A stretch of 64,000 nt of DNA from a virus. The notes below the pieces were generated by a model, which saw nothing but the letters and a program-made list of their open reading frames with translations, made no database searches and was not told the origin of the DNA. How positions within the stretch are numbered: position 1 is the stretch's first letter; each line of letters starts with the position of its first letter. The stretch is from the IMG/VR virus record IMGVR_UViG_3300042549_009448, positions 62,001 through 126,000 of that record. One strand, 5' to 3'. The position numbers and the translations under genes are program-made. Positions 1 to 64,000 of the stretch are shown here, piece after piece.

Positions 1-605
1 TCATTTTCGTCATCATCGCTTTCTTCTGTGCAAAGTTTCTTAACGGCTGCGCATACTAGGTCGCAAATGTCTTCTTTTGTCATTTCCATCTTTTCAGCGA
101 TATCTTCAATGACATCGTTAATGTCATCTCCAAATTCTTCCATTAAAGTGGCTAATTGTTCTTCGTCGATTACTGGCTCATCAGACGGCATATCGTCGTC
201 AGACAGCATAGAGTCATCGGTTTCTGGCATTTCTTCTTCTGCCTCAGCGAACATGTTAAAATCTTCGTTAACGAATTGGTCAAAGCGAAGTATTCTTCCT
301 TCTTCAACAGCGCTAACCGTTGCAATTGTTTGTTTTGCGTACATTGGGTTAAATGGTTTTTTCTTTGCCGTTCTTGAAATTAGGTCACGAGTTACCGCCT
401 TCCATGTTGGGTCATAATTGTGGTTGAATTTTCCACCTTCAAAATCGGCATTTCGGTCAATAACTCGTTGATAGCCTTTTAGTGTTTCTCGTTTTGATGT
501 ATCAAAGTCTTTCTTTGATGTTGGACCTCCGAAACTAGGTTTCTTAGGATCCATGTAATCATCCATCGAAGGATTACGTCGGTCTTTAGTGTTGAACATG
601 TCCAT
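1..605 (-). CDS. Acidic putative head protein with internal capsid-targeting-like motif (partial)
   Basis: Open on the minus strand from ATG at 605 and runs off the left edge. An in-frame ATG at 599 is an alternative start. The first 100 residues are basic to neutral. At residues 105-114 lies ILRFDQFVNE, followed by a very acidic region rich in E, D and M. The motif matches the F-x-x-F-[ILV]-x-E tag seen in many other proteins here, and prohead protease cutting after its E would release the acidic C-terminal part. I do not recognise the family. Location just downstream of the tail tube gene suggests a virion protein. The coding call rests on the uninterrupted frame, sensible composition and the motif. 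Confidence 0.65.
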   Translation of the reverse strand, partial: MDMFNTKDRRNPSMDDYMDPKKPSFGGPTSKKDFDTSKRETLKGYQRVIDRNADFEGGKFNHNYDPTWKAVTRDLISRTAKKKPFNPMYAKQTIATVSAVEEGRILRFDQFVNEDFNMFAEAEEEMPETDDSMLSDDDMPSDEPVIDEEQLATLMEEFGDDINDVIEDIAEKMEMTKEDICDLVCAAVKKLCTEESDDDEN

Positions 606-625
606 ATTTTTATAGATGATTATTT

Positions 626-1210
626 TTACTGTCCAATTCTTGATTCGGTGTAAGAATCCGCTGTGAACTGTGCAGTTAACTTATAGATACCTTCACTTGT
701 GTAATCAAGTGCAGTTTCAGTCATTTTAGCTGGTCCAATGAATACTGGAGAGAACATGAAATCTCTAAAGATTAAACCTGCTCGGTTGAACTGAGTTACT
801 TGAATGCTTGCATCCGCATAGTCAGTTTTTAGTCCTTGACGACCAGTTAATGGATTATAGATTAAATCCGCCCATGATCTTAACGCGTTGTAAATGTACA
901 TATCGTTACTATTGTTTAAGTTAACCTCAAACTCAATTGTGAACTGATGATATGTTTGCGATGGTTTTGATGGTGCGTAAGTTCTTTGTGAGAATTTATA
1001 GTTTTGAATAACTACGGCTGATCCTGAACCTGCGTATTCTGGTAAACTTGTTACTTTCAATACGTGTTCAAGCATTAGATTATTACCGAAACCGATTTTT
1101 CCAGACACTGCAGGCGGCGGGGTAATGATAACCTCGAACTGGTTAAGGTAAATAGGTTCGTACTTACCTGGACCTGCTGTTGAATTTTTAAAATGTGGTA
1201 GACCTGCCAT
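626..1210 (-). CDS. Tail tube protein (gp19-like)
   Basis: 194 residues, the usual size for a T4-type tail tube subunit, which stacks as hexamers inside the contractile sheath. The N-terminus (MAGLPHFKNSTAGPGKYEP) and the mixed beta-strand pattern with YHQFTIEFEV and the C-terminal GIYKLTAQFTADS resemble tail tube / gp19 family proteins. A late-type box AATAAATAA lies 21 nt upstream and overlaps the stop of the preceding gene. No sheath gene is visible in the window, so the sheath is probably beyond the left edge. Family assignment is by overall resemblance, not by a single diagnostic motif. Confidence 0.65.
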   Translation of the reverse strand: MAGLPHFKNSTAGPGKYEPIYLNQFEVIITPPPAVSGKIGFGNNLMLEHVLKVTSLPEYAGSGSAVVIQNYKFSQRTYAPSKPSQTYHQFTIEFEVNLNNSNDMYIYNALRSWADLIYNPLTGRQGLKTDYADASIQVTQFNRAGLIFRDFMFSPVFIGPAKMTETALDYTSEGIYKLTAQFTADSYTESRIGQ

Positions 1211-1230
1211 CTTATGTCTTTATTTTTTAG

Positions 1231-1239
1231 TTATTTATT
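1231..1239 (-). promoter_or_regulatory. Late-type promoter for tail tube gene
   Basis: AATAAATAA on the minus strand, 21 nt upstream of the tail tube ATG. It matches the T4 late -10 box (TATAAATA), and the same box and spacing recur across the window. Confidence 0.5.
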
Positions 1240-2355
1240 CTGATCCTGATCCACTTGTTTACCAGAGGCCTTTTCTTTTTGATCAGGTTCTCTAGCGCTC
1301 AGCTCTTTCTGTATTTGTTTTTGAATTGACATGATTTCAGAAGTAGACTTACTGCCCAACGTTATATTAGTTGCCTTAATAACATCAGCTAGATCAAGTT
1401 CAGTTTTTTCTTTTGAGTATACTGAATTAATTTCAGGAGTGAAACTTAATTCAATAGAAGGAAGTATTTGAGCCAGCAAATTTCCACCGAATCTAAAGTC
1501 CTTTTCGTTAAATTCGTCAAATGCCATTTTAAATTTGCCACCGAACGCGCCAGCCATTGTAATTTCTGCCCAGATTTTAGGCTTATTATCAATTTGTTCT
1601 CCAGCGGTCTGTTTAGTTAAGTTATTCGATACTTTATACAGAAACTTAACTCCACCAGAATAGGCACCGCGTTCTTGCTGACCTTCAATAAATCTTAACT
1701 TGTCTCCACGAACCACTACTGTGTAAGCATATTCTCCAGATACATCCGATTTAGGTTCCTCATCTTTCACATCAGGTTCATCATTATCCTTGGGCTTATT
1801 GTCTATCACAGCAGGCGGTTGAGGTTGATCGTACTTAACCAGAGCACCTCCAGAAGAGCCTTGACCTAATTGATTAGGAGCAGCTGGCCCAGTAGGCAGT
1901 GCTTTTTGAGTAAGGTCATCATCGTCATCTTCTTCTCCGGATCCTAGTGCCTTTGGAGCTTTAGGGCCAGTAGGCAGTGCTTTTTGAGTAAGGTCATCAT
2001 CGTCATCTTCTTCTCCGGATCCTAGTGCCTTTGGAGCTTTAGGGCCTGGAGGCAGTGCTGCCTCGTTCTTAGCAGGGTCAGCCTTTTTCTTGTCCTTGTC
2101 CGTCATTGCTATCCTTGCATCAATTATCTTATCAATTTCAACAATTAGATCATTTAAGAGAGACCCGGATGTGTACTTCACGTATTGTGGAGCGCCGTAT
2201 GCTGAACTGTACTTTAGGTCAGGATACACGTCGGTTTCATGAATCTCAATCGATTGCTTGGTCTGATCCCATAGGGGTTGTTGCCCTTTTCCAGGATTCT
2301 TCCAAGTGATTGCGAAACTAATTATTGATTCTGCTATTACGCCTTGTTCTGCCAA
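1231..2355 (-). CDS. Virion-associated protein with tandem Asp-rich linker repeats
   Basis: 374 residues between head and tail genes. The N-terminal part (about 1-95) and C-terminal part (about 205-374) look folded. Between them is a low-complexity linker with two perfect 26-residue repeats containing GSGEEDDDDDLTQK, then Pro-rich sequence. The C-terminal half has FGGKFKMAFDEFNEKDFRFGGN, suggesting a beta-rich structural domain. No family recognised. Its position upstream of the tail tube gene, in the same direction, argues for a tail or neck role. Confidence 0.6.
   Translation of the reverse strand: MAEQGVIAESIISFAITWKNPGKGQQPLWDQTKQSIEIHETDVYPDLKYSSAYGAPQYVKYTSGSLLNDLIVEIDKIIDARIAMTDKDKKKADPAKNEAALPPGPKAPKALGSGEEDDDDDLTQKALPTGPKAPKALGSGEEDDDDDLTQKALPTGPAAPNQLGQGSSGGALVKYDQPQPPAVIDNKPKDNDEPDVKDEEPKSDVSGEYAYTVVVRGDKLRFIEGQQERGAYSGGVKFLYKVSNNLTKQTAGEQIDNKPKIWAEITMAGAFGGKFKMAFDEFNEKDFRFGGNLLAQILPSIELSFTPEINSVYSKEKTELDLADVIKATNITLGSKSTSEIMSIQKQIQKELSAREPDQKEKASGKQVDQDQNK
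1891..2046 (-). repeat. Two perfect 78-bp tandem repeats
   Basis: Units at 1891-1968 and 1969-2046 appear identical base for base, with a partial third copy starting at 2047. They keep the reading frame (26 residues) and encode an acidic poly-Asp linker. Identity at the DNA level implies a recent duplication. Confidence 0.85.
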
Positions 2356-2358
2356 TTC

Positions 2359-2664
2359 TTATCCAATTTCTTTTTCTCCCTGAAATTCTTTTCCACGGTT
2401 AGATTTCTTTCTAGTTGGGTCGACCGGTTTGTAGTTGGCCCAAATTTCATTATAGATTCTGCAAGAAGCCCCCATGAAATTAACGATTCCAACGTACTTC
2501 TTACGGTCTGCACCCTTCATTTTAGAGATTTTCTTTCCAATGCTTCGCGCATCATCCAAGTCCAATTCCTCATCTTCAGTCTTTCCGACCAAGTCTTTGA
2601 TAGAATTTTCCTGAATCAGGTAAGCTTGAAAGGACTGAACCTTATGCTTGTTTTGATCTTTCAT
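2359..2664 (-). CDS. Small putative internal head protein with N-terminal capsid-targeting motif
   Basis: 101 residues. Near the N-terminus is VQSFQAYLIQEN, which fits the S-F-x-x-[FY]-[ILV]-x-E tag with cleavage expected after E. The rest is charged, rich in K, D and E, with a short segment KKYVGIVNFMGASCRIYNEIW that may be a small fold. The gene starts 18 nt after the preceding small tagged gene. No named family recognised. Confidence 0.6.
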   Translation of the reverse strand: MKDQNKHKVQSFQAYLIQENSIKDLVGKTEDEELDLDDARSIGKKISKMKGADRKKYVGIVNFMGASCRIYNEIWANYKPVDPTRKKSNRGKEFQGEKEIG

Positions 2665-2682
2665 TTCAGGATCGCTTTTTTA

Positions 2683-3048
2683 TTACTTAGGCATTTTAGC
2701 CATGCTAGGCTCAACTTTCTTGTTGATAGCCTTTCCTTTGATAACCAATTTAGCCATCTTAGGTTCAACTTGTTTATTAATCGAACTACCTTTAGAAGTA
2801 GGTAATTTAGAAGTTTTTACATCAACTGATTTGCTGATTGCTTTACCTTTACCTTTAGGCAGGCCTGCCATTTCCGGTTTAACTGATTTGCTGATTGCTC
2901 GACCATTTCCTTTAGGAAGATCTGAAGTTTTAGCGTCTACTGACTTGTTAAACTTAGAACCTTTACCTTTAGGCATGTCTGCCATGTGTTGATCGATTGA
3001 CTTCTTTTCAAAAAGAAATTCGCCGTAGCTTAAAACTGATTTGCTCAT
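2683..3048 (-). CDS. Basic 19-residue-repeat internal head protein with capsid-targeting motif
   Basis: 121 residues, strongly basic. It begins MSKSVLSYGEFLFEKK, a close match to the T4 internal-protein targeting peptide, with cutting predicted after the E of LFE. The rest is about five copies of a 19-residue repeat of the form V-x-x-K-M/T-x-x-L-P-K-G-K-G-x-x-I-S-K-S, with little hydrophobic core. By analogy with T4 IPIII and related basic internal proteins, a DNA-associated packaged protein is likely. A late-type box lies 36 nt upstream. Confidence 0.65.
   Translation of the reverse strand: MSKSVLSYGEFLFEKKSIDQHMADMPKGKGSKFNKSVDAKTSDLPKGNGRAISKSVKPEMAGLPKGKGKAISKSVDVKTSKLPTSKGSSINKQVEPKMAKLVIKGKAINKKVEPSMAKMPK
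2690..3010 (-). repeat. About five 57-bp in-frame repeats
   Basis: Degenerate tandem repeats of about 57 bp (19 codons), with recurring tttaggcaggcctgccat-like and gatttgctgattgcttt-like segments. They encode Lys/Gly/Ser-rich repeats. One unit is a codon shorter. Confidence 0.75.
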
Positions 3049-3083
3049 TGTGTTTTATTATTTTATAGTGTCTTTAGGAATAT

Positions 3084-3092
3084 TATTTATTT
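3084..3092 (-). promoter_or_regulatory. Late-type promoter
   Basis: AATAAATAA on the minus strand, 36 nt upstream of the basic repeat protein. It sits between that gene and the capsid-gene terminator, so it would restart transcription after termination. Confidence 0.45.
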
Positions 3093-3105
3093 GAGCTCAA
3101 ATCAT

Positions 3106-3137
3106 AAAAACAAAAAAAGGCTCTCCAATGGAGAGCC
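3106..3137 (-). terminator. Rho-independent terminator after major capsid gene
   Basis: Perfect 8-bp stem GGCTCTCC / GGAGAGCC with loop AAT, followed on the minus strand by a long T-rich tract (complement of 3106-3118). It lies about 30 nt past the capsid stop codon. Confidence 0.85.
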
Positions 3138-3167
3138 TTCTATTATTGTCCTGTTTCGTTGTTACGA

Positions 3168-4889
3168 TTAGTAAGAAGCAGAAGGACGGTTTGAACCAGT
3201 CAATACACCTAGACCGTCAACAGTCAATGTGATGTATTGTGTTTCAGGGTGCCATCCAGCCTCAGTGATTGCATAACGAGACTTCATACCGATCTTAGGA
3301 GAGAAAGTTCCCTCTGCGATAGTTTGAAGAGACTCAGCCATGATGTAAGGTAAGAATTTAACACCTGGTTCTTCGTCAGCACCTTTACGTCCGATGTGGA
3401 TACGGTTATCGCTGAACTTCAAGTTAGGATCTACGTAGATGGTTAAACCGTGTACTTTACCTGCAGGATATAATTGACCTGGAGTAGAAGGTAGATCATT
3501 ATTGAATGGAGCAAAAGAGTAACCAGCAACATCAGCAAGAGCAGATGCAACACGACCATTAGTCACGATGTAAGTACCAGCACCAAAACGACCTCTATGA
3601 TAAATCAAGTTAGCCATTTCAAGAATTTTGGTTACAACACGACGTTGTAGTGTTGAGATGTTCTCGAAACCAGTTGAACCTACAGTTAGGTTAAGGGTAC
3701 AGATGTCAGCACCTTCAACCGCTTCAAGAGAAGTTTTGTGAGTAGCTCCTAAAGTTAATACTCTGTCAACCAATTTCTTGTTGATAGATTGAGCAAGTTC
3801 GTTAACTGCTACGTTTTCCAACATAGAGATTACATCGAAGTTCCAAACTCTGTTAAGATCTTGGATTTGCTCAACTGTTGCAGAGATAGCAATTTGGTCG
3901 CCTTTAGCCTCGATGAACTTAGTGAACATACGAAGACCCATTTGACGGAATTTAGAAACCTCAGCTGTAGCACGAGTCATTCCATCGAAGTTAGCTTGAG
4001 AACCAGTAGCTCCTAAGAAAGGACCATCAAATGCAGTTGATGCATAGTCAGCATCACTTTCTGAAGTGAAACCAGAGATATGGTTTTCTAGTGCAGATAC
4101 CAAAGTAACTGTCATACCATCAGCACCTCCGAATCCTAACCAAGGATTAGCCGTTGTACCAGCAGCAGCGGCACTAGTATCAGTACGAGTACCTGTGCGA
4201 GTAACGTTATCAAGAGCAGCAACCGCATCAGCTACTGTAGTAGTAGATGAATCAGTTGTTCCACCTTGAACCACTTTAAGGATTGGTAAACCGTCTACAC
4301 GAGATTTTCCAACGTATTGGAATTTGAATGCAGCAGCCGCATTACCAGTATCACCTTGGATATAATCACCTATTGTGATACCTGTATTGACTGCAGAAGA
4401 TAATTTAACTAAGAACGGCTCATATTGAGTGTCTAAATTACCACCTTGGTATACATAATCCAAATAAGGTAAGAAACCTACTGGAGAATCCATAGGAACT
4501 ACACCAACTAGGTCGAAACCAATAGTTTTAGCAGCAACTTGGATAGCCACCGGTAAAAGGCTTGGGAATTTATCACCAGAACCTGATACGCTTGCGCCGT
4601 AACCTGCTTTAGTAGCACCACCACCAGTGAACGGAGTCATTCCGCTAGTAGGAGCAGAGATTGCACCCATTGCGCTGATTGAACCCGGTTGTTGCAGGAA
4701 CAAACCTGGAGCTGAACCTGAAGCTAATGCCTCGTTTAATGAACCTGCGTTATCGAAGATAGCATGGTTGTGAGCTAAGTCAACTAACCAAGGACGAGCT
4801 TTAATGTCTGCGCCATAACCTTCTAAAACTGGAGCCCATGTTTCTTTGATTGAAGCATCGTTCAATCTTTTGAAAATTTTTGTTGCCAT
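3168..4889 (-). CDS. Major capsid protein (gp23-like)
   Basis: 573 residues. It shows the T4 gp23 pattern of a Gly/Ala-rich N-terminal arm followed by the conserved region containing AAKTIGFDLVGVVPMDSPVG and FLPYLDYVYQGG. The C-terminal end has FSPKIGMKSRYAITEAGWHP. The subunit assembles the icosahedral head. Directly upstream is the protease-scaffold gene (20 nt gap), as in T4 where 21-22-23 are adjacent. A candidate protease site, PVLE followed by GYG, lies near residue 24, but the true maturation site cannot be fixed. The gene has its own strong terminator. Confidence 0.92.
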   Translation of the reverse strand: MATKIFKRLNDASIKETWAPVLEGYGADIKARPWLVDLAHNHAIFDNAGSLNEALASGSAPGLFLQQPGSISAMGAISAPTSGMTPFTGGGATKAGYGASVSGSGDKFPSLLPVAIQVAAKTIGFDLVGVVPMDSPVGFLPYLDYVYQGGNLDTQYEPFLVKLSSAVNTGITIGDYIQGDTGNAAAAFKFQYVGKSRVDGLPILKVVQGGTTDSSTTTVADAVAALDNVTRTGTRTDTSAAAAGTTANPWLGFGGADGMTVTLVSALENHISGFTSESDADYASTAFDGPFLGATGSQANFDGMTRATAEVSKFRQMGLRMFTKFIEAKGDQIAISATVEQIQDLNRVWNFDVISMLENVAVNELAQSINKKLVDRVLTLGATHKTSLEAVEGADICTLNLTVGSTGFENISTLQRRVVTKILEMANLIYHRGRFGAGTYIVTNGRVASALADVAGYSFAPFNNDLPSTPGQLYPAGKVHGLTIYVDPNLKFSDNRIHIGRKGADEEPGVKFLPYIMAESLQTIAEGTFSPKIGMKSRYAITEAGWHPETQYITLTVDGLGVLTGSNRPSASY

Positions 4890-4908
4890 TTTGTTTTAAA
4901 ATGTTTTT

Positions 4909-6900
4909 TTAGTTTTGTGCTCTTCTTTGGAGCATTTCAATGTAAGAATTAGAGTAGCCTCTTAGTCCTTCATTGACTTGTTTTAACGAGACATAACCTT
5001 CTTTACCTTGGTTTTCGTTAATTGTTTGATTATTTATATTTGCTTGAGTCGCAATTCTTTCACTAATTCCTCTAAGATTACGTGAATCCCAGAAGGCTTT
5101 AACTTGGTATGGAGTGTTCAACGCCATATTATTAGCTTGTGCTGAAATCCAATTTTTTTCACCGTCTGTCATGCTTTCGTATACTTCTTTGTATTGAGCA
5201 GGCATGAATTTAACGTAGTTAGGAGTGTTTTCAACCTGCTTGTTAAGAACCGCTTCCATGATATTAACTACTTCGTCTTCTGTGAAGAAGATAGCACCTC
5301 TCATTGTCTCAACGATTGCGGTTTTAGACGTTTGATCTAAGTTATAGAAAGCCTGTTTTCTAGATTCGCTTAACAGCTTCAAGAAAGGATATTTGCTTTC
5401 TAAAATTGCGTGAGCTGTATTGGATTTAATATGAGTTAAGATACCGTCAACTGCATTAACTAGATCATCTACTGATGAAGTTTCAGAGATTTCAAAATTA
5501 GCACTTTCATTTAATTTTTTAACCTCTCCCAATAGAGAACGTGTTTTAGCGGTTGCTCCAGGAATCATTTTTTCATTTAAAGATTCAGCAATATAGCTAG
5601 AATACTTGATACCTTTATCTAAGTTTTCTCCTAAGTAGTTAGAGTATTGGATTGTTGCATCAAGATTCTCAGCTAAGTAGTTAGAGAATTTGATTCCATT
5701 TTCAGCGTGTTCTGCAACGTGCTCAGCATATTGAATGCTTAGGTCAACGTTCTCAGCTAAGTAGTTTGTGTACTCTACTGTTTTTTCAACGTTTTCTGCA
5801 ACGTATTCAGCATAGTTAGCTGTTTCATTTACTTTTTTACCTAAGTAATCAGAGTAGGCAATGTTCTTTTGAACTTTGTCTCCCAAGTAGTCAGAGTAGT
5901 CAATTACATTGTTTACTTTTTCTGCAACATGCTCAGTGTAATTAACACCCTGATTCATCATAGTTGAAAGATAGTTAGTGTATTCAACTAGGCTTTCCAT
6001 TTCGCCAGCTAAGTAGTTTACGTACTCAACCATTTTCGAAACTACTGGTGATTCATCAGTTGAAGCGTTTTCAGAGATCTTTTGAAGACCTTTATTGTTT
6101 TTGGAGATGCTCTCTTGTAAAGTTGAAAACTTCTTTTTAACCAATTCAGAGTATTGGTTCATCTCGTCTTTTGTTACAAACTCATTAGCCATTTGCTGTG
6201 TATTATTTTGTTTAGGGGTTGTTTCAGAATTATTTATTTTATAGATTCTCACAGAATCTTCAAAATTGAAGTTTTCAGAAATATCCATTAATTTGTTGGT
6301 AATTGCCGTAGTCTTTAGATTATCTAAAGATTCAAAAATCGCTGAGAAACTTCCTTGTAGGCTTTCAGATACCTGAGATAACGAAGCTTGTGAGAAACCG
6401 GGTTCAGCTACTAGATCGTAAGTGAATATCTTATGTAGTTTAACCTTACCGTTCTGATCAACATTACCTGCTGCTCTAGATGATACTGATGTTGTACAGC
6501 CAGCTTCAACTAAAGTCTTTGCGATCTTTCCGCATGGAGTATCAAGAAGTCGTAGTCTAATCTTTACGCTGTTGGAACCTTCATCGTAACTAAGACTTTC
6601 GATTACGTGAGATACGTTAGCTAAGGAAATATCAAATTTTTGTGGATGATCAAGTTCACCAAAGAGTCTGCGCTCTTCAATCTTCTTGTTTAGATACTGT
6701 AGGTGAGGTAAGTACTCATTCTTTTCGTATACACGGTTATTTTCGTTTACGACTCCAAAAACGGCAGCAGTACCTTCAAGAATAACGTCACCGTTAGATT
6801 CTTTGGTTACAGTAACGGCCTCGTTAATTCTTTCAATGATAAACACCGAATTTTCAGGAATGACCGTTTGGTTTAGGTTAGCGATTTTAGTACTACTCAA
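4909..6900 (-). CDS. Prohead protease (gp21-like) fused to coiled-coil scaffold (gp22-like)
   Basis: 663 residues, two proteins in one. Residues 1 to about 190 match the T4 gp21 serine protease: GELDHP places His at 85, and CTTSVSSRAAG places Ser at 138-141, close to the T4 gp21 His85/Ser140 catalytic pair. The region with YDLVAEPGFS follows. From Met237 (MANEFVTKDEMNQYSEL) the rest is a highly charged, coiled-coil scaffold, including 11 exact-length 14-residue repeats at residues 291-444. In T4 protease and scaffold are separate genes. Here an internal late-type box and an ATG at 6192 could also yield free scaffold. The protease should mature the capsid and cut tagged internal proteins. Confidence 0.88.
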   Translation of the reverse strand: MSSTKIANLNQTVIPENSVFIIERINEAVTVTKESNGDVILEGTAAVFGVVNENNRVYEKNEYLPHLQYLNKKIEERRLFGELDHPQKFDISLANVSHVIESLSYDEGSNSVKIRLRLLDTPCGKIAKTLVEAGCTTSVSSRAAGNVDQNGKVKLHKIFTYDLVAEPGFSQASLSQVSESLQGSFSAIFESLDNLKTTAITNKLMDISENFNFEDSVRIYKINNSETTPKQNNTQQMANEFVTKDEMNQYSELVKKKFSTLQESISKNNKGLQKISENASTDESPVVSKMVEYVNYLAGEMESLVEYTNYLSTMMNQGVNYTEHVAEKVNNVIDYSDYLGDKVQKNIAYSDYLGKKVNETANYAEYVAENVEKTVEYTNYLAENVDLSIQYAEHVAEHAENGIKFSNYLAENLDATIQYSNYLGENLDKGIKYSSYIAESLNEKMIPGATAKTRSLLGEVKKLNESANFEISETSSVDDLVNAVDGILTHIKSNTAHAILESKYPFLKLLSESRKQAFYNLDQTSKTAIVETMRGAIFFTEDEVVNIMEAVLNKQVENTPNYVKFMPAQYKEVYESMTDGEKNWISAQANNMALNTPYQVKAFWDSRNLRGISERIATQANINNQTINENQGKEGYVSLKQVNEGLRGYSNSYIEMLQRRAQN
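5569..6030 (-). repeat. Eleven 42-bp (14-residue) coiled-coil repeats
   Basis: Eleven consecutive units of exactly 14 codons, pattern [VI]-x-Y-[ST]-x-[YH]-[LV]-[AG]-E-x-[VL]-x-x-x, from Val291 to Lys444. Two heptads per unit fit a long continuous helical scaffold. Unit length is invariant though the sequence has drifted. Confidence 0.88.
6231..6239 (-). promoter_or_regulatory. Internal late-type promoter for separate scaffold product
   Basis: AAATAAATA on the minus strand inside the fusion gene, about 39 nt upstream of the in-frame ATG at 6192 (Met237). It could drive a scaffold-only transcript. The spacing is longer than for most such boxes here. Confidence 0.35.
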
Positions 6901-6920
6901 CTTAATTCGACTTTTTTTGA

Positions 6921-6930
6921 TTATTTATAC
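6921..6930 (-). promoter_or_regulatory. Late-type promoter for protease-scaffold and capsid genes
   Basis: GTATAAATAA on the minus strand, 21 nt upstream of the protease-scaffold ATG. It contains a perfect T4 late box TATAAATA. Confidence 0.65.
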
Positions 6931-6964
6931 GTGCTCCTTTCATATAAGGTGAGCAGTACTATCA

Positions 6965-7858
6965 TTATTTATTAAAGTCGAGTAGCAAGTCTTTTAAAAT
7001 CTGTAGTTTTTCTTCACTAATTTTTGAAAAATCCGGCTTGGTCACAATTATCTTGAATACGTAATTGCCCCTATTGCCGAAGGCTGAAACCAGTCCCTGA
7101 TTGGGTATTCTGACAGTAATGTCATTAAGGGTATCCCGATTGAATGATTTTATTCGATATTTCTTACCTAATTGACTCTCAAGTAAGGTCTCTTCATTAA
7201 ATAGTACATCATGTAAAGACAGTTCAATTCGTTGAATAAGGTCGCTTTGGTCAATCGCAATCCCTAACATGTCAATATTTACTCTAACAATAAGATCTCC
7301 AGTTACCACCATTTTTCTAGCCCTGCCGAAAAAATCAGTTTCGTTTGTCTCTTGTACAGAACCTCCGCCCCTAACCTTTAGTAAAATGCAGTACCTGCCA
7401 TTTTCAACGGTGATTGGATAGCCGTTCTCTGCTAGGTTTACTAATACCTTTACCGTCTTCATTTCTGTGCCAGTTGAACCTCCCACGTTTTTAGTTATTG
7501 AATACTGAACTTCAAAAGAGGTTCCTTCCATTACCTCTTTGATTGAAGCCCATTTATCAACAGTATGAGTTAGATTCTTGAAATTAGAACGATTTCCGCC
7601 AAACGAAAAATCATGAAAACTATCATAGAAGCTATTGTGCTGGCCTCTCGGTCCACGACCAGCATCATACTGCTTACGTTTAGTTGCATTACCTAGAGTT
7701 TCATAGGCTTCTGCAATCTCTTTGAACTTATCTTCAGATTCCTTACTTCCGCCGTTTTTGTCAGGATGATGTTCGGTCACAAGCTTACGATAAGCCTTTT
7801 TAATTTCATCTGGCGAAGCAGTTTCTGCAACTCCCAACGTTTCATAATAATTTTTCAA
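6965..7858 (-). CDS. DnaJ-like co-chaperone
   Basis: 297 residues. The J domain (about 1-68) has [24 protein letters not shown]-type helices I-II and the essential HPD motif in [12 protein letters not shown]-like linker follows (about 70-95), then a beta-rich C-terminal substrate-binding region without the Cys zinc-finger repeats, so it is CbpA / type II-like. J proteins stimulate Hsp70 ATPase, so it would recruit host DnaK. Placed directly upstream of the capsid-protease operon, it may help fold head proteins. The start is supported by the canonical N-terminus. Confidence 0.85.
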
Positions 7859-7921
7859 TGGTTAAATCTAGTATGATATTTACAGTATAATACTAAATAC
7901 CTCCAACAAGTTTATCGTGTC

Positions 7922-7929
7922 TATAAATA
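7922..7929 (+). promoter_or_regulatory. Late-type promoter for glycan island
   Basis: Perfect TATAAATA on the plus strand, 20 nt before the GTG start of the first glycosyltransferase gene, in the divergent gap after dnaJ. It suggests the island is expressed late. Confidence 0.65.
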
Positions 7930-7949
7930 AGAAAAAGTAAAATCCTCAA

Positions 7950-10055
7950 GTGAAAACCGTATTATTTACATATTATTCAAATCCTGTACAGGATATTTTT
8001 CTAGAGAATGTCGAGTCTATCCTTAGGAACAGTCAGACAGATTACGATGAACTTGTGATTTGTTCTCAAATTGAAGTGCCTTTGAAGCTTGTAATTTTTT
8101 TATCTAAAAAATGTAAAGTAACTAGAGTTTTTCCAAACTACATGTCTCAACAAATAAAAAAGGAAAACTCACAATCCAATCAGTACAAAATCGACCCTTT
8201 CATATTTAGTGCGCTTTCCTACATGGACGCGATCGTTACTGTGTTCGATCCTCACCTATTCATACTTAAATCAATTCCAGCATATTCTGACCGAAATATT
8301 TTTTATCGAACGCACAACGGCTTAATATGCCCTCATCTTTTCACAATCGTTAATACTGAGGCTACTTCCAAACTGATATCTGCTGCTATTACTGGACCAG
8401 ATCTAGTTAGCGATATTGGAATTAAAAAGTTCACTTACACTCTAACAAATGGAGTACGGTTCAGTTCAGATTCAATCTATGACAAGTTTGTAGTCTTCGA
8501 TAACCCGGATCAGTCAGATCCATTACTTGTAGATCGGCTGCTTGCCTTAAATTTTAGAGAAACTTCAACCTCTCAAGACATTCACAAGCAGATGTTTGCG
8601 GTCCGAAAGACTGGGCTTCCTAAAGTATCCACCCTAACTAAGATAAAAACAAAAGCGACCGATACTATATTTGCAGCATTCAGGCAAGATATAAAATCAG
8701 ATTCACCAGATTTAACCGAACTTAATCCAACCATTCTATTTAAGTATTTTCCAAACGGCGAAATCCAATCTACTAAGGCTCGCATTTTAGAAATAATTGA
8801 AAACTGTAGCTGTCATGAATATTGGATAGTTGGAAACATGAAGTCAAGTGATCCTCTATTTGTGGAATTTTCTAATCAAATTTCATCAATTGACTCGGAT
8901 AAGATGATACGATCGTTAGATGAATTGGAAACTTCTGGAAAGACTTGGGACATTGTCTACGATTTATCTAGTTCGACCGGGCCCTTGACCAAAGGATTTG
9001 ATACGGAAATTCGACACAGCTACCTTAATTCAATATCATCATTTAATAAAACGACAAAACCTCAATCAAATTCAGTCGACCTAACTGAAGCACCTGCGGT
9101 AGAAACCAAAACTTCTAATTTTCAATTTTTATCAAAAATTAAAAAATCAGAAGAACGAAAATCATTATCTCAACTACTGATTAGTTATTACTCTGATTTT
9201 ACATCGAGTGGATATTACCGAGCGTTTGCAATGCAGCTCATTAAGAAATGTGACGAGTTTAAGATTAGTTTTGATATTTCTGAGCTCTCTCCTCGAGGCG
9301 GATATGCAGCAAACTGTCTCATGAAACCTGAATTCATTTTGGCTAAAATGATGACTCATAAAAGAGGCGTTATATGGATGGATTGCGATACTGATTTTAG
9401 GGAGCCGTTCAGCGAATTCAATAATCTTTTTCAAGATATTGGATTAGCTACTCACAGCGGAGATATGAATGGAATACAGGCATCTCCGGTTTTTTTAAAT
9501 TACACAGAGGATGCTTTTAAAATCGTAAGAGAGTGGATCGTACACTGCAATTCCGCGTTTGAGAAAGGAATTCCTGAACTAGATCATGATGCTCTGAAAC
9601 ACTATGTTCTTGAGAAATTAAATGGACAATATAGTGTATTCTTACTTTCTGATAATTGGCTGGATTTTGTAAATGGCAAATACATAAATAACGGTAATAG
9701 TGAAATTCCAGGAAAGGACAAAATCCACCAAGCAGTTCAGAGCCTAACTCATCAGGCTAGATGGAATCTATCAAAATCTGTCAAAACTGTTGTGATCAAA
9801 ATATCTGAGTCTGAACCTGATCCAATTAAGTTAGCCTATTCTGCTTTACTTAATTTTTCAAATCATAGTCGACTAAAGATATACTTGCCAATCCAACAGT
9901 TAACTCAATCAAGTGACGAAATTACTCGTTTAAAAATTGAGTCAGGTGGCGCGATTTATTATGGCCAAGCCTCTTTATCTGAAAATGAGGTTTTAATAAA
10001 CATTGACGCCAATTCAAATTTACAAAAAAATTGGGATAAACTATATGCACATTAA
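7950..10055 (+). CDS. Large two-domain glycosyltransferase-like protein
   Basis: 701 residues, GTG start. The N-terminal region (about 1-220) begins MKTVLFTYYSNPVQDIFLEN and looks like a GT-A-type fold. The C-terminal region (about 400-700) has a DxD-type metal/sugar-nucleotide motif in GVIWMDCDTDF and later ATHSGDMNG and LDHDALKHYVL, as in nucleotide-diphospho-sugar transferases that recognise small glycans. A Ser/Thr-rich linker joins them. The substrate is unknown. It heads the plus-strand glycan operon, and the next gene starts inside its last codons. Confidence 0.6.
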   Translation: MKTVLFTYYSNPVQDIFLENVESILRNSQTDYDELVICSQIEVPLKLVIFLSKKCKVTRVFPNYMSQQIKKENSQSNQYKIDPFIFSALSYMDAIVTVFDPHLFILKSIPAYSDRNIFYRTHNGLICPHLFTIVNTEATSKLISAAITGPDLVSDIGIKKFTYTLTNGVRFSSDSIYDKFVVFDNPDQSDPLLVDRLLALNFRETSTSQDIHKQMFAVRKTGLPKVSTLTKIKTKATDTIFAAFRQDIKSDSPDLTELNPTILFKYFPNGEIQSTKARILEIIENCSCHEYWIVGNMKSSDPLFVEFSNQISSIDSDKMIRSLDELETSGKTWDIVYDLSSSTGPLTKGFDTEIRHSYLNSISSFNKTTKPQSNSVDLTEAPAVETKTSNFQFLSKIKKSEERKSLSQLLISYYSDFTSSGYYRAFAMQLIKKCDEFKISFDISELSPRGGYAANCLMKPEFILAKMMTHKRGVIWMDCDTDFREPFSEFNNLFQDIGLATHSGDMNGIQASPVFLNYTEDAFKIVREWIVHCNSAFEKGIPELDHDALKHYVLEKLNGQYSVFLLSDNWLDFVNGKYINNGNSEIPGKDKIHQAVQSLTHQARWNLSKSVKTVVIKISESEPDPIKLAYSALLNFSNHSRLKIYLPIQQLTQSSDEITRLKIESGGAIYYGQASLSENEVLINIDANSNLQKNWDKLYAH

Positions 10056-10899
10056 AGGAATCGGACTTCCATTTCCAGCCGAATACTCATCATGTTCAAA
10101 TTTATCAACCGCTAAGTTTGAGTGGACAACCTCAGACTCAAATACTGTAGTCTATATAGACGATTCAATTGAACAAGGGCTCCTTACTCCATCTGCCGTT
10201 GGAAAATACGGATGGCTATGTGAATCTAGGCAAATTTGTGATTCAATCCATTCAAAAATATTAAATGATTTGCCAAAATACAAAAAGAGCTTTCACAAAA
10301 TATTTACATGCGATGAATCCCTTTTAGGTGATCCATTTTTTGTTTACTGCCCACCTGGTTCCAATTTACCGTGGACAAAGCCGGAAGAGATGAAGCTTTA
10401 CGAAAAGACTAAGGTCTGTTCAATGATATGTTCGCCAAAGGCTAGAACCCAAGGCCACATGATTAGGTTACAGGTCGCAGCTCAACTACAGAATCACCTA
10501 GATCTTTTTGGAGGAGCCCACGGCTCTCAAAGAATAGGTGAAGGTTCTGGGCCAACTGGCGACTGGTGGAGATCGAAATTGCCAGCCTTGAAAGAATATA
10601 AATTTTCAGTAGTTTTTGAAAATGCGGTTTACGATAAGTATTACACTGAAAAAATAACAGACTGTTTTGCTACTGGAACGGTTCCAATTTATTGGGGAAC
10701 TAGGAAAGTTAGTGAAGATTTTAATCCAGAAGGAATAATCTTTTGGGATGAATTTAAGGGAGTCGACTCGTTAACCTCAGAATTATATGAATCTAAATTA
10801 CCTTACATACAAGAGAATCTAGCAATAGTAAAAAGCCTTGAATCAGCGGACGACTTTCTCTTTTCAAAAATACAGGCCTTAGGTAAAAATGATGATTAA
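10045..10899 (+). CDS. GT10-family fucosyltransferase-like enzyme
   Basis: 284 residues from ATG at 10045, overlapping the previous stop by 11 nt. The longer frame from 10003 is less likely. The C-terminal domain has the GT10 (alpha-1,3/4-fucosyltransferase) signature: YKFSVVFENAVYDKYYTEKI followed by CFATGTVPIYWGT. These are the GDP-fucose-binding and acceptor-site region of the family. Expected reaction: transfer of L-fucose from GDP-fucose to a glycan. Acceptor and linkage cannot be told from sequence. It sits with several glycosyltransferases and a second, unrelated fucosyltransferase (GT11). Confidence 0.85.
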   Translation: MHIKGIGLPFPAEYSSCSNLSTAKFEWTTSDSNTVVYIDDSIEQGLLTPSAVGKYGWLCESRQICDSIHSKILNDLPKYKKSFHKIFTCDESLLGDPFFVYCPPGSNLPWTKPEEMKLYEKTKVCSMICSPKARTQGHMIRLQVAAQLQNHLDLFGGAHGSQRIGEGSGPTGDWWRSKLPALKEYKFSVVFENAVYDKYYTEKITDCFATGTVPIYWGTRKVSEDFNPEGIIFWDEFKGVDSLTSELYESKLPYIQENLAIVKSLESADDFLFSKIQALGKNDD

Positions 10900-11554
10900 C
10901 TGTATTTTAACAATACCGTATTTTAAATCTATATCGAATCTTCGAAATCGTGAATTCCTAATATGTTTAGAACACAATATAAATAATCCAGCGATTGATG
11001 TAATAATTTTACTCTGTGAAACTCCTCCATCGAATATAGACATATTAAATGATCCAAAAATTGTGATAAAAATATTAAAGGCCCGACCTACTTATCATGA
11101 AGCTTTTACAATATCCCAACGTTATAGAAAAAGAAAGATTAAAAGGGCTTCTAACTGCTTAATAATCGTCGCAAACGGTGACATCATCTTCGATGAAGCT
11201 GTTATCTCTAAGGCCTTTTCTAGGATTGGAAAGAATATTGCAATTGCTTTATCTAGATGGAATTTAACTCTTACTTCAGATCTTACGATTGACGCAGAAT
11301 TGCATGACTGTTGGGATAGTCAAGACTCCTGGTTTTTTCTTAATCAAATAAAGCGCGGAAACTTTAAGTTTAAGATTGGGATTCCTGGCTGTGATAATCG
11401 ACTTGCTCATGAGTTATCCGTTAGCAAATACCGTGTCATAAATCCAGCAAAGAGCCTCATTACCAAACATTTACACCTGACTGATTTTAGAACATATTCG
11501 AATTCAACTGTTCGAATTGAACCTCCATATAAATTTATTAGCCCAACTGAATAA
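10889..11554 (+). CDS. Glycosyltransferase-like protein
   Basis: 221 residues, overlapping the previous gene by 11 nt. It shows a GT-A-like layout with IVANGDIIFDEAVI in the position of the DxD-containing strand, then ALSRWNL, DSQDSWFF and PGCDNRLAHEL. This pattern occurs in phage and bacterial proteins of unknown acceptor. The C-terminal KHLHLTDFRTY block resembles the same group. Likely part of a common glycan assembly path with its neighbours. Function beyond sugar transfer is not inferable. Confidence 0.6.
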   Translation: MMINCILTIPYFKSISNLRNREFLICLEHNINNPAIDVIILLCETPPSNIDILNDPKIVIKILKARPTYHEAFTISQRYRKRKIKRASNCLIIVANGDIIFDEAVISKAFSRIGKNIAIALSRWNLTLTSDLTIDAELHDCWDSQDSWFFLNQIKRGNFKFKIGIPGCDNRLAHELSVSKYRVINPAKSLITKHLHLTDFRTYSNSTVRIEPPYKFISPTE

Positions 11555-11555
11555 T

Positions 11556-12209
11556 ATGAAACTTGACTTACATAAAGTTACCGCGATCTGCATAGACGGC
11601 CGTCAAATGGAGCCGGCAATTATCGACAAATACCGAATCATCATAAACTACATGATGTCGACTATTGATTTTTACGAAATTAAGTTTTTCGGAACGGTCG
11701 ACCCGGAAATTCCAGGACTAAATTTCACTAAAATCGATCAAATGAGCATTGAAGGATACTCTAAATTTTGCATATTTGATTTAGTAAAATTTGTAGATTC
11801 TGAATACTGTCTCATTTTTCAGGACGATGGATTCGTTGTAAATCCTGAACTTTGGGATGATGATTTTTACAATTACGATTGGATAGGTTCTCCATGGCCA
11901 CTTTACATGGGTTGGCCAACGATTGGCCATCAAGTAGGAAACGGCGGATTTTCGTTAAGAAGCAAAAGACTATTGGAATTAACTTCAACTTTCACAGATT
12001 GGGCAGGTCAGAATGAAGACGCCTTCATCGTAAGTTCAAAAAAATCAGTGCTTGAATCAAACGGTCTTAAGATTGCACCAGTCGAAGTTGCAACTCGCTT
12101 CTCGGTTGAAAATGAAATGACTTCTGACCATGGACTCCACACCGTTTTTGGATTTCATGCAAAAAATAAAATGGACTTAGCCCTCGAAAAAATAAAACAA
12201 AAACTATGA
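11556..12209 (+). CDS. DUF5672-type glycosyltransferase-like protein
   Basis: 217 residues from ATG at 11556, 1 nt after the previous stop. This start is chosen over the earlier in-frame one at 11517. Features: LIFQDDGFVVNPELW (acidic metal-binding-like strand), YDWIGSPWP, then VGNGGFSLRSKRLLEL and NEDAFIV, with an FSVENE block near the end. This order is typical of DUF5672 proteins often found next to glycosyltransferases. It overlaps the next gene by 4 nt (ATGA), implying translational coupling. Confidence 0.7.
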   Translation: MKLDLHKVTAICIDGRQMEPAIIDKYRIIINYMMSTIDFYEIKFFGTVDPEIPGLNFTKIDQMSIEGYSKFCIFDLVKFVDSEYCLIFQDDGFVVNPELWDDDFYNYDWIGSPWPLYMGWPTIGHQVGNGGFSLRSKRLLELTSTFTDWAGQNEDAFIVSSKKSVLESNGLKIAPVEVATRFSVENEMTSDHGLHTVFGFHAKNKMDLALEKIKQKL

Positions 12210-12940
12210 TAAAGACTTTAGCTTACTATCCAATTCATTATGGAGCAGAATATTTGGATGCTTCAATAAAATCAATTAACGATCACGTTGATAAAATTGT
12301 AATTCTATACACTCCCAAGCCCAGTTATGGCTATGGAACCCAATTGGTTTGCCCAGAGACCGAGTCAGAAATTCGTGAAATTGCACAAGCTGCCTCAACT
12401 AAAGTCCATTGGATCAACACTGATGGCTTAGGTAATGAAGGTCAACATCGAGGTTTGGCTTGGAACTTTGCTCCAGGGTATGATGTTATGCTAGCGGTCG
12501 ATGCTGATGAAGTTTGGGAACCTTCCTCTTTGGAACAATGCATCAAGGAAACGTATGAAGGTACGTCTTGGAGGCGAAACGTAAACGGTTTTGTCAACTT
12601 TTGGAAATCTTTTGATTGGGCATGTTATGATGGGTTTCAACCAGCTAGACTATTTAACATAAATAAAAATAATCAAATTGAAGAATCTATTAATGGAACA
12701 ATCTATCATTTCGGATATGCTCAATCTAAAAAAATAATGGATTACAAATTTGAAATTCACGGGCATAAAAACGAAATAAAACCAGGCTGGTTAGATAATA
12801 CTTATTACGCTTGGCAACCTGGAGATAAAGATATACATCCAACGTGTACAGTATGGGGAGAAGCCGTTGCTTTCGATAAAAATACCCTGCCTGATGTTTT
12901 GAAAGCCCATCCAAATTTTAATAAAGAAATAATATCATAA
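12206..12940 (+). CDS. GT2-like glycosyltransferase
   Basis: 244 residues. The N-terminus MIKTLAYYPIHYGAEYLDASIKS and the motif MLAVDADEVWEP (DxD with flanking acidic residues) identify a GT-A glycosyltransferase of the type acting on nucleotide sugars. A Trp/aromatic-rich second half may bind acceptor. Starts within the previous stop (4-nt overlap). Confidence 0.7.
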   Translation: MIKTLAYYPIHYGAEYLDASIKSINDHVDKIVILYTPKPSYGYGTQLVCPETESEIREIAQAASTKVHWINTDGLGNEGQHRGLAWNFAPGYDVMLAVDADEVWEPSSLEQCIKETYEGTSWRRNVNGFVNFWKSFDWACYDGFQPARLFNINKNNQIEESINGTIYHFGYAQSKKIMDYKFEIHGHKNEIKPGWLDNTYYAWQPGDKDIHPTCTVWGEAVAFDKNTLPDVLKAHPNFNKEIIS

Positions 12941-12956
12941 AAAAATAATTTAACTT

Positions 12957-13604
12957 ATGAGAAGTATATTAGTTGGAATTCCAGTAATTTATTGTGAAGA
13001 TTGTGTTTACCGATGTATTAACGCAGTAGAACCACAAGCTGATGAAGTTTTTATTATTGATAATAATTCAACAATCGGTATTAAAGAAATAATTTCAGGT
13101 AAAAATGTTTTAACTAATTCTACTAATGTATTTGTTAATCCGGCATGGAATCAAATAATGGAAAAGTTTTTAACCTCAGCCCACGATTACTTAATCATAT
13201 TAAATTCAGATTTGGTTTTAAAGCCTGGAATTCTAAATAAAATTAGAGAAACTGATATTGATTATGAAAAAACCATTATGCTGCCAAATCCAGTTAATGA
13301 ATTTTCAGTTAATCCGCCTAATACCGTTGATGAAATTCCTGGAGGTTTTCCTGGAATTATGATCGTTTTATCAAAAGAAATGTGTAAAGCAGTTTATCCA
13401 ATTCCAACTGGCTTAAAATTATGGTTTGGAGATGACTGGATTTTTGGTAAACTTAAAAAATTAAATTACTCATTAAATATCTATTCAGAAATGGAGGTAA
13501 TTCATATTAATGGAGGTAGCCGTAGTATTTTTAATTTACCTAACTATACTGACATAATTGAGGAAGATAAAGTGATTTGGGAAACTGTAAAAAATCTAAT
13601 TTAA
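12957..13604 (+). CDS. GT2 glycosyltransferase
   Basis: 215 residues. GT2 hallmarks: MRSILVGIPVIYCEDCVYRCI, then VFIIDNNST, NPAWNQIMEKFL and LIILNSDLVLKPGIL (the NSD motif equals the DxD site), with GDDWIFG as the second acidic motif. First of three genes that are clearly more A+T-rich than their neighbours, suggesting separate acquisition. Confidence 0.75.
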   Translation: MRSILVGIPVIYCEDCVYRCINAVEPQADEVFIIDNNSTIGIKEIISGKNVLTNSTNVFVNPAWNQIMEKFLTSAHDYLIILNSDLVLKPGILNKIRETDIDYEKTIMLPNPVNEFSVNPPNTVDEIPGGFPGIMIVLSKEMCKAVYPIPTGLKLWFGDDWIFGKLKKLNYSLNIYSEMEVIHINGGSRSIFNLPNYTDIIEEDKVIWETVKNLI

Positions 13605-13606
13605 TT

Positions 13607-14380
13607 ATGATTTCTTGTAATATATACGTTGATAATCAGGAAATAATTAATTATCCGATTTATGAAATTATACAAAAACTAGACTTTATAGACTATATTT
13701 TTATATATTGTGGCGATCAAATTAGTCATGATATTATACAACAGTTAGTAAAGGATCCACGTATTACAATTGAAATCATTAATTTTAAAATTAGACAACC
13801 TGATGATATTGCAATCGCTCAAAATATGTGTATTGAATTAACTAAGAAAAAGGTAAATACTGGCTATATTTTAATATTACAAGCGGATACTCAAATAACC
13901 CCAGCCGGTAAACAGTATATATTGGAGTGGATTGCTAATCCAACTGGTCCAGCAATTTCATTTATTACACAGCACGTTAAATTATATATTGAGACATACA
14001 CTACTAATTGGGGCGCTGATTTAATTGAGATAAATGCAATAAATCGGTATATTGGTGATGGAGCGTATTTGTCACCAAACCCTGATACCTATGGGGAATC
14101 TGCTGGATTTATAGATATTGGATACATGTCATCTGATATTTGGTATAAGAAAATAAAACAGCATAGACTAACTTGGAATAGTGAGGCCGGCTTAGCTCAA
14201 CAGACTCTGTATGAAACTGATAAAGACCGATTTATTTTAGAAATGGGCAAATACCTAACTGAATCACATAATGACGTTAGAACCTTTATTGATATTAATA
14301 ATCCAGTATGGTTAGATGCTCTTACTTCTATGAATTTACTCGATGATTATTTATATACTAAAAAACTATTAGAATTATGA
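13607..14380 (+). CDS. Glycosyltransferase-like protein (A+T-rich block)
   Basis: 257 residues from ATG at 13607, just after the previous stop. The frame is open from 13577 but that start would overlap. Contains YILILQADTQITPAGKQYI at the GT-A DxD position. The second half carries WNSEAGLAQQTLY and an acidic, aromatic tail. A+T-rich like its two neighbours. Overlaps the next gene by 4 nt. Sugar and acceptor unknown. Confidence 0.55.
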   Translation: MISCNIYVDNQEIINYPIYEIIQKLDFIDYIFIYCGDQISHDIIQQLVKDPRITIEIINFKIRQPDDIAIAQNMCIELTKKKVNTGYILILQADTQITPAGKQYILEWIANPTGPAISFITQHVKLYIETYTTNWGADLIEINAINRYIGDGAYLSPNPDTYGESAGFIDIGYMSSDIWYKKIKQHRLTWNSEAGLAQQTLYETDKDRFILEMGKYLTESHNDVRTFIDINNPVWLDALTSMNLLDDYLYTKKLLEL

Positions 14381-15078
14381 GTGTAACTATCGCATACGGC
14401 GGTAACTTTGGAAATAATTTATTTCAATATTCAATTGCTAGATTATACGCGGAGGCTCACAATCGTGCTCTTATAACTCCATGGATTCATCAATCTATTG
14501 TCGGTATAATTGATCCATTACCTGGTGCAATATTTAGTGAACCTGATTTAACAATTGATGAACCTACTATAGATAATTTATTTCATTTACCAATTGATGC
14601 AAATGTATGTTTTAGTGGATACTTTCAACAATCTAATCGATATTTACCAAATAGATCAATTATTAGATCGTGGTTAAAAACTCAATATCTTACACGCGAG
14701 ACCAATGATATTGTTGCTCATGTACGAGCCGGCGATTATGGTAGAGCACATAGAATACACCCAGATTGGTATAAAAAAATTTTAGATAGTGAATCTTATG
14801 AAAACCTACACTTAGTTATGAATCCGATTGACCACGAATATATTACTGCACTTAAAGACTATAATCCAATAGTCCATAGCGGTTCAGTTAAGGACGACTT
14901 TGAATTAATAGCATCACACAAAAAAATTATTTGTAGTAATAGCACTTTTTGTTGGTGGGCTGCATTTATTGGTAATCCAGAAAAAGTATTTACATTTAAG
15001 CCGTGGTTACCAATTCCTGAGGTTAATCTAACCGATTTGCCAAATTCTGTTACACTAGACGGATATTTTTTAGAATAA
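14377..15078 (+). CDS. GT11-family alpha-1,2-fucosyltransferase-like enzyme
   Basis: 233 residues. GT11 motifs in order: YGGNFGNNLFQYSIARLYA at the N-terminus (G-x-x-G-N-x-L-F-Q-Y), IVAHVRAGDYGR (the HxRxGDY GDP-fucose-binding motif), and CSNSTFCWWAAFIG. These are diagnostic of inverting alpha-1,2-fucosyltransferases, which are not homologous in family to the GT10 enzyme 4 kb upstream. Last gene of the A+T-rich block. A 50-nt A-rich gap follows. Confidence 0.9.
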   Translation: MSVTIAYGGNFGNNLFQYSIARLYAEAHNRALITPWIHQSIVGIIDPLPGAIFSEPDLTIDEPTIDNLFHLPIDANVCFSGYFQQSNRYLPNRSIIRSWLKTQYLTRETNDIVAHVRAGDYGRAHRIHPDWYKKILDSESYENLHLVMNPIDHEYITALKDYNPIVHSGSVKDDFELIASHKKIICSNSTFCWWAAFIGNPEKVFTFKPWLPIPEVNLTDLPNSVTLDGYFLE

Positions 15079-15128
15079 ATAAAAATACTGATGAAAATAA
15101 AATTTTCAAGAAAAAAATCTATAAACAA

Positions 15129-15713
15129 ATGAACCAAATGAAATTTATGAGGTTTGATGTAATCAACTTCTTAATCGAAAAGTTTAACTATAAAACCTAT
15201 TTAGAAATAGGCTTGCAATATGGTGTTGCTTGGGAAAAAATAAATTGTCAACACAAGGTCGGAGTTGAACCAATCCACCAGCATGAAGATCCTAGAATCA
15301 AAAAACTGTACAGTGACGAATTTTTTAATCATAACTCAGAAAAATTCGACATAATTTTTATTGACGGTGATCATAACTACGAACAAGTAATAACGGACAT
15401 TAGAAATGCTAAATCCTGTTTGAACCCAGGCGGTTCAATTGTTCTTCACGATTGTCGACCGCTTGACGAAAATCATGGAACAAATCCATTTTTAAATGGA
15501 ACGGTTTGGAAAGCAGTTTGCGAAATTAGATCTGAGTCAGGTTGGAGCATTTGTACACTAGACGATGATCACGGAGTTGGCGTACTCAGAGAAGGAGATA
15601 TGACCCCGATCCAAGTCGGTCCAGAAATATCATATTCTGTCTTTGATAGCCTCAAGTTAGAAATTTTAAATCTTAAAAGTGAAGATGAATTTAAAAATAA
15701 TTATAATAACTAA
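15129..15713 (+). CDS. Class I SAM-dependent methyltransferase
   Basis: 194 residues, with in-frame ATGs at codons 1, 5 and 7. Rossmann motif I appears as TYLEIGLQYGVA, the acidic strand 2 as VGVEP, and the post-I motif as FDIIFIDGDHNYEQV, followed by LNPGGSIVLHDC. This resembles Methyltransf_24-type enzymes that often modify sugars or small molecules in glycan clusters. Substrate unknown. Ends directly at the next gene. Confidence 0.8.
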   Translation: MNQMKFMRFDVINFLIEKFNYKTYLEIGLQYGVAWEKINCQHKVGVEPIHQHEDPRIKKLYSDEFFNHNSEKFDIIFIDGDHNYEQVITDIRNAKSCLNPGGSIVLHDCRPLDENHGTNPFLNGTVWKAVCEIRSESGWSICTLDDDHGVGVLREGDMTPIQVGPEISYSVFDSLKLEILNLKSEDEFKNNYNN

Positions 15714-16241
15714 ATGAAAACTTTATTGGAAATATATGATCCAACTACTAGTGACAAAGGAACCAATCACAGCTATATTGAGCACGTATATGAGGACCTT
15801 TTTAAAAAATACAGAGAGACTGCTAACTCTATTCTAGAAATCGGCACCTATGAGGGAGGCTCGTTATTCATGTGGAAAGAATATTTCACAAATGCCAAAA
15901 TATATGGACTCGAAACGTTCAAGAGAGTAGACATTGAAGATGATAGAATAACGCAAATCATTGCCGATGCTTATTCTCAAATCACAGCCGACCTATTTCA
16001 TGACAATTTCGATATAATAATAGACGATGGTCCTCATTGCGGCCACAGTCAACAATGTTGCATTGAACTGTATTTACCGAAGGTCAAACCTGGAGGAATA
16101 CTTGTGATTGAAGACATTTCTAGTACAGAAGTATTAAATGGATTAATATCAACAATCCCAGCTGGCTTAGAATTTGAAGTGTTTGATTTGAGACATCTTA
16201 AGGGCAGATGGGATGATTTAGTTTTAGTCATTAAAAAATAA
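15714..16241 (+). CDS. Class I SAM-dependent methyltransferase (CmcI/sugar-type)
   Basis: 175 residues, beginning immediately after the previous stop. The N-terminus has TSDKGTNHSYIEHVYEDLF, then SILEIGTYEGGSLFMWKEYF (motif I), IYGLETF, FDIIIDDGPHCGHSQQ and VKPGGILVIEDI. This block order is typical of glycan-cluster methyltransferases related to the CmcI group. Probably methylates a sugar residue made or transferred by the neighbouring enzymes. This is inference from context. Confidence 0.8.
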   Translation: MKTLLEIYDPTTSDKGTNHSYIEHVYEDLFKKYRETANSILEIGTYEGGSLFMWKEYFTNAKIYGLETFKRVDIEDDRITQIIADAYSQITADLFHDNFDIIIDDGPHCGHSQQCCIELYLPKVKPGGILVIEDISSTEVLNGLISTIPAGLEFEVFDLRHLKGRWDDLVLVIKK

Positions 16242-16249
16242 TTACGTAA

Positions 16250-17101
16250 ATGAAACTTGCAGTAGGTTACGTAGTCTTTGATGGGCTTGAAACCCTAGAA
16301 GCCTCAATTAGATCAATTAGAGAATGTGTCGATATCGTGATTGTCTCTTACCAGACAGTATCATGGGGAAATACTCAGTGTTCACCATTGCTGGTACCCA
16401 CACTAGAGAGTCTCAAGGAGAATGGCCTAATTGATGTAATAATGGAATTCACAAAATTTGCCCCGTCATCCCTAACTAAACCGGACGATGTGATCCGAGC
16501 TAAAAAATACGAATGTGATAAGAGGCAGAGTTGTTTAGATAAAGCTCTTGAACTTGGAGCAACTCATTATACCTCAATGGATGCGGATGAGTTCTATATT
16601 AAGGAACAGTTTGAAGAGGCCAAGCGCCAAATCATACAAGATAAGTTACAGGCAACTGCAGTTCGCTACATAAATTACTTGACTCCAACTCTACATCAAG
16701 GTTACTCCAGATTCAAGGTGCCGTTCATTTATGAGATTGGTCCAACGAGTCGCCATCATTCGGTGCAGTTCATGTTCTCTGATGTCGATCCAACTCGTGG
16801 AATCACAGACGATTCTTACACACGATCCAGAGTTTTTGAACGTGATCTAATAACGATGCACCACATGGAAATGGTTAGGGAAGACCTGCTCGGCAAGTAC
16901 CAAGCCTCAAGTCGATATTTTAGAAAAAGGGAAGACTTGCCGACTCTTGCTGAGGATATTACTCATGCAAAGAAAACAGGCGAGCTCAGATTTAGAGCAA
17001 TTCATTTTGGAGATTCACTAAGCGGTTTAAATAAGGAGTTGGTATTAACTGAATGCGAAGATCTTTTCGACTTACATTCCTACCGTAACGGTACCCGATA
17101 A
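16250..17101 (+). CDS. Glycosyltransferase-like protein, end of glycan island
   Basis: 283 residues. MKLAVGYVVFDGLETLEASI and THYTSMDADEFYIKEQF (DAD motif) place it with GT2/DUF-type glycosyltransferases. The central part is rich in Arg and aromatic residues. The last 30 nt overlap, tail to tail, the 3' end of the minus-strand spike gene, so there is no room for a terminator between them. Confidence 0.65.
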   Translation: MKLAVGYVVFDGLETLEASIRSIRECVDIVIVSYQTVSWGNTQCSPLLVPTLESLKENGLIDVIMEFTKFAPSSLTKPDDVIRAKKYECDKRQSCLDKALELGATHYTSMDADEFYIKEQFEEAKRQIIQDKLQATAVRYINYLTPTLHQGYSRFKVPFIYEIGPTSRHHSVQFMFSDVDPTRGITDDSYTRSRVFERDLITMHHMEMVREDLLGKYQASSRYFRKREDLPTLAEDITHAKKTGELRFRAIHFGDSLSGLNKELVLTECEDLFDLHSYRNGTR

Positions 17102-17875
17102 TAATTTAGGTAACATAGAAGTAACGTATGCTGAGTTTGCACCAGGTGTGCTTGGCATTTTAGCATCGAGTGCCGAGGCTAGAGTCACCAATATTTCAAA
17201 TAGAGTATTTCCCATTACGGCATGTTCGGCCTTTGCATTTGCACCGATATTCGTTAATTGACCGTTAATATTTACGGTTTGACCCTCTAGGGTTACTACA
17301 TTAGACGTGACGTTCACTTGAGATGAACTTTGTACGTTGATAACGTTTCCATCAAATTCCATTGATGACAGTCCGTCCTTATGATAAATTTCAATCTTTG
17401 AATTTTGATCAATTGTCAAGTAGGAGTCCTTCATTTCCAAGGTTAGTCCCCTACCTTTAGTGAAGTATATTTTGATATGTTCATCTCCATCAAATAGAAT
17501 ATAGTGAGCTCCCTCATACTCGTAATCCGTGCTAGACTGCAGAGCCTCCTTGATATCGTCTCCAATCTCTTGGATTTGACCGTATTCTGGTGAGTAGAGA
17601 TTTCCATTATTGAAAACAACTTCAACAATTGAACCTTTCTTGGGAATTGAAATTGATCCAGCCTTTGCATACTGCCCAAAGAAAGTGGGCTTTTTCATTT
17701 GTGTTGCCCATGGAATATCCTCAACCGGCAAATTATCAAATATGCTGAAAACCCTGACCCGGCAACGGCCTTCTCTCAATGGATCCTTCACATCAACCAC
17801 CTCTCCCAAGTACTTGGTAACAATTAATTCTGCACCGCTTTGATCTTTTACAATTTCATTATTTGAAGTTATCAT
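17072..17875 (-). CDS. Baseplate central spike protein (gp5/gpV-like, no lysozyme domain)
   Basis: 267 residues. An OB-fold-like N-terminal domain (about 15-100) contains GRCRVRVFSIFD, DIPWATQMKKP and SISIPKKGSIVEVVFNNGN, as in gp5/gpV/VgrG N-terminal domains. It is followed by a beta-helix-like repetitive stretch (about 130-215: IEIYHKDGLSSMEFDGNVI, VNVTSNVVTLEGQTVNING) that forms the membrane-piercing needle. The T4 lysozyme domain is absent. Its 3' end overlaps the convergent glycosyltransferase by 30 nt. Confidence 0.8.
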   Translation of the reverse strand: MITSNNEIVKDQSGAELIVTKYLGEVVDVKDPLREGRCRVRVFSIFDNLPVEDIPWATQMKKPTFFGQYAKAGSISIPKKGSIVEVVFNNGNLYSPEYGQIQEIGDDIKEALQSSTDYEYEGAHYILFDGDEHIKIYFTKGRGLTLEMKDSYLTIDQNSKIEIYHKDGLSSMEFDGNVINVQSSSQVNVTSNVVTLEGQTVNINGQLTNIGANAKAEHAVMGNTLFEILVTLASALDAKMPSTPGANSAYVTSMLPKLLSGTVTVGM

Positions 17876-17882
17876 ATATTAA

Positions 17883-18992
17883 TTATGGGTAAACGTCTCC
17901 TAGTGCTCCGTCTTTAATTATTTTACTAGTGTCAGCTCCCGGATAAACATCATCATTGACTCCTTGACCTCCAACCGGCCCAACTGGCGATCGCCTTCCT
18001 AAGAGTTGACCTGATCCAAGAACTTCCGTACTTCTATTATACACATTTTGCGCTAACACGGTTTCAAGGCCAGTCTGTAATCGGTTAGTTAGGTCTCCGA
18101 CTAGTCTAGCTGGAAGTCGTGCTGCACTAGATAAGAACCTTTGAGCTCTACCCTCGAGTGAACTCGCAAGGCCTGAAAAAATACCTAGTGAATGGTAATC
18201 TGACTCCGATGACTCTTCTGACTCTTCTAACACCCAGCCTGCTCGTATCTTGAAAGACGTCGCGAACGGTTTATCCTCAGTGTAGGCTTTAATTTCACTA
18301 CCGCTAATTGCTCCTCCGAGCGTCTCCGAAAAATCAAATTCGCATCTTTGCAGTCTGTACTTTATTTGGTGTAGTCCGCTTGCTAAATTAGCCGATCGAT
18401 CATCAATATCCCTAATTTCAAATAGCGTGATTGTCATGTCAAATGTTCTTAAGTTATCCGGTAGAGTGTAACACATTTTATCTGAATCATAAATTGCTTT
18501 ACGATAGTATTCTGCGAACTTAAGTAGAGGTTGTTCAATTGAATCGAGGCAGTTAACCGTAATTTCAGCTTTCTTATCTCCGTCCTTCACTCGCATTGCC
18601 GCCTTCCATAACTGATCGACTCCTTGAATTGATTGAAAGTACCATGGAGACTCCTGTAGTTTTCGCAACTGCTTAATTGCTTCCGGTAATTTGTCATCAT
18701 GGTATTTCGTCCACGGTGAACCATATATTGCTAACCAATCTTGCGCAGGCCATTCAACGTTAACGTAATTTGTGTCAACATCAGTTGCCGCTCTGGCGGG
18801 TCTAAATAAATTGTCCCAAAATAAACCGTCTCCGGTAGTTGAGGGTACTGTGTTTAACCATTCACTCTCGGGAGTGGCTTGATTTGGAAAAAAATCAAGA
18901 TCAAATGTTAGAAAAATCGGGTCCTGTACATCATTTAGTGCACTCTTTACGAATTGTTTATACCGCTTAGGTCCATTTATTAATTGAGCCAT
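17883..18992 (-). CDS. Baseplate / tail-tube junction protein candidate (gp48/gp54-like)
   Basis: 369 residues between hub and spike genes. The first 250 residues form a mixed alpha/beta region with KMCYTLPDNLRTFDMTITLFEI and LHQIKYRLQRCEFDFSET, resembling the tail-tube fold of baseplate initiator proteins. The C-terminal third is low-complexity Ser/Arg/Gly. T4 gp48 (about 364 residues) and gp54 (about 320) have similar size. The assignment is tentative. Confidence 0.4.
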   Translation of the reverse strand: MAQLINGPKRYKQFVKSALNDVQDPIFLTFDLDFFPNQATPESEWLNTVPSTTGDGLFWDNLFRPARAATDVDTNYVNVEWPAQDWLAIYGSPWTKYHDDKLPEAIKQLRKLQESPWYFQSIQGVDQLWKAAMRVKDGDKKAEITVNCLDSIEQPLLKFAEYYRKAIYDSDKMCYTLPDNLRTFDMTITLFEIRDIDDRSANLASGLHQIKYRLQRCEFDFSETLGGAISGSEIKAYTEDKPFATSFKIRAGWVLEESEESSESDYHSLGIFSGLASSLEGRAQRFLSSAARLPARLVGDLTNRLQTGLETVLAQNVYNRSTEVLGSGQLLGRRSPVGPVGGQGVNDDVYPGADTSKIIKDGALGDVYP

Positions 18993-18997
18993 TATTA

Positions 18998-20497
18998 TTA
19001 AATTTTATTTTCCATTTTAGGTTCAGGAAACCAACTACGACGGCTTAACATCATTACCGTTGAAAATTTCTGACGTGGTTCAGCTGCTGCATTGTAATGA
19101 TATGAAATGCTCTTTACGTAATATGCACCGCTTAAATACTCATCCTTGATTTGAGCGGACGCTGTATCTCTGCCCGTTTTTTCTCTGTCCTGCTGACTAT
19201 CTTCAGTTGCCAGCTCGTCTTTAGCCGAGTCATCACTTGCTCTTTTTAAACGATCTCCATAGATGTCAACTGCCAATCTAGCACCTCTACTGATATTGTG
19301 ATTAATACCGTCAAGCTTGACTCTTAACAGGTTCTTTTCAGTCTCTTCACGATTATGGTGATTCACCAGCTTTGCGTACTTATAGCTTAGATGACTATTA
19401 CCATAGTCAGTTCCCATCCATTTAACAATCTCGTTACCGGCATCCGTATAGTCAGTGAGATCTGGCGTTTGGTGAACTTGATCACCGTTTGGCGATATCG
19501 TTGAAAGAGGTTCAACGAACCAGTCTTTAAGAGCCTCTTCTTCTCCTTGCTGGTACATTTGTAGTCGCTTTCTAAAACCTGATCTTTGTAAAATACTGCC
19601 GTTTTCGCTTATCATTGAGTACTCTACTATCGTAAAGTCTGAGCCAGCTCCAAGATTTGAGCCGTTCGTCAAGATTATTGGAACTTGCGAATCAATACTA
19701 AGGCTATCTGCCGCATCTTTTGCTAAACTTAAATCTGCGTATTCGGTTGAGGTTGCTGCATAGCCTAGCGGAATATCCTTATCACTATCAAACGGCTTAA
19801 ATTGATTTTCTACATTTACCAAGCAGAGTGTATAGTATCGATCAATGAAACATTCAAAAAACGTGTCTTTGTTTTTGAAACTATGATCAGCGATCATTTT
19901 AATGAAGGCTTTATAATTCAAGTTTGGATTAATCCATGTCATTTTATCATCAAAAGCTTCTTCATTTGACGCGTATCCAATTTGAAGTTCCCTAGCTATT
20001 TTTTGTAAAGCTTCTTGAGACGTCATGTTAGAATAGGATTTCACGAAATTACCGTTCAGTTTAGGAATGTACAGCTCGCCATAAAAATCATATCGAGTTA
20101 TCGATTGACCCATTGGCATTGACTGAATATCCGTTATTAAAAACGTTTGACAAAGCTCATTTAATTTTGAATGACTCCTTGCGATGTAGATTGTCAATAG
20201 TGGATTCTTTTTAGGAAACGTAACTGACGTGAATGTTCCAGATGAATCAAAAATGCTCACATGTATTTTAGGAATCAATTCATCATAGTATATTGAAGCC
20301 GATATAATATCAGTTGATGGAATTCTAGCATTACCTATTTTAACCAAAGGCGATTTCTTTCCAAGTTGAGATGCGTAACCTGTGCGATCTGGAGTTCTTT
20401 GAACTTCGCCGTCCGGTTTTTCCAAATCAAGGATGTCAAGACTTGGAGGAGTCAGCTTAGGTTCAATCTTAGTAAGAATTATGCTCTCTAATCCCAT
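18998..20497 (-). CDS. Baseplate hub protein (gp27/GpD-like)
   Basis: 499 residues, one gene upstream of the spike on the same operon. The N-terminal half has IISASIYYDELIPKIHVSIFD and FLITDIQSMPMGQSITRYDFYGEL, then SNMTSQEALQKIARELQIGYA. This is the domain order of the gp27/gpD/VgrG hub family, in which a tube-like beta barrel pair is followed by a domain that clamps the spike. A charged segment (about 415-460) and a C-terminal YHYNAAAEPRQKFSTVMML strand close it. It overlaps the next upstream gene at the start codon. Confidence 0.6.
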   Translation of the reverse strand: MGLESIILTKIEPKLTPPSLDILDLEKPDGEVQRTPDRTGYASQLGKKSPLVKIGNARIPSTDIISASIYYDELIPKIHVSIFDSSGTFTSVTFPKKNPLLTIYIARSHSKLNELCQTFLITDIQSMPMGQSITRYDFYGELYIPKLNGNFVKSYSNMTSQEALQKIARELQIGYASNEEAFDDKMTWINPNLNYKAFIKMIADHSFKNKDTFFECFIDRYYTLCLVNVENQFKPFDSDKDIPLGYAATSTEYADLSLAKDAADSLSIDSQVPIILTNGSNLGAGSDFTIVEYSMISENGSILQRSGFRKRLQMYQQGEEEALKDWFVEPLSTISPNGDQVHQTPDLTDYTDAGNEIVKWMGTDYGNSHLSYKYAKLVNHHNREETEKNLLRVKLDGINHNISRGARLAVDIYGDRLKRASDDSAKDELATEDSQQDREKTGRDTASAQIKDEYLSGAYYVKSISYHYNAAAEPRQKFSTVMMLSRRSWFPEPKMENKI

Positions 20498-21096
20498 TAG
20501 CCATTAATTTTATTTTTTAATAAGGTAGTCAAAAGCTTGGTTCTTGAAATTGGATCAGGGCAGTCCTCCTTTTTGATTGACGTAACTCCTGAACCAAATA
20601 CAACTTTTCCGTTTGCTATCTTAACTGACGTATCCTTAGCTGCCGTAGTCGGAGCCACCGCTGTTCCGTATTTGGTAGTCAAATAGGCAAGTCGTTTTTG
20701 ATCCTGTTTTGTCGCAGGGCTAATGAACTGAGGTTTCTTCTTCTTTCTAGTTGAGGTAATCCAGTTATTATCTGATCCGTTTATTTTATCCGGCGTTGCT
20801 AGCATTGATGATAACACTGAGCCGTCTGGCATTTTAAGAATATCGTTAACATCAATCGCAAATGGATTTGAAATTCCATTGTATTTTAACAGAAGACACA
20901 AAAAACCTGAAGTTTGATAAAATGTCTTAGAGATCAGGTCGCCTCTCATTTGTAAACCTTCTTCAACTATGTAAGATTTACCTTGATTCACAGTTACTCC
21001 TCTAAACGAAACGCTTCGCCTAATCAGGTCAACTACTGAATCTCCGTTTGTTTTGGTAAAATTTCCTTTTTTTCCAAATATTGCAAGTTCTATCAT
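20497..21096 (-). CDS. Baseplate wedge-like protein with gp53/LysM-like domain
   Basis: 199 residues. Residues 40-90 read SYIVEEGLQMRGDLISKTFY, then FLCLLLKYNGISNPFAID and DILKMPDGSVL. This matches the LysM-like pattern (x-x-V-x-x-G-D-x-L-x-x-I, x-x-x-N-x-I-x-x-P-x-x-I-x-x-G) used in T4 gp53-type baseplate wedge proteins. The rest is Lys-rich linker. Overlaps the hub gene by one base. Confidence 0.5.
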   Translation of the reverse strand: MIELAIFGKKGNFTKTNGDSVVDLIRRSVSFRGVTVNQGKSYIVEEGLQMRGDLISKTFYQTSGFLCLLLKYNGISNPFAIDVNDILKMPDGSVLSSMLATPDKINGSDNNWITSTRKKKKPQFISPATKQDQKRLAYLTTKYGTAVAPTTAAKDTSVKIANGKVVFGSGVTSIKKEDCPDPISRTKLLTTLLKNKING

Positions 21097-21102
21097 ATTT
21101 AA

Positions 21103-23097
21103 TTAATTATTTCCATATTGACGTTGATAGTATAGTAATAATAAGCTATCATCTAATTTACTCTTGTCTTGGCCGGTCGCTGTGAATGAGTTACCTACTT
21201 TTGCAAAACCATAACCCGTTAAAAATCTGTCCCTGAACGACTGATATGTGTCCTTTTTATTAGCACTAAGGCCTTCATAAATGGCTGCTAGTCTGTCTGG
21301 AGTAGATTCAGTACTCGTCAATTGATTCCAAGCAGTATTATTGACTTCACCAAATGTATCTGACTCTGATGAAGTTCTAAGAGCTCCAGCGGTTATTTTG
21401 GTTTGACCGTGGTTTAACATTCGTTCGATTGCTGTCTTATCCCTAGGTTTTCCTTGTTTTAAAGTAACTGAGAATGTTACACCAGTCGGAAAATCGTCCG
21501 GCCCAATTTCATCGTCCCATGCCATTTTGACGTCTTGACAAAGTAGATCCCCCATCACAAATATAGGATTCATTGGATTTCCAACGACTATATGCCATTC
21601 TCCAACGGGTCTATCCGAAAGTGCCGATTTAATTGAGATTAGGTCAGGAATAGCATTTCCCAACATGTCCGGCCGCATTAGGCCTGCCTGTAAAGCTTTT
21701 AGGCCAGTTCCAAGAGGGTCTGACACTATGTTACTACCTGCTAGTTTTACTGCACCGATTAGATTTGCGAATAGAGTACCAAACTCAGATGAGTTATTTC
21801 CGGCGCTAGTAGTACCCCAGCTCGTTAGGATATTACCAATTGCCTCAGTTGTAGTAGGATCAAACTTTACACCAGTCTTAGGAAAGTACCTTGCCAATTG
21901 GCCTAAGAATTGTGCATCTTGATATGTTAAATTCATGAAATTTGAAATAATATCAAGAGCTGCAATCTTTGGGCTCATTCCATTAAACGATCTAAATACG
22001 TAATGAAATTTTAGAGAGATCACATTACTGTCCCAAAGTGACTGAACGCCTCTTTGTCGTCTACTTGATTTAGTTATCACATTCACCGGTCCGTATATTC
22101 TATTCCAATAAGGGCCGCTGGTCTGATCGTATAGATTTTTTTGATACTTTTGAATTTTTTCATCGAATCCTGAGGCCTGCGACATTTGCTCATCAGTTCC
22201 GACCGTTGCAACGTAAGCTGCTGTGATTGCTGACTTTATTTGGTCTCCTCCGGGTACACCAGTGACCAACTTTAATAGTTCATTTAGCGTAATTTCATTA
22301 CCTTCAATTGTTTGGCCAGTTGCTCCATCTACTGCATTTATTGGTTCCCATGGAATGTCCCAATTAAAAACTCCAAGACTATTTAGGGTATTGGCGGTCT
22401 CTCCTCCGAACCAGGTAACGGCTTGGGCTACCGGTATCGCATTTCTGCCATTTCCACCCAATCTTAAAGAGTCGCCTATTGGAAAAGGATACCTACGTAA
22501 AGTTATTAATCGGTTATTTGGAATCTTTCCGTAATGCTTACAGTACATAAAATCAGTATGCGAATAGGGTTGAAAACCTATATTTGTAGCTGCTGAAACA
22601 TCGGCTCCCCATTTGATTAATCGACCAGCCGTTGGATTAGATAAGGTATCTGTCGATGTGTTCCTGAAATTTCTAGCAGATCGAGTAATCGCGTCTTCGC
22701 CATTCCGATAAAATTTAATTCGTTCTTCGATCTTTTTTACTAGAGCATCCTTTCCCTGTGCCTTAGCCGACGCTAACGAGTCGGTTAGGGCCTTCGTTCG
22801 GATCAAAGTATATGCCCCAGAGTCTCCTACATAGTCCTCATCTTTTTTGAGATTATTTGTAAAGCCAATGAAATGCCCCTCTGCTCTATACGAGGCGCCG
22901 GCGTTCAACGGTGCATATTGGAATACCGTGAACTTGTTCATTATTGAACTTACATTGTGCTGTAAAAAACCTTGATCGTTTGCACCAAGTAAATCGACGT
23001 TAAACGGAGTCTTCGTTTCTTCGCCAGCTAGCTTTTGCATATAGTTCACTCCCGCGAACGCCAGCGCTGTCGTTAGCGTATTAATTCCTTCTGCCAT
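21103..23097 (-). CDS. Large tail/baseplate structural protein
   Basis: 664 residues from ATG at 23097. A TTG at 23106 is in frame but the ATG is preferred. First gene of the baseplate operon, behind a late-type box 18 nt upstream. The middle region includes RLITLRRYPFPIGDSL, VTWFGGETANTL and SLKFHYVFRSFNGMSPKIAA. The C-terminal part has VGEWHIVVGNPMNPIFVMGD, LLCQDVKMAWDDEIGPDDFP and TGVTFSVTLKQGKPRDKT, which look like a baseplate-associated beta domain. I know similar proteins as unnamed virion structural proteins of large myoviruses. No specific T4 equivalent assigned. Confidence 0.6.
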   Translation of the reverse strand: MAEGINTLTTALAFAGVNYMQKLAGEETKTPFNVDLLGANDQGFLQHNVSSIMNKFTVFQYAPLNAGASYRAEGHFIGFTNNLKKDEDYVGDSGAYTLIRTKALTDSLASAKAQGKDALVKKIEERIKFYRNGEDAITRSARNFRNTSTDTLSNPTAGRLIKWGADVSAATNIGFQPYSHTDFMYCKHYGKIPNNRLITLRRYPFPIGDSLRLGGNGRNAIPVAQAVTWFGGETANTLNSLGVFNWDIPWEPINAVDGATGQTIEGNEITLNELLKLVTGVPGGDQIKSAITAAYVATVGTDEQMSQASGFDEKIQKYQKNLYDQTSGPYWNRIYGPVNVITKSSRRQRGVQSLWDSNVISLKFHYVFRSFNGMSPKIAALDIISNFMNLTYQDAQFLGQLARYFPKTGVKFDPTTTEAIGNILTSWGTTSAGNNSSEFGTLFANLIGAVKLAGSNIVSDPLGTGLKALQAGLMRPDMLGNAIPDLISIKSALSDRPVGEWHIVVGNPMNPIFVMGDLLCQDVKMAWDDEIGPDDFPTGVTFSVTLKQGKPRDKTAIERMLNHGQTKITAGALRTSSESDTFGEVNNTAWNQLTSTESTPDRLAAIYEGLSANKKDTYQSFRDRFLTGYGFAKVGNSFTATGQDKSKLDDSLLLLYYQRQYGNN

Positions 23098-23114
23098 TAA
23101 TTGCAATCATTTTA

Positions 23115-23126
23115 GTTTATTTATCG
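23115..23126 (-). promoter_or_regulatory. Late-type promoter for baseplate operon
   Basis: CGATAAATAAAC on the minus strand, 18 nt upstream of the baseplate gene ATG, directly after a terminator. Confidence 0.5.
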
Positions 23127-23129
23127 CAG

Positions 23130-23160
23130 AAAATAAAAAAGGAAGACACTGTGTCTTCCT
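23130..23160 (-). terminator. Rho-independent terminator
   Basis: Stem AGGAAGACA / TGTCTTCCT with loop CTG, followed on the minus strand by a T-rich tract (complement of 23130-23140). It ends the head-protein operon at 23.2-27.7 kb. Confidence 0.85.
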
Positions 23161-23188
23161 GCATTTAGTACTATTGAGAGGCCGATTA

Positions 23189-23740
23189 TCACCATTCACC
23201 AATCATGAACTCATACCTGAATTGGCTAGTGTCAAATGACTCATTCATGTGAATTTCCACGCTAGTCGGCTCAATCGGAAAATACTGCCGAGTAAAGTCC
23301 CATTCAAACCGGTCCCCGATATTATCATCAATGATTTCAATTGTCGTTGTTACCGTCTCATTTTTAACCTCATTCCAGGTCTCAACCTCAATCACCAATT
23401 TCATTCTTTTTGGAATGAATATTATTCGGTCAATCCCAACCGACGTCCAATCGACTATCATATCGTATTCAAGCTCTAGCTTGCGACCTGATAGGTATTC
23501 AATCTCGGTTGAATTGACCAAGCCTATTGCTTTAAGTTGAGCATGATCCTCCTCTGACATTCCAGTATCTTTATCATCTATTGTATCAGGATTGTCATAC
23601 AGATTAATTCCGCGATAGTCAAATTCCGTTTTAAAAATTTCAGGCCTTTGATACAGGTTCTGTGCCAGCCTAAGTTGCTCTGGGCCCTTATATGACTCAG
23701 TTATTAAGTAAGACTTGAAAGATTCAATTGCCTTTTCCAT
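23189..23740 (-). CDS. Putative internal head protein with capsid-targeting motif
   Basis: 183 residues. The N-terminus MEKAIESFKSYLITES fits the T4 internal-protein targeting consensus, with cutting predicted after the E of ITE. The rest has two beta-rich segments (ELEYDMIVDWTSVGIDRIIF and KLVIEVETWNEVKNETVTTT) and ends FRYEFMIGEW. Last gene before a terminator. Its start overlaps the previous stop. The family is unknown to me. Confidence 0.65.
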   Translation of the reverse strand: MEKAIESFKSYLITESYKGPEQLRLAQNLYQRPEIFKTEFDYRGINLYDNPDTIDDKDTGMSEEDHAQLKAIGLVNSTEIEYLSGRKLELEYDMIVDWTSVGIDRIIFIPKRMKLVIEVETWNEVKNETVTTTIEIIDDNIGDRFEWDFTRQYFPIEPTSVEIHMNESFDTSQFRYEFMIGEW

Positions 23741-24084
23741 TACTTCTTTAGACCTTCTTTTTTTACTAGATCCGCGAAAGACATTGCATATCTCTCGTTA
23801 ATTCTCTTTTTGCTAGATCTGCCTGTTTTTTCAGCAGCAGTCTTTCTGCTCTTGATCAATTCAATATTGTCAGAATACAGACCCGGCACAATTCTAATTC
23901 GATCTCCATTATATTCAATCGGTTCATCCAGTTCAACTTCAAATCGATCGACATCGGGCTCATAGCTGTTTTGATAAATCTCAGAAATGGTACCGGTTGT
24001 ACCGTCTACCATTTCAATGACGCCGTTTTGTAGCTCTTCCGCGTCCGCTTTAATCATAATTCTGTCTCCGATTGAGAATTTCAT
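23740..24084 (-). CDS. Small SH3/KOW-like protein with C-terminal tag-like end
   Basis: 114 residues. The N-terminal 75 residues look like a small beta barrel: MKFSIGDRIMIKADA, then VDGTTGTISEIYQNS and RFEVELDEPIEYNGDRI, the G-x-x-G-x-I pattern of KOW/SH3-like domains. A basic linker follows and the end reads YAMSFADLVKKEGLKK, a weaker relative of the F-x-x-F-[ILV]-x-E tag found elsewhere. Overlaps neighbours on both sides (4 nt and 1 nt). Function unknown. Confidence 0.6.
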   Translation of the reverse strand: MKFSIGDRIMIKADAEELQNGVIEMVDGTTGTISEIYQNSYEPDVDRFEVELDEPIEYNGDRIRIVPGLYSDNIELIKSRKTAAEKTGRSSKKRINERYAMSFADLVKKEGLKK

Positions 24085-24350
24085 ACTGGTTCCTTTTTAA
24101 TTTTTAATGTTAGTGTTCCGGTTCCCTTAATTAGACGATGCCATTCATGTCTTGGAATCCGTATATTATTATTTAACGAGACAGGTAGTGCATTATCCAA
24201 CTGGATCATCCAGTCCGTCTCATTTTCTGAAATTATTTCTCTAGTCTCATCATCACGATGCCACTTTAACTCTATTGGATCAAGGGCTTGAGAAAATTCT
24301 CTAATTAGAACCCCATTCTCTTCATTAAGATTAGTGTACGGCTTTTGCAT
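24081..24350 (-). CDS. Small conserved phage protein (cupin-like pattern)
   Basis: 89 residues from ATG at 24350, 1 nt after the previous stop. The frame is open further but that start would lie deep inside the neighbour. Contains IELKWHRDDETREI, TDWMIQLDNALPVSL and RIPRHEWHRLIKGTGTL. The spaced His residues and beta-strand pattern suggest a small double-psi or cupin-like barrel, a pattern I associate with small unnamed proteins of T4-type marine phages. Role unknown. Confidence 0.6.
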   Translation of the reverse strand: MQKPYTNLNEENGVLIREFSQALDPIELKWHRDDETREIISENETDWMIQLDNALPVSLNNNIRIPRHEWHRLIKGTGTLTLKIKKEPV

Positions 24351-24351
24351 A

Positions 24352-24915
24352 TTACCAAAATCCTGGATATGTTTTACCGCCCCATAGATGAGCGTATCTG
24401 TTAATTCTGCATGCCCAGTAACCGGCAGTGGTTCTGTCATTTTTTAGATGACATTGATGTCTTGCTGCAAAACTTTTACGAGCTTTAGGATTGCTTACTT
24501 TTGCAGTTAATCCACCATGGACGTCTCCGAATGCAATTTTTTTAACCTTTTTAGTTTTTGGATTAACGACGTAAACGTAATACTTTTTTGTTCCGCCTCT
24601 CATTGGCTTGCCAGTCTCAACGGTCTTTCCGTGATACTCTGCTTCAAATAAAAAGTCCAACGGCACAATCTCACCTCGATATTCTCCAAATCTTCCAAGG
24701 TCAGTCTCTTCAAATAAAATCTGATCAATTCCAGTAAGTTTAATCTCTCCTCTGGAGTAGGCTGTTCTAGCTTCAGCCAGGAGCTCAAAATGAGCTTGAC
24801 TTGCTGGACGATATACTGACTCAGCTATTGAAATACCTTCATCTATATGATAGAGTAGGCTCTCTGATACCAGAGATTCATTAAATTGACTAAATGATTT
24901 TACGAGTCTTTGCAT
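24352..24915 (-). CDS. Putative head protein with N-terminal tag and conserved C-terminal Cys/His domain
   Basis: 187 residues. The N-terminus MQRLVKSFSQFNESLVSES carries the targeting-like motif and two candidate cut sites. The C-terminal domain (about 110-187) has KKYYVYVVNPKTKKVKKIAF, FGDVHGGLTAKVSNPKARKS, ARHQCHLKNDRTTAGYWACR and INRYAHLWGG. This domain recurs in T4-type phage proteins of unknown function (DUF5872-like in my memory, unverified). The conserved C and H residues may bind metal. The combination suggests a packaged enzyme or DNA-binding factor. Confidence 0.65.
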   Translation of the reverse strand: MQRLVKSFSQFNESLVSESLLYHIDEGISIAESVYRPASQAHFELLAEARTAYSRGEIKLTGIDQILFEETDLGRFGEYRGEIVPLDFLFEAEYHGKTVETGKPMRGGTKKYYVYVVNPKTKKVKKIAFGDVHGGLTAKVSNPKARKSFAARHQCHLKNDRTTAGYWACRINRYAHLWGGKTYPGFW

Positions 24916-24918
24916 ATA

Positions 24919-25530
24919 TTATTCTTTATTTAGTGAACCTCCGCACTCGCATACGTCACCTTCATTTATAACAGCCGCTTCATAAGAGGTTCCACATTCA
25001 TTGCATGTGTAACTACCTTCGGCCATGTACTCTTCATTCTCTGGATTATCAGACATTCTGTCATTATGTTCAGAACGGCGTTTACGGTCAGAGTATTTTC
25101 CCTTAGGCCCAAAGTTTTTTAACTTAGCTAAATTCTCTGCTCTGGCCTTAGGATCATAATCTCCCATCGTTCCTTTTACGTTTGTATGAGAGGCTGCTGT
25201 AATATCTCTATCGTGAATACCTTCTTCAATATTCTCATTCATTTCACCAATTAGAAAGTTAGCAACTTCTTCAATATCATCCTTTGATGTAGCAATATGA
25301 TCTACCGCCCAACTATGCCCGTTCTTTAAAATTTGATCTACTTTTCTTGGATCCATTTTTAACATGATCTCAGTCAATCTTTGGATTGTTTCCAAGTTTC
25401 CGAAAAGCATGTAGTTCTCAACTTTATGGTGATCATCATGATCGACTTTATCGGTTGAGAATTGGTGCGGCATCATTTCATGATCGTTTGGCTCACTAAA
25501 AAAGCTTTCAAATGTTTTAATAATTTTCAT
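24919..25530 (-). CDS. Putative internal head protein: targeting motif plus C-terminal zinc ribbon
   Basis: 203 residues. Begins MKIIKTFESFFSEPND, with the tag and predicted cut after FSE. The middle is acidic/His-rich and helical (ETIQRLTEIMLKMDPRKVDQ). The last 30 residues form a zinc ribbon: YTCNECGTSYEA, then DVCECGGSLNKE (CxxC...CxC). A zinc ribbon at the C-terminus recurs in two other virion candidates here. Four bases separate it from the large upstream gene. Confidence 0.65.
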   Translation of the reverse strand: MKIIKTFESFFSEPNDHEMMPHQFSTDKVDHDDHHKVENYMLFGNLETIQRLTEIMLKMDPRKVDQILKNGHSWAVDHIATSKDDIEEVANFLIGEMNENIEEGIHDRDITAASHTNVKGTMGDYDPKARAENLAKLKNFGPKGKYSDRKRRSEHNDRMSDNPENEEYMAEGSYTCNECGTSYEAAVINEGDVCECGGSLNKE

Positions 25531-25534
25531 TTTA

Positions 25535-27088
25535 TTATCTGTTATTTTGTTCTTTTATAAAATCTGCGAATCCCAATACGGATGAAGACTTCTTCTTTTT
25601 CTTTTTAGTATTGCCACCAAGCGAAACGAATTTATCGCCTGAGCCTATCGTATTTTGAGTCGGTGGAGTGATTGGTCCCATTGAGCCTATTGAGCCTGGA
25701 ACCTGTGGAGTAACTCCAGGGGCTTCGCCTTCCTCAGTAACTGCTTTAGGTTTGGGTTCGTCAACTACCGATGTGTCTAAGATAAAGAGTCTAGAGTAAG
25801 CATCCGCTTTCATTTCGCCTTCTCTGCCCTTAACCGCTTTACCTACTGCCTTCGCTGTAGTATTCAAAGTTTTAGCATACAGCGTATGTAGGTGTTTACC
25901 GGTTTTAGCAAACGCTTGACCGGCTGCCGTATTTCCTGTAGTATCTTCTCCAAATACAAGTCCCATTAGTGCTTGAGAAGCTTTTCTGAACTTCATTATC
26001 TTTGTATCATCTGCGATCTGCTTTCCTGTAACCGGTAGAGCAGTTCTTTCATATAATGGTAATTTCTTATCGAAATCATAATGAATTCCCTTGTATTTCT
26101 TGGTTTCAAATTCTTTGCTTTTGGCTCTTTCGATAAGACTCTTTTGAATTCCATCAACCATTTTAACTAAGTATTCTTTAGCTTCGTCAGATACGTCCGG
26201 AAATCCGTTAATACTCACCTTTAGCGCATTTGCTTCTCGGATAATATCGGCTTCATTTGTCCAGTTTGTGTATTGAAATTGAAAGATTCTTCTAATTATA
26301 GATGCAGTGTTCTTGTTAATGAATAGTCCGCTTTTTAGGTCAGCTGAGGTGCCAGCTCCCAATTTTGCGTCTATTTTAGCCTCATATTCTTTGTCTGCTG
26401 CTTGGATACCTGAAGTAAGTTCATCAGACATGTCGTCCGTGATTACCTCGGCTGTGTGAATTGCATCAAATACTTCGGTTGCTGCTTCTTTTTGGGCTTC
26501 CTCAGTTTCGGCCTGTTCAAAGTTAGCATAGGCTTGTTGTGCTATTTTGGCTGGAATTTTAATCTTTAAAGAGAATGCCTCAGCTAAATCATCCTGCACC
26601 TTTTTAATCGTTTCGTAAATTTCTCCGCTAAAATCAGTTGTGCCTTTGCTGTCTAACTTAGCATAAATCTTTTCAAGAACATGAATCCTTGCAACAAACG
26701 TAAAAATCTTACGACTTATTTCTTCGATTTCAACCTCATTGACTTCCTTTTTAGATAGGGCCTCTTCTAGGTTTTTACGGAATTCTGCAACTCTCTCGGT
26801 CAAGTAAGCGAAATAACTGTCTAAAACCGCTTTCATTTTTGGATTACCGAAGTACCGGTCAAACGCCGGATCGTCCAGTTTCGAATTTAGATCGTCCTCG
26901 CCCATTGCAAAAAGAGCGTCCAATAATCTATTAAGCATTTCGTTAGGATCCTCCTTGCTCTTGCCGTCTTCGCTGCCGGATTTCCGATCCTTGTCCACCA
27001 AGTTATCAATCTGACCTCCGATTTGGATGAGATCCGCTTCTAGAATCAGGCTTTGAATTGACTGCAGTCTTTTTACTTTTAAAAACAT
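25535..27088 (-). CDS. Large putative internal virion protein with tag-like sequences at both ends
   Basis: 517 residues from ATG at 27088, chosen because it lies 1 nt after the upstream stop and because a TTG start at 27136 would overlap it. The N-terminus MFLKVKRLQSIQSLILEAD has an [LI]-L-E|A protease site. The body is predicted mostly helical and charged. A Pro/Gly-rich linker (about 450-495) and poly-Lys lead to the C-terminal SSSVLGFADFIKEQNNR, a full match to the tag. No enzymatic motif seen. Probably a head-interior or ejection protein (inference). Confidence 0.6.
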   Translation of the reverse strand: MFLKVKRLQSIQSLILEADLIQIGGQIDNLVDKDRKSGSEDGKSKEDPNEMLNRLLDALFAMGEDDLNSKLDDPAFDRYFGNPKMKAVLDSYFAYLTERVAEFRKNLEEALSKKEVNEVEIEEISRKIFTFVARIHVLEKIYAKLDSKGTTDFSGEIYETIKKVQDDLAEAFSLKIKIPAKIAQQAYANFEQAETEEAQKEAATEVFDAIHTAEVITDDMSDELTSGIQAADKEYEAKIDAKLGAGTSADLKSGLFINKNTASIIRRIFQFQYTNWTNEADIIREANALKVSINGFPDVSDEAKEYLVKMVDGIQKSLIERAKSKEFETKKYKGIHYDFDKKLPLYERTALPVTGKQIADDTKIMKFRKASQALMGLVFGEDTTGNTAAGQAFAKTGKHLHTLYAKTLNTTAKAVGKAVKGREGEMKADAYSRLFILDTSVVDEPKPKAVTEEGEAPGVTPQVPGSIGSMGPITPPTQNTIGSGDKFVSLGGNTKKKKKKSSSVLGFADFIKEQNNR

Positions 27089-27089
27089 A

Positions 27090-27545
27090 TTAGGCTTCAA
27101 ATTGTAGTAAATATTTAGTCTTGTTAACTGAATCAAGTATTTCGTCAGTTAAATTGAATAGTTCTGAATCTTTATCCCTATCGAATAGCTCGCAGAAAGT
27201 CCCTCTAAGAGTAACTTCTACCATGTCGAAAAATTCACCAACTGCCATTTCGTAATCGCATACTTCAATGGATGCTTCTCCGAATTTTAATTTGTCCTTT
27301 CCGTATTTACCGGCAATCGCTTCAACGATTGTGTCCATTTGACCAATGAAACCCTCGTAAAACTCACCATAATGACGGTGTTCTCTGTCATAACGAGTCT
27401 GCCAGTGAATTATTTTAGCCTGATCGGCAATTTGCATTAATGATAGCATGAAGTACGCAATTGATACGTTTTGAGATTCTCCAGCTCCAGGTAGTTCTTC
27501 TAGTCCAAACATTATTTGTTGTGTGTTTTTTGTGACTTTTGCCAT
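27090..27545 (-). CDS. Ferritin/Dps-like phage protein
   Basis: 151 residues. The helix containing IADQAKIIHWQTRYDREHRH followed by YGEFYEGFIGQMDTIVEAIAG matches the Dps/ferritin-like pattern (HWxT, then E/D-x-x-x-D ligands one helix turn apart). In T4-type phages this group is annotated as DUF5856 or Dps-like, of unknown role. It may protect or bind DNA, or sequester iron. Last codons touch the next gene start. Confidence 0.6.
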   Translation of the reverse strand: MAKVTKNTQQIMFGLEELPGAGESQNVSIAYFMLSLMQIADQAKIIHWQTRYDREHRHYGEFYEGFIGQMDTIVEAIAGKYGKDKLKFGEASIEVCDYEMAVGEFFDMVEVTLRGTFCELFDRDKDSELFNLTDEILDSVNKTKYLLQFEA

Positions 27546-27694
27546 TTAGAAAATGGAGTTACCCAAAAATCCCGGTTCACGTTCTTTTTCAAGTAATCGT
27601 AAACGTCATTTCCGGCAGGGTGTTGTAATACAGCGTTTCGTAAAGGTTCTTTGCCCTTACGATAATTGTCTAAATTTTTAAACGATTTTTCCAT
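27512..27694 (-). CDS. Small basic protein, function unknown
   Basis: 60 residues, basic and aromatic (KNVNRDFWVTPFSKWQKSQK), overlapping the ferritin-like gene by 34 nt. A late-type box begins only 6 nt before its ATG. First gene of the minus operon running to 23.2 kb. No family recognised. Confidence 0.5.
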   Translation of the reverse strand: MEKSFKNLDNYRKGKEPLRNAVLQHPAGNDVYDYLKKNVNRDFWVTPFSKWQKSQKTHNK

Positions 27695-27699
27695 CTAGG

Positions 27700-27709
27700 T
27701 TATTTATTA
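27700..27709 (-). promoter_or_regulatory. Late-type promoter at head of 27.7-23.2 kb operon
   Basis: TAATAAATAA on the minus strand, ending about 6 nt before the ATG at 27694, so a transcript from it would be nearly leaderless for that gene. It could equally be an A-rich translation signal. Confidence 0.35.
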
Positions 27710-27764
27710 AACGTCACCATCATTCTTTCAAGAGAGCCGGTTAAAACTTTATCAGTTGGAGCGA

Positions 27765-27770
27765 TATAAT
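27765..27770 (+). promoter_or_regulatory. TATAAT-type promoter
   Basis: TATAAT followed by TACTAAACAC on the plus strand, about 28 nt before the phosphoesterase ATG, in the divergent gap. It is a different class from the TATAAATA boxes and suggests early or middle expression. Confidence 0.4.
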
Positions 27771-27798
27771 TACTAAACACTAAAAACTGTAATTACTG

Positions 27799-29370
27799 AT
27801 GAAGTTTGAAGAATTAACAAAGGACGAAGTCCAATCAATATCAGACCTTTACTGGAATAAAGATTTAAGTTGGGATACCCGAATGAAACAGCTAAGCGAA
27901 TACATTGGAAAATCCGAAAGAACTGTTCAAAAATGGTTAGCTAAGTTATGCATAACCGAGAGCGCGGTTCAAGAATCTCCGCAGTTAATAAAGGCTCGCG
28001 AACGTAAGTTCAATAAGAAAAAGAAACGATTCATTATCACCTGGGCTCAAAATGATACCCCAGCTCATGAAGAATTCATTTCTAATCTTGAAGTATACGC
28101 TCAATACATAGATGCAGACATCCATGTCATTGCTGGCAGATATAAAAACCCAACCTCAGTATTCTCTGATAAGAATTACGAAACCTGGTCAGAAAGAATC
28201 TCTGCCTACCTAGATGCAAATCGCCATGAAGTTCACAAGCACATGTGGATCATGTCAGACGTTAAGATTCAGCCAACTGCTGTTGATCCAATGACTGGCC
28301 TACAGGGCATGAGCGGCATTAATTCTTGCGTGTTCGGCTCTCCTAAAGTTCATTTGGAAACTATTCCGGTTTTGGAAGGTAACTTACCGAAGATGATGAT
28401 GACTACTGGTGCCTGCACAGTTAAGAATTACACCGACTCGAAATCCGGTAAAAAGGGAGAATTCCACCATACACTCGGTTTTGTCGTTGTTGAGATAAAG
28501 GATTCAACTACCTTTTTTGCTCGTCAAGTGACCGCAACTGATGATGGAGACTTTACTGACCTATTTAACAGAGTTAATTACAATGAGGACCGTGAACAGA
28601 GTGAAATTTCAAAAGTTACGTCGGTGGCAGCAGCGATTCTTGGAGACCTTCACTACGGTCAACACGATGAGAGGGTAATCAAAAAGACACTAGAACTTTT
28701 TGAAAAACTTCAACCTGATAACGTTATTCTACATGATGTGTTTGACGGACTTTCAATAAATCATCACGAAAGCAAGGATCCATTCATTCAATACCAACGT
28801 GAAGTGGACGGCTCCAATTCCCTAAAGAAGGAAGTTGATGCAATGTTGACTGGCCTAGAGGCTTTTTCAAAATACAATGTGTCAGTTGTTCGCAGCAATC
28901 ACGATGATTTCTTAGATCGTTGGTTAAAATCAACTGACTGGCGAAAAGCAAACACTCTAAAGAATTCTTTGGAATACATGGAATACAGTGCTCTGCTCTT
29001 GAGGGGAGATGCGCCAAATGGAGTCATTCCTTATCTAATCAATCGTAAGTTTCCGCAATTTAAAACTTTGGGACGTAGCGACAGTTTAGTGGTTAACGGT
29101 TGGGAACTTGCTCAACACGGAGATGTTGGATCAAACGGTTCTAGAGGTTCTCTATTACAGTTTAGAAAGTTGAATACTAAAATAGTCGTTGGTCACTACC
29201 ATTCCCCTGGTCGTAAGGACGGCGCGCTAGCTGTCGGCACTTCAACTAAATTAAGAGTTAACTATAATGTTGGCCCAAGCGGATGGCTCCAATCACATGT
29301 AATCATTCATCATGATAGTAAAGCGCAACATGTTAATTTCATTAAGGGCGAATTCACGACACTATCCTAA
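27799..29370 (+). CDS. HTH - calcineurin-like phosphoesterase fusion
   Basis: 523 residues. Residues 1-50 form a helix-turn-helix (MKQLSEYIGKSERTVQKWL). From about residue 280 the calcineurin-type metallophosphoesterase motifs appear in order: AILGDLHYGQHD, VILHDVFDG, VVRSNHDDF, WELAQHGDVG and IVVGHYHSPGR, giving all expected Asp/His/Asn metal ligands. The middle (about 65-250) is unassigned. The enzyme should hydrolyse a phosphodiester, possibly DNA or RNA, directed by the HTH. It has its own TATAAT-type promoter, suggesting non-late expression. Confidence 0.85.
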   Translation: MKFEELTKDEVQSISDLYWNKDLSWDTRMKQLSEYIGKSERTVQKWLAKLCITESAVQESPQLIKARERKFNKKKKRFIITWAQNDTPAHEEFISNLEVYAQYIDADIHVIAGRYKNPTSVFSDKNYETWSERISAYLDANRHEVHKHMWIMSDVKIQPTAVDPMTGLQGMSGINSCVFGSPKVHLETIPVLEGNLPKMMMTTGACTVKNYTDSKSGKKGEFHHTLGFVVVEIKDSTTFFARQVTATDDGDFTDLFNRVNYNEDREQSEISKVTSVAAAILGDLHYGQHDERVIKKTLELFEKLQPDNVILHDVFDGLSINHHESKDPFIQYQREVDGSNSLKKEVDAMLTGLEAFSKYNVSVVRSNHDDFLDRWLKSTDWRKANTLKNSLEYMEYSALLLRGDAPNGVIPYLINRKFPQFKTLGRSDSLVVNGWELAQHGDVGSNGSRGSLLQFRKLNTKIVVGHYHSPGRKDGALAVGTSTKLRVNYNVGPSGWLQSHVIIHHDSKAQHVNFIKGEFTTLS

Positions 29371-29385
29371 AAAAGACTTGCAGTC

Positions 29386-29979
29386 ATGCAAAAAGAATTA
29401 GTTATTGCAACTCGAGATAGAGACTATCATTGGATTACTCAACTCGATCGATCAATTAGGGTCTCAGTTTACAGTAAATCAATTGAGCCTAGGCACCCAC
29501 TTGAAATTCATTTGGGAGATATTCTTGGCAGATGCGTTCACTCTTTCTTCTATCATATAGTTGACCGGTACGATTCACTTGCAGATTACACTTTCTTTGC
29601 TCAAGATTATCCATTCGACCATGTTGTAAATTATATAGATTTAATTAACGGAGACTTTTTAAATTGGACGGCCGATGCCATATATCAAAATGGGGAAATT
29701 TGGTTTTTTAATACGGAGTATAGAAGAATCTTGGAGACAGATAAATTCGGAAATCCTCATCATATCGGTGGTTTAGAACTAGAACCGGTTTGGTCAAAAA
29801 TATTTTCTGAACCTTGCCCAGAGAGCCTTGGCTTTGTAGCTGCTGGCCATTTTTGTGCTTCTCGAAAGCACATCCATAAGAAACCAAAGGAATTCTATGA
29901 AAAGATTCTTAGAATTCTAGAGGAGGATCCACTTTCGCCATGGTGCATTGAACGTTTTGAAATTTACATATTCACATAA
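29386..29979 (+). CDS. DUF3431-like glycosyltransferase-type protein
   Basis: 197 residues. Contains LGDILGRCVHSFFYHIVDRY, then DYTFFAQDYPFDHVVNYID and GFVAAGHFCASRKHIHKKPK. This is the motif order of DUF3431 proteins, in which an E-x-x-x-[YF]-x-x-x-I-x-x-x-Y-D helix precedes an F-x-Q-x-x-P strand. Such proteins often sit in glycan loci. Here it is separate from the main glycan island, downstream of the phosphoesterase by 15 nt, and ends at a terminator. Confidence 0.65.
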   Translation: MQKELVIATRDRDYHWITQLDRSIRVSVYSKSIEPRHPLEIHLGDILGRCVHSFFYHIVDRYDSLADYTFFAQDYPFDHVVNYIDLINGDFLNWTADAIYQNGEIWFFNTEYRRILETDKFGNPHHIGGLELEPVWSKIFSEPCPESLGFVAAGHFCASRKHIHKKPKEFYEKILRILEEDPLSPWCIERFEIYIFT

Positions 29980-30010
29980 AAAAAGCTCCGAAAGGAGCTT
30001 TTTCTTTTTT
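29978..30010. terminator. Bidirectional rho-independent terminator
   Basis: Stem AAAAGCTCC / GGAGCTTTT with GAAA tetraloop at 29981-30002. A-tract and T-tract on opposite sides allow use from both strands. It separates the plus-strand DUF3431 gene from the minus-strand holin-like gene. Confidence 0.88.
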
Positions 30011-30097
30011 AATATATATCTTCTTGATAACCCCCGTAAAAAAGTCCTAGATAAACCACATTAAATCGGGAAGCCAGTGTTTCATTTTTAGTTTCCA

Positions 30098-30427
30098 TTA
30101 TTTATTGTCTTTTTTGTTTTGGTCTCCGTTAGTTTCAACACCTTCCTTTGTTCCGAAGTAATAAGAGAAAATCATAAGGACCAATGTTTTAATCAAATCG
30201 AATAACTGAGCGTTTTGTTCGTCACTGAGTAACTTAACCTGCCAAGCGATTACCTTATCAACAACGAACAACGCAACCAACGAGGTGAATACTAGTAGTA
30301 TAAATCGAACCAATATTTCCTGTGTATGTGTTGCAAACATTTTATTAACGTAATAGACTGACCCGCCTATTACACACAAACCCAATAGGATTCCCATTAT
30401 CATTACAATTCCGCCTTCTGAAAACAT
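30098..30427 (-). CDS. Small membrane protein, holin candidate
   Basis: 109 residues. Two clear membrane segments (about 8-30 and 40-62), a possible third (about 78-93: LFDLIKTLVLMIFSYYFGTK), and a charged Asn/Lys-rich tail. The YYFGTKEG ending after a hydrophobic helix is reminiscent of phage holin-type proteins. No endolysin is visible nearby, so the assignment stays tentative. Confidence 0.45.
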   Translation of the reverse strand: MFSEGGIVMIMGILLGLCVIGGSVYYVNKMFATHTQEILVRFILLVFTSLVALFVVDKVIAWQVKLLSDEQNAQLFDLIKTLVLMIFSYYFGTKEGVETNGDQNKKDNK

Positions 30428-30453
30428 ATTTAAGTTGTAATTATTTTAGTAAG

Positions 30454-32346
30454 TTATAGTATTCTTTGAAATGTTTTATGCGCTTCAATATGTATTATTG
30501 GTTCGGGATAGGATTCATCTGTTTCATTAGTAGTCACATTAGGATGATTAATACTCTCAGTTATTGATTCCATTAAATCCTTATTTAGGTTATAGAATTC
30601 TGAATGGACTGATGACGGCGTGTATTCCTTATAGGTACCGTAATTCTTTTCTTTTATTGAATTTAAGATTGTCTCCGATACTGAGTCTAGTGCAATTTCA
30701 ATCAGTTTAGTATCTCTTTTAATATTCAAGTTTCTTGATCTTTTCTTAGCCAATTCAAGTTGTAAAGCAATATCTTTTATTCTACTAGGCTCTGCTGCAA
30801 TTGACAGCGGTTCGTATTGAGGTTTAATTGATTTAAGAATACTCTCAACGTTTCCATCACTGATCACTACGTGTCCTGTAATATTCTGAGCATCGCTTGC
30901 TGCTAATTTATTAAGCGCATTATTTAGGGTTTCCTTTTTAAATGGAAATTGTTTTGTCTGTTTGCCTGGATGAATGCAGACCAGAAGGGTTGGTACTCCA
31001 GTTTTTTCAGTTAATGCCTTTGCTGTTTTGCTATGGCCTTTGTGGATTGGCTGAAATTCTGAGATTAACAAATTTACCTTTTTAACTTTACGCTGCTCTC
31101 CCTGTTCTAAATCATAAGTTTCGAAATAGCCTGGAGCCTTTTCATCTCCAACGAATTCGCTAAACGACGGAAAGTAATTCTCGTATAGTTTTTCTCCCAT
31201 TGCAACCTGATTTAATTTCTCGATTTGGGAAATGAGATTAGCTTTCATTGACTCCGTAAATATCGGAGAGCTGATTTTAACCTTCTTTTTACGGAATGTA
31301 TTAACAAAAACTCTGTATATTTCTTTGTAGTTAGGATTCTCTTGTAGGATAGGTATGACGATCGGATCGTTTACTAAGTCCGAGTTAATGTCAAATTCTT
31401 CACGTTTCAAGAAATCTGGAACTTGAATATCAAGATCGCTGTACTTGTCTCCATATTCATGAATGAATTCTACGAATAGATGATTAAGCAGAGATACAAA
31501 TCTCTCTTCAACCGTTTCTCCAGAAATGGTGAATGCTCGTAGGTCCGAAAGTCTGTAACTCTCAATGAAATTCATTAAGTCGCTCACGATTATCCAAATG
31601 TAATCATCGCTCTTTTTACCAACTTGAGGTTTAGGTAAGTTCTTTGAATTATCGTAGAATACTGGATCCACTAATTTGGCCAGTACTGCCGAATCGTCCA
31701 TTGTTGATTCGGCATCGTAGAATCTAAATACAACTTCATCGATCGAACGATCGTCCACCGAATTTTGAGAATTTTCATCGACTGTTGGGCTAAGTATCGA
31801 TATGAGATGCTTAGTGAATGATTCGGTCTTAAACTTCTCCGATAGCTTTTCCAATGGGGTAAAAATGAACTCTTGGATCTTTACTTGCTGATCTTCAGAC
31901 AACTTTCCTTGGAAAAGAATCGCTGGCTGATTAACGTTTAGGGAGCCTGCCCATTTATTAAGTTCTTCCCTGTCGTGAATTACGCTAGCCGTTTGATAGT
32001 TCTCATCTAGGACTTTAATGTGGCTTATTGTTAGCGGATTCGCTCTACCTGGGGTATAATCGAATCCAAATACATAATTTTCAGGTAATGATTTTACGGT
32101 ATCACTCCCAAGGCTCTCAAAATGTTTAACGCCCGGTTCGTAGTACTTACTAAGAACCCGGTCGATGTAGCTAATTTTGCTGTCCTTTTTAAAGAAATTA
32201 AATTTATCTGTACTTGCATCTCTTTTTGCACCAAAGTAGGCGCCTTCTATTTTTTCGTTAATGATGACGGTTTTATTAAGGAGATTCTCCAAGAACTCCT
32301 TGCCACGCTTTTCATAAACGTCTCTTAAATGTGATAGTCCTGCCAT
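30454..32346 (-). CDS. Ligase-like domain fused to HxGH nucleotidyltransferase
   Basis: 630 residues. The N-terminal region has VIINEKIEGAYFGAKRD with Lys32 in the K-x-x-G setting of nucleotidyltransferase motif I, as in T4 Rnl2-type RNA ligases (EKxxGxxF), then YVFGFDYTPG and DEVVFRFYD in the place of motifs III and IV. I could not find a convincing motif V. The C-terminal domain (about 425-600) has LISEFQPIHKGHSKTAKAL, the H-x-G-H signature of cytidylyltransferase/NMNAT enzymes, and TPSSVHSEF as the likely second phosphate motif. It sits in an operon with a P-loop kinase and an HAD phosphatase, suggesting nucleic-acid end repair or nucleotide metabolism. Confidence 0.55.
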   Translation of the reverse strand: MAGLSHLRDVYEKRGKEFLENLLNKTVIINEKIEGAYFGAKRDASTDKFNFFKKDSKISYIDRVLSKYYEPGVKHFESLGSDTVKSLPENYVFGFDYTPGRANPLTISHIKVLDENYQTASVIHDREELNKWAGSLNVNQPAILFQGKLSEDQQVKIQEFIFTPLEKLSEKFKTESFTKHLISILSPTVDENSQNSVDDRSIDEVVFRFYDAESTMDDSAVLAKLVDPVFYDNSKNLPKPQVGKKSDDYIWIIVSDLMNFIESYRLSDLRAFTISGETVEERFVSLLNHLFVEFIHEYGDKYSDLDIQVPDFLKREEFDINSDLVNDPIVIPILQENPNYKEIYRVFVNTFRKKKVKISSPIFTESMKANLISQIEKLNQVAMGEKLYENYFPSFSEFVGDEKAPGYFETYDLEQGEQRKVKKVNLLISEFQPIHKGHSKTAKALTEKTGVPTLLVCIHPGKQTKQFPFKKETLNNALNKLAASDAQNITGHVVISDGNVESILKSIKPQYEPLSIAAEPSRIKDIALQLELAKKRSRNLNIKRDTKLIEIALDSVSETILNSIKEKNYGTYKEYTPSSVHSEFYNLNKDLMESITESINHPNVTTNETDESYPEPIIHIEAHKTFQRIL

Positions 32347-32351
32347 ATTTG

Positions 32352-32360
32352 TTATTTATT
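32352..32360 (-). promoter_or_regulatory. Late-type box before ligase-like gene
   Basis: AATAAATAA on the minus strand, overlapping the kinase stop and only 6 nt from the next ATG. The position fits either a promoter with a leaderless transcript or an A-rich initiation signal. Confidence 0.3.
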
Positions 32361-32960
32361 AGGCTCAATGCCCAATAGCTTGCAGCATTCATGATTAAAT
32401 GAAACTACTGACGTTTGATCAAAGTGATTGAAAACGAAACTTAGGCCGTTATTTTTAGTAGTATCGGAAAGGTCTCTTAGCCCGGACTCTATTAAGTTAG
32501 CCATTAGCTCCTGTTCTTCAACCGTTGAGTGAGTGCCGTCCCAAGCGTCTTTGACTCTGCTTGAATCGCCAGTTTGACCAGCGACCGACACGACCAAAGT
32601 CTTGGAATTTTTATAGAGGTCAGAGCTTACAAGTTTAAGAAACTCAAGCTCAGCGTTACTTCGGTCTAGTCGCTTTCTCAGTATTGCCCAAGTATAAGCA
32701 GATATAGTAGCTCTATCAAATATCCAAATTTTATCCTTGTATTCGGGTCTTAGGTTCATTTCCATAATGGTCATGATGTTACCTAAGCTGAAATAGTGTA
32801 GTGCAGGAGTTGCATCAAGATCAACAAGATCAAGCTCCTTTACGTGATTCGCAAAATAGAACTTATAGTACTCGATTCTAGGATCCTTGTGAGTTTCAAT
32901 GAACTGATTAATTAGGAACGTTTTGCCTGAGCCCCTGGCGCCTTCTATAAATAATATCAT
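32352..32960 (-). CDS. P-loop kinase
   Basis: 202 residues. Walker A MILFIEGARGSGKTFLINQF at the very N-terminus, then DKIWIFDRATISAYTW resembling the DR-x-x-x-S lid/acceptor strand of thymidylate-kinase-like or polynucleotide-kinase enzymes. The start overlaps the HAD gene stop by 4 nt. With the HAD partner this recalls a split T4 Pnkp (kinase plus 3'-phosphatase). Substrate (nucleotide or polynucleotide end) is unresolved. Confidence 0.7.
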   Translation of the reverse strand: MILFIEGARGSGKTFLINQFIETHKDPRIEYYKFYFANHVKELDLVDLDATPALHYFSLGNIMTIMEMNLRPEYKDKIWIFDRATISAYTWAILRKRLDRSNAELEFLKLVSSDLYKNSKTLVVSVAGQTGDSSRVKDAWDGTHSTVEEQELMANLIESGLRDLSDTTKNNGLSFVFNHFDQTSVVSFNHECCKLLGIEPNK

Positions 32961-33487
32961 AATAATTTTAATCTTTCTGATTCTGCAAATTCTGCTAGGG
33001 ATTTTGCAGAAGCCAAATTTATTTTAATGACTCTACTCTTATCAATAAACACGAAATCGACTTTAATGTTTAGGCCAATATCTAAAAAGTAAGAGGTGTA
33101 CTGGATGATTTCCCAAAGAGAATCCTCAAATATCGTAATTGACTCAGCGCCAACTGTTCTTATTAGGTCAATAACCGTCTCTGCTTTATCGCTGCCTCTT
33201 CCTAAAAAGTAGGTTTTATCGAACCTAATATTATACTCAGCAAGTAGGTCTAGAACCGCCGACTCACACTCTTTGACTCGATGAGTTACCAAGTAATTAA
33301 GACAGTCATCACCAGTTCTTTCGATTGTGTTGGCGATTCCCCTGATATTGAACTTCTTTGACAGCGATTCTGGCGAATCGAACCATTGATACGGTTCCAT
33401 GCCCTTTGCTTCGCTGCAAGTATAACCTGGCACCCTAAATAGTGTTTCGTCAAAATCGAATATATTAATGTGTGGTCCGTTTTCCAT
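32957..33487 (-). CDS. HAD-superfamily phosphatase
   Basis: 176 residues. HAD motifs: INIFDFDETLFRVPG (DxDxT-like motif I, nucleophile Asp), CLNYLVTHRVKE (motif II Thr), GRGSDKAETVIDLI (motif III Lys) and ESITIFEDSLWEI (motif IV acidic pair). The arrangement resembles nucleic-acid-repair HAD domains. Next to the P-loop kinase and ligase-like genes, a 3'-phosphatase role in RNA or DNA repair is plausible but unproven. Confidence 0.72.
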   Translation of the reverse strand: MENGPHINIFDFDETLFRVPGYTCSEAKGMEPYQWFDSPESLSKKFNIRGIANTIERTGDDCLNYLVTHRVKECESAVLDLLAEYNIRFDKTYFLGRGSDKAETVIDLIRTVGAESITIFEDSLWEIIQYTSYFLDIGLNIKVDFVFIDKSRVIKINLASAKSLAEFAESERLKLL

Positions 33488-33499
33488 ACGATATTTTAC

Positions 33500-33509
33500 T
33501 GATAAATAA
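33500..33509 (+). promoter_or_regulatory. Late-type promoter, plus strand
   Basis: GATAAATAAC, 30 nt before the ATG at 33539 in the divergent gap. A second A+T-rich box, TAATATACTAAATA, abuts the start. Confidence 0.4.
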
Positions 33510-33538
33510 CTTAGCAGTTTTATCTAATATACTAAATA

Positions 33539-34006
33539 ATGAACAGAGTACTCAGACATACGCGCGAACACATGGGCAACCGCTATCACCTAGTTAGGGA
33601 ATGCGTGCAGGCTCAAAAACCTTTCGCGATTTATAATTTCACTAATTCCAAGCAATATAACCAATTTCTTTACGATTTGGACAACTACGGTAAGCTCAGC
33701 TACGTTTTGCAGACAATTACTTCAGTTGACATGTCAAATCGAGTTAGGAGAGTCTTCCCAAGTATTTTTGTAACAAACGAAGGAACTGACATTAACCTAG
33801 ATCAATTCAAAGAAATGGTTAAGGGCTCAATCAAGCACTATAACTTAGACTCAATCGTATGCCTATACGATGGAGCCGTATCAGTTTTCTATAAGAACGG
33901 CGAACACCATGAAATTGGAAGCTCTCTGTACGCAAGTAGTAGCATTCAGGAGTTCAATAGCGATTTTTATCAAATCGAGGGCATCTATTATTGCTTTATC
34001 AGATAA
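33539..34006 (+). CDS. Unknown protein upstream of uvsY-uvsW
   Basis: 155 residues, basic N-terminus (MNRVLRHTREHMGNRYHLVR) and a mixed alpha/beta body with SIVCLYDGAVSVFYKNGEHH. I do not recognise it. It begins the plus-strand recombination/replication segment, so a DNA metabolism role is possible from context only. Confidence 0.5.
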   Translation: MNRVLRHTREHMGNRYHLVRECVQAQKPFAIYNFTNSKQYNQFLYDLDNYGKLSYVLQTITSVDMSNRVRRVFPSIFVTNEGTDINLDQFKEMVKGSIKHYNLDSIVCLYDGAVSVFYKNGEHHEIGSSLYASSSIQEFNSDFYQIEGIYYCFIR

Positions 34007-34038
34007 AACTTAGGTCAATATCTTGATAGAATATAAAG

Positions 34039-34479
34039 ATGGAAGAAACTGCACCGAAAAGAACGATTGCTGAAGTCTTCAGAGAGAAGCGAGAGTCTTT
34101 CTCTGGGGAAATTTATATTGGCATTAAACTTCTTGAAAACATTCGCAAAATACCTGAGGCTCAAGTAACATTTTTAAGTCTACGTCAACGAATGTTGGAA
34201 GAGAATCATACTCTCATTGAGCACTTTACTCAACTCAAAAAGACCTTTCGTGAAAAGAAGGGAGAAGAATGGGTTGATGCTTCAAAGAACCATCAAATTC
34301 GATATGGTACCAACGAAAAGAACACAATCGTTGATGGAAAAACTGCCGTTATCAAGGAAAAGATTGAACAGGTTGAAAACCAGATAGGATTCTATGCAGA
34401 ATCAATTAAAACAATAGATGCTGTCCTTTTTGGGATCAAAACTCGTCTAGACGTTCAAAAGCTCCTTGATGGGCATTAA
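34039..34479 (+). CDS. uvsY: UvsY-like recombination mediator
   Basis: 146 residues, mostly helical and charged, close to the T4 UvsY length (137). The C-terminal part, VIKEKIEQVENQIGFYAESI followed by KTIDAVLFGIKTRLDVQKLL, resembles the UvsY C-terminus (..LLDFCSGALDAIKSR..). In T4 uvsY lies immediately upstream of uvsW, as here (15 nt gap). UvsY loads the UvsX recombinase on gp32-coated ssDNA. Similarity is modest and context carries much of the weight. Confidence 0.6.
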   Translation: MEETAPKRTIAEVFREKRESFSGEIYIGIKLLENIRKIPEAQVTFLSLRQRMLEENHTLIEHFTQLKKTFREKKGEEWVDASKNHQIRYGTNEKNTIVDGKTAVIKEKIEQVENQIGFYAESIKTIDAVLFGIKTRLDVQKLLDGH

Positions 34480-34494
34480 AAATATCTTAAATGC

Positions 34495-36045
34495 TTGCTA
34501 AGCTTCAAACTATCAGACGATCGACAATTTCTTGTATTAGTAAATCACGATACTAAGAGCGAACTCAAAGATTTGCAATTTTATTTTAAAAAGAGACAAA
34601 AAGGTTATCTATTCAATCGTTTATATAAACGAAAACTATGGGATGGATACGATCATTTTGTTATTGTTGACAAAGAAACAGGCGTTCGCAAAATCGGAAT
34701 AGGTCTTTGGAAAGAACTTTTTAATTTCAGTAAAAAATTTGAATATGAAGTTCATATTGAAGACTATGAAAAGCTTTTTAACCTAAAGTTCACAAAGGAC
34801 CAGCTTGAGAAGTTTACGTCAGTTATGCTAGACGGTTCAAACATTGAGGCCAGGGACTATCAATTAGAGGCAGTATTTCGTGCCCTAAAATATAAGTTCT
34901 GTTCTCTTGAACTTGCGACCTCTGCTGGTAAAACAATTATTTTCTTTCTGTATTTGGCGTTTCTTAAAAGAAAGGGTATTCTTGCAGGAGCCGGTAAGAA
35001 AGCGCTAATCGTCGTTCCTCGAGCTGGACTTGTTAGTCAAACTGCTGAAAAATTCACAGATGACTATAATACAGGCCTAATGAGCTTTAACGTAATGACA
35101 ATAGGCGGAAAGAGTAAATATTCAGATAAAGCATTTGCCGACTCAGAAATAGTTATTTCAACTTATCAAAGCCTAATTAACAGATCTCCTGAATTTTTCA
35201 AGGAATTTAGTATTGTATGTATTGATGAAGCTCACACATCACGAGGACAATCAGTTAGGGATATTTTATTGCAGTCAGTTAATGCTGAATATAAATTGGG
35301 ACTTTCTGGCACAATTAAAATAGAAGAAGAATATTCAGACTTCTTCCGAATTCAAGAATTCTTAGGTCCATTAAGTATGACTCTTTCAGCAAGTCATCTA
35401 ATTGAAAATAATTATTCACCAGACGTCTATATTAAAATGGTTTACTTGGAATATCCTAAAACTGAACCGTTTGTTGAGAAGTATATGGCACTTAGGGAAG
35501 AAGGAAAGTCTGGTAAAGATATGTACGATTCCGAAAAGGCATTTATTGTTTCGTATGATCCTAGAATAGACTTTATCTCTGCATTCGTCAAGAAACTTGA
35601 AGGAAATACCCTAATTTTATACATAAACGTAAAGGACCAATACGGTCAACGCATCTGTGATCGAATAAAAGAGTGGAGAGAGCATGTTTATTATATTGAC
35701 GGTGGTGTAAATAGTTCCGATCGCGATACGTATCAAAGAATCATGGAAGCAGGTCCAGGTGTTACACTAGTTGCATCATACGGAACATTTTCGACTGGAA
35801 TTGACCTGAAAAACGTTAATCATATTATTCTAGCTGAGAGTTACAAGTCTGAAGTAACAATACGTCAATCAATAGGTAGGGGTATGCGTGGATTGAAAGG
35901 GAAAGTTAAGGTAACTATTTATGACCTAATTGATGATCTTAATGGATACATCGTTAAGCACGGTCAGGCTAGAGAGAAAATTTATAAGAGTCAAAAATTC
36001 ATTGTGTCTAAACACAAATTTGATCTAAGCAAGATTAAGGGTTAA
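34495..36045 (+). CDS. uvsW: UvsW-type SF2 helicase
   Basis: 516 residues. SF2 motifs: LELATSAGKTIIFFLYLAF (Walker A), VVPRAGLVSQTAEKF (Ia), VCIDEAHTSRGQS (DEAH-type box), LGLSGTIK (III), VASYGTFSTGIDLKNVNHII (V) and QSIGRGMRGLKGK (VI). The N-terminal 80 residues match the small UvsW domain (FYFKKRQKGYLFNRLYKRKL, WDGYDHF). UvsW unwinds R-loops and D-loops and resolves branched DNA during the switch to recombination-dependent replication. The apparent start is TTG at 34495. The ATG at 34491 is out of frame. Confidence 0.9.
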   Translation: MLSFKLSDDRQFLVLVNHDTKSELKDLQFYFKKRQKGYLFNRLYKRKLWDGYDHFVIVDKETGVRKIGIGLWKELFNFSKKFEYEVHIEDYEKLFNLKFTKDQLEKFTSVMLDGSNIEARDYQLEAVFRALKYKFCSLELATSAGKTIIFFLYLAFLKRKGILAGAGKKALIVVPRAGLVSQTAEKFTDDYNTGLMSFNVMTIGGKSKYSDKAFADSEIVISTYQSLINRSPEFFKEFSIVCIDEAHTSRGQSVRDILLQSVNAEYKLGLSGTIKIEEEYSDFFRIQEFLGPLSMTLSASHLIENNYSPDVYIKMVYLEYPKTEPFVEKYMALREEGKSGKDMYDSEKAFIVSYDPRIDFISAFVKKLEGNTLILYINVKDQYGQRICDRIKEWREHVYYIDGGVNSSDRDTYQRIMEAGPGVTLVASYGTFSTGIDLKNVNHIILAESYKSEVTIRQSIGRGMRGLKGKVKVTIYDLIDDLNGYIVKHGQAREKIYKSQKFIVSKHKFDLSKIKG

Positions 36046-36724
36046 CTAACTTTATTTCAAAGCCTCTATCTCTCCAGGTATGAACGTAATAGGTTACGTC
36101 GTCTACCTCATGGTCCCGCTGCTCATAGCCCTCTCCCCAACCATCAGCGTATTGGCCTGCTAATTCTTCTTTCATTGCCTCAATGTCAAGATCAGATTGT
36201 GCAACGACTTCAACTACAAAATTACCTTCCCTAGTTACTCCTTTTGCTCTAATCGTTTCAACTCCTGGAACATCTGAATACTCTTCAAGTGTAGATTCAT
36301 TAAAGTCATTAACTAGATCATCTTCAAAATCACGAGCCTCAACGACTCCTTGGTAAGATAACGGCTCGTTGAAATCGCCTGCTCTCCTAATTTCTTCTTC
36401 AGCTGCGTCAAAGAATTCATCCTCATCAATTTCTTCATCTTGGTATTGTCTATACTCGTAACTAAAATCAAATCCAAGATCCTGAGCCTGGCTCACGAAT
36501 TCATCAACTCCGTATTGTGAAGCGCTCTCAAACCAGCTTTGGTAGTCCAAGCTAATGAATATTTGTGACTCGAATCTGAATGTTTTACTCATTGGCATAC
36601 CGAGTGATGTTAACCTATCCACTTCATCAGGGTTAAATTCACGATTCGCTTTAGGCTTGCTATCAAAATCGAATTCTAGCTGGTTTTCAGCTATAAATTC
36701 TTCGAATAGTCTAACGTGTTTCAT
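36035..36724 (-). CDS. Acidic putative internal head protein with capsid-targeting motif
   Basis: 229 residues. Begins MKHVRLFEEFIAENQLEFD, nearly identical in form to the T4 IPIII leader, with cutting predicted after IAE. The rest is strongly acidic (D, E and Q rich) with a final small domain rich in aromatic residues (VDDVTYYVHTWRDRGFEIKL). A perfect TATAAATA box lies 21 nt upstream. Its 3' end overlaps the convergent uvsW by 11 nt. No enzyme motif. Confidence 0.68.
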   Translation of the reverse strand: MKHVRLFEEFIAENQLEFDFDSKPKANREFNPDEVDRLTSLGMPMSKTFRFESQIFISLDYQSWFESASQYGVDEFVSQAQDLGFDFSYEYRQYQDEEIDEDEFFDAAEEEIRRAGDFNEPLSYQGVVEARDFEDDLVNDFNESTLEEYSDVPGVETIRAKGVTREGNFVVEVVAQSDLDIEAMKEELAGQYADGWGEGYEQRDHEVDDVTYYVHTWRDRGFEIKLVNP

Positions 36725-36735
36725 TTATCGTTGTT

Positions 36736-37500
36736 TTATTTTATCTTATTTATATCTCTAACCCACTCGTAAAAATAAGTGTCTGCAGTTTTTCTAAAGT
36801 TTTCAATTTCACGAGTTATCATTGCCAGGTCTTCCTTAACTTCAGTAAGCGTTGTTAGATCTGTATCGATCTGCTTTAGTAAAGCCTGTCTCAATGTCAT
36901 TGCCTTTTTACCATTCTCAAGGTCGTCAACATCAATCAAGCCTATTTCAGCAAGTCGATTAGTATCATCCAGGTTGGTCATTAAGTCTTTAACTAGCGTA
37001 AGAGCAGACTCATCGTAGTCTAAATAGTCTTCAATTAGAAAATATGAATCGTTTTCAATATCATCATGAGTCGTTTCTGGATAGATTATTAGCCAACCTC
37101 CACTCTTGCCTCCGGCACCAACTTTCCTTATCCATGAGAATGATTCTTTATAGTCTTCGGCATGCATTTCAAAAGTCTCTTCCATGTACCTAGCCCAGTC
37201 ATCATACATCATTTCATCATCAACCTCCTCTAGGTCTTCTTCACCCTTTGCCTCTGCCCATTTTTCTAGCTCTGGATATGCATGAATTTTCATGTTTAGC
37301 GCGTAATGAGCGTTGCGTCCCTCGCGGGCGTACCAGTACAGGTTCTCTAACTCATTCAAAGCGTTCGATAGCTCTTGTAATTTATCAATGACTTCAGTGT
37401 CCTGTATTTGAGATAGCTTGGTCAAGCGGTAGGACCCAAGATCTCGATCCGCTCGCTCCAATATGAATTGTGAAAATGTAAATATTCTACTACCTAGCAT
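36736..37500 (-). CDS. Putative internal head protein with capsid-targeting motif
   Basis: 254 residues. The N-terminus MLGSRIFTFSQFILERADRD carries the tag (T-F-S-Q-F-I-L-E). The body is helical and acidic, with a central WIRKVGAGGKSGGWLIIYPE segment that looks like a small beta sheet, and ends in a likely coiled coil (TLTEVKEDLAMITREIENFR). Start overlaps the upstream stop by 11 nt. Family unknown. Confidence 0.65.
   Translation of the reverse strand: MLGSRIFTFSQFILERADRDLGSYRLTKLSQIQDTEVIDKLQELSNALNELENLYWYAREGRNAHYALNMKIHAYPELEKWAEAKGEEDLEEVDDEMMYDDWARYMEETFEMHAEDYKESFSWIRKVGAGGKSGGWLIIYPETTHDDIENDSYFLIEDYLDYDESALTLVKDLMTNLDDTNRLAEIGLIDVDDLENGKKAMTLRQALLKQIDTDLTTLTEVKEDLAMITREIENFRKTADTYFYEWVRDINKIK
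36745..36756 (-). promoter_or_regulatory. Late-type promoter
   Basis: GATATAAATAAG on the minus strand with a perfect TATAAATA, 21 nt upstream of the ATG at 36724. Confidence 0.62.
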
Positions 37501-37885
37501 TCTTTGCTTTACTTATTTCAATCGCCTGTAATTGCTTTACTGCTTTTTTACGACTTGTGTGAGTTCCCAATACTTGAGTTCCCTTTTTATTCTTTACTTC
37601 CCATTTATCTCCGTGCTTAACGATCTTTTCAGTTATCTCGTTAAACTCCGAAAAGCTATGAACCTTATTTTCGTGAATCGCCAATTCTAATTGTTTAGCA
37701 AAGACTGCTGGTTGGGGCTCAGTGCTACAATTACCTAAGGCTGCTGCGCATATCTCAACTTTTTTAACTATATCAGCTACTCTATCCTTAATAACCTCGA
37801 GTTTTTGAACCTGCACAGTAGTTAGTTCAGTCGTATTTTCTTCAATCATGTACAGATACTCAAGAAACTGGTCAATTTTTTCCAT
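37490..37885 (-). CDS. Putative head protein with internal tag-like motif and small C-terminal domain
   Basis: 131 residues. Residues 77-86 read HSFSEFNEIT, matching the tag, and the N-terminus MEKIDQFLEYLYMIEEN is a weaker version. The last 45 residues (DKWEVKNKKGTQVLGTHTSR, KKAVKQLQAIEI) match a small phage domain often found at protein C-termini, with a G-T-H-x-[ST]-x-x-x-A-x-x-Q-L-x-A-I pattern. Overlaps the next gene by 11 nt. Function unknown. Confidence 0.6.
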   Translation of the reverse strand: MEKIDQFLEYLYMIEENTTELTTVQVQKLEVIKDRVADIVKKVEICAAALGNCSTEPQPAVFAKQLELAIHENKVHSFSEFNEITEKIVKHGDKWEVKNKKGTQVLGTHTSRKKAVKQLQAIEISKAKNAR

Positions 37886-38494
37886 TTACAGAGATATTTT
37901 TGAGGCAATTACAATGCCAAGTATTAATTTAGCATAAACAAGCCTGAAATGAAAGTATGTGAATATTACATTTAAGTTTTCTTTCGAAATCTTAACAACT
38001 CCTTTTTTCGTATAGAGCTTATTCACTGAATTTATCACAGAGACCGCTTCGTCTAGCGATTTTCCGCCCAATAACGATTGTATAACATCATTAAAGGTTT
38101 CCTTGCTTAGGGTCGCGGATCTATCTTTGATTCCATTAAGCCATAAATCTGACTCCATTACTATATCTCGTTTAAGAAAAATGTCCTTGGCCTTTAATCC
38201 TTTGTCTATTCGTTTTGCAATCTTGTCTAGATTCTTAACTGAGTCCGCAACATCGCCTATCCATTCAAGTTCACCAGGATACATTGAGATCACCATTTTT
38301 GATGGTGATCCAGTATTCGTAAAGTTTATTAAACTTGGGTTGGACCGGCTGGCAGTTGAAAATTCTTCGTCGAACATCATTGCCATGACCTGAGCCTCTG
38401 CGACCTCCATCGAGAATTCATTTCCAAATGGAAAATTCTTCATGAATGGAAATGCTCGGTTAATCTTGGTTCTGTCAGTAGTGATTTCTCTCAC
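37886..38494 (-). CDS. Unknown protein with hydrophobic C-terminus
   Basis: 202 residues with a GTG start at 38494. An ATG at 38443 is the alternative. The middle is helical and basic. The last 30 residues (YFHFRLVYAKLILGIVIASK) are hydrophobic enough for one membrane helix. First gene of a four-gene minus block, 17 nt behind a late-type box. Ends 1 nt before the next start codon. No family recognised. Confidence 0.55.
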   Translation of the reverse strand: MREITTDRTKINRAFPFMKNFPFGNEFSMEVAEAQVMAMMFDEEFSTASRSNPSLINFTNTGSPSKMVISMYPGELEWIGDVADSVKNLDKIAKRIDKGLKAKDIFLKRDIVMESDLWLNGIKDRSATLSKETFNDVIQSLLGGKSLDEAVSVINSVNKLYTKKGVVKISKENLNVIFTYFHFRLVYAKLILGIVIASKISL

Positions 38495-38510
38495 CGGTAA
38501 AAGCTTTTAG

Positions 38511-38520
38511 GTTATTTATT
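38511..38520 (-). promoter_or_regulatory. Late-type promoter for 38.5-36.0 kb block
   Basis: AATAAATAAC on the minus strand, 17 nt upstream of the GTG start at 38494. Confidence 0.5.
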
Positions 38521-38563
38521 TGGTAAATTAAACCAAATTGGGTATTTAAAGTACAACACATAT

Positions 38564-40192
38564 ATGTCAAAACAACTTGAACAACAAATCAAATCACTCG
38601 ACCTAAAGCAGAATGCAATAAAGATCTTGATTAACTCATTTTATGGAGCCTTCGGCAATCGATATTTTTATTTCCATAACAATGATATTGCACAGTCAAT
38701 CACTTTGCAAGGCCAAGATCTAATCAAGTTCTCAATCAAGGCGGTTAACCACTATTTCACGAGTAAGTGGCATTTAGACACAGAGCTTCATGAAAAGCTT
38801 GGAATATCAGGTATGCAGGTCAATCAGATTGAGAGAGAAGCTGCTGTTTACACTGATACTGACTCGGTTTACGTGTGTTTTGACTTTGCAATACGATCAG
38901 TCGAAGGTTTAGAATTATCTGAGCATGAAGCTCTTGAATTTTGCTTGGGAATCAATCGTAATCGATTAAAACACTATTTTGAACAGGCTTTTGAAAAGTA
39001 TGCATCTCATTTCAACACGGATAACCGTCAGAACTTTGAGCTTGAGAATCTATCCCGTGCTGGAATCTGGCTTGCAAAGAAAAAATACGTGCTAAAAGTT
39101 TCATACAAAGATAATAAGCATGAAAGACTCCTAGACAAGGAATCACTAATCATTAAGGGCCTTGAAGCAATTCAGGCATCATATCCAATTTGGGCACGTA
39201 AGCATTTACAGGATCTCTATTGGGAACTCCTAGACTTGGGTTACAGCCTAGACCTTGAAAGAGACCTAATTCCTTGGCTCGCCGCTCTTAAAGAAGAGTG
39301 CAATCAACTTACGATTGATGAGATTGCCTTTAACTTTTCAGTTAGAGTTTACGAAGATTACGTTAAGAAATTAAATCCGCTTCAGCTTGAAACAGGAATG
39401 CCAATTTACGGCAGAGCCGCCGCTTACCACAATCACCTAATCAAAAAGACCAATAACCAAAAGTACAATCTCATTCGTAGTGGTTCAAAGATTAAATTCT
39501 ACTATGCTGCTACTAACGAACATAATTTTGATATTTTTGCCTATGCACCCGGTGCTTTTCCTGAAGAGTTTGCAGTACCGATGGATAGAGACCAGCAATT
39601 CTTTAGATTACTTGTTGAGCCTATTAATAAACTCTTAGTCGCAATGGGCTATTCTGAATTGACTCCTCAACTTGCTCGCAAGGTCGATGTAATTAAATCA
39701 AGAAGCCGCAGCAAGGAGTTCACACCGGAAGAAACATTCCCATTGTATGCAGTTAGTTCAGTTACTCTAGACTACTCTGAAATTCCGGAAAGCTGTCAAC
39801 ACTTCATAGGTGACCCTGATCGACAGATTCCTCCAGATCTTTTCTCAACCTACATTTCATCCATTTCAAAATTTGGTCTGAATACGGTAATTGTGCCTAA
39901 ACACGAACTTACTAAGTACAGAGATCGAGTTGCAAAGAAATTAGGAATTGAAGTATCAGATCCTTTCGCGATTCCAATTGAAGTGATGCGAGCGTATTTA
40001 GTTGAAAATGGCTGGTCTGAACTCATGAATACACCTGATGGAAAAGGCGCTTGGCTACAAACTGATAAGTACGAAAAGGCCATAAAACAGCGCAAGGACT
40101 ATTACAAAATGGGATATGATCTTGATAGAGCCTATAAGAGTGCAATAAAACCAAAGGCTGAAAAGAAGATAAAAGTAACTGATGAAAATTGA
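38564..40192 (+). CDS. B-family DNA polymerase, C-terminal half (split gp43-like)
   Basis: 542 residues, whereas T4 gp43 has about 900. It begins just before motif B, QNAIKILINSFYGAFGNRYF (K-x3-N-S-x-Y-G), and contains motif C, AAVYTDTDSVYVCF, with the catalytic Asp pair, then the thumb region. The exonuclease domain and palm motif A (D-x-x-S-L-Y-P) are missing, and no ORF with them occurs in the window. The catalytic site would be completed by a partner encoded elsewhere. Split gp43 is known in some T4-type phages (for example Aeromonas phages). The upstream gap of 69 nt is a promoter region, so the gene is independently expressed, not simply truncated. Confidence 0.88.
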   Translation: MSKQLEQQIKSLDLKQNAIKILINSFYGAFGNRYFYFHNNDIAQSITLQGQDLIKFSIKAVNHYFTSKWHLDTELHEKLGISGMQVNQIEREAAVYTDTDSVYVCFDFAIRSVEGLELSEHEALEFCLGINRNRLKHYFEQAFEKYASHFNTDNRQNFELENLSRAGIWLAKKKYVLKVSYKDNKHERLLDKESLIIKGLEAIQASYPIWARKHLQDLYWELLDLGYSLDLERDLIPWLAALKEECNQLTIDEIAFNFSVRVYEDYVKKLNPLQLETGMPIYGRAAAYHNHLIKKTNNQKYNLIRSGSKIKFYYAATNEHNFDIFAYAPGAFPEEFAVPMDRDQQFFRLLVEPINKLLVAMGYSELTPQLARKVDVIKSRSRSKEFTPEETFPLYAVSSVTLDYSEIPESCQHFIGDPDRQIPPDLFSTYISSISKFGLNTVIVPKHELTKYRDRVAKKLGIEVSDPFAIPIEVMRAYLVENGWSELMNTPDGKGAWLQTDKYEKAIKQRKDYYKMGYDLDRAYKSAIKPKAEKKIKVTDEN

Positions 40193-41303
40193 GGAAATAT
40201 CAGCCTTCTTGGAAATTCTCTTACGTAAGAGATTTCATGATGTGCCTGAAAAACAAAAGATTGAAGAGCATAGTTCGCGTAAGCTAAATTTTGCGTGTCC
40301 AATCTGTGGAGACTCTGATAAAAAGGTCTCCAAGAAACGTGGTAACTTGTATTTAGACACTGGTGCCTACAAGTGTTTTAATGACGGGTGTATGGCGTAC
40401 TTGCCAATCGGTGAATTCATTGCCAGAATGAGTAAGGAACACAGCATCATGTTACCAAGCTTCTTACTGGACGGAGATTATCAACCTGTGAAAGTAAAAC
40501 GGGTTGAGAACCAGCTTTTACGATTCTTAACCTCTGATACGAGTCAGCTTGTGACCATCACAGATATCATTAACCGATTCTCATTAAAGCGACTTGACCT
40601 CGTTCCGGAAACCTCTACTGCATTTCAATACATCAAATCCAGGGATCTTAACCTAATCGAGGATTTCGGAGACTGTCTCTACACTGATGCAAGCGATAAT
40701 AAAGTCTACATATTTAATTTTGATCGCAGGTCCGGTAAGCTGCTTGGATTTGCAATTCGTAGTCTAGATCCAAACACTGATCGAAAATACATCATTAAGT
40801 CATACACCGATCTCTCAATTATTTTTGCTCAACGTGGATTGAATAAGGGCCTGGTTGAGGACGCTAACTTCTTGAATAACTACTTTAATATCTTGAACGT
40901 TGATTTCACCAAGCCGATTCTAATGACTGAGGGTCAATTCGATTCGATGTTGCTTGAGAATTGTATTGCAACTTCTGGTGCGTCAAAAGCACGTAGCATT
41001 CTTGCTAATTTAGGAGCAAAGGGCGCAACTCGAGTGGTGTTTGACCGAGATAAGGCAGGTAAGACACAGATGATGAACTTCATCAAGCAAGGTTACTCGG
41101 TTTTTCTGTGGAACAAGGCAATCGACTACCTAAAAAAGAAATATTCTTCAACTGAAGAGATGAAAGAGCTTCAAAGAATCAAGGACATCAATGATATGTA
41201 CTCATTCATTCATTCCAAGGACTCTGAGTACAGTCCACGTGATTTTAATCAATGGATCAATAGCTATTTTAGCGAAACCGTGTTTGACATGGCGTACCTA
41301 TAA
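40182..41303 (+). CDS. DNA primase (gp61/DnaG-type)
   Basis: 373 residues. Zinc-binding region near the N-terminus: FACPICGDSDKKVSKKRGNL and YKCFNDGCMAYLPIG. The Toprim domain at about residues 240-305 has ILMTEGQFDSMLLENCIATSG (E-G-x-x-D) and TRVVFDRDKAGKTQM (D-x-D), then IKDINDMY. Length and order match T4 gp61 (342 residues), which makes RNA primers with the gp41 helicase. It overlaps the polymerase gene by 11 nt. Confidence 0.88.
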   Translation: MKIEEISAFLEILLRKRFHDVPEKQKIEEHSSRKLNFACPICGDSDKKVSKKRGNLYLDTGAYKCFNDGCMAYLPIGEFIARMSKEHSIMLPSFLLDGDYQPVKVKRVENQLLRFLTSDTSQLVTITDIINRFSLKRLDLVPETSTAFQYIKSRDLNLIEDFGDCLYTDASDNKVYIFNFDRRSGKLLGFAIRSLDPNTDRKYIIKSYTDLSIIFAQRGLNKGLVEDANFLNNYFNILNVDFTKPILMTEGQFDSMLLENCIATSGASKARSILANLGAKGATRVVFDRDKAGKTQMMNFIKQGYSVFLWNKAIDYLKKKYSSTEEMKELQRIKDINDMYSFIHSKDSEYSPRDFNQWINSYFSETVFDMAYL

Positions 41304-41306
41304 ATA
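41299..41306 (+). promoter_or_regulatory. Perfect late-type box overlapping primase stop
   Basis: TATAAATA spans the primase TAA stop and ends 5 nt before the gp4-like ATG. If active, transcription would start at or next to the ATG and could feed the portal gene. It may be partly coincidental because the stop codon supplies the TAA. Confidence 0.4.
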
Positions 41307-41311
41307 ACTAT

Positions 41312-41818
41312 ATGAAACCTAAAGAGCAAAAGAGCATCAAGACCTTCTTAAAACCCCGAGCTGGAAAAATCAGACAGGGCTATTTCAAACCAGCCTTTCC
41401 TGAAAAATACGTCGGGGATCCAACTCAAATCATATTTAGATCAAGTTGGGAATTTAAGTTTCTTAAATGGTGCGATCACAGCCCAACCGTAATCAAGTAC
41501 TCCAGTGAACCCGTTGGAATTCCTTACTACAGCCCATTAGACAAGAGAGGCCACACCTACTACATTGATTTTTATGTGGTTACAAAGGATAACGACAGTA
41601 GAGAACAGTCATGGTTAATTGAGGTCAAGCCTGACAAATACACCAAACCACCAACTGCCCCAGCCAGAATGACTGATAAGCAAACTGCAAGTTATGTGTA
41701 TGCAGCAAAGCAGTACATCGTCAATCAGGCTAAATTCGAAGCAGCAAAAGAATTCGCTTCAGTCAGAGGTTTAAAATTCGGAATAATTACCGAAAACTTT
41801 CTGTTCAAATCGATATAA
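41312..41818 (+). CDS. Head completion protein (gp4/gp50/gp65-like nuclease fold)
   Basis: 168 residues. QGYFKPAFPEKYVGDPTQII, FRSSWEFKFLKWCDHSPTVI and KYSSEPVGIPYYSPLDKRGH are the hallmark of T4 gp4-type head completion proteins, which share the TnsA/restriction-endonuclease fold. The catalytic-like residues are the Glu in SSWE, the Asp in YIDFYV and the EVK in WLIEVKPDKY. The protein acts after DNA packaging to finish the head for tail joining. Located between primase and portal. Confidence 0.88.
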   Translation: MKPKEQKSIKTFLKPRAGKIRQGYFKPAFPEKYVGDPTQIIFRSSWEFKFLKWCDHSPTVIKYSSEPVGIPYYSPLDKRGHTYYIDFYVVTKDNDSREQSWLIEVKPDKYTKPPTAPARMTDKQTASYVYAAKQYIVNQAKFEAAKEFASVRGLKFGIITENFLFKSI

Positions 41819-41827
41819 AAGATAGTA

Positions 41828-42460
41828 ATGGCAATACAGCAAATAAAAGAATACATTAAAACTGGCAAGGTCGAGAATTTTACTCAGGCTGGTCCAAATT
41901 ACAGATTCGTTGAAGAATCCATGCAGGTTCCAATCTTGATTCCCGGCCATGTCTATACGTTTGTTGCGAAAACAGTTAATGGAAATGACGGCTTACCGAG
42001 CCTAGACGATTATACGTCCGGCCAAAGTGATAAAGTTAAACCCTACATCGATAACTATCCAATATTCATTTCGTTAGGGCACAGTGGGCCAATTCAATTC
42101 GGCTTGAACCTCAAAGTAATGCCACAACAATTAAGACGAAAGTTCATCCAGACCTACCTAAATCGAATTCTACCGGTACTGTCTAACTTAACTGACAGTA
42201 AGGGAGAGTTCATAGAGTATCAAAAAAGAATCAGACAGCCAGAAATGAATCCCTTTGGCTCGGTGAATAAAGACTTCATAATGAACATCAGCCCATATTC
42301 AGGTATTAAATTTGAGTTCCTGGTTGATAAATATAACAGAGAAGAAATGCGCTACTTGCGCTTAATAGATTGGCCGACCGTGCCAAAAATCGGAGAAGTT
42401 AACTACTCTCGTGATGAATCTATTGCGACAAGATCACGAATTTCAGACTTTTTGAAATAA
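41828..42460 (+). CDS. Conserved phage protein between gp4 and portal genes
   Basis: 210 residues. It has VPILIPGHVYTFVAKTVNG, then NYPIFISLGHSGPIQFGLNL and KVMPQQLRRKFIQTYLNRIL. I recall this Y-P-x-[FV]...G-x-N-x-x-x-[ML]-P...R pattern in unnamed structural proteins of large phages. A late or structural role fits its place among head genes (9 nt after gp4 and 16 nt before portal). In T4 the gene after 4 is 53, but I see no clear gp53 signature here. Confidence 0.55.
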   Translation: MAIQQIKEYIKTGKVENFTQAGPNYRFVEESMQVPILIPGHVYTFVAKTVNGNDGLPSLDDYTSGQSDKVKPYIDNYPIFISLGHSGPIQFGLNLKVMPQQLRRKFIQTYLNRILPVLSNLTDSKGEFIEYQKRIRQPEMNPFGSVNKDFIMNISPYSGIKFEFLVDKYNREEMRYLRLIDWPTVPKIGEVNYSRDESIATRSRISDFLK

Positions 42461-42476
42461 CATAACACATAAATAA

Positions 42477-44159
42477 ATGGCAGGATTTTTAGATAGCAAT
42501 CCAGTAAGAGGACTTAGATCAGGTTTAACCGCACTCAGCCGATTCGGTATGAAGTACGATGATCTACTCGTTAAGAATTCCCAAGCAATTGGTTACATTG
42601 AGGGTCAGTTAACTGGATTCAACAATGCACTAGGCGATGACCTAATGAAAGCAACTCTTGCTCTATCGGACACTACGTCTTCACTCAAGAACAAGTCAAT
42701 TGCATTCTTTCAATTAGATTACGTTCAAAAAAGAGAACGTCTTCGTGATCTTGCATCAAACGGCGAGATTGAATTCATTATTGAAACAATAGCGGATGAT
42801 GCAATCGTATTTGACCAAGATAATCGTTTCTGTTATCCAAACGACCTGGTTGGGGAAATCAACTATCGTGGAAAGAACAAGGACGAAAGGTTGAATTACC
42901 AACAAAAGATCTTGGACAAGTACCAAGAGAATTTTGAAAAGATCTATAATGCATGGGGCTTTGACCGAGGTATTTCTGCATGGCAGTACTTTTATCAATG
43001 GCTAATCGAAGGTCACTTGGCTTTTGAAATCATTTACGATAACTTGACCAACCCCAAGGATATTATTGGTTTCAAAGAATTGGATCCATCCACTCTTTAC
43101 CCAGAAGTCAAAAAGGACTCAAGCGGTCGTATTTACCTACAATGGTCTCAACGTGACCCAATCAATCGAATGAATCGTACCTTGACCGATTCACAGATCA
43201 TTTACATCTCGTACTCAAACGAATTTAGAACAAAACGAGTTAGTTTCGTTGAGCGTCTGATTCGTTCATTTAACCTATTACGTTTAATTGAGCATTCTAA
43301 AGTCATTTGGCATACAATGAATGCTCCAATTCGTTTAAAGACAACTGTTCCGGTTGGAACCAAGTCAATGCAAAAGGCAAAAGAGGACGTTCGAGAATTC
43401 ACAAACACGCTAAAGGAAGACATTTCGTTTGACGGAAGTTCTGGAGAATTAATGGTGGACGGTAAGCCAAATATCCTATTCTATAAGAACTACGTTTTGC
43501 CTAAAAACGATCGTGGTGAATCGATCGAGATTGAGGCACTTGAATATCCTGGACCAAACTTATCAGGCTCTGAGCTCTTAAAGTACTTCCAAGATAAGTT
43601 AAAACTTGATTCTAAATTGCCGTATTCTCGTTGGTCTGAAAATCAAGGATCTTACACGATGAATGCTGAAGGAATCTCAAGAGAGGAAATCCGATACAAC
43701 AAATTTATTAAACGTCTACGTTCAGCATTCAAAGAGCTTATGACTAAACCTCTTTACTTGCAAATGTGTTTGGACGTGAAAGACCTTAAGTCCGATCATC
43801 GATTCGCGAATGCTGTTGGTTTAACATGGCATGATGATAATGTATTTGAAGAAATCAAGAATCAAGAGCTACTTAACAAGCGTCTTGCGACCCTTAATGC
43901 AATGAAAGCTGTAGTTAATGATGAAAACCAACCTTACTTCTCAACCGAATATTTGATTAAGGAATACTTGAAGCTTAGCGATGAGGATATCTCTAAGAAC
44001 AAGAGCTATCAAGCTACGGCTGAAGGCGCAGCTGCAGCTGCTGCTGGTGGCGGAGGCGCAACCGGTTCTTCAACTGCTGGTGCTGCTGCTGCCCCAGCAG
44101 CAGAGACCGCTCCTTCTGGAGAAACTTCATCAGAAGTAGGAGCTAAGGGCCAATTATAA
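42477..44159 (+). CDS. Portal vertex protein (gp20-like)
   Basis: 560 residues. Matches the T4 portal family: ETIADDAIVFDQDNRFCYPN, GFDRGISAWQYFYQWLIEGH, IGFKELDPSTLYPEV, YISYSNEFRTKRVSFVERLI and VIWHTMNAPIRLKTTVPVG. The dodecameric portal is the DNA entry channel and initiates head assembly. The last 45 residues are an Ala/Gly/Ser-rich tail with a run of Ala, unusual for the family and probably disordered. Confidence 0.9.
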   Translation: MAGFLDSNPVRGLRSGLTALSRFGMKYDDLLVKNSQAIGYIEGQLTGFNNALGDDLMKATLALSDTTSSLKNKSIAFFQLDYVQKRERLRDLASNGEIEFIIETIADDAIVFDQDNRFCYPNDLVGEINYRGKNKDERLNYQQKILDKYQENFEKIYNAWGFDRGISAWQYFYQWLIEGHLAFEIIYDNLTNPKDIIGFKELDPSTLYPEVKKDSSGRIYLQWSQRDPINRMNRTLTDSQIIYISYSNEFRTKRVSFVERLIRSFNLLRLIEHSKVIWHTMNAPIRLKTTVPVGTKSMQKAKEDVREFTNTLKEDISFDGSSGELMVDGKPNILFYKNYVLPKNDRGESIEIEALEYPGPNLSGSELLKYFQDKLKLDSKLPYSRWSENQGSYTMNAEGISREEIRYNKFIKRLRSAFKELMTKPLYLQMCLDVKDLKSDHRFANAVGLTWHDDNVFEEIKNQELLNKRLATLNAMKAVVNDENQPYFSTEYLIKEYLKLSDEDISKNKSYQATAEGAAAAAAGGGGATGSSTAGAAAAPAAETAPSGETSSEVGAKGQL

Positions 44160-44298
44160 TTAACCTTTAATATTACCGAGGATCCCCAGAGGATCATGGC
44201 GAGGATAAAAGGATCTTAATGCGTATTCTATTTAATCGAATTAACTTCTGTCTAGGAGTCATTAGATCACCTTGACCGTACTGATTTAGCCGCATGGA
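44160..44298. other. Convergent intergenic gap
   Basis: 139 nt between portal (plus) and gp25-like (minus). Contains short inverted segments around gaggatccccagaggatc but no convincing T-tract terminator on either strand. No small ORF supported. Confidence 0.4.
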
Positions 44299-44691
44299 TT
44301 AAAGGTCAAATAGCGTAGCGAATGCAGACGTGCCATTAATCTTAATGTCAAGACCAAGTCCCACTTTGTAAGGATCTGCGATATCGTCGAGAGTGAATAC
44401 TCGAGCGTCAATGTTATAAGGTTTTGCCAATAAGACGAATTCAGCAATTTGAGCATTCGCCTCTGACTCCATTTCGGTTAGGTTGGAAAATTCAAACTCA
44501 AAGAGATACTTTTCAGCGTTGAATCCAATATCTTCACCAAGCACTTCGCCGGCTCTAGTCAGCAACACCATTCTGACCTGTTGAACCGCATTCTCTAGGG
44601 AATCATTTGATTCAAATGTGTCAGCTGTGTAGTTAGGATCTCCTGGCGATCTTAAGTAAAAGTCTTTTCCTATTGGTTGAGTAGTTAGCAT
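44299..44691 (-). CDS. Baseplate wedge protein (gp25/GPW-like)
   Basis: 130 residues, T4 gp25 size. Pattern: SLENAVQQVRMVLLTRAGEV followed by LGEDIGFNAEKYLFEF and a C-terminal GLGLDIKINGTS strand. This matches the GPW/gp25 family (x-x-x-I-x-x-L-L-x-T-x-x-G-E-x-x-x-x-x-x-x-G). It forms part of the baseplate wedge that triggers sheath contraction. Seven bases from the upstream gene. Confidence 0.82.
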   Translation of the reverse strand: MLTTQPIGKDFYLRSPGDPNYTADTFESNDSLENAVQQVRMVLLTRAGEVLGEDIGFNAEKYLFEFEFSNLTEMESEANAQIAEFVLLAKPYNIDARVFTLDDIADPYKVGLGLDIKINGTSAFATLFDL

Positions 44692-44698
44692 ATATTAA

Positions 44699-45439
44699 TT
44701 ACCATCTAGCGAAGAACAAAAAGTCCGCGGTATTTTCACCTTTCATCATTTCAATTACCTGGTTAAGCTCATTCTCAGCCTTAGTCACAAGATTCGTGTA
44801 ATTCGGCTTGATTCCACCAGGCAAATTGTAGTCAAATGTCGTCAATAAATCTCCAAGTCTTAACTTTGCCTTAGCTCTCACATATCTTTGAAATAGTTCA
44901 TCATTGTAAAGATCCTCAGACGGAACCTTTTTTGCAATTTGTAACACTACTGCATTAGATGCTGGAGTTCTACCTAAGATCATTAGTTTTCTAGAGTTCT
45001 TATTGTAGTCATAGGCTAATGTATCAATCGTGAATCCTTTAACCAGATCCAAGAATGAAAATATTACCGTTCTGTACATGATAGATTCACCAATGAACGG
45101 CGATAAGAATACTTCTGAGCCAATGAACTTATTGTCCGCGAAATCCGCATCCATTGTTCCAAACATTGAGCTTGTGCCCTTTGCTTCTTTTACTTCATGC
45201 ACGAATGCAACGCAATCAGGTAACTGAATCGTTCTCTCCTTCTTAAACTGAGGGTGTCTAAACACTTCAGTCGGAATCATCATGTATCTGGCCTCAACTG
45301 CATGTCTCCAGTTATCGTGAAAGTATCTCTCAGCATTAGTGATGATACGCTGTATTTCCTTTTCAGGAATAGAATACGGTAAGGCTTTCGCAAATGTTAA
45401 TTCCTCTTGTATGTCGAGTACTAGTTCGTCTAAAGTCAT
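44699..45439 (-). CDS. Head-tail connector / neck-like structural protein
   Basis: 246 residues. Begins with a helical region (MTLDELVLDIQEELTFAKAL, EIQRIITNAERYFHDNW). Later it shows LFQRYVRAKAKLRLGDLLTT and FDYNLPGGIKPNYTNLVTKA, with a final TADFLFFARW. The R-x-x-A-x-x-x-L-G helix followed by an LPGG loop is typical of connector or neck-type proteins of large myoviruses. T4 gp13/gp14 have similar sizes, but the exact equivalent is not clear. Operon with gp25. Confidence 0.5.
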   Translation of the reverse strand: MTLDELVLDIQEELTFAKALPYSIPEKEIQRIITNAERYFHDNWRHAVEARYMMIPTEVFRHPQFKKERTIQLPDCVAFVHEVKEAKGTSSMFGTMDADFADNKFIGSEVFLSPFIGESIMYRTVIFSFLDLVKGFTIDTLAYDYNKNSRKLMILGRTPASNAVVLQIAKKVPSEDLYNDELFQRYVRAKAKLRLGDLLTTFDYNLPGGIKPNYTNLVTKAENELNQVIEMMKGENTADFLFFARW

Positions 45440-45454
45440 TTGACCTGTGTATTT

Positions 45455-45823
45455 TTAGATAGGTTTACTAGCCTTATTCTTTTGCTCTATTTGAGTTTGC
45501 ACCTGTTTAATTCTATTCAAGATCGAAAGGCGTTTGTCGTCAGTATCAGCAGTCGCTAGCTCCTTTCTAAGTTCACGAGTTGCATTGATTGCATCAATCT
45601 CAGCTTGGGTGTCAGTTGCCGCTTCCTGTATTGGAGCGCTCTTAGTCTTGGTGTAATCTGGCTCAGTTGACTTTATTCCAGTAGATAGGCTCGCGCGCTT
45701 AACCTGGTCAATTGATTTCTCCTTTTTTACTGGAGCTGCCGCTTTAACATCAAGTGCAGTTTTAGGTTCACCTAATTTAGAACCTTTTACGAATGAATCG
45801 AAGTTTAAAAGTTTATTACTCAT
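45455..45823 (-). CDS. Basic putative internal head protein with tag-like N-terminus
   Basis: 122 residues from ATG at 45823. A TTG at 45835 is in frame but ATG fits the promoter spacing better. Starts MSNKLLNFDSFVKGSKLGEP, similar to the tag but lacking its E. The body is Lys/Ala-rich with KKEKSIDQVKRASLSTG, echoing the KKSIDQ of the basic repeat protein at 2.7 kb. It ends in a probable helix. Likely packaged or head-associated. Confidence 0.55.
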   Translation of the reverse strand: MSNKLLNFDSFVKGSKLGEPKTALDVKAAAPVKKEKSIDQVKRASLSTGIKSTEPDYTKTKSAPIQEAATDTQAEIDAINATRELRKELATADTDDKRLSILNRIKQVQTQIEQKNKASKPI

Positions 45824-45840
45824 AGTATTTGTCAATTTTT

Positions 45841-45850
45841 ATTATTTATC
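45841..45850 (-). promoter_or_regulatory. Late-type promoter
   Basis: GATAAATAAT on the minus strand, 18 nt upstream of the ATG at 45823, overlapping the stop of the preceding gene. Confidence 0.5.
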
Positions 45851-46096
45851 ATTGCTTGGACCAGGTTCAAATATTCCATCCACGAATTCGTTGAATGTTA
45901 GTACTTTAGAGGTCTTTGGGTTCGCTCCAATCCCAGGAGTATTATTCATTTTCATGTCCCTTCTTGAAATTGGCTGGGTCGATAACCAGTGATTCGGAAT
46001 TCCACCCATGTGAATATTAATCGGAGACGGTTGAATATTCGGATCATTACTTTGGGTGAAAGCCGCTGCCGGTACTGTACCTGTGCTGCTTGCCAT
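45842..46096 (-). CDS. Small putative head protein with C-terminal tag-like motif
   Basis: 84 residues from ATG at 46096. An earlier ATG at 46117 lies only 4 nt from the late box, so the later start (25 nt) fits better. Gly/Pro/Asn-rich, low complexity. Near the C-terminus is SKVLTFNEFVDGIFEPG, a tag match with G in place of E, followed by FE. No family recognised. Confidence 0.5.
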   Translation of the reverse strand: MASSTGTVPAAAFTQSNDPNIQPSPINIHMGGIPNHWLSTQPISRRDMKMNNTPGIGANPKTSKVLTFNEFVDGIFEPGPSNDK

Positions 46097-46120
46097 ATTT
46101 GTAGCATGTTCTTTCATAGG

Positions 46121-46130
46121 ATTATTTATT
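46121..46130 (-). promoter_or_regulatory. Late-type promoter
   Basis: AATAAATAAT on the minus strand, 25 nt before the ATG at 46096. It decides the start choice for that gene. Confidence 0.45.
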
Positions 46131-46141
46131 CGGGTCTAGCC

Positions 46142-46169
46142 AAAATAAAAAAGCCCGACGAATCGGGCT
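46142..46169 (-). terminator. Rho-independent terminator
   Basis: Stem AGCCCGA / TCGGGCT with loop CGAA, then a T-rich minus-strand tract (complement of 46142-46151). Ends the zinc-ribbon gene transcript. Confidence 0.85.
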
Positions 46170-46190
46170 CATTCACTTAATTAGTCAATG

Positions 46191-46928
46191 TTAGTATTCT
46201 GGGCTCCAGTTACTGTCTCCACAGTTAGAGCATCTCATTCTAGGATTCTCTTCGATTTCTTCATGTTCTGCACGTTCTCCGCAAGTATCGCAAGAGTATG
46301 CAGTAGATTCATTAACCTTTAGGTTTGCAGCAGATTCCATCATGCACTCGGTCATGTAAGAGCCGCATTCGTTTAAGTAATTCTCGTACGTATGCATTGT
46401 GTCCTTATCTTCGTCGCACATTTGAGCCTCTTTAATCAAGATATTTTCGCAAACTTTCTTGATGGCCTGTTTTGCCTCTTCTGACATTGCTGGACTGTAA
46501 CCTTCTTCCATTGGATTCCAGCATTCGGTTACAAAGCTTTCAAATGTTTTTGCAGCCTTGCCTTTTTTCTTGTCCTGAAGAGCTTTTTTCATGGATTCCT
46601 TTTCATCTCCATCTTGATCAAAATCTAGATGATCCGGTTTACCTTTCTTTGCTTCATCTAGTTCGTCCATGCCGGAAACTATTTCAACTTCAACCGGAAT
46701 CGAGTATTCGTGATCTCCGTGTTGAGCGGTTAACATTCCATCGCCATCATAGTCAAATCTTAACTCAACTTCTTGGCCGTCCTGTGTTTTTATTACGATC
46801 ATGGCATGATCATCGCCATGACCACTTAATGATAGTATTGTCGGATGAATTGCTCTTCCCTCGTGTGATTCTGGAATCGGCTCTCCCATCATGAATTTAG
46901 GTATTCTCCTGTTACCAAACTTTCCCAT
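46191..46928 (-). CDS. Putative head protein: internal capsid-targeting motif plus C-terminal zinc ribbon
   Basis: 245 residues. The N-terminal part has a small acidic beta domain (KTQDGQEVELRFDYDGDGML). At about residue 127-136 is AKTFESFVTECW, a full tag match placed internally. The C-terminus is a zinc ribbon: YSCDTCGERAEHEEI followed by MRCSNCGDSNWSPEY (CxxC...CxxC). Perfect TATAAATA 22 nt upstream and its own terminator indicate strong separate late expression. The arrangement of tag and zinc ribbon parallels the protein at 24.9 kb. Confidence 0.65.
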   Translation of the reverse strand: MGKFGNRRIPKFMMGEPIPESHEGRAIHPTILSLSGHGDDHAMIVIKTQDGQEVELRFDYDGDGMLTAQHGDHEYSIPVEVEIVSGMDELDEAKKGKPDHLDFDQDGDEKESMKKALQDKKKGKAAKTFESFVTECWNPMEEGYSPAMSEEAKQAIKKVCENILIKEAQMCDEDKDTMHTYENYLNECGSYMTECMMESAANLKVNESTAYSCDTCGERAEHEEIEENPRMRCSNCGDSNWSPEY

Positions 46929-46949
46929 TTAATTATGGATATTTTTGAT

Positions 46950-46957
46950 TATTTATA
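46950..46957 (-). promoter_or_regulatory. Late-type promoter
   Basis: Perfect TATAAATA on the minus strand, 22 nt upstream of the ATG at 46928, overlapping the end of the sugar-kinase gene. Confidence 0.65.
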
Positions 46958-47717
46958 TGGATAGGCCAACAGAAACGACACCCTTATGCGAAACTGCTTC
47001 GCCTGCGCATTGATTTGCGAATTTAATTGCCTCAATTATGTCCCAAGTCTTAGCGTAGTTAGCAACCAGACCTGCTAAGAATGTGTCCCCTGCCCCAGAG
47101 ACGTCCTTGACTTCAACTTTTCGTGTTTGCATCACCGTGACTTTACCTAACTGTGCGCCATCTTCTCCTTTAGTAACGATTATTTTATCCAAGTTATCCT
47201 TGATGAACTTTTTATCGTGAGCTGGGTTAGCAAATTCCTTTTTATTGATCTTAATGTAGTCAAATTCCTTTGCCCATTTGCCCAAGGGCTTCTTTGTGTC
47301 AATGAAGCTTACTTTTGCAATGCATGCAATATCCAATAGATCTTCTTCTGTTAAGAAACCCTTATTGTAATCTGAGATAACCACAATGTCCGCTTCATGT
47401 ATTCGAGTAATCACATCCGGGGTCAGCCTGAATGGATCAACTGGACCGTCCTTATCGACTCTTAATATAATATAATTGGAAGCGGTGTCAACTAACCTGT
47501 GCTTAACTATATCGCCTGCAGGCTGACGACAGAACTCGATTTTCCAAGAGATTGGGCAAATTCTGGTCAGATTGGTGTATACGTTGCCTGCCATTCCTCG
47601 GTTTTGTACCATTCTATCTGATACGAAAATCGGAGTTGGAGCTTCTGGATTAAGTCGAGTGCAGGTACCGTACTCAAATACGTCAGCGCAGTCTTCTCCT
47701 ATAACTAATATCTTCAT
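46953..47717 (-). CDS. PfkB-family sugar kinase, HldE-like
   Basis: 254 residues, shorter than the usual 300-315. The N-terminus [20 protein letters not shown] and RLNPEAPTPIFVSD match the kinase domain of HldE/RfaE (D-glycero-beta-D-manno-heptose-7-phosphate kinase). IVVISDYNKGFL and the PfkB signature DVSGAGDTFLAGLVANYA carry the catalytic Asp. The expected reaction is ATP-dependent phosphorylation of a sugar or sugar phosphate. It may feed LPS-type or virion glycan precursors. Overlaps the ClpC-like gene by one base. Confidence 0.78.
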   Translation of the reverse strand: MKILVIGEDCADVFEYGTCTRLNPEAPTPIFVSDRMVQNRGMAGNVYTNLTRICPISWKIEFCRQPAGDIVKHRLVDTASNYIILRVDKDGPVDPFRLTPDVITRIHEADIVVISDYNKGFLTEEDLLDIACIAKVSFIDTKKPLGKWAKEFDYIKINKKEFANPAHDKKFIKDNLDKIIVTKGEDGAQLGKVTVMQTRKVEVKDVSGAGDTFLAGLVANYAKTWDIIEAIKFANQCAGEAVSHKGVVSVGLSI

Positions 47718-49696
47718 TACTTAATTGATAGTTTTTCTTCTTTTGATTTACATGTGATCACTAAGTGATCACCATCTTTGATTTTTCCGTCAATGTAGGC
47801 TTCAGCAATTAGATCCTCAACATAGGTTTGAATAGCTCTCTTTAGGGGTCGTGCTCCGAATTTTTCATCGTAACCTTTTTCAATCAAGAACTCTTTTGCA
47901 GTTTTCGTTAATTCAACCGAGTACCCGTTTTCTTTTACCCTTTCGTAAAGATCAACTAATTCAGTCTCAACGATTTTGGCAATATCGTCCTTCTTAAGAG
48001 ATTCGAATATAATAATATCGTCCAAGCGATTTATGAATTCTGGCGCGAATTGTTTGCTAACCGCTTTTCTTAAAACACCAGCTGCAATTTCTTTTTGCTT
48101 TTCGTAGTTACTGCCAGTTGAGAAGCCGATTCCATTTCCAAACTCGTGTAACTCTTTAACTCCTAGATTTGAAGTCATGATGATCACCGTATTCTTAAAA
48201 TCAATCTTACGGCCAAGTCCGTCAGTCATGTGACCTTCGTCCAATACTTGTAATAGAGTGTGGAAAATATCAGGATGAGCTTTTTCAACTTCATCTAATA
48301 AAACAACTGCGTAAGGCTTGCGCTTTACACGCTCGGTCAATTGACCTCCCTCCTCGTAACCAACGTAGCCTGGAGGAGCTCCCAATAATTTAGTAGCATT
48401 GAACTTTTCTCCGTATTCTGACATGTCAATTCGAATCATTGCATCCTCTGAACCGAACATGAATTTGGAAAGTTGCTTTGCTAATTCAGTTTTACCTACT
48501 CCAGTTGGGCCTAAGAACATGAATGTTCCAACTGGTCTCTTTTTGGATTTTAAGCCTGCTCTAGAGCGCTGAATTGCTTTAGTTAATTTAAGCACCGCTT
48601 CCGGTTGGCCAATGACTCTTGATTCTAACCATTTTGCCATGGTTGCAAGTCTTTCCAATTCTGAGCCAGTTAGTCTAGTGATTGGAATGCCTGTCATAGT
48701 TGAGATCACTTGTGCGATATCTTCTTCAGTAACAGTTAATCGATTAATCTTTAACGAATCTTCCCATTTGAGCTTATCTTCATCTATTTCTTTTTGTACT
48801 GAAAGAGCCTCATCTCTTAATCTAGCAGCTTCTTCGTACTGTTGTGAATCGACGGCCTTTTGTTTTCGAGCAGTAGCCTTAACAAGTTTTTCTTCAAGCT
48901 TTTTGATTGAATCGGGTACGACTACTCCGTTAATGTGAACACTTGAACCAGCTTCATCCATCAAATCAATTGCTTTATCAGGTAAGAACCTGTCCTGTAG
49001 GTAACGATCACTATAGTTGACACATGCATCAAGTGCCGCATCTGTGTACTGGACTGAGTGATGATCTTCGTACTTAGATCGGATATTCTCGATGATCTGG
49101 CGTGATTGTTCCGGCGTTGATGGTTCTACCATCACTTGCTGAAAACGACGATTTAGCGCACCATCTTTTTCAATTGAACCTCTAAACTCATCAAGAGTCG
49201 TTGCTCCCAAACATTGAATCTGTCCTCGAGAAAGTGCAGGTTTTAGGATATTCGCTGCATCTAATGAACCGCTTGCGGAACCGGCGCCAATCAAGGTATG
49301 GATTTCATCAATGAATAGAATAATATTTGGATTCTGCTGAACCTCATCAATTATCTGCTCCATTCGCTCTTCGAATTGACCTCGATACTTTGTACCTGCC
49401 ACAAGATTCGCAAGTTCAAGCGAAATGATCTTTTTATCAAAAAGAACTCGTGGGCAAGTTCTGTCCACTATCATCTTTGCCAAACCTTCAACGATAGCAG
49501 TCTTACCGACTCCGGGTTCGCCAATCAGGATTGGATTATTCTTTTTTCTACGAGCTAGAATTTGACTGCATCGCTTAATTTCTTTTTCTCTACCAACTAC
49601 TGGATCCAACTTGTCCTCGACTGCTAATTGAGTTAAGTCCTTACCGTATGAATCTAACATTGGAGTCTTTCCTGGTTTATTCGCTTGTTTTGTCAT
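47717..49696 (-). CDS. ClpC-like AAA+ unfoldase lacking the N-domain
   Basis: 659 residues from ATG at 49696. A TTG at 49702 is in frame. Two AAA+ modules: D1 with [16 protein letters not shown] and [17 protein letters not shown]2 with [16 protein letters not shown] and [20 protein letters not shown]. Between them is a short UVR-type coiled coil ([19 protein letters not shown]). The double Clp-N domain of cellular ClpC (about 150 residues) is absent, and the protein starts at the [16 protein letters not shown] segment typical of Bacteroidota ClpC. GNGIGFST in D2 looks like the ClpP-docking loop. It may redirect host ClpP with altered substrate choice. A TATAAT-type box is 9 nt upstream. Confidence 0.9.
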
Positions 49697-49704
49697 ATAC
49701 AATT

Positions 49705-49710
49705 ATTATA
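49705..49710 (-). promoter_or_regulatory. TATAAT-type box before clpC-like gene
   Basis: TAGTATAATAATT on the minus strand ending close to the ATG at 49696. The same GTATAATAA core appears before genes at 51.96 and 54.33 kb, suggesting a second promoter class. Confidence 0.35.
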
Positions 49711-49717
49711 CTAAATT

Positions 49718-50323
49718 TTAATCCCACCAGCCGCGAAGCCCGCTACCGTCGAACTGACTATCCCAGCTCATTTCTTCGCTATTTTTGAATTTTTCGTAGT
49801 CTTGGCCCTTTAATATTTCCCAAAGCTCAGCCCATTCCGCCTCTCCGATCTTACGAGCTCTGTCGAAAACCTTACGATTGTGTTCCTTTTCTTCGGGCGT
49901 GTCCTTGTCTACCAATTGATAACAGCTTGGATGATCAGGCGCAGGCTCAAATTCAATATCATGTAACACTAATTCTCCAAGTTCAGACTCTGCCATTTCT
50001 ATGTAGAGATCCTCATTGTAGTTCTTGATAAGTTGTGCTGCTCTACGCATGCTAGCGACCTTTTTTAATCGACTCTCGTCAACCTCAAGGCCTCGAGTTT
50101 CAAATCGGTCCGCCATTCGGTCAAGTGCGATTTGCAGATGTATTAACGGACCGTGATGGTCCCACCAATAAGTATTCCATAGGGCTTTCCTAAATAACCA
50201 GACGTTCCTAACAAATCTAGGAATGTCATATCTGATCATATCGTAAGTTTTGTACCACCACGTATTGTGTCGTACTAGCGTCTTTATGCTCTTTGAAAAA
50301 GAGTCTTCGAATTTAATATCCAT
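49718..50323 (-). CDS. Conserved phage protein, unknown function
   Basis: 201 residues, rich in Trp, Tyr and Arg in the first third (NTWWYKTYDMIRYDIPRFVR, NVWLFRKALWNTYWWDH), with an acidic C-terminus. The first third resembles a small helical domain seen in unnamed proteins of large phages. No catalytic motif. Overlaps the upstream small membrane protein by 11 nt. Confidence 0.55.
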   Translation of the reverse strand: MDIKFEDSFSKSIKTLVRHNTWWYKTYDMIRYDIPRFVRNVWLFRKALWNTYWWDHHGPLIHLQIALDRMADRFETRGLEVDESRLKKVASMRRAAQLIKNYNEDLYIEMAESELGELVLHDIEFEPAPDHPSCYQLVDKDTPEEKEHNRKVFDRARKIGEAEWAELWEILKGQDYEKFKNSEEMSWDSQFDGSGLRGWWD

Positions 50324-50630
50324 TGTTAATTTGTGTGTCTTTTTGAATTGAATCTAATCGATTTAACGATTGACTCTTATTAATAATTTGTGTATTATCC
50401 CAGTGTCTCCTTGAACAAGGTACCTCAATCCAGATAGTATCATGTACTGGTTTTTCAATAATTCTTTCAATTCTAACCGTGTCGATTACGTCAGTAGGTT
50501 GATCCTTTTTTAGTAGCGGCTTGCTGTCAACCGCTTCCTTTATTCCAAAATATATTATTGAAATTGCCAGCACTGCAATACTGATTAGTATTGTTGAGCC
50601 GAACGCCGTGAGTCGTGTAAATTTATTCAT
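50313..50630 (-). CDS. Small membrane-anchored protein
   Basis: 105 residues. One membrane segment at about 9-30 (FGSTILISIAVLAISIIYFG) then a periplasmic-looking domain with a single Cys (DTIWIEVPCSRRHWD) and an Asn/Gln-rich end. It could be a spanin-like or moron protein, but the coiled coil expected of an i-spanin is not evident. Overlaps both neighbours. Confidence 0.5.
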   Translation of the reverse strand: MNKFTRLTAFGSTILISIAVLAISIIYFGIKEAVDSKPLLKKDQPTDVIDTVRIERIIEKPVHDTIWIEVPCSRRHWDNTQIINKSQSLNRLDSIQKDTQINNGY

Positions 50631-51072
50631 CTATTTTTACTAATATCGTTTTTAAAGAGTGCTTAACGTTTTCTTTGAAACTTAATTCCATTTCAAGTCT
50701 ACGCTTTTCGAGTTCAATATTAAATGCATCATTCAATGCTTTGTTAGTCCTTTGAGAGATTCGGATGTTGTAGCTAACTACGCTATTGATTACAGTCAGC
50801 TCATACTTGTCTAAAATTAGTAAGATCTTCTTTTCATCGTTTCTAACGTATTGGTTCTGAGAGATTGGGCTTATTAATAGATCGCTTTCCTGGCGCTTAA
50901 TCATCTTTCTGAAAATGAACGCTGCGTCTCTTTCAGCTTCTCCTGAAATAGTCTCAACTGGACTAGTTGGATTTAACAGCCTATACGCCTTGATGCTAGT
51001 TTGTTGAGAAAGTCTTTTGAATCTATGGATAGATTTCTTAATACTATCTGAAAATTGTTTTTTAAATTTCAT
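50623..51072 (-). CDS. Helical charged protein, unknown
   Basis: 149 residues, basic N-terminus (MKFKKQFSDSIKKSIHRFKR), then predicted helices ending ELEKRRLEMELSFKENVKHS. No signal peptide and no family recognised. Overlaps the membrane-protein gene by 8 nt, so the two are probably coupled. Confidence 0.5.
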   Translation of the reverse strand: MKFKKQFSDSIKKSIHRFKRLSQQTSIKAYRLLNPTSPVETISGEAERDAAFIFRKMIKRQESDLLISPISQNQYVRNDEKKILLILDKYELTVINSVVSYNIRISQRTNKALNDAFNIELEKRRLEMELSFKENVKHSLKTILVKIDE

Positions 51073-51087
51073 GTTTATATTAATAAG

Positions 51088-51321
51088 TTAGTGATAATAT
51101 TTCTTTAAGTAGTCAAAAAGTTGTTGTCCTTCTTCGATGTATATCGTATTGAAAGTTCCATTACGTTTTGTTGTTTTTATACTTATATTAGTTTCACCAA
51201 CTTTTACTCTAGCTGTTTCGTAATCCTTCGTTTTAAAAGAAATACTATCACTAACATCAGATATATGTAATTTTTCATTACTCTTATCCAAGTTTTGTTC
51301 TAAATTTTTATATTCTTCCAT
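51088..51321 (-). CDS. Small A+T-rich gene product, unknown
   Basis: 77 residues. Contains TARVKVGETNISIKTTKRNG and a C-terminal QLFDYLKKYYH. Plausible codon use and short gaps to its neighbours support it as real. No function visible. Confidence 0.42.
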   Translation of the reverse strand: MEEYKNLEQNLDKSNEKLHISDVSDSISFKTKDYETARVKVGETNISIKTTKRNGTFNTIYIEEGQQLFDYLKKYYH

Positions 51322-51372
51322 TTTATTAAATTTTGTGATTCGTAATCCCCTCCTTCGGGTATCTGCAAACCG

Positions 51373-51771
51373 TTACTTTTGACCTTCTCCGTTGAAAAAC
51401 CCGCCAATTAAATTAATTATGAAGTTTTCATCGATCTGTTTTTTCTCAGGTAATTCGTACTCAACGAAATCATCCGCGCATCTAAGCTCTTCAACATATT
51501 TCCATAGGCTTGGAATATCATAGCAAATCTCGTTACCGTCCTTGTCCCGAGCTTGCAAAATTTCACCACTAAAACTTTCTCTTTCGTAAAGGTACCAGCT
51601 TATCCAATCCTCTCCATCACTTCCATAATATGCATTGAACAACAGAGTTATTGCGCCAGAGTATGCATCTTCGTAGTTGATTAGGTCAACTCCCATTTCC
51701 GCAAGTTTAAAGCTGCGTTCACTATGTTGCTTAATTAGAGTTATTATCTTTTCGAATACTTCCAGTTTCAT
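51373..51771 (-). CDS. Small conserved phage protein
   Basis: 132 residues. DAYSGAITLLFNAYYGSDGE, DWISWYLYERESF and DIPSLWKYVEELR resemble a family common in Bacteroidota and other large phages whose role is unknown. Overlaps the upstream gene by 41 nt in a different frame. Confidence 0.55.
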   Translation of the reverse strand: MKLEVFEKIITLIKQHSERSFKLAEMGVDLINYEDAYSGAITLLFNAYYGSDGEDWISWYLYERESFSGEILQARDKDGNEICYDIPSLWKYVEELRCADDFVEYELPEKKQIDENFIINLIGGFFNGEGQK

Positions 51772-51964
51772 TTATAATTATCTTTGATTGGTTTTCGATT
51801 TGAATCACGTATTCTTCTAGAGCAGTTTCTATTCCAGAAGCTATTAATACAGTTAGCTCTTCCTGAGAAGAGACCATTCCCATTTGTTGGGCTAAAGCCA
51901 GAGCCTGAACCGTTTCTTCAGCGGCTTCCCTCGCGATTTTTTCAATTATTCCTTGAGTTTCCAT
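51731..51964 (-). CDS. Small acidic helical protein
   Basis: 77 residues, predicted helical (IIEKIAREAAEETVQALALA). ATG at 51964, 14 nt behind a TATAAT-type box. Overlaps the next gene by 41 nt, so one of the two starts could be wrong, but both frames have sensible composition. Confidence 0.45.
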   Translation of the reverse strand: METQGIIEKIAREAAEETVQALALAQQMGMVSSQEELTVLIASGIETALEEYVIQIENQSKIIINETGSIRKDNNSN

Positions 51965-51977
51965 GTTTCTTTTAGTT

Positions 51978-51983
51978 ATTATA
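51978..51983 (-). promoter_or_regulatory. TATAAT-type box
   Basis: CATAGTATAATAACT on the minus strand, 14 nt upstream of the ATG at 51964. Confidence 0.35.
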
Positions 51984-51989
51984 CTATGT

Positions 51990-52586
51990 TTATTGTAAAA
52001 ATTTCAAAATTTTATCCTTGACTCCACTTTGTTTAATTCCTTCTCGAGATCTTGGCGTCAAGACCAAATTCGTGAGTCCCCATTCTCGATCAGTTTCACC
52101 CCAAGTTTCATCAGTGTAAGGTGCTCCCATATTAAGGTCATCTATTGCTACCCAATGTGTAACTTCAGGATGATCGATTAGGTATTGCCTAATCTCAATA
52201 GCTCGAGTTTGTTCTAGATCCCATTTCGGTGACCATACAAATACTTTCTCGCTGTACCATGTACACTCGTTAAGGTCAGGTGTGAATGCTATCGGTCGCT
52301 TTACAATGCCCTTCATCTCGTAATAGTCTCCCATCTCCTCAACTGTTGCCCATCTCGTCCAATCCGAACTTACAACGATTTCGGCACCAGTCTCTTCAAT
52401 GATTGAGTTAAGAACGTCAACTGCCTTTTGATTAAAATTATCGAATCTAACCTCAACTGGCCCGTTCTGAGCAAGCCCCTGTCTAGGATTGGCTTCAGTA
52501 AAGTGCGAGCGCTGCTTTTTATATCGACTGCCCCATTCGGTTGCTAGGCAGATTACACCATCATGGTCTAGGAATATTACTTTCAT
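51990..52586 (-). CDS. HAD-family phosphatase (Swiss Army Knife RNA-repair type)
   Basis: 198 residues. MKVIFLDHDGVICLATEWGS gives motif I, GAEIVVSSDWTRWATVEEMG gives motif II with the [VI]-S-S-x-W-R-like signature of HAD domains found in Swiss Army Knife RNA-repair proteins, and VTHWVAIDDLNMG gives motif IV. Possible 2',3'-cyclic or 3'-phosphate processing, by family analogy only. It is the second HAD protein in the window and the two are not close in sequence. Start overlaps the neighbour by 26 nt. Confidence 0.7.
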   Translation of the reverse strand: MKVIFLDHDGVICLATEWGSRYKKQRSHFTEANPRQGLAQNGPVEVRFDNFNQKAVDVLNSIIEETGAEIVVSSDWTRWATVEEMGDYYEMKGIVKRPIAFTPDLNECTWYSEKVFVWSPKWDLEQTRAIEIRQYLIDHPEVTHWVAIDDLNMGAPYTDETWGETDREWGLTNLVLTPRSREGIKQSGVKDKILKFLQ

Positions 52587-52827
52587 AGTCTTTCTTGATT
52601 TGATCTATTAGGTCCTGAGAAGCCTCAATCAATTCGAATTTTTGATCAATGAGTCCAAACTCAGGATCCTCGGTCAATTCCTTTAATAGGGAATCGTAAT
52701 CTGATGCGCTAGGTTTTTCGAAATACCCGCAAAAGTGTAGCACATCAATTCCTTGCGAATCTCCGATTCGCTTTACTGCCGCGATTCCGTGAGTGATTTC
52801 CATTATGCTTTTATCTTCTGAGCTCAT
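52561..52827 (-). CDS. Small acidic protein, unknown
   Basis: 88 residues. IMEITHGIAAVKRIGDSQGI and DSLLKELTEDPEFGLIDQKF suggest a compact alpha/beta fold. It is embedded between overlapping genes (17 and 26 nt), which supports translational coupling. No family known to me. Confidence 0.5.
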   Translation of the reverse strand: MSSEDKSIMEITHGIAAVKRIGDSQGIDVLHFCGYFEKPSASDYDSLLKELTEDPEFGLIDQKFELIEASQDLIDQIKKDYESNIPRP

Positions 52828-53107
52828 ATACTGAATTTTCTGTTTTAAATCTAATTAGCTCGTAATAGCCGTCGGCATCCTTCTTCTCTTCAACTATTTC
52901 AGTTACTTTAGTCGTTAGCCAATAGTCTTGACTTGAGTAACTTCTGGCGGTGACTGACCCTACTAGTAATGAACAGCCCACGACTGGCTTGGAATCAACG
53001 ATCTCTTTGAATGTACGATCTTCGTTCCATGCGATCGCTTCGATCCGCTGGCCCTGTTCCTTGAACTCTTCGCGGCCATCTTCGTGTATTTTAATTAGAG
53101 TTGCCAT
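52811..53107 (-). CDS. Small beta-rich protein, unknown
   Basis: 98 residues. KPVVGCSLLVGSVTARSYSS and DYWLTTKVTEIVEEKKDADG indicate a small beta barrel, ending YELIRFKTENSVYELRR. Overlaps genes on both sides by 17 nt. Function unknown. Confidence 0.52.
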   Translation of the reverse strand: MATLIKIHEDGREEFKEQGQRIEAIAWNEDRTFKEIVDSKPVVGCSLLVGSVTARSYSSQDYWLTTKVTEIVEEKKDADGYYELIRFKTENSVYELRR

Positions 53108-53330
53108 CTTCTTGTATTTTTTGAAGTCTTGTGTAAAACTTTTGATCCAATAAACCTCTTAACGATCTAGTATACTCGCTATGGAATCCTTTATCTTCTC
53201 TTAGCAAGCGTGTTTCAAAGAGGCTTACTAATTTTCGAGCAGTAGTCTCCTGTTGTCGAGTCTCGCAAGAATTGATTACCTTTTCTATCCAGATCCCAAT
53301 GTCCCCGTTGTGATTACTTGCTGCTGCCAT
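53091..53330 (-). CDS. Small basic protein, unknown
   Basis: 79 residues, Arg-rich (RKLVSLFETRLLREDKGFHS). Overlaps the next gene by 17 nt. No domain recognised. Confidence 0.48.
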   Translation of the reverse strand: MAAASNHNGDIGIWIEKVINSCETRQQETTARKLVSLFETRLLREDKGFHSEYTRSLRGLLDQKFYTRLQKIQEDGNSN

Positions 53331-53335
53331 ATAGT

Positions 53336-53490
53336 TTAGTTTTTTTTGCGGTTATCTAGTGAGTCAATTTGAAATACTTGACCAGTTTCATAAACCAACC
53401 ATCTTCCAGGTAGGCTGATCTCAGCTATCTTGTCTGTGCTTGCGAGGTAAGAGCAATCAAACACGCAATTATTAATATTAAATTTTTCAT
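53336..53490 (-). pseudogene. Small secreted-peptide gene with apparent 1-nt frameshift
   Basis: ATG at 53490 opens MKNLILIIACLIALTSQAQT, a textbook signal peptide ending in the AQ cut site common in Bacteroidota, then stops at TAG after 21 codons. In another frame the sequence continues sensibly as KIAEISLPGRWLVYETGQVF and on to a TAA at 53336. Adding one base near 53430 would join them into a 51-residue secreted protein. It is a broken gene, a sequencing error, or a programmed shift. A GTG at 53464 could also start the second frame alone. Confidence 0.5.
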
Positions 53491-53498
53491 GATTTTTC

Positions 53499-53687
53499 TT
53501 AAATTATTTTAAGTTCAAGATCTTCAGTTACTTTCCGTATGCCACACTTGAACATCCAAGTCTGCAACACAGGACCTGCATTGAACTCAAGATACTCAAT
53601 TACTGATTTACTGGAATGATTCGCAATGTAGTCTAGTGCCCTAGCCTCGATGCATTCGTTGTATAGTTCTTTATCGCTTTTCCACAT
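53499..53687 (-). CDS. Small protein, unknown
   Basis: 62 residues (MWKSDKELYNECIEARALDY...). Overlaps the lipoprotein gene by 17 nt in another frame. The A-rich gap before the next gene holds no clear signal. Confidence 0.45.
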   Translation of the reverse strand: MWKSDKELYNECIEARALDYIANHSSKSVIEYLEFNAGPVLQTWMFKCGIRKVTEDLELKII

Positions 53688-53919
53688 ATTGATAGTATTT
53701 ATAGGTTACGGTGTCACATGATCTAGCACGTTCGTGAACTGGTACGGTATCGCCATTATCTAGCACAGCATAGTATCTTGGTGAAATTTCATCATGAATA
53801 CTGACTGGCCTCTTTTTAAAGACTCTCACGATCGCATGTTTTTCGACCTGTACTGAAGACTGGCCAGCACAACTTGCAAGCATACCAAAGGCCAGTGTTA
53901 ATAGGGTGTATTTTCTCAT
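53671..53919 (-). CDS. Small lipoprotein
   Basis: 82 residues. MRKYTLLTLAFGMLASCAGQ is a type II signal peptide with lipobox L-A-S-C, so Cys17 should be lipidated. The mature part is about 65 residues, basic and Tyr/Val-rich (RYYAVLDNGDTVPVHERARS). It could act in the outer envelope as an outer-membrane spanin or a superinfection-exclusion moron. No direct evidence separates these. Overlaps the upstream gene by 4 nt. Confidence 0.62.
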   Translation of the reverse strand: MRKYTLLTLAFGMLASCAGQSSVQVEKHAIVRVFKKRPVSIHDEISPRYYAVLDNGDTVPVHERARSCDTVTYKYYQYVEKR

Positions 53920-54326
53920 ACAAATGATTCTTTTGTTATGGCCCCAATTCTTGCCTTTTGCTCGTTAGTTAACAAGTATCGATCTTCCCAAAGCTTATAT
54001 AGCACTGCACCAAATTCCTGCTCAGAATGGGTTCCGCCTGAGAAAAGCTCTTCTGGCGTTCTAGGATGGTCATCATCCCAAAAATCTTCTTTTAGATCAT
54101 CATATATTCTCTGCTTATCCCATGAGCTTGCTTCCCAAAGAATATCATCAATATCGACATAGGTCGAGCCTTCAATATTGCTTGGCGGATATTCGCCATC
54201 TGGAATTGAAGTATCAAAAGCCTCTTTCATATCCTCCTTTAGATACTCAACGAGTTTTCGCTTTTCGTTTAGGTTCAGATCGTCAACCAACTCGGTGACA
54301 TCGACTGTGACTCTTATGTCTGACAT
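53916..54326 (-). CDS. Acidic phage protein, unknown
   Basis: 136 residues, acidic. VTVDVTELVDDLNLNEKRKL then YVDIDDILWEASSWDKQRIY and a C-terminal helical part with EEFGAVLYKLWE-like spacing. The pattern resembles small unnamed proteins seen in many phages. Preceded by a TATAAT-type box 20 nt upstream. First gene of a tight small-gene operon running to about 50 kb. Confidence 0.52.
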   Translation of the reverse strand: MSDIRVTVDVTELVDDLNLNEKRKLVEYLKEDMKEAFDTSIPDGEYPPSNIEGSTYVDIDDILWEASSWDKQRIYDDLKEDFWDDDHPRTPEELFSGGTHSEQEFGAVLYKLWEDRYLLTNEQKARIGAITKESFV

Positions 54327-54345
54327 GATATTACTATTTTAGATT

Positions 54346-54351
54346 ATTATA
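54346..54351 (-). promoter_or_regulatory. TATAAT-type promoter
   Basis: GAGTATAATAATCT on the minus strand, 20 nt upstream of the ATG at 54326, directly after a terminator, so a restart of transcription is expected here. Confidence 0.45.
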
Positions 54352-54360
54352 CTCAATAAA

Positions 54361-54388
54361 AATAAAAAAGTCCCCGATTGGGGACTTA
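54361..54388 (-). terminator. Rho-independent terminator
   Basis: Stem AAGTCCCC / GGGGACTT with loop GATT, followed by a T-rich tract on the minus strand. It ends the coiled-coil membrane protein transcript. Confidence 0.88.
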
Positions 54389-54411
54389 GTTAAAAATAAT
54401 GATTGTAAAAA

Positions 54412-54816
54412 TTAGTTTTCCACAGATTTAAAGAATATGCTAACCAATATGCCGGCAACTGCGGTGAACAGAATCCACAGAATTTTGGTAACCGTGCTCT
54501 TCCATGACATTAGTTCCTTATGTTCGTCAATGATACCCTGAAAAGATTTCTCAGAGTCTTCCTTTTTTTTACGAAATTCGGTGTTCTTATTGACTCGAAC
54601 AACGATTCCGTCTTCTGGATCTAATAGCTGCTTTTTGATGAGTCTTAGATCTTCATGCATGTCCTCTTGAGCGGACTCAATATTCTCGATCTTATCTTGT
54701 ATTGACTTGATCTCGCCGTTTGGCATCTTGTCCCTGATCACGTCAAGGGCATCTAAAATATCATTCATCATAGAGTCAATATCATGATTGACTTCTCTGC
54801 GTCTTCCGCTACTCAT
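54412..54816 (-). CDS. Coiled-coil protein with C-terminal membrane anchor
   Basis: 134 residues. Long predicted coiled coil (about 15-100: IQDKIENIESAQEDMHEDLR, LIKKQLLDPEDGIVV) and a single C-terminal membrane helix (TKILWILFTAVAGILVSIFF). The layout recalls XhlA-type lysis accessory or membrane-tethered phage proteins. A lysis role is only a guess. Ten bases from the tagged gene upstream. Confidence 0.55.
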   Translation of the reverse strand: MSSGRRREVNHDIDSMMNDILDALDVIRDKMPNGEIKSIQDKIENIESAQEDMHEDLRLIKKQLLDPEDGIVVRVNKNTEFRKKKEDSEKSFQGIIDEHKELMSWKSTVTKILWILFTAVAGILVSIFFKSVEN

Positions 54817-54825
54817 TTGGGAAAA

Positions 54826-55134
54826 TTAGTCTTTTTTAGGCTCGTCATCCATCATGACGTTTGCATCAACTACAGGGGCATCAGCTTCTCCGGTTTCATC
54901 GTCTGTCATGTGAACTGCTGAATCAGTCTCAGGCTCATCGCTAATTGGCTCTTGTGCTGGAACAGGCATATCGTCTCCAACCGGTTCAGACATGGTTGGT
55001 TCTTCTACTGGAGTAGGAAATTCGTCGTGCATTGGCTCAAATTCAGTCGCTGGCATTTCTGTGCCAACTTGACCTTGCACATTATGCTTCACGAACTCTT
55101 GAAAGCTTAAGATTGTATTGGTATTAGTCTCCAT
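54826..55134 (-). CDS. Acidic putative internal head protein with tag-like N-terminus
   Basis: 102 residues. METNTNTILSFQEFVKHNVQ matches the tag (S-F-Q-E-F-V) but lacks the final E. An alternative site GTE follows at about residue 25. The rest is extremely acidic and Pro/Met-rich low complexity (EPISDEPETDSAVHMTDDET). Late-type box 20 nt upstream. Confidence 0.58.
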   Translation of the reverse strand: METNTNTILSFQEFVKHNVQGQVGTEMPATEFEPMHDEFPTPVEEPTMSEPVGDDMPVPAQEPISDEPETDSAVHMTDDETGEADAPVVDANVMMDDEPKKD

Positions 55135-55153
55135 TTTAGTGAAATAATTTGAA

Positions 55154-55163
55154 TTTATTTATC
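55154..55163 (-). promoter_or_regulatory. Late-type promoter
   Basis: AGATAAATAA on the minus strand, 20 nt upstream of the ATG at 55134. Confidence 0.5.
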
Positions 55164-55182
55164 TGGGGTATCGGAACAATTT

Positions 55183-55194
55183 GAGCCTCGCTCT
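55183..55194. repeat. 12-nt inverted repeat, left copy
   Basis: GAGCCTCGCTCT at 55183-55194 recurs in reverse complement at 56071-56082, flanking the zinc-ribbon gene. The left copy also forms a weak local hairpin with AGCCT / AGGCT. Confidence 0.6.
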
Positions 55195-55204
55195 AGGCTA
55201 ATTG

Positions 55205-55993
55205 TTATTCTGAGGCTGAGGTTCCGCAATTAGGACAGAACTTCCAGCTTGATTTTTTGTGACGCGTGCCACAGCCTGTGCAGTAAGAGCGGATTTCTCC
55301 AATCTCGACCGGTTTTTTGCTCTCAGGTAGAATCTGCCACTTAACTGTTGTGCAGCTCCATGGATTGTATTGACCGTCTGTGTATTCAAAGTTTTGACTA
55401 GAGCTTTCGCCTTTTTCAATTCGACCGGTCTCCATCGAAGCCGGTATTCCAGCTGGGCCCTGTGGACCTAATGAACTTGCGCAGTAAAATGCATTAGCTG
55501 AACCTCCAATATTAGAAGTTAGAGTATGGCCTGGCCACTGGTGGGTCGTGTACGTAAATGGCTGCTGCCATAAATTCGAACCTGAGGTGCAGTTTAACCA
55601 ATAAGAAACTTCATCATAGAAGTGCACTTCGACCTTGCCGTTATCAGCGATTGCTTGAACAGTTCCAGTTGACGTATCAACGTCGTAAGTTTCAAACTTG
55701 AATTTTTTGGCAACATCCATGAATCTTTCAAGATAGACTCTCTGGCCCGGTCTCACGATAATTCCTGCATTCGATAATAGTTTCCCATTTATCCAGATTT
55801 TTGCAAGAACTGGTGTTGTTTTTGGATTGTGCAGTTCAATTTCAAAATGTGAACTGTCTTTTAGATAGACTGACTGACCGTAAGTCTTTAGTCTTCCTCT
55901 GCCCTTTGTGATGTGAGCAGTGGGTTGGGGTTGACTGGAAAAAGTATTAAATACTGCAGTCGAACCACCGGTTGTGATTGTTTGTTGGTACAT
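55205..55993 (-). CDS. Putative virion protein with C-terminal double-Cys zinc ribbon
   Basis: 262 residues. The first 170 residues are beta-rich with TAHITKGRGRLKTYGQSVYL, KTTPVLAKIWINGKLLSNAG and VEVHFYDEVSYWLNCTSGSN, resembling a jelly-roll or adhesin-like domain. A Gly-Pro stretch (LGPQGPAGIPA) precedes a zinc ribbon YCTGCGTRHKKSSWKFCPNC. Similar zinc-ribbon-ended proteins occur in large phages without known role. Its 5' region contains a TATAAT box and a palindrome, so it is separately regulated. Confidence 0.6.
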   Translation of the reverse strand: MYQQTITTGGSTAVFNTFSSQPQPTAHITKGRGRLKTYGQSVYLKDSSHFEIELHNPKTTPVLAKIWINGKLLSNAGIIVRPGQRVYLERFMDVAKKFKFETYDVDTSTGTVQAIADNGKVEVHFYDEVSYWLNCTSGSNLWQQPFTYTTHQWPGHTLTSNIGGSANAFYCASSLGPQGPAGIPASMETGRIEKGESSSQNFEYTDGQYNPWSCTTVKWQILPESKKPVEIGEIRSYCTGCGTRHKKSSWKFCPNCGTSASE

Positions 55994-56070
55994 AGTAGTT
56001 ATGTTATTTTTTGCTCATCTCATCGTAACCTTATGCGATTACTCAAGGGCTCGTAAACCCGAGACGAACA

Positions 56071-56082
56071 GAGCGAGGCTCT
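56071..56082. repeat. 12-nt inverted repeat, right copy
   Basis: Reverse complement of the 55183-55194 copy. Lies in the transcribed 5' leader of the zinc-ribbon gene. Confidence 0.6.
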
Positions 56083-56096
56083 ATGTTCCAGTTATG

Positions 56097-56119
56097 ATTA
56101 TATAATACTCTTGAGTATT
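56097..56119 (-). promoter_or_regulatory. TATAAT promoter with overlapping palindrome (operator candidate)
   Basis: TATAAT on the minus strand (56097-56102) lies next to the perfect 7-2-7 inverted repeat AATACTC-TT-GAGTATT (56104-56119), about where the -35 side would sit. The zinc-ribbon gene starts about 100 nt downstream, leaving a structured leader. A repressor site is plausible. Confidence 0.4.
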
Positions 56120-56126
56120 GAAAAGT

Positions 56127-57038
56127 TTAGGTGAATTTAATGGCAAATTCTCCACCGCGTTTATCATAGTCTACGAATAGTGAATCTGCTACTTTTTTAT
56201 CAACGAGGCCGTCTCCATCTTTACCTGGAGTCTTTACTTGATCTCCAGGTTTCAGAGTTTTTGGAACCTTACGACCGTCCGGTAATTGAACTAACACTTT
56301 CACAAATCCATCAGCTCTAGCACTCGTTCGGTTCATGACCTCAACTATCTCAACCGGTACGAAATCGCGCATGAAAGGAATCCATACTGATATTATTCTA
56401 CCGGGTGAAAGAGTATACTCGCTTTCGACTTTAGCGATCTTTTTAAAATTGGCACTCGCCTTTTCTAATTTTTCGACAGTACCGTCTTCCTTAACTGAGA
56501 TTAGTAGTTTTGAACTCTCATGCTCAATAACTTGAGTGTCTACCGTCCTTCCGAATTTTCTTATGTGATGATCGTTTGAATTCTTAGCGAGTTCTTCATG
56601 AGACACCGAAGTTGGGAAAACTTTTAGCGTTACAGCCTCATTATGATTTATATAGCCGACTATCATTTCGCCATGATATATCTTTATAATTTCCCTTTGT
56701 GTCTTTGGGTCAATGTCTACTGACTCAACCGACATTTTAACCGGAGCTTCAAACTTTCCAATCTTAATGATTGGAATCAACATTATGTCAGCAACGTGCC
56801 TATTAGCAAAATCATTTCTTTGTATAACTCTAACCTTACTTTCAAACTCTTGTCTAATTAGATCAGCTATTTTTGGTTGAACTTCTATTGTAGAAATTCC
56901 ATTTTCTCTTAATAAAGTAAGCGTCTTGTCAGATAAGGTAACAATCAACGAATTCATGATTCTTTGACGGGTCCGATCCTCGAAGTGTTGTTTTAATGCA
57001 GCTTCATTAACGAATTCAGTAAAATCTAATAATTTCAA
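56127..57038 (-). CDS. Putative internal head protein with capsid-targeting motif (TTG start)
   Basis: 303 residues with a TTG start at 57038. Two things support this start. The encoded N-terminus MKLLDFTEFVNEAALKQ is a complete tag with cut site VNE|A. A perfect TATAAATA lies 22 nt upstream. The next Met is at residue 28, past the tag. The body has MLIPIIKIGKFEAPVKMSVE, SPGRIISVWIPFMRDFVPVE and VKVLVQLPDGRKVPK, a beta-rich fold of unknown family. It probably matures inside the head. Confidence 0.65.
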   Translation of the reverse strand: MKLLDFTEFVNEAALKQHFEDRTRQRIMNSLIVTLSDKTLTLLRENGISTIEVQPKIADLIRQEFESKVRVIQRNDFANRHVADIMLIPIIKIGKFEAPVKMSVESVDIDPKTQREIIKIYHGEMIVGYINHNEAVTLKVFPTSVSHEELAKNSNDHHIRKFGRTVDTQVIEHESSKLLISVKEDGTVEKLEKASANFKKIAKVESEYTLSPGRIISVWIPFMRDFVPVEIVEVMNRTSARADGFVKVLVQLPDGRKVPKTLKPGDQVKTPGKDGDGLVDKKVADSLFVDYDKRGGEFAIKFT

Positions 57039-57162
57039 AATTGATAATCTCTTTAAAACTATTTATATTCGATAAGTTTTCATCGAGTTTCAGTTTTCAT
57101 CGCGAATGACCCTACTTTAGATGTTTTCATTTATTTTGTGTATGTTCTTCATAATCTTTGTT
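57039..57162 (-). other. Intergenic region, boundary of A+T-rich island
   Basis: 124 nt. Holds the late box described separately and otherwise A+T-rich sequence with no ORF or terminator that I can support. Confidence 0.4.
57060..57067 (-). promoter_or_regulatory. Late-type promoter
   Basis: Perfect TATAAATA on the minus strand, 22 nt before the TTG start at 57038. It helps fix that start. Confidence 0.62.
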
Positions 57163-57390
57163 TTATAACCATTTCGGTGGTTCGTTTTTAAATATTTTAG
57201 TGTTTTGAAAAAACTTTTGGATTAAAAATACTATTAATACAACAATACCAATCACTACAGATACCCAGCTAAAAATAGACATAAATAATCTAAATCCAAC
57301 ACTTTCCCAATCATGTGTTGCATCTAATAATTTCCGACCATAATAAGAAACTATAAATCCTGCAATGTAAATTAAAATGTATGTGCTCAT
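57163..57390 (-). CDS. Small membrane protein, A+T-rich island
   Basis: 75 residues, mostly hydrophobic. A first membrane segment (about 3-18) and a strong second one (about 33-56: FSWVSVVIGIVVLIVFLI) end in a basic tail. First of a run of small A+T-rich genes with codon use unlike the structural genes. Function unknown. Confidence 0.5.
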   Translation of the reverse strand: MSTYILIYIAGFIVSYYGRKLLDATHDWESVGFRLFMSIFSWVSVVIGIVVLIVFLIQKFFQNTKIFKNEPPKWL

Positions 57391-57400
57391 ATGTTTTATT

Positions 57401-57772
57401 TTAAATTTTTACATCCTGAACCGCTCGAACATAGGTTGGGTAGTTCTTGCTGTCGTAGTCCTGATCGCCATTGGCAAAGAGCTGACTCCAGGCGAAGTAG
57501 CTACTGCCCTCACTAGAACTCCAATAGTAGGCAGCGGCAAAACCCCCAATACTCTCTTTATTGAGCCATATAAGATGCAATTCTTCTTTTGTAGGTAATC
57601 TCCATCCTTCACCCAAATCTTCACATACTTTTTTCGCATCTTCCCAATTATGTTGACCCAAATCTTTAGGGTACACTTCAAACTTTAGATGTTGTTCTAA
57701 GATTATTGGCTTAGATTGTTTTTCAATAGGAGTTAAGTTGTAATCTACCCCATCAAGTGTTATTGTTTTCAT
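57401..57772 (-). CDS. DUF1566/Lcl-type C-type-lectin-like protein
   Basis: 123 residues. Residues 40-120 follow the Lcl_C/DUF1566 pattern: HNWEDAKKVCEDLGEGWRLP, TKEELHLIWLNKESIGGF, AAYYWSSSEGSSYFAWSQLF and a final YPTYVRAVQDV. The fold is related to C-type lectins and ligand-binding proteins, so sugar or surface binding is possible. The start overlaps the next upstream stop by 4 nt. Such domains are known diversity-generating retroelement targets, but no reverse transcriptase or template repeat is in this window. Confidence 0.75.
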   Translation of the reverse strand: MKTITLDGVDYNLTPIEKQSKPIILEQHLKFEVYPKDLGQHNWEDAKKVCEDLGEGWRLPTKEELHLIWLNKESIGGFAAAYYWSSSEGSSYFAWSQLFANGDQDYDSKNYPTYVRAVQDVKI

Positions 57773-58194
57773 TTGTTATTGTTTTTAACTATTTCTATTA
57801 ACTTAATCAAACATTCAAGTTCTGCTTCTTCGTAGGTTTTATAAACTTTATATCCTTTAGATGGTAATTCATCATTCAACACTATAAAATTTTCTTGATT
57901 AATTTTATTATCATTAATCCCTCTAAAATGAACATAATACCCATTATAAAATTCTGAACTTCTACTCATCCAATCAATACTGTAGGATATATTATACTTC
58001 TCTCTAAACCATCTAAATGCTTGTTGGTAGAGTGGTGCTGATGCCCATCTCGAATCATCATTTCCTGTTCTATTATTTGATAAGTCTTCTATTAGTTCTT
58101 GGTTGCTGACATTGTAATACCCAAAACAAGGTTCATCAAATCCTAATTCTTTTAAAGCTAATGCTTGTTCGTAGGGTACAAATTCTCTTTTCAT
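57769..58194 (-). CDS. LGFDEPC-family small protein (paralog 1)
   Basis: 141 residues. Begins MKREFVPYEQALALKELGFD then EPCFGYYN, with SAPLYQQAFRWFREKYNISY in the middle and YKTYEEAELECLIKLIEIVK near the end. The family recurs twice more within 1.5 kb. These K-E-L-G-F-D-E-P-C-x-[GL] proteins are common in Bacteroidota phages and prophages. Function unknown. Confidence 0.75.
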   Translation of the reverse strand: MKREFVPYEQALALKELGFDEPCFGYYNVSNQELIEDLSNNRTGNDDSRWASAPLYQQAFRWFREKYNISYSIDWMSRSSEFYNGYYVHFRGINDNKINQENFIVLNDELPSKGYKVYKTYEEAELECLIKLIEIVKNNNK

Positions 58195-58195
58195 A

Positions 58196-58438
58196 TTATT
58201 TTATATTTGTTAATGGATAAGCATTTAATATTGAATCTCTGTTAATATAAGTAATATCTTCTTGTTCTCCTGACCAATCTGGTTCATATTCCATTTCTGC
58301 ATTCTCACTAGCTAATTTTAAAGCTGCTTCCACATGCGTTTTAGCAAATTCAATCATTGCTCTTTCAATAATAGAATTAAGGTCATCATTATCTTTATCC
58401 ATTTCTTCTAAAAATTCTTCTGCTGTTAATATGTTCAT
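58196..58438 (-). CDS. Small acidic protein in A+T-rich island
   Basis: 80 residues. Helical first half (IIERAMIEFAKTHVEAALKL) then an acidic part. The FAK..A...A pattern is shared loosely with the helical protein at 59.2 kb. Lies 1 nt from both neighbours, so it is in the same operon. Confidence 0.6.
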   Translation of the reverse strand: MNILTAEEFLEEMDKDNDDLNSIIERAMIEFAKTHVEAALKLASENAEMEYEPDWSGEQEDITYINRDSILNAYPLTNIK

Positions 58439-58439
58439 A

Positions 58440-58841
58440 TTATTTATTTTTTACTATTTTTATTAGTCTATCTAAACAAGCTTGTTCTGCTTCTTCGTAG
58501 GTTTTATATTCACACCAATCAAAAACATATTTCTTACCATTTTCATTGTATTGGTATATTGTCCATTTATACCACATAAAATCTTCTGCTCGTTGTGTAA
58601 TACCTTCCATCTCATATTTCTCTCTAAACCATCTGAAACATTGTTGATAAAGTGGTGCTGAGATGGTAAACTTAGAACCAATGTTATAAAACTCATCAAG
58701 TGAATCATATTGTTTATCATCAGCAAATTTCCAATCTTTCCCATCAAGTGTGTAATAATATCCAAAACAAGGTTCATCAAATCCAAGTTCTTTCATATCA
58801 AAACTTGGTTGGTATGGTGCAAAATCTTTATCTGTGTTCAT
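58440..58841 (-). CDS. LGFDEPC-family small protein (paralog 2)
   Basis: 133 residues. DFAPYQPSFDMKELGFDEPC then FGYYY, APLYQQCFRWFREKYEMEG and YKTYEEAEQACLDRLIKIVK align segment for segment with paralog 1. Differences are mostly in the middle, as expected for old duplicates. Unknown function. Confidence 0.75.
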   Translation of the reverse strand: MNTDKDFAPYQPSFDMKELGFDEPCFGYYYTLDGKDWKFADDKQYDSLDEFYNIGSKFTISAPLYQQCFRWFREKYEMEGITQRAEDFMWYKWTIYQYNENGKKYVFDWCEYKTYEEAEQACLDRLIKIVKNK

Positions 58842-58843
58842 TA

Positions 58844-59203
58844 TTAAATAAGTTTATTAAGTGTATATTCAATAGCTGCTAAGTATGCTTCTGTTGGTGA
58901 TTCATATTTATGACCTTCCCACTTACCAAATCTTTCATCACCTATTTCTTCTGCATAACATCTAAATAAGGTAGAATATCTTTCAGCATAAATCCAAATA
59001 CCATATTTATCATATATCCACATTACTACTTCTGCTATAGTTGGTGCTGAATAATACGGATGTAAACTGTTTCTATGAATTGTGTCTCCACAATTAAATG
59101 GTAATGGCATTTCATCTCCCTCTTCTACACATAGTTTACAAGGTTCATCAAATCCTTTTTTTTCTAGCAACTTTGCTAATTTATAATTTACTGGTGTGTT
59201 CAT
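58844..59203 (-). CDS. LGFDEPC-family small protein (paralog 3, divergent)
   Basis: 119 residues. YKLAKLLEKKGFDEPCKLCV keeps the core motif, and APTIAEVVMWIYDKYGIWIY replaces the APLYQQ block. ESPTEAYLAAIEYTLNKLI ends it. The extra CxxC (EPCKLC) may bind metal. More distant than paralogs 1 and 2. Confidence 0.72.
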   Translation of the reverse strand: MNTPVNYKLAKLLEKKGFDEPCKLCVEEGDEMPLPFNCGDTIHRNSLHPYYSAPTIAEVVMWIYDKYGIWIYAERYSTLFRCYAEEIGDERFGKWEGHKYESPTEAYLAAIEYTLNKLI

Positions 59204-59209
59204 TATTAG

Positions 59210-59473
59210 TTATTTCTTTTTAAATTGTTCAAACCATTTATCCATATACTTTAAATATATACTGCCATATCCATCATCTTCAGTTATGTTTGAATTTCCT
59301 CCTGCAATAAAAGCTTTTCTCATATCTTCTTCACTATAACTTCTTTCTTGTTGCTCTTTAGCAAAAAGTACCATTAATTTTTTAACATTTAAGACATTAA
59401 TTGATTCACCAACTGACATAATTCCAAAATCCATAAGCATTTTATGTGCTGCTTTTTCAAGTGATTCTTCCAT
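59210..59473 (-). CDS. Small helical protein ending WFEQFKKK
   Basis: 87 residues. ERSYSEEDMRKAFIAGGNSN and a terminal YMDKWFEQFKKK. This family appears in many Bacteroidota phages. Its 3' end (tttgaacaatttaaaaagaa) is echoed twice more downstream of other genes in the island, marking duplicated gene ends. Confidence 0.65.
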   Translation of the reverse strand: MEESLEKAAHKMLMDFGIMSVGESINVLNVKKLMVLFAKEQQERSYSEEDMRKAFIAGGNSNITEDDGYGSIYLKYMDKWFEQFKKK

Positions 59474-59564
59474 CTTATTTCTTTTTAAATTTTAACTTGC
59501 TTTAATGTAAATGAGGCACTGCTTGTAGCTGACAGTTATAAAAAATAAAATTAAAAATCAACAA

Positions 59565-59825
59565 CTAACCTGCATTTTTTGAAAGTTCCCACCATAAAAC
59601 CAATATTGGTATGATAACAGGTGTAAATACTACCCACCAACTTACAGATATTATAGTTGTTATTTTTAAAACCAAAAGTATTAGAAATATAATACCACAC
59701 GGTCTGAAGAAAAAATAATCCCACTTGTCAGCATATTCCATATTTTTAATTTTACTTCTTATAACAGCAAGTATATTCAATTGCGGTTTCTGTTTTTTAT
59801 CCGAGTTTTGTGCTTCTAATTTCAT
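59565..59825 (-). CDS. Small membrane protein
   Basis: 86 residues. A basic N-terminus (MKLEAQNSDKKQKPQLNILA) then two hydrophobic segments (CGIIFLILLVLKITTIISVS and VVFTPVIIPILVLWWEL). A+T-rich. No family recognised. Confidence 0.5.
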   Translation of the reverse strand: MKLEAQNSDKKQKPQLNILAVIRSKIKNMEYADKWDYFFFRPCGIIFLILLVLKITTIISVSWWVVFTPVIIPILVLWWELSKNAG

Positions 59826-59847
59826 TTCTTCTTAATTTAAAGTTTTG

Positions 59848-60141
59848 TTATATGTAAGTCTTTGGATAAAATTCAACACAATACACTCTAAACTTGTCTG
59901 TATATGTTCCACCATTCCAATCATTACCATTCTTACAACATTCATATTCATAATAACCTTCATAATCATCTGGATACTTTGTATTATGTGGAGTAAATCC
60001 TAAACATCTACCTGTATTTCTTTCATCAGCACCGCAATATTCATCTAATGCTAATTTTAAATTATCAAACGAATCAGCTGATATGATTGGAAATCTATCT
60101 TCAAAATCACAAGCAAGATATGTTACTTTAATGTGTGTCAT
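59848..60141 (-). CDS. Small acidic/aromatic protein, island
   Basis: 97 residues from ATG at 60141. The frame also extends upstream through a repeated MFEQFKK remnant, which is not part of the gene. Contains IKVTYLACDFEDRFPIISAD, EYCGADERNTGRCLGFTPHN and YYEYECCKNGNDWNGGTYTD. Several Cys suggest disulphides or metal. Unknown function. Confidence 0.55.
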   Translation of the reverse strand: MTHIKVTYLACDFEDRFPIISADSFDNLKLALDEYCGADERNTGRCLGFTPHNTKYPDDYEGYYEYECCKNGNDWNGGTYTDKFRVYCVEFYPKTYI

Positions 60142-60170
60142 TGTTATTTTTTTAAATTGTTCAAACAATA

Positions 60171-60323
60171 TTAATGTATTTTAGTGAATCTAAACCATCC
60201 TATAAGAAACATAAACAGCATTGGTACAGAAGGGCATTCTCTCATAATAGGATAACCATTGATACTACCTAATACTATTATACCTAACCAAAAGGGATAA
60301 TACTTTAAAAACTTTTGCTTCAT
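60171..60323 (-). CDS. Small membrane protein, trimmed start
   Basis: 50 residues from ATG at 60323. Two short hydrophobic stretches (YPFWLGIIVLGSINGYPIMR and SVPMLFMFLIGWFRF). The longer open frame to 60443 is an artefact that translates the tRNA-like remnant and a repeated gene end. Confidence 0.45.
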   Translation of the reverse strand: MKQKFLKYYPFWLGIIVLGSINGYPIMRECPSVPMLFMFLIGWFRFTKIH

Positions 60324-60356
60324 CTTATTTCTTTTTAAATTGTTCAAATATATTAT

Positions 60357-60437
60357 ACCAAAAAGCGGAAGATGCGGGACTCGAACCAACTCCGCCGATT
60401 TTGCAGACCTGCTAGCCTCCACGACCGACTTGACCAA
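60357..60437 (-). pseudogene. tRNA-like remnant (Cys GCA-like), 5' acceptor half not pairing
   Basis: On the minus strand a T-arm core GGTTCGAGTCC, an anticodon-loop-like CTGCAAA (anticodon GCA, Cys) with a partly paired stem, a 4-nt variable region, and a 3' acceptor-like ATCTTCCG. The matching 5' acceptor strand is absent. That side runs into the preceding terminator. I read this as a truncated or degenerate tRNA, not a working gene. Confidence 0.45.
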
Positions 60438-60472
60438 AAACAAAAAAGGCTTAAACGTTAGTCTAAGCCTTT
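60438..60472 (-). terminator. Rho-independent terminator after VWA gene
   Basis: Minus-strand stem GGCTTA / TAAGCC (60448-60469 region) followed by CCTTTTTTG, ending the MoxR-VWA operon. The tRNA-like remnant begins right after its T-tract. Confidence 0.75.
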
Positions 60473-60497
60473 GGTTATATATGTTATTTACTTTATC

Positions 60498-61577
60498 TTA
60501 GTTCCAATAGCCTTTATCTCCATTTGCATGAATGATTCGGCCCCAATCTGAAGGTACATCAAAACCTGGATTATCAAATACTAACCATAGAGTCTTTTTA
60601 CCCCAATTTTTAGGAGCAGGCGGTAGCGCATTTGTTAAATGACCATCTGTCATGATTACTACAAAATCAATCTTGCCCTTTAGATTTGTATCAATCCAGT
60701 CAATTACATCCGGGATTGCTTCAGTACCTCCGCCAGTTCTAACTTTTGCAAAGTCATCAGGTGTGGGTTTTTTGAAACCTCTAATTTGGAATGGATCAAC
60801 TACTGTATTGGCAAAAGGTAGTATTGAAACAGTCTTGATCTTTTTGGCTTTAACAATACCGACTACTTCTGCTGCCAATTCTGGAAAGGAGTTTGCTATT
60901 GAACCACTAACGTCTAGTGCAACGGCTGCATTATCTAGTGCATTATCAGTATCCTCTAAACCGTATCGATATTGACCGGCCGATATGTGTCGACGGTTAG
61001 GCAATTTAAAAGAACTTGATGAAGCTAGTCTGCCAATGAATCGTTTAAGCTCTTGTCTCCAGTTTACCTTTGGCTCTGTTAGCTCCATGATTCGTTGATA
61101 GATTGCACCCCTACCTGAACCCTTACTCTTTGATCTTGGACTGAGATGTGTTTGTGCAAGCTTGCGACCCAAGTCTTTCCAATCCTGGTCAGACATAGCA
61201 CGGCCGCCTTCGACGCCTTCTTCACCGGCAATTTGCCTACCATGTTCCTTAGAAATTACTTCACCAGTCATTGGGCCTCTAACTACCGTAACCTGTGCAT
61301 CGTCTGAAAAATCTTCAGTCTTTACCATTGGGCCTTTACTTGAACTGCTACTTGAACCGCTGCTTTCGCCGTCCTGATCTTCGCCTGGTTTTTTGTCTCC
61401 AAGTGAATCGGTTTTTGGCTGATCCGAACTAGAACCGCCGTCCTGATCTTCGCCAGGTTTTTTATCTCCAAGTGAATCAGTTTTTTGTCGGGGCTGTTGA
61501 TCTGGCTGATCCGAACCGGAACCTCCGCCCTGGCCAGGTTTCGTTATCTTTACTATTTCATCTAAACTTGCTCTCAT
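60498..61577 (-). CDS. VWA-domain protein of MoxR-type operon (DUF2201 C-terminal-like)
   Basis: 359 residues. The first 130 residues are low-complexity Ser/Gly/Asp/Gln with two 23-residue repeats. The rest is a VWA-like domain: NAAVALDVSGSIANSFPELA has the MIDAS D-x-S-x-S, FAKVRTGGGTEAIPDVIDWI the Thr loop, and DFVVIMTDGHLTNALPPAPK the terminal Asp. RGAIYQRIMELTEPKVNWRQ before it is the segment typical of DUF2201-type proteins. Starts within the TAATG overlap of the metallopeptidase gene, so the two are translationally coupled. Confidence 0.85.
   Translation of the reverse strand: MRASLDEIVKITKPGQGGGSGSDQPDQQPRQKTDSLGDKKPGEDQDGGSSSDQPKTDSLGDKKPGEDQDGESSGSSSSSSKGPMVKTEDFSDDAQVTVVRGPMTGEVISKEHGRQIAGEEGVEGGRAMSDQDWKDLGRKLAQTHLSPRSKSKGSGRGAIYQRIMELTEPKVNWRQELKRFIGRLASSSSFKLPNRRHISAGQYRYGLEDTDNALDNAAVALDVSGSIANSFPELAAEVVGIVKAKKIKTVSILPFANTVVDPFQIRGFKKPTPDDFAKVRTGGGTEAIPDVIDWIDTNLKGKIDFVVIMTDGHLTNALPPAPKNWGKKTLWLVFDNPGFDVPSDWGRIIHANGDKGYWN
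61369..61505 (-). repeat. Two 69-bp tandem repeats in VWA gene linker
   Basis: Units beginning gtcctgatctt at 61371 and 61440, period 69 bp (23 codons), encode K-T-D-S-L-G-D-K-K-P-G-E-D-Q-D-G. Near-identical DNA indicates recent expansion of a flexible linker. Confidence 0.8.
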
Positions 61578-62311
61578 TATCCGTTTACTATTTTAATTGC
61601 TTCTTCTTTATCGACTGGATCATAATCAACTTCTCCAGTTGCTTCATTTATGCTAGTAACTACGCCATATCCACCAGTTCTTTCATTTCTAATAATGTCT
61701 CCAACTGAGAGAGGTTGCTCTTGACCTCCACTTGGACCTAAACCTCCTTCTTTTCCACCGCTTCCACCGTTACCCGGCTTTTTCTTTGGCTTCGGAGCAG
61801 ATTCAACTTCTACGTATATTTGTTCTGCATTCAGGCCCTTATACTTATCGTCTATTAGACCTCGAAGGTCATTTGCAATTTCTGCTTTTGAGATAATACC
61901 GTCATCCGCTAACATTAAGTTAATCTCATAGTCGCCTGCGATATTCCATTTTTCAGGATCTCTGCCCTCCATTCTAGCAAAGTGTAGAAGTGCACAGTGC
62001 AAAACTTCATGGCACAAGATAAAGACTATTTGTTTTTCAGTCAGTGGAGCAAAGAAATCAGGATTAATGAATAGGTGGACGCCGTCAACCGCAGCAGTTT
62101 GAATTTGCGGGTGTCTTGTATAAACGATTTTGAGTTTATAGGCAAGCTCTGCAAAAAAGCGGTATCTACCAGTTAAGACTTGAAATGCATAGGATACTTT
62201 AATTCTAGTTATCTTAGAATTTGGATCATCCATTTGATTCTCTAAAACTAGATTGGATTTAGAGAATTGGCTGTATTGGTTAAAACTATTCCAGTCTAGG
62301 AGTCTTTTCAT
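61577..62311 (-). CDS. Zinc metallopeptidase-like protein (DUF2201 N-terminal-like) with capsid-targeting-like motif
   Basis: 244 residues. The N-terminus MKRLLDWNSFNQYSQFSKSN and following NLVLENQ carry a tag-like W-N-S-F and a V-L-E protease site. QIVFILCHEVLHCALLHFAR is an H-E-x-x-H zinc site, followed by KWNIAGDYEINLML as in DUF2201 proteins. A Gly/Lys-rich linker and a small C-terminal beta domain (GGYGVVTSINEATGEVDYDP) end it. Cellular DUF2201 proteins join this region to a VWA domain. Here the two are separate coupled genes. Confidence 0.82.
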   Translation of the reverse strand: MKRLLDWNSFNQYSQFSKSNLVLENQMDDPNSKITRIKVSYAFQVLTGRYRFFAELAYKLKIVYTRHPQIQTAAVDGVHLFINPDFFAPLTEKQIVFILCHEVLHCALLHFARMEGRDPEKWNIAGDYEINLMLADDGIISKAEIANDLRGLIDDKYKGLNAEQIYVEVESAPKPKKKPGNGGSGGKEGGLGPSGGQEQPLSVGDIIRNERTGGYGVVTSINEATGEVDYDPVDKEEAIKIVNG

Positions 62312-63876
62312 TATGGATTAAGATTTGCGGCTTGAATTTCTCTAGTTGAACCAGGATATGCAGCCAAGAATTTTTTAAGTCCAGCAACAGTTGCTGGATA
62401 AGTATTTTTTGCGACATTTGGCTGGTTCTCTCTAACTGCTGATAGAATTTGAATCGCAACAGTTGGATCGCCGACTCTAATAATATACTCAAATAAGTTG
62501 TCAATTTCCTGATCAGTTAGATCTCTGTCCCGGTATTCGTATGCAATTGCTGATGCAAGGATGTATGCTGAATCGATTTCGTAATCATTACTACCTCTTG
62601 ATTTAGGAGGTAACGGTGCATTCATTGGATCAGAGTACACCAAATTCATTTTATCAAGGTCGATCTTTTGAGATAGTGCATAGTAACCCATGAACATGCT
62701 TGCAGCTTCTTTACCTACATTTGGTGCAATTGCTTCGTTTTCAATAATTTCTGGAGTTAGTGTCATGCCAGACTCAGCAGATTCCCTCTTAAGATTTTTC
62801 AAAGCAATGGCAGCCGCTTCCCATGAACGTGGGCTTGGGAAAATAGTACCAGAGACGTCTGGATCGTATTTGTGAAAAAAGTCTTGACCTTTTGTCCAGT
62901 TCAAAAATGAAATAATACGTGGATCAAATAGGTCTTCGCCAGTTTCACTTTTTGCAGAAAGTGCATACTTACTGTAATCTTTAATGGATGGTGAATAGTT
63001 TACCTGTTGGAAACGATTACCTAGGGCAGAACCAAATTCGGATGTATTAGTTTCATCGTCTTCCATTCGGTTAGAGGCAGCAATGATCGTCCAGTTGCTA
63101 CCTAATTTCCAACCTCCATCCATTTCTCTATCGAGTACAAGTTTCAAACAAATATTACGGATTGCCTCTTTAGCTCTTGATAATTCGTCTAAGAAGATAA
63201 TTCCGCCCTTTCCATCTGGGCCGTTTGCTTTATCATTACCTTCTTGACCTTCAGACTCGTGATAAACCGGTAACCAGCCCTGTGGAACACGACCTGCTCT
63301 ACGTGAATATCGGCCCTGCTGTGAAGTTGAACCTTCTACTTCAGGTAAGAAGAAATCTTCTGGTGCATAGGTTGTCAACTGTACATCAATCATACGGCCT
63401 CCGTATTGTTTTTGAACCGCTTTAACGACTGATGTTTTACCAATACCTGGTGCTCCCCATATCATTATCGGACGTTCGTCCTTGTTTTTAAGGACTCTGT
63501 TGATAATTCTTAATAGTCTCTCAGCTCCCACATTTATAACACCAGCCTTCACATTTGGAAAGTCCAATGGAACCACAGCTTCATCAACATCTGCAGAATC
63601 AGATTCCCCATCTCTTGTGATTTGTGGCATTTCCGTAATATCAAGTGCCTGTGCATCGGCTGCCGATGGAATGATAGTTACGCCATACGGAATAGTACCA
63701 TCTGCACCGTTTTCTGATCGCTTGCCGCTCATTTGGGCTTTTAAAGCACTTAAGAAACCGCCGGCTTTTCCAAGAAAGCCTTTAACTGCACCAATTGCCT
63801 TTTTACCAAGTTCGCCTAAGCCTTCATTGTTTAAATTTTCAGTAATGAATTCTGAGTAAGATTTAATGATTCTCAT
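62311..63876 (-). CDS. MoxR-family AAA+ ATPase with N-terminal capsid-targeting motif
   Basis: 521 residues. MRIIKSYSEFITENLNNEGL begins the protein with a near-perfect copy of the T4 internal-protein leader, cut predicted after ITE. The AAA+ core (about 130-330) has IMIWGAPGIGKTSVVKAVQK (Walker A), KGGIIFLDELSRAKEAIRNI (Walker B) and WTIIAASNRMEDDE (sensor 1). MoxR ATPases remodel VWA-protein partners. The downstream genes encode exactly such partners, and gene ends overlap by one base (TAATG), so all three form one unit. Late box 23 nt upstream. Confidence 0.88.
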   Translation of the reverse strand: MRIIKSYSEFITENLNNEGLGELGKKAIGAVKGFLGKAGGFLSALKAQMSGKRSENGADGTIPYGVTIIPSAADAQALDITEMPQITRDGESDSADVDEAVVPLDFPNVKAGVINVGAERLLRIINRVLKNKDERPIMIWGAPGIGKTSVVKAVQKQYGGRMIDVQLTTYAPEDFFLPEVEGSTSQQGRYSRRAGRVPQGWLPVYHESEGQEGNDKANGPDGKGGIIFLDELSRAKEAIRNICLKLVLDREMDGGWKLGSNWTIIAASNRMEDDETNTSEFGSALGNRFQQVNYSPSIKDYSKYALSAKSETGEDLFDPRIISFLNWTKGQDFFHKYDPDVSGTIFPSPRSWEAAAIALKNLKRESAESGMTLTPEIIENEAIAPNVGKEAASMFMGYYALSQKIDLDKMNLVYSDPMNAPLPPKSRGSNDYEIDSAYILASAIAYEYRDRDLTDQEIDNLFEYIIRVGDPTVAIQILSAVRENQPNVAKNTYPATVAGLKKFLAAYPGSTREIQAANLNP

Positions 63877-63898
63877 TTCTATATAAACTCTTTTTTTG

Positions 63899-63907
63899 TT
63901 ATTTATT
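63899..63907 (-). promoter_or_regulatory. Late-type promoter for MoxR operon
   Basis: AATAAATAA on the minus strand, 23 nt upstream of the MoxR-like ATG. Implies late expression together with head genes. Confidence 0.5.
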
Positions 63908-63931
63908 ATTGCCCGATGTGGATTTCGTGGT

Positions 63932-64000
63932 TTATTTATTTCTTTTTGCTAACTTTCGTTTGACCGCTTCTCGAGTTGATTCCATCTTCTTTGCATACGA
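63932..64000 (-). CDS. C-terminal end of a basic protein (partial)
   Basis: Minus-strand frame enters from the right edge and encodes SYAKKMESTREAVKRKLAKR then N-K and TAA at 63932. Lys/Arg-rich. Too short to identify. Confidence 0.45.
   Translation of the reverse strand, partial: SYAKKMESTREAVKRKLAKRNK

Follow-up and report, generated by a model that had tools for sequence, protein, structure and literature searches.

Bacteriophage T4 packs only a handful of proteins by means of a capsid-targeting sequence (CTS), and the proteins that phages carry into cells are usually learned by one mass-spectrometry study at a time. In the T4 internal protein IPIII, residues 4 and 7 act in targeting and residues 8 and 10 are required for processing, and T4 Alt is processed at its C-terminus (PMC9026906). 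Across the T-even group, at least 10 ip genes with CTS-like leaders have been reported (Repoila 1994, cited in PMC12373910), and 19 cleaved head proteins are given for each of phiKZ and 201phi2-1 (PMC10052503). The Moraphages are aquatic Bacteroidota jumbo phages with a Gp23-type capsid protein and with core genes that include a prohead core protease and ClpA (PMC12619734).

Definition and enrichment of the N-terminal tag

We analysed a window of 64,000 nucleotides (positions 62,001 to 126,000 of IMG/VR record IMGVR_UViG_3300042549_009448) from the 180-kb genome of an uncultured phage, G000, for which no near-identical DNA was found in the phage collection. The host appears to be a Bacteroidota-type bacterium, and the phage likely falls within the broad group of the Moraphages, to which Bacteroidota hosts and core genes liken it (PMC12619734). 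A first-pass annotation of the window had noticed a short motif in about 20 unrelated proteins and read it as a T4-type CTS. The tag that we define spans ~10 residues with the consensus [ILV]-x-x-[FY]-x-x-[FYW]-[ILV]-x-E. All 12 of the N-terminal tags listed by that annotation are present at the genes named (Table 1); an adjacent [ILV]xE is absent from three of the 12, at 45455 (FDSFVKG), 54826 (FQEFVKH) and 61577 (WNSFNQY), two of which have a later one (KLGE at 45455, LVLE at 61577), and the weaker N-terminal tags that it proposed at 25535 and 37490 found no support.

The 12 N-terminal tags of the window served to train a profile, which was scanned over the 123 genes outside the window, with gene starts taken from a simple gene caller written for this analysis. 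At a score of at least 12, the profile matched 9 N-termini versus 0.09 in shuffles (maximum 2) and 0 C-termini; at a score of at least 10, 11 N-termini were matched versus 0.38. The enrichment over shuffled sequence for which the first-pass annotation had proposed such a scan is present outside the window. When N-termini were searched de novo without the motif, h..F..F emerged as the top pattern (20 proteins versus 1.6; p=1.7e-15, uncorrected, with ~34,000 patterns tested). Blind search recovered this same motif in five genomes of the clade (G000, G001, G002, G004 and G006), which hold 13-31 tagged proteins each versus about 1 expected. Over the whole of G000 we counted at least 28 N-terminal carriers (about 28), so that the window holds less than half of the tag set; the tag sequences of G000 include IKSYSEFITE, LKSFTQFVNE and, at a C-terminus, VLGFADFIKEQNNR. 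About 30 otherwise unrelated proteins of this phage appear to be marked with one address label for head packing and, probably, for delivery into the next host.

The clade profile remained at chance level in T4, P-RSM4, PAU, MaF61 and PTm1. Blind N-terminal search gave no clear tag in PTm1 and MaF61, and in PAU it found a different leader, though the clade profile had given nothing there. Weak hydrophobic N-terminal patterns were also seen in other genomes by blind search.

Table 1 Positions of tags and head-assembly features, in window coordinates.
Feature	Position	Strand	Gene and remarks
N-terminal tag VQSFQAYLIQE	2608..2640	(-)	2359-2664; orthologs tagged in G002, G004, G006, G007
N-terminal tag VLSYGEFLFE	3007..3036	(-)	2683-3048; tag supported in orthologs
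N-terminal tag IESFKSYLITE	23696..23728	(-)	23189-23740
N-terminal tag VKSFSQFNE	24877..24903	(-)	24352-24915; phrog_7595 domain
N-terminal tag IKTFESFFSE	25492..25521	(-)	24919-25530
N-terminal tag VRLFEEFIAE	36686..36715	(-)	36035-36724
N-terminal tag IFTFSQFILE	37456..37485	(-)	36736-37500
N-terminal tag LLNFDSFVKG	45782..45811	(-)	45455-45835; no adjacent E, KLGE downstream
N-terminal tag ILSFQEFVKH	55084..55113	(-)	54826-55134; no adjacent E
N-terminal tag LLDFTEFVNE	57003..57032	(-)	56127-57038; TTG start
N-terminal tag LLDWNSFNQY	62273..62302	(-)	61577-62311; DUF2201_N putative metallopeptidase; LVLE further on
N-terminal tag IKSYSEFITE	63838..63867	(-)	62311-63876; AAA_5/MoxR-like ATPase
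Internal tag ILRFDQFVNE	264..293	(-)	1-605; acidic protein extending past the window to genome 61940
Internal tag VHSFSEFNE(I)	37634..37663	(-)	37490-37885
Internal tag AKTFESFVTE	46524..46553	(-)	46191-46928
C-terminal tag VLGFADFIKE	25550..25579	(-)	25535-27136; downstream of Lys-rich linker
C-terminal tag VLTFNEFVDG	45875..45904	(-)	45842-46117
gp21-type prohead protease (Peptidase_S77) fused to scaffold-like domain	4909..6900	(-)	Pfam 2.6e-10, phrog_207 1.9e-38
Eleven tandem 14-residue repeats [YF]-[ST]-x-[YH]-[LIV]-[AG]-E-x7	5563..6024	(-)	
Major capsid protein, Gp23 family	3168..4889	(-)	Pfam 3.4e-42
Predicted capsid-protein maturation site LNE↓A (residues 51-53)	4731..4739	(-)	conserved column

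Anatomy of the tag and its carriers

The tag has the two halves of the T4 CTS, namely aromatics at i and i+3, which serve targeting in T4, followed by [ILV]xE, which serves processing there. When tags were picked by the aromatic half alone and the site was then counted against controls, [ILVMF]xE followed immediately in 40% versus 2%, and lay within 6 residues in 58% versus 7%. F, Y or W occupies i and i+3 in nearly all of the 154 non-redundant tags (columns that were also used for selection). At the site, N is frequent at P2, and S, A, N or G stands at P1'. The capsid-protein column is conserved in the clade as [LI]NE↓[AS] or [LIV]FE, and judging from these sequences the cut in the tag likely matches the clade's capsid-protein maturation site, [LI]NE↓[AS]. 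Some tagged proteins may remain uncleaved, since ~32% of the non-redundant tags lack any [ILVMF]xE over the next 14-18 residues. In the protease itself, H85 and S140 are invariant in 23 homologs, and exactly 11 repeat units are found in 40 of 43 non-redundant homologs. AlphaFold2 gave a reasonable protease domain and modeled the repeats as one long helix at low confidence (pLDDT about 40-50).

Comparison of 27 tag-stripped proteins yielded only one clearly similar pair, so the carriers are, as the first-pass annotation had claimed, unrelated once their tags are removed, with that single exception. The recognisable cargo comprises a deoxyribonucleotidase-like HAD enzyme, a MoxR-like ATPase, a DUF2201 metallopeptidase-like protein and a YkuD/Tlde1-domain protein; many of the remaining tagged proteins are small and without known function. 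In the HAD protein, the tag is an extra module ahead of a complete HAD domain, and the Phosso and Atu_ph07 homologs begin at the domain. The tag persists in diverged orthologs, and a tagged homolog of 61577-62311 occurs in LR756500 at 35% identity. The tagged set varies among related genomes.

Internal matches numbered 3 versus 0.03 at a score of at least 15, and 4 versus 0.47 at a score of at least 13. The internal tags that the first-pass annotation had placed at 1-605, 37490 and 46191 proved real and conserved in orthologs; for protein 1-605, F[DE]xF[VL]NE is kept in all 14 of the homologs shown (32 matches were found). The C-terminal tags that the annotation had placed at 25535 and 45842 are likewise conserved in orthologs, an ortholog of 25535-27136 at 25% overall identity retaining the aromatic core (VSSFKDFLKGDD), whereas the one at 23740 (FADLVKK) is poorly conserved and is best dropped. 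Placement is therefore strictly N-terminal for ~28 tags and not for at least 5 conserved internal or C-terminal copies, in which processing would differ or be absent. The claim that the system goes beyond T4 holds for the number of N-terminal carriers (~28) and for these conserved copies; C-terminal processing is not unprecedented, as Alt is known to be C-terminally processed in T4.

Independent support comes from published mass spectrometry, which places tagged enzymes in virions only for a T4-like cyanophage, S-CREM2 (PMC10665884), a distant relative in which protease and scaffold are separate. When [FY]..[FY][ILMFV].E was sought among the N-terminal 30 residues, six proteins matched, of which 5 belong to the virion (Fisher p=0.00024 with known structural proteins removed; sample of six proteins); a caution from the authors of that proteome is that abundant proteins may have co-purified (PMC10665884). 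The tagged virion enzymes include a SAM hydrolase (MKDFDSFLEE), a kinase (MKRFDAFLTE), a cytidylyltransferase (MKNFSSFLTE) and a Cas9-like nuclease (LRFASFMAE). The virion-detected NMNAT of S-SCSM1 starts MKSFLQFLKE, and the S-CRM01 kinase starts MISFDQFLSE.

Proposed function and alternatives

We consider it highly probable that the motif is a CTS of the T4 kind at an unusually large scale. That reading, first made in the first-pass annotation, draws support from enrichment beyond chance, unrelated carriers and both halves of the T4 CTS, from the presence in the same genome of a protease of family S77 and of a Gp23-type capsid protein with a matching predicted site, and from the virion enrichment of tag-bearing non-structural proteins in S-CREM2. 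The sequence itself shows the tag with its two halves and its conservation, the protease, and a capsid-protein site that matches. The hydrophobic residue at -3, the aromatics at i and i+3 and the residue at i+4 would line one side of a short helix through which the protein docks onto the prohead core in assembly, the core probably being built from 4909-6900 with its S77 protease and eleven-repeat helical scaffold. After shell closure, the protease would cleave behind [ILV]-x-E in tags, capsid protein and scaffold and thereby release cargo inside the head, and some of that cargo (HAD, MoxR-like ATPase, DUF2201, YkuD/Tlde1 and small unknowns) would be expected to accompany the DNA into the next host. 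For the tagged proteins of this phage we infer packaging, with strong support, as well as docking to the scaffold, cleavage and injection, the last of which is plausible.

The tagged proteins might instead be prohead core or minor head parts that serve to construct the capsid or set its size and are not injected, the tag acting as an assembly and cleavage signal only. Several tagged genes adjoin the capsid protein and protease (genome 61594, 64359 and 64683), T4 gp22, gp67 and gp68 are core proteins cleaved by one protease, and protein 1-605 is strongly acidic, a property that core proteins may have. We regard this as possible but doubtful, as the cargo has recognisable enzymes, the tagged set varies between related genomes, unlike a structural core, and the tagged virion proteins of cyanophages are enzymes. 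That the tag is a detached scaffold repeat, by which cargo mimics one of the eleven units and co-polymerises with the core, seems unlikely: at position 4 the repeats carry Y or H, with F in 0 of 472 units, whereas F is found in 124 of 154 tags, and a profile derived from the repeats recovered 4 N-termini versus 2.0 in shuffles in G000, near chance. Tag and repeat do share the abstract layout aromatic-x-x-aromatic-[LIV]-x-E, present eleven times in the scaffold, which may reflect only their common protease; degenerate 14-residue repeats occur along with many tags in the distant huge phage LR756500, and PTm1, with different repeats, shows no tags. We retain the repeat copy as a minor rival only.

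A docking peptide for some other phage machine (replication, transcription or a host factor), with a likeness to the CTS and nothing further, is very improbable. FxxF-type short linear motifs are generic and Glu is missing in some tags, but the aromatic half goes together with a protease-type site of matching P1' preference and with the capsid-protein site, and the virions of a T4-like phage are enriched in tagged proteins. Chance, codon constraints close to the start codon or a recent duplication of an N-terminus has a negligible probability even for a motif this short and with the N-terminal composition biases of any phage proteome: the tag is enriched over shuffles of these N-termini, the held-out test refutes chance, internal and C-terminal copies are conserved, and there is a single paralogous pair (n=1).

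Beyond this phage, we give even chances to the expanded CTS being one form of a general, evolvable protein-export code of T4-superfamily phages, with lineage dialects, placed N-terminally, C-terminally or internally, read by the prohead core and delivering with the genome tens of proteins per phage, enzymes and nucleases among them. The proposed dialects are F..F[ILV]NE in the G000 clade, Y..F in the 462-kb LR756500, F..FLxE in cyanophages and MK[TS]LxxL[FY]E in PAU. If the CTS is general, sequence would suffice to read off which proteins many uncultured large phages package and probably inject, among them anti-defence candidates active ahead of phage gene expression; if the export code is true, the injected proteome would be predictable by sequence alone. 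The tag may also explain the puzzling recurrence of kinases, NMNAT/cytidylyltransferases and SAM hydrolases in the virions of cyanophages (those checked carry it), and the tags are ready peptides for cargo-loading studies in laboratory phages.

Comparison with known packaging systems

In phiKZ, 201phi2-1 and SPN3US, many head proteins are likewise cut after Glu by a gp21-related protease, but the propeptides of giant phages are said to be far longer than the T4 CTS, and the available sections of these accounts describe no common short tag (PMC10052503, PMC5694885). The virion enzymes of the cyanophages S-CREM2, S-SCSM1 and S-CRM01 start with the same kind of tag, at about six to eight tags per genome in S-CREM2, and the accessible text of the reports mentions no targeting sequence (PMC10665884, PMC9602691). 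A term search of the available Moraphage text found no mention of a packaging tag (PMC12619734).

The T4 IPI-III CTS (MKTYQEFIAE, processed by gp21) resembles the tag in being an N-terminal leader of ~10 residues with aromatics at i and i+3 followed by [IL]xE, carried by non-homologous small proteins of a phage that also encodes a Gp23-type capsid protein and an S77 protease. It differs in number (three internal proteins in T4 versus about 28 N-terminal carriers in G000), in sequence (Y..F versus F..F with an extra hydrophobic residue at -3) and in position, the G000 tag lying up to ~20 residues inside the N-terminus and having conserved internal and C-terminal copies; moreover, gp21 and gp22 are separate in T4, whereas the G000 protease is fused to its repeat scaffold. 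The T-even ip leaders serve to recognise packaged and injected proteins of related phages; at least 10 are reported groupwide, as against about 30 in the one G000 genome, from a distant clade of Bacteroidota phages.

Tag occurrence and cargo in G000

The tag, a ~10-residue [ILV]-x-x-[FY]-x-x-[FYW]-[ILV]-x-E, amounts in the 180,030-base phage record G000 (window, bases 62001-126000) to a real and large expansion of T4-type capsid targeting, with conserved versions at internal and C-terminal positions and dialects that differ by lineage. We strongly infer that the tagged proteins are packaged; in this phage the tag would also be cleaved and the proteins injected. Novelty was judged against open-licence papers, and earlier description in subscription journals is possible.

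Gene calls came from a script trained on the genome's own long reading frames; Shine-Dalgarno sites are rare at gene starts, as is usual for Bacteroidota phages. The genome encodes a Gp23-type capsid protein, an S77 prohead protease and a T4-type portal. The 12 N-terminal tags quoted in the first-pass annotation are all present at their genes, and a profile of these 12, scanned against G000 genes outside the window, bore out the anticipated enrichment: at a score of at least 12 it matched 9 of 123 N-termini, versus 0.09 in shuffled N-termini (maximum 2), and none of the C-termini of those genes. Internal matches scoring at least 15 numbered three, versus 0.03 expected. When all three-residue patterns were searched blind to the motif, h..F..F ranked first in G000, and it or a near variant ranked first in the related genomes G001, G002, G006 and G004. 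The whole genome holds about 28 N-terminal tags. Their carriers are largely unrelated, as had been claimed: the tag-stripped proteins give only one clearly similar pair and a second, weak and short match. Most lack a known domain; the tagged HAD enzyme has homologs in Phosso and Atu_ph07 that are untagged and start at the enzyme domain.

Features of G000 (window or genome coordinates) and of compared phages
Feature	Coordinates	Remark
AAA_5/MoxR-like ATPase	window 62311-63876	tagged
DUF2201_N putative metallopeptidase	window 61577-62311	tagged
Three-gene set	window 60498-63876	the two proteins above plus a VWA-like protein
YkuD/Tlde1 protein	genome 168058-168834	tagged
Nucleotidyltransferase (weak match)	genome 170957-172114	tagged
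DUF5824 protein	genome 152500-152979	tagged
HAD/deoxyribonucleotidase-like protein	genome 45617-46234	tagged
GroES-type (Cpn10) chaperonin	genome 45298-45627	phage-encoded (Pfam); directly precedes HAD gene
GroEL-type (Cpn60) chaperonin	genome 30245-31828	phage-encoded (Pfam)
ClpA/ClpC-type double-AAA ATPase	window 47717-49702	adjoins tagged genes
PfkB-family sugar kinase	window 46953-47717	adjoins tagged genes
Protein starting MKIKRINLVKLLEPKKFYDITVDDTHTFLISRGNIVTHN	genome 163232-164473	start resembles intein C-terminal end, by sequence appearance only
Protease-scaffold protein	window 4909-6900	
T4 gp61.1	AF158101 18966-19130	54-residue hypothetical protein
PAU leader carriers (examples)	NC_019521 100248-101696, 106051-108180, 110719-113735	gp154, annotated 'internal capsid protein', among the carriers
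PTm1 protease	NC_049340 217853-219547	
LR756500.1 gene cluster	313-316 kb	several neighbouring genes with near-identical leaders
S-CREM2 gp12	OR473000 7704-10313	Cas9-like nuclease

Two-part anatomy and the protease-scaffold protein

In T4 IPIII, targeting depends on residues 4 and 7 and processing on residues 8 and 10 (PMC9026906). We examined this split in 154 non-redundant tags chosen on their first seven columns alone, that is, without cleavage information, with stretches from the same proteins as controls. [ILVMF]xE immediately follows the aromatic half in 40% of tags and 2% of controls, and lies at most 6 residues after it in 58% and 7%, respectively. Asn is the commonest middle residue; directly after the Glu, Ser, Ala and Asn predominate, in contrast to the control stretches. 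The clade's capsid proteins conserve [LI]NE followed by [AS] (or [LIV]FE) where the maturation site is expected; given this match, the tag's cleavage half and the capsid protein look like substrates of one protease.

The protease-scaffold gene encodes an S77 protease fused to a domain made up of eleven 14-residue repeats, [YF]-[ST]-x-[YH]-[LIV]-[AG]-E, with exactly eleven in 40 of 43 non-redundant homologs. The whole protein contains 36 [LIV]xE sites (13.7 expected), many within the repeats, which probably makes the scaffold self-destructing, like T4 gp22 (PMC5694885). That the tags mimic these repeats is a minor alternative: the two have a common layout, but they favour different residues, and a profile built from the repeats does not recover the tags; capsid targeting remains our preferred reading. 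In Sphingomonas (Sphingobacterium) phage PAU (NC_019521), a separate region immediately upstream of the capsid gene (about 114549-114755) matches residues 552-620 of the protease-scaffold protein, its C-terminal domain, which suggests gene fusion or fission involving a core protein. The Tenacibaculum phage PTm1 protease is an S77 domain fused to ~16-residue repeats with LSEG.E.WI; an N-terminal tag was sought in the PTm1 genome and none was found.

Dialects and cyanophage virions

At a profile score of at least 10, counts were 28 in G000, 31 in G002, 18 in G006, 15 in G001, 13 in G004, 9 in G007 and 6 in G005, with shuffled expectations of about 0.2-1.1. T4, cyanophage P-RSM4, PAU, MaF61 and PTm1 gave chance-level matches with the window-tag profile; true T4 leaders score low because Met occupies their first position, and a simple pattern recovered two T4 internal-protein genes and gp61.1. 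The latter, with its CTS-like leader MKTFKEFIKED, is a candidate additional packaged T4 protein.

The huge phage LR756500 (LR756500.1, 462 kb, uncultured) has a capsid protein 37% identical and 24 tags by profile; its top blind pattern, K....Y..[FYW], occurs in 44 proteins (5.4 expected). Many of its N-termini have the form MKYIKEYEEFILE, its S77 protein carries degenerate 14-residue repeats, and it has homologs of the MoxR-like ATPase and the DUF2201_N metallopeptidase, the latter clearly tagged. About 20 PAU proteins, clustered around head genes, bear a different N-terminal leader, MK[TS][LI]xxL[FY]E, after which KLNE[AS] is common; this leader is likely a second dialect of the packaging tag.

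Cyanophage virion proteomes provide independent experimental support. PMC10665884 gives the virion proteome, with coordinates (Table 3), of the T4-like S-CREM2, a phage with 219 annotated proteins; its authors caution that abundant proteins may have co-purified. The pattern [FY]..[FY][ILMFV].E occurs within the first 30 residues of six S-CREM2 proteins, and five of the six are virion proteins. With known structural proteins excluded, the association gave Fisher p=0.00024 (0.00024 to 0.024 over the three patterns tried). The five are a SAM hydrolase, an APH-like kinase, a cytidylyltransferase, the Cas9-like nuclease and gp136; virion proteins gp13 and gp15 carry tag variants. The nuclease, gp12, detected in virions by MS, has the tag LRFASFMAEA at residues ~17-26 and is possibly packaged. 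The virion-detected S-SCSM1 NMNAT (PMC9602691) begins MKSFLQFLKE, and the S-CRM01 kinase, in virions according to PMC10665884, begins MISFDQFLSE. The excerpts of these two virion papers make no mention of a targeting sequence.

Internal and C-terminal copies

Five of the internal and C-terminal placements proposed in the first pass are conserved in orthologs. ILRFDQFVNE, the internal tag of window 1-605, persists in every homolog shown, and the tags of window 37490-37885, 45842-46117 and 46191-46928 are kept in G006, G002 and G001 with some residues changed. The C-terminal tag of 25535-27136, VLGFADFIKEQNNR, has counterparts in orthologs ending ILEFSDFINQNN and VSSFKDFLKGDD, the latter with only 25% overall identity. 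After a cut behind the Glu of a C-terminal tag, the docking part would stay attached to the protein, so such a tag would either work through docking alone or be trimmed; T4 Alt likewise has its C-terminus processed.

Follow-up and report, generated by a model that had tools for sequence, protein, structure and literature searches.

In phage lambda, genes C and Nu3 have a common frame and a common C-terminus. Their overlap is credited to Shaw and Murialdo 1980 (cited in PMC8508860). Herpesvirus UL26/UL26.5 (UL80/UL80.5) brings together an N-terminal protease, an R-type release site and a nested 3' scaffold gene that starts from inside the protease gene (PMC12474303). In T4, the protease gp21 cleaves behind L/I-X-E, with processing of the gp21 C-terminus itself also suspected (PMC9026906), and about 100 copies of gp21 are found to 576 of gp22 (PMC5694885). 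A search of the open-access literature yielded no description of a nested arrangement in T4-type phages.

The window analysed here is a stretch of 64,000 nucleotides (bases 62001-126000 of a virus record whose 180,030 bases are a fragment). Its minus-strand ORF at 4909-6900, which has a TTG start and 663 codons (663 aa), very probably represents T4 genes 21 and 22 fused, 22 by position, with a gene-22-type promoter and start inside, so that a polyprotein and a nested, more abundant scaffold would end at one stop; from this arrangement we infer both transcripts, both proteins, their ratio, their co-assembly and their cleavage. The gene and its parts are the following:

4909..6900, minus strand: fused prohead protease-scaffold gene, in the place of T4 genes 21 and 22, directly before gp23 (Pfam S77 over cut-off; gene order compared with T4)
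3168..4889, minus strand: major capsid protein gp23, the next downstream gene (PF07068, E 3e-42)
6364..6900, minus strand: S77 protease domain, residues 1-179 (PF03420, AF2, Foldseek, invariant His and Ser)
6646-6648, minus strand: codon of His85, catalytic and invariant
6481-6483, minus strand: codon of Ser140, catalytic and invariant
6361..6372, minus strand: candidate site of self-release, VSE-S (residues 177-180), where the protease ends (phi-x-E, then A/S/G/N)
6190..6192, minus strand: internal ATG, codon 237, candidate nested scaffold start (conservation, synonymous-constraint peak, A-rich unpaired context)
4909..6192, minus strand: predicted nested scaffold product of 427 aa, with frame and stop common to the full gene
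5569..6030, minus strand: eleven 14-residue units, residues 291-444, all spacings exactly 14, predicted helix
5035..5472, minus strand: C-terminal helical domain, about residues 477-622, from predicted structure, with conserved FMP and YQVxxFWxxRxLR

Head genes on the minus strand follow the order DnaJ-domain protein, fused ORF, gp23, the first of these (6965-7858, minus strand; PF00226, E 2e-26) lying directly upstream of the protease-scaffold gene within the head cluster. Two further minus-strand ORFs, both with no family match, encode a 121-aa protein of short 'LPKGKGxxISKSV'-like repeats (2683-3048) and a 374-aa protein, listed with a TTG start, that has a duplicated acidic segment, 'GPKAPKALGSGEEDDDDDLTQKALPTGP' (1231-2355). 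Adjoining the head genes is an opposite-strand ORF run (7950-14380, plus strand) that includes a fucosyltransferase-type enzyme (PF00852, 10003-10899), and several of its other ORFs are glycosyltransferase-like by eye. A link with bS21 phages (PMC9723584) was considered and set aside, as no S21 gene was found in this record.

The protease part belongs to the S77 family, scoring 40.6 bits against the Peptidase S77 profile PF03420 (curated cut-off 27). Its AlphaFold (AF2) model, with pLDDT about 90, has the gp21 fold: Foldseek placed the T4 gp21 structure first (5jbl, E 3e-8, prob 1.00), followed by the varicella-zoster and pseudorabies proteases (1vzv and 4cx8, E 9e-3 and 2.5e-2, respectively). 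The original prediction had matched the catalytic register to that of T4 gp21, and His85 and Ser140 indeed have identical residue numbers in both proteins and are invariant among 51 aligned proteins.

Protease and scaffold lie in one ORF in all 112 complete relatives fetched, that is, in every complete ORF with conserved protease motifs, each of which extends at least 193 residues beyond the protease core. Two scans of IMG/VR gave 44 loci and then the best 80 of at least 586 confirmed matches; among named genomes, the closest are uncultured huge phages of 462-735 kb and next the Lak phages. In this large group of mostly uncultured giant phages, protease and scaffold are read from one gene, and 'prohead protease' annotations overlook the scaffold gene across it (at least 586 confirmed matches). 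In T4, other T4-like phages and PA5oct the genes are unfused and in the same order, 21-22-23, and in phage PAU, too, protease and scaffold are encoded apart from each other. Long fused ORFs are also found in SP-15, Lak, Tenacibaculum phage pT24 and Chryseobacterium phage MA9V-2, where we saw no 14-residue array and no convincing candidate for an internal start, indicating that fusion alone does not require one. The MA9V-2 ORF (L155 2911-6534) encodes 1207 aa, nearly twice the usual length, and has a late-type box inside.

The portion after the protease is predicted to be helical, comprising the repeat array and the C-terminal domain, and it lies between the protease and gp23, the place of gp22 in T4. 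It gave no match to phrog_237, and hhalign returned a probability of 0.2 for homology with T4 gp22; nor did phrog_237 reveal a separate gp22 elsewhere in the 180,030-base record, itself a fragment. In BFVD the C-terminal domain matches phage prohead protease/scaffold proteins exclusively, and no fold match for it was found in the PDB. Of the claim that gp21 and gp22 functions are joined in one frame, the fusion stands, with one correction: the scaffold probably works like gp22, but as no sequence homology was detected we call it gp22 by position only, not as a homologue.

We then considered whether the scaffold could also be made on its own. An in-frame ATG is present at, or at most 3 residues from, codon 237 in 54/54 dereplicated relatives, down to about 30% identity, and these starts share the stop of the full gene. 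The corresponding Met column is kept in 50/55 alignment rows amid variable neighbouring residues, and the one other strongly conserved Met column is within the folded C-terminal domain. The linker around the internal ATG is otherwise variable, and disordered in the model (pLDDT <50 for residues 225-248). Synonymous sites are the best test of an internal start, because protein function does not constrain them, and they reveal nucleotide-level selection both at the start and at the boxes described below. Among 60 near-clade pairs of <85% identity, no window of the ORF was under stronger constraint than codons 237-245; a second peak at codons 621-635 coincided with the capsid-gene box, and codons 221-229, where the internal box lies, were also high. 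With the near clade excluded (136 pairs of other relatives), constraint peaked at codons -14 to 0 before the ATG, the strongest window being codons -11 to -3 (z 4.6, rank 1/569 windows), in a zone of elevated constraint from about -15 to +3, the p-values being indicative only since the sequences are related and non-independent.

As another source of constraint, an overlapping same-strand ORF was rejected, the longest such frame being 19 codons; on the antisense strand, frames without a stop reach 106 codons but show no conservation of length. The internal ATG has a context with a higher A fraction (0.61 vs 0.39) than that of other in-frame ATGs and is more often unpaired (0.63 vs 0.46), with the qualification that the linker protein is Lys/Asn-rich, so A-richness is expected and partly a by-product. 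In Bacteroidota, the host phylum that we infer from related phages, initiation is helped by a low degree of RNA structure and by A's at certain upstream positions (PMC6847099), and the context fits Bacteroidota initiation without a Shine-Dalgarno sequence. The original prediction named lack of conservation of this region as an initiation site among its refuting conditions; the 54/54 ATG, the constraint peaks and the excess of boxes spoke strongly for conservation.

As a T4-type late promoter we took an 8-bp TATAAATA box with the A(-13) variant allowed, T4 itself having A(-13) at nine listed late promoters (PMC2988020). Boxes of this type are present at the locus, the AATAAATA form differing from TATAAATA by one base on the coding strand:

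6966..6973, minus strand: second upstream late-type box, AATAAATA, kept in the near clade
6922..6929, minus strand: TATAAATA box of late type ahead of the protease start (P21), 21 nt from box end to TTG
6231..6238, minus strand: internal late-type box AATAAATA (P22), within Lys-Ile-Asn-Asn codons
5031..5038, minus strand: TATAAATA box of late type ahead of the capsid gene (P23), situated within the fused gene at its 3' end, with 149 nt to the MCP ATG

The predicted late-type box was thus confirmed at 6231-6238, together with the ATG at 6190-6192. From box start to ATG there are 46 nt here and 46-49 nt in 8/8 near-clade lineages, and the Ile222 codon is ATA in 12/12 sequences against a usage of 13%. 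In the region -90..-12 of the internal ATG, 21 boxes were observed vs 4.7 expected by synonymous resampling, and 10 vs 1.15 within the near clade, although the lineages are related, so that box and start counts are not independent events; for sigma-70-type promoters the count was 12 vs 7.2 expected, an uninformative difference. All eight near-clade lineages carry NATAAATA boxes before both the protease and the scaffold starts, and 6/8 (all except L029 and L077) carry one before the capsid gene, about 1150 nt further along. Across this genome, 38/78 NATAAATA boxes are intergenic, intergenic sequence being 10.5% of the total, and the intragenic ones are 32 sense and 8 antisense. The genome also has a gene for a gp55-type late sigma, at G000 28141-28560 (phrog_234, E 1e-17). 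Many distant relatives have no NATAAATA box upstream of the internal ATG; the case for promoter-driven expression is therefore strongest in the near clade and that for translation initiation extends to the whole group, and a nested product in the boxless relatives would depend on ribosomes starting within a longer transcript or on a promoter of another type.

These data bear on another reading, in which the gene is a plain fusion of the P2 gpO type that makes only the full-length protein, with a protease on every scaffold copy and release by self-cleavage, Met 237 being just part of the scaffold N-terminus. P2 gpO is a working protease-scaffold fusion (PMC7552001), 54/54 relatives have a release motif (phi-x-E, then A, S, G or N) in the stretch from protease core to internal Met, and no clear internal start is seen in the fused ORFs of SP-15, pT24 and Lak. 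Against this reading stand a Met 237 kept amid varying neighbours, synonymous-site selection there in two independent data sets, a box upstream of it in every near lineage and the fixation of ATA, a less used codon, for Ile222, and we consider it unlikely.

A second reading would have the nucleotide conservation mark only an element that serves downstream genes, either a promoter, such as an extra one for gp23, or a site of RNA processing, with no translation start at all. T4 mRNAs can undergo processing, and a box-like motif does lie upstream of the ATG. Against this, the capsid gene is preceded by a box of its own (5031-5038), conservation in the near clade runs into the first scaffold codons (237-245), in the distant clades it stops at the ATG, both as at a start site, and the internal start region has no Rfam family match, all of which makes this reading very improbable.

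The start codons point the same way. The candidate protease start, 19-21 nt past the upstream box, is TTG in 6 and GTG in 2 of the near-clade lineages (8/8), and ATG in the more distant L081; the internal scaffold start is ATG throughout. A protease start weaker than the scaffold ATG is what one would expect if protease were needed in smaller amounts than scaffold, as in T4. Together with ATG and box conservation and synonymous constraint, this TTG/GTG vs ATG contrast upholds the proposed stoichiometry device, a putative internal start that has a late-type promoter to itself, and with start and boxes located, control of stoichiometry can be tested feature by feature. In T4, the gene 21 stop TAA lies inside a TATAAATA box 35 nt before gene 22 (L053 5083-5090 = NC_000866 104082-104089). 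In the fused gene, the box at the gene-22 position is read in another frame and contains no stop; a frame change at this box could have fused the genes with the promoter retained.

Under the nested-gene model that we favour, the full-length protease-scaffold (663 aa) would be made from the weak TTG, with a late promoter just upstream, and the scaffold-only protein (427 aa) from the internal ATG, for which the near clade would have a separate late promoter, 46 nt upstream. Present in excess, the nested scaffold would co-assemble via the common helical part with the minority full-length protein, and the latter would carry the protease into the core of the prohead. Once the shell is assembled, the protease would release itself at VSE-S and degrade the scaffold at repeated [LIV]-x-E motifs. 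The density of [LI]xE is 4.4 per 100 aa in the scaffolds vs 1.7 in shuffled sequences, that is, 2.6 times denser, and most repeat units carry a motif of the [LIV]-[AG]-E type. Since most units hold one [LIV]-x-E type motif, we predict that the rod could be cut into 14-residue peptides. It is possible, though somewhat doubtful, that the rod is pre-scored for removal, being cut by the linked protease into short peptides that leave the prohead, and that the nested gene sets the protease:scaffold ratio via promoter and start-codon strength, which would place a UL26/UL26.5-like switch within the T4-type head module that very large phages have.

Heads are very large in the phages whose genomes are the largest known. 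The original prediction saw in the repeats a possible length ruler. The eleven uninterrupted units are present as described, at residues 291-444 with every spacing 14, in a region where AlphaFold confidence is low. The family consensus is I-x-Y-S-E-Y-L-A-E-N-L-D-K-x and the profile (n=631 units) I-x-Y-[ST]-E-Y-[LIV]-A-E-[NK]-[LV]-[DN]-K-x, with a unit spacing of 14 in 527/577 and the remainder mostly 21, 28, 29, 42 or 49. Every near-clade lineage has 11 units, on contigs up to 270 kb; nearly all units match their own counterpart best, with identities of 0.71-0.73 between orthologous and 0.36 between non-orthologous units, so the array is old and fixed there. Outside the near clade there are 8 to 15 units, with L107 (2 units) as the single outlier. 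The subclade of L047, L049 and L052 has a shortened repeat array followed by long acidic E/D-rich segments, recalling the Lak acidic region.

A molecular ruler for head size, which would be compatible with the nested start, agrees with the constant 11 units throughout the near clade and with a weak rise among the five repeat-bearing huge genomes, from 10 to 15 units over 462 to 735 kb, a trend that is not significant (Spearman 0.7, p 0.19). However, unit number (8-15) does not track genome size: genomes of 429-462 kb have 10 units and contigs of about 240-270 kb have 9-11, the sizes of several IMG/VR contigs being lower limits since these are possibly incomplete, and Lak-A1 (541 kb) and the cultured pT24 (235 kb) have the fused gene with zero units. 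Near-clade units, moreover, are one-to-one orthologues and not interchangeable copies. We thus regard a ruler as very unlikely.

Among described systems, T4 21-22-23 agrees with the locus in gene order, protease family and fold, and box layout, the boxes before the scaffold and capsid genes standing at 46 and 149 nt here and at 35 and 142 nt before T4 genes 22 and 23. In T4, however, genes 21 and 22 are separate, with the gene 21 stop in the gene-22 box, and gp22 has no sequence homology to the scaffold described here. The phrog_207 head maturation proteases, such as that of Bacillus phage SP-15 (568 aa), are likewise S77-like and encoded by a long ORF adjoining gp23; the profile match to the window protein is limited to the protease part and linker (residues 26-270), and SP-15, unlike the window gene, has no 14-residue array and no clear internal start. 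P2 gpO also holds protease and scaffold in one protein (PMC7552001), a source that describes no nested late promoter, and P2 is not T4-like.

With its predicted short product, the gene would work like lambda C/Nu3 and herpesvirus UL26/UL26.5. Lambda likewise has a protease gene with an overlapping in-frame scaffold gene, but its gpC is annotated as an S49-family peptidase (PMC10695390) whereas the protease here is S77, and unlike lambda this gene has a T4-type late promoter within it (near clade) and a scaffold with 14-residue repeats. Herpesvirus UL26/UL26.5 shares the order of protease, release site or motif and nested scaffold, about 57 residues separating release motif and internal start here, as well as a protease fold match. 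It differs in that the scaffold here is of a different, phage type and the promoters are late-sigma boxes, and there is no evidence that the nested layout was inherited from a common ancestor. By placing a T4-type protease in a UL26/UL26.5-like arrangement, the gene would link head assembly in T4, lambda and herpesviruses.
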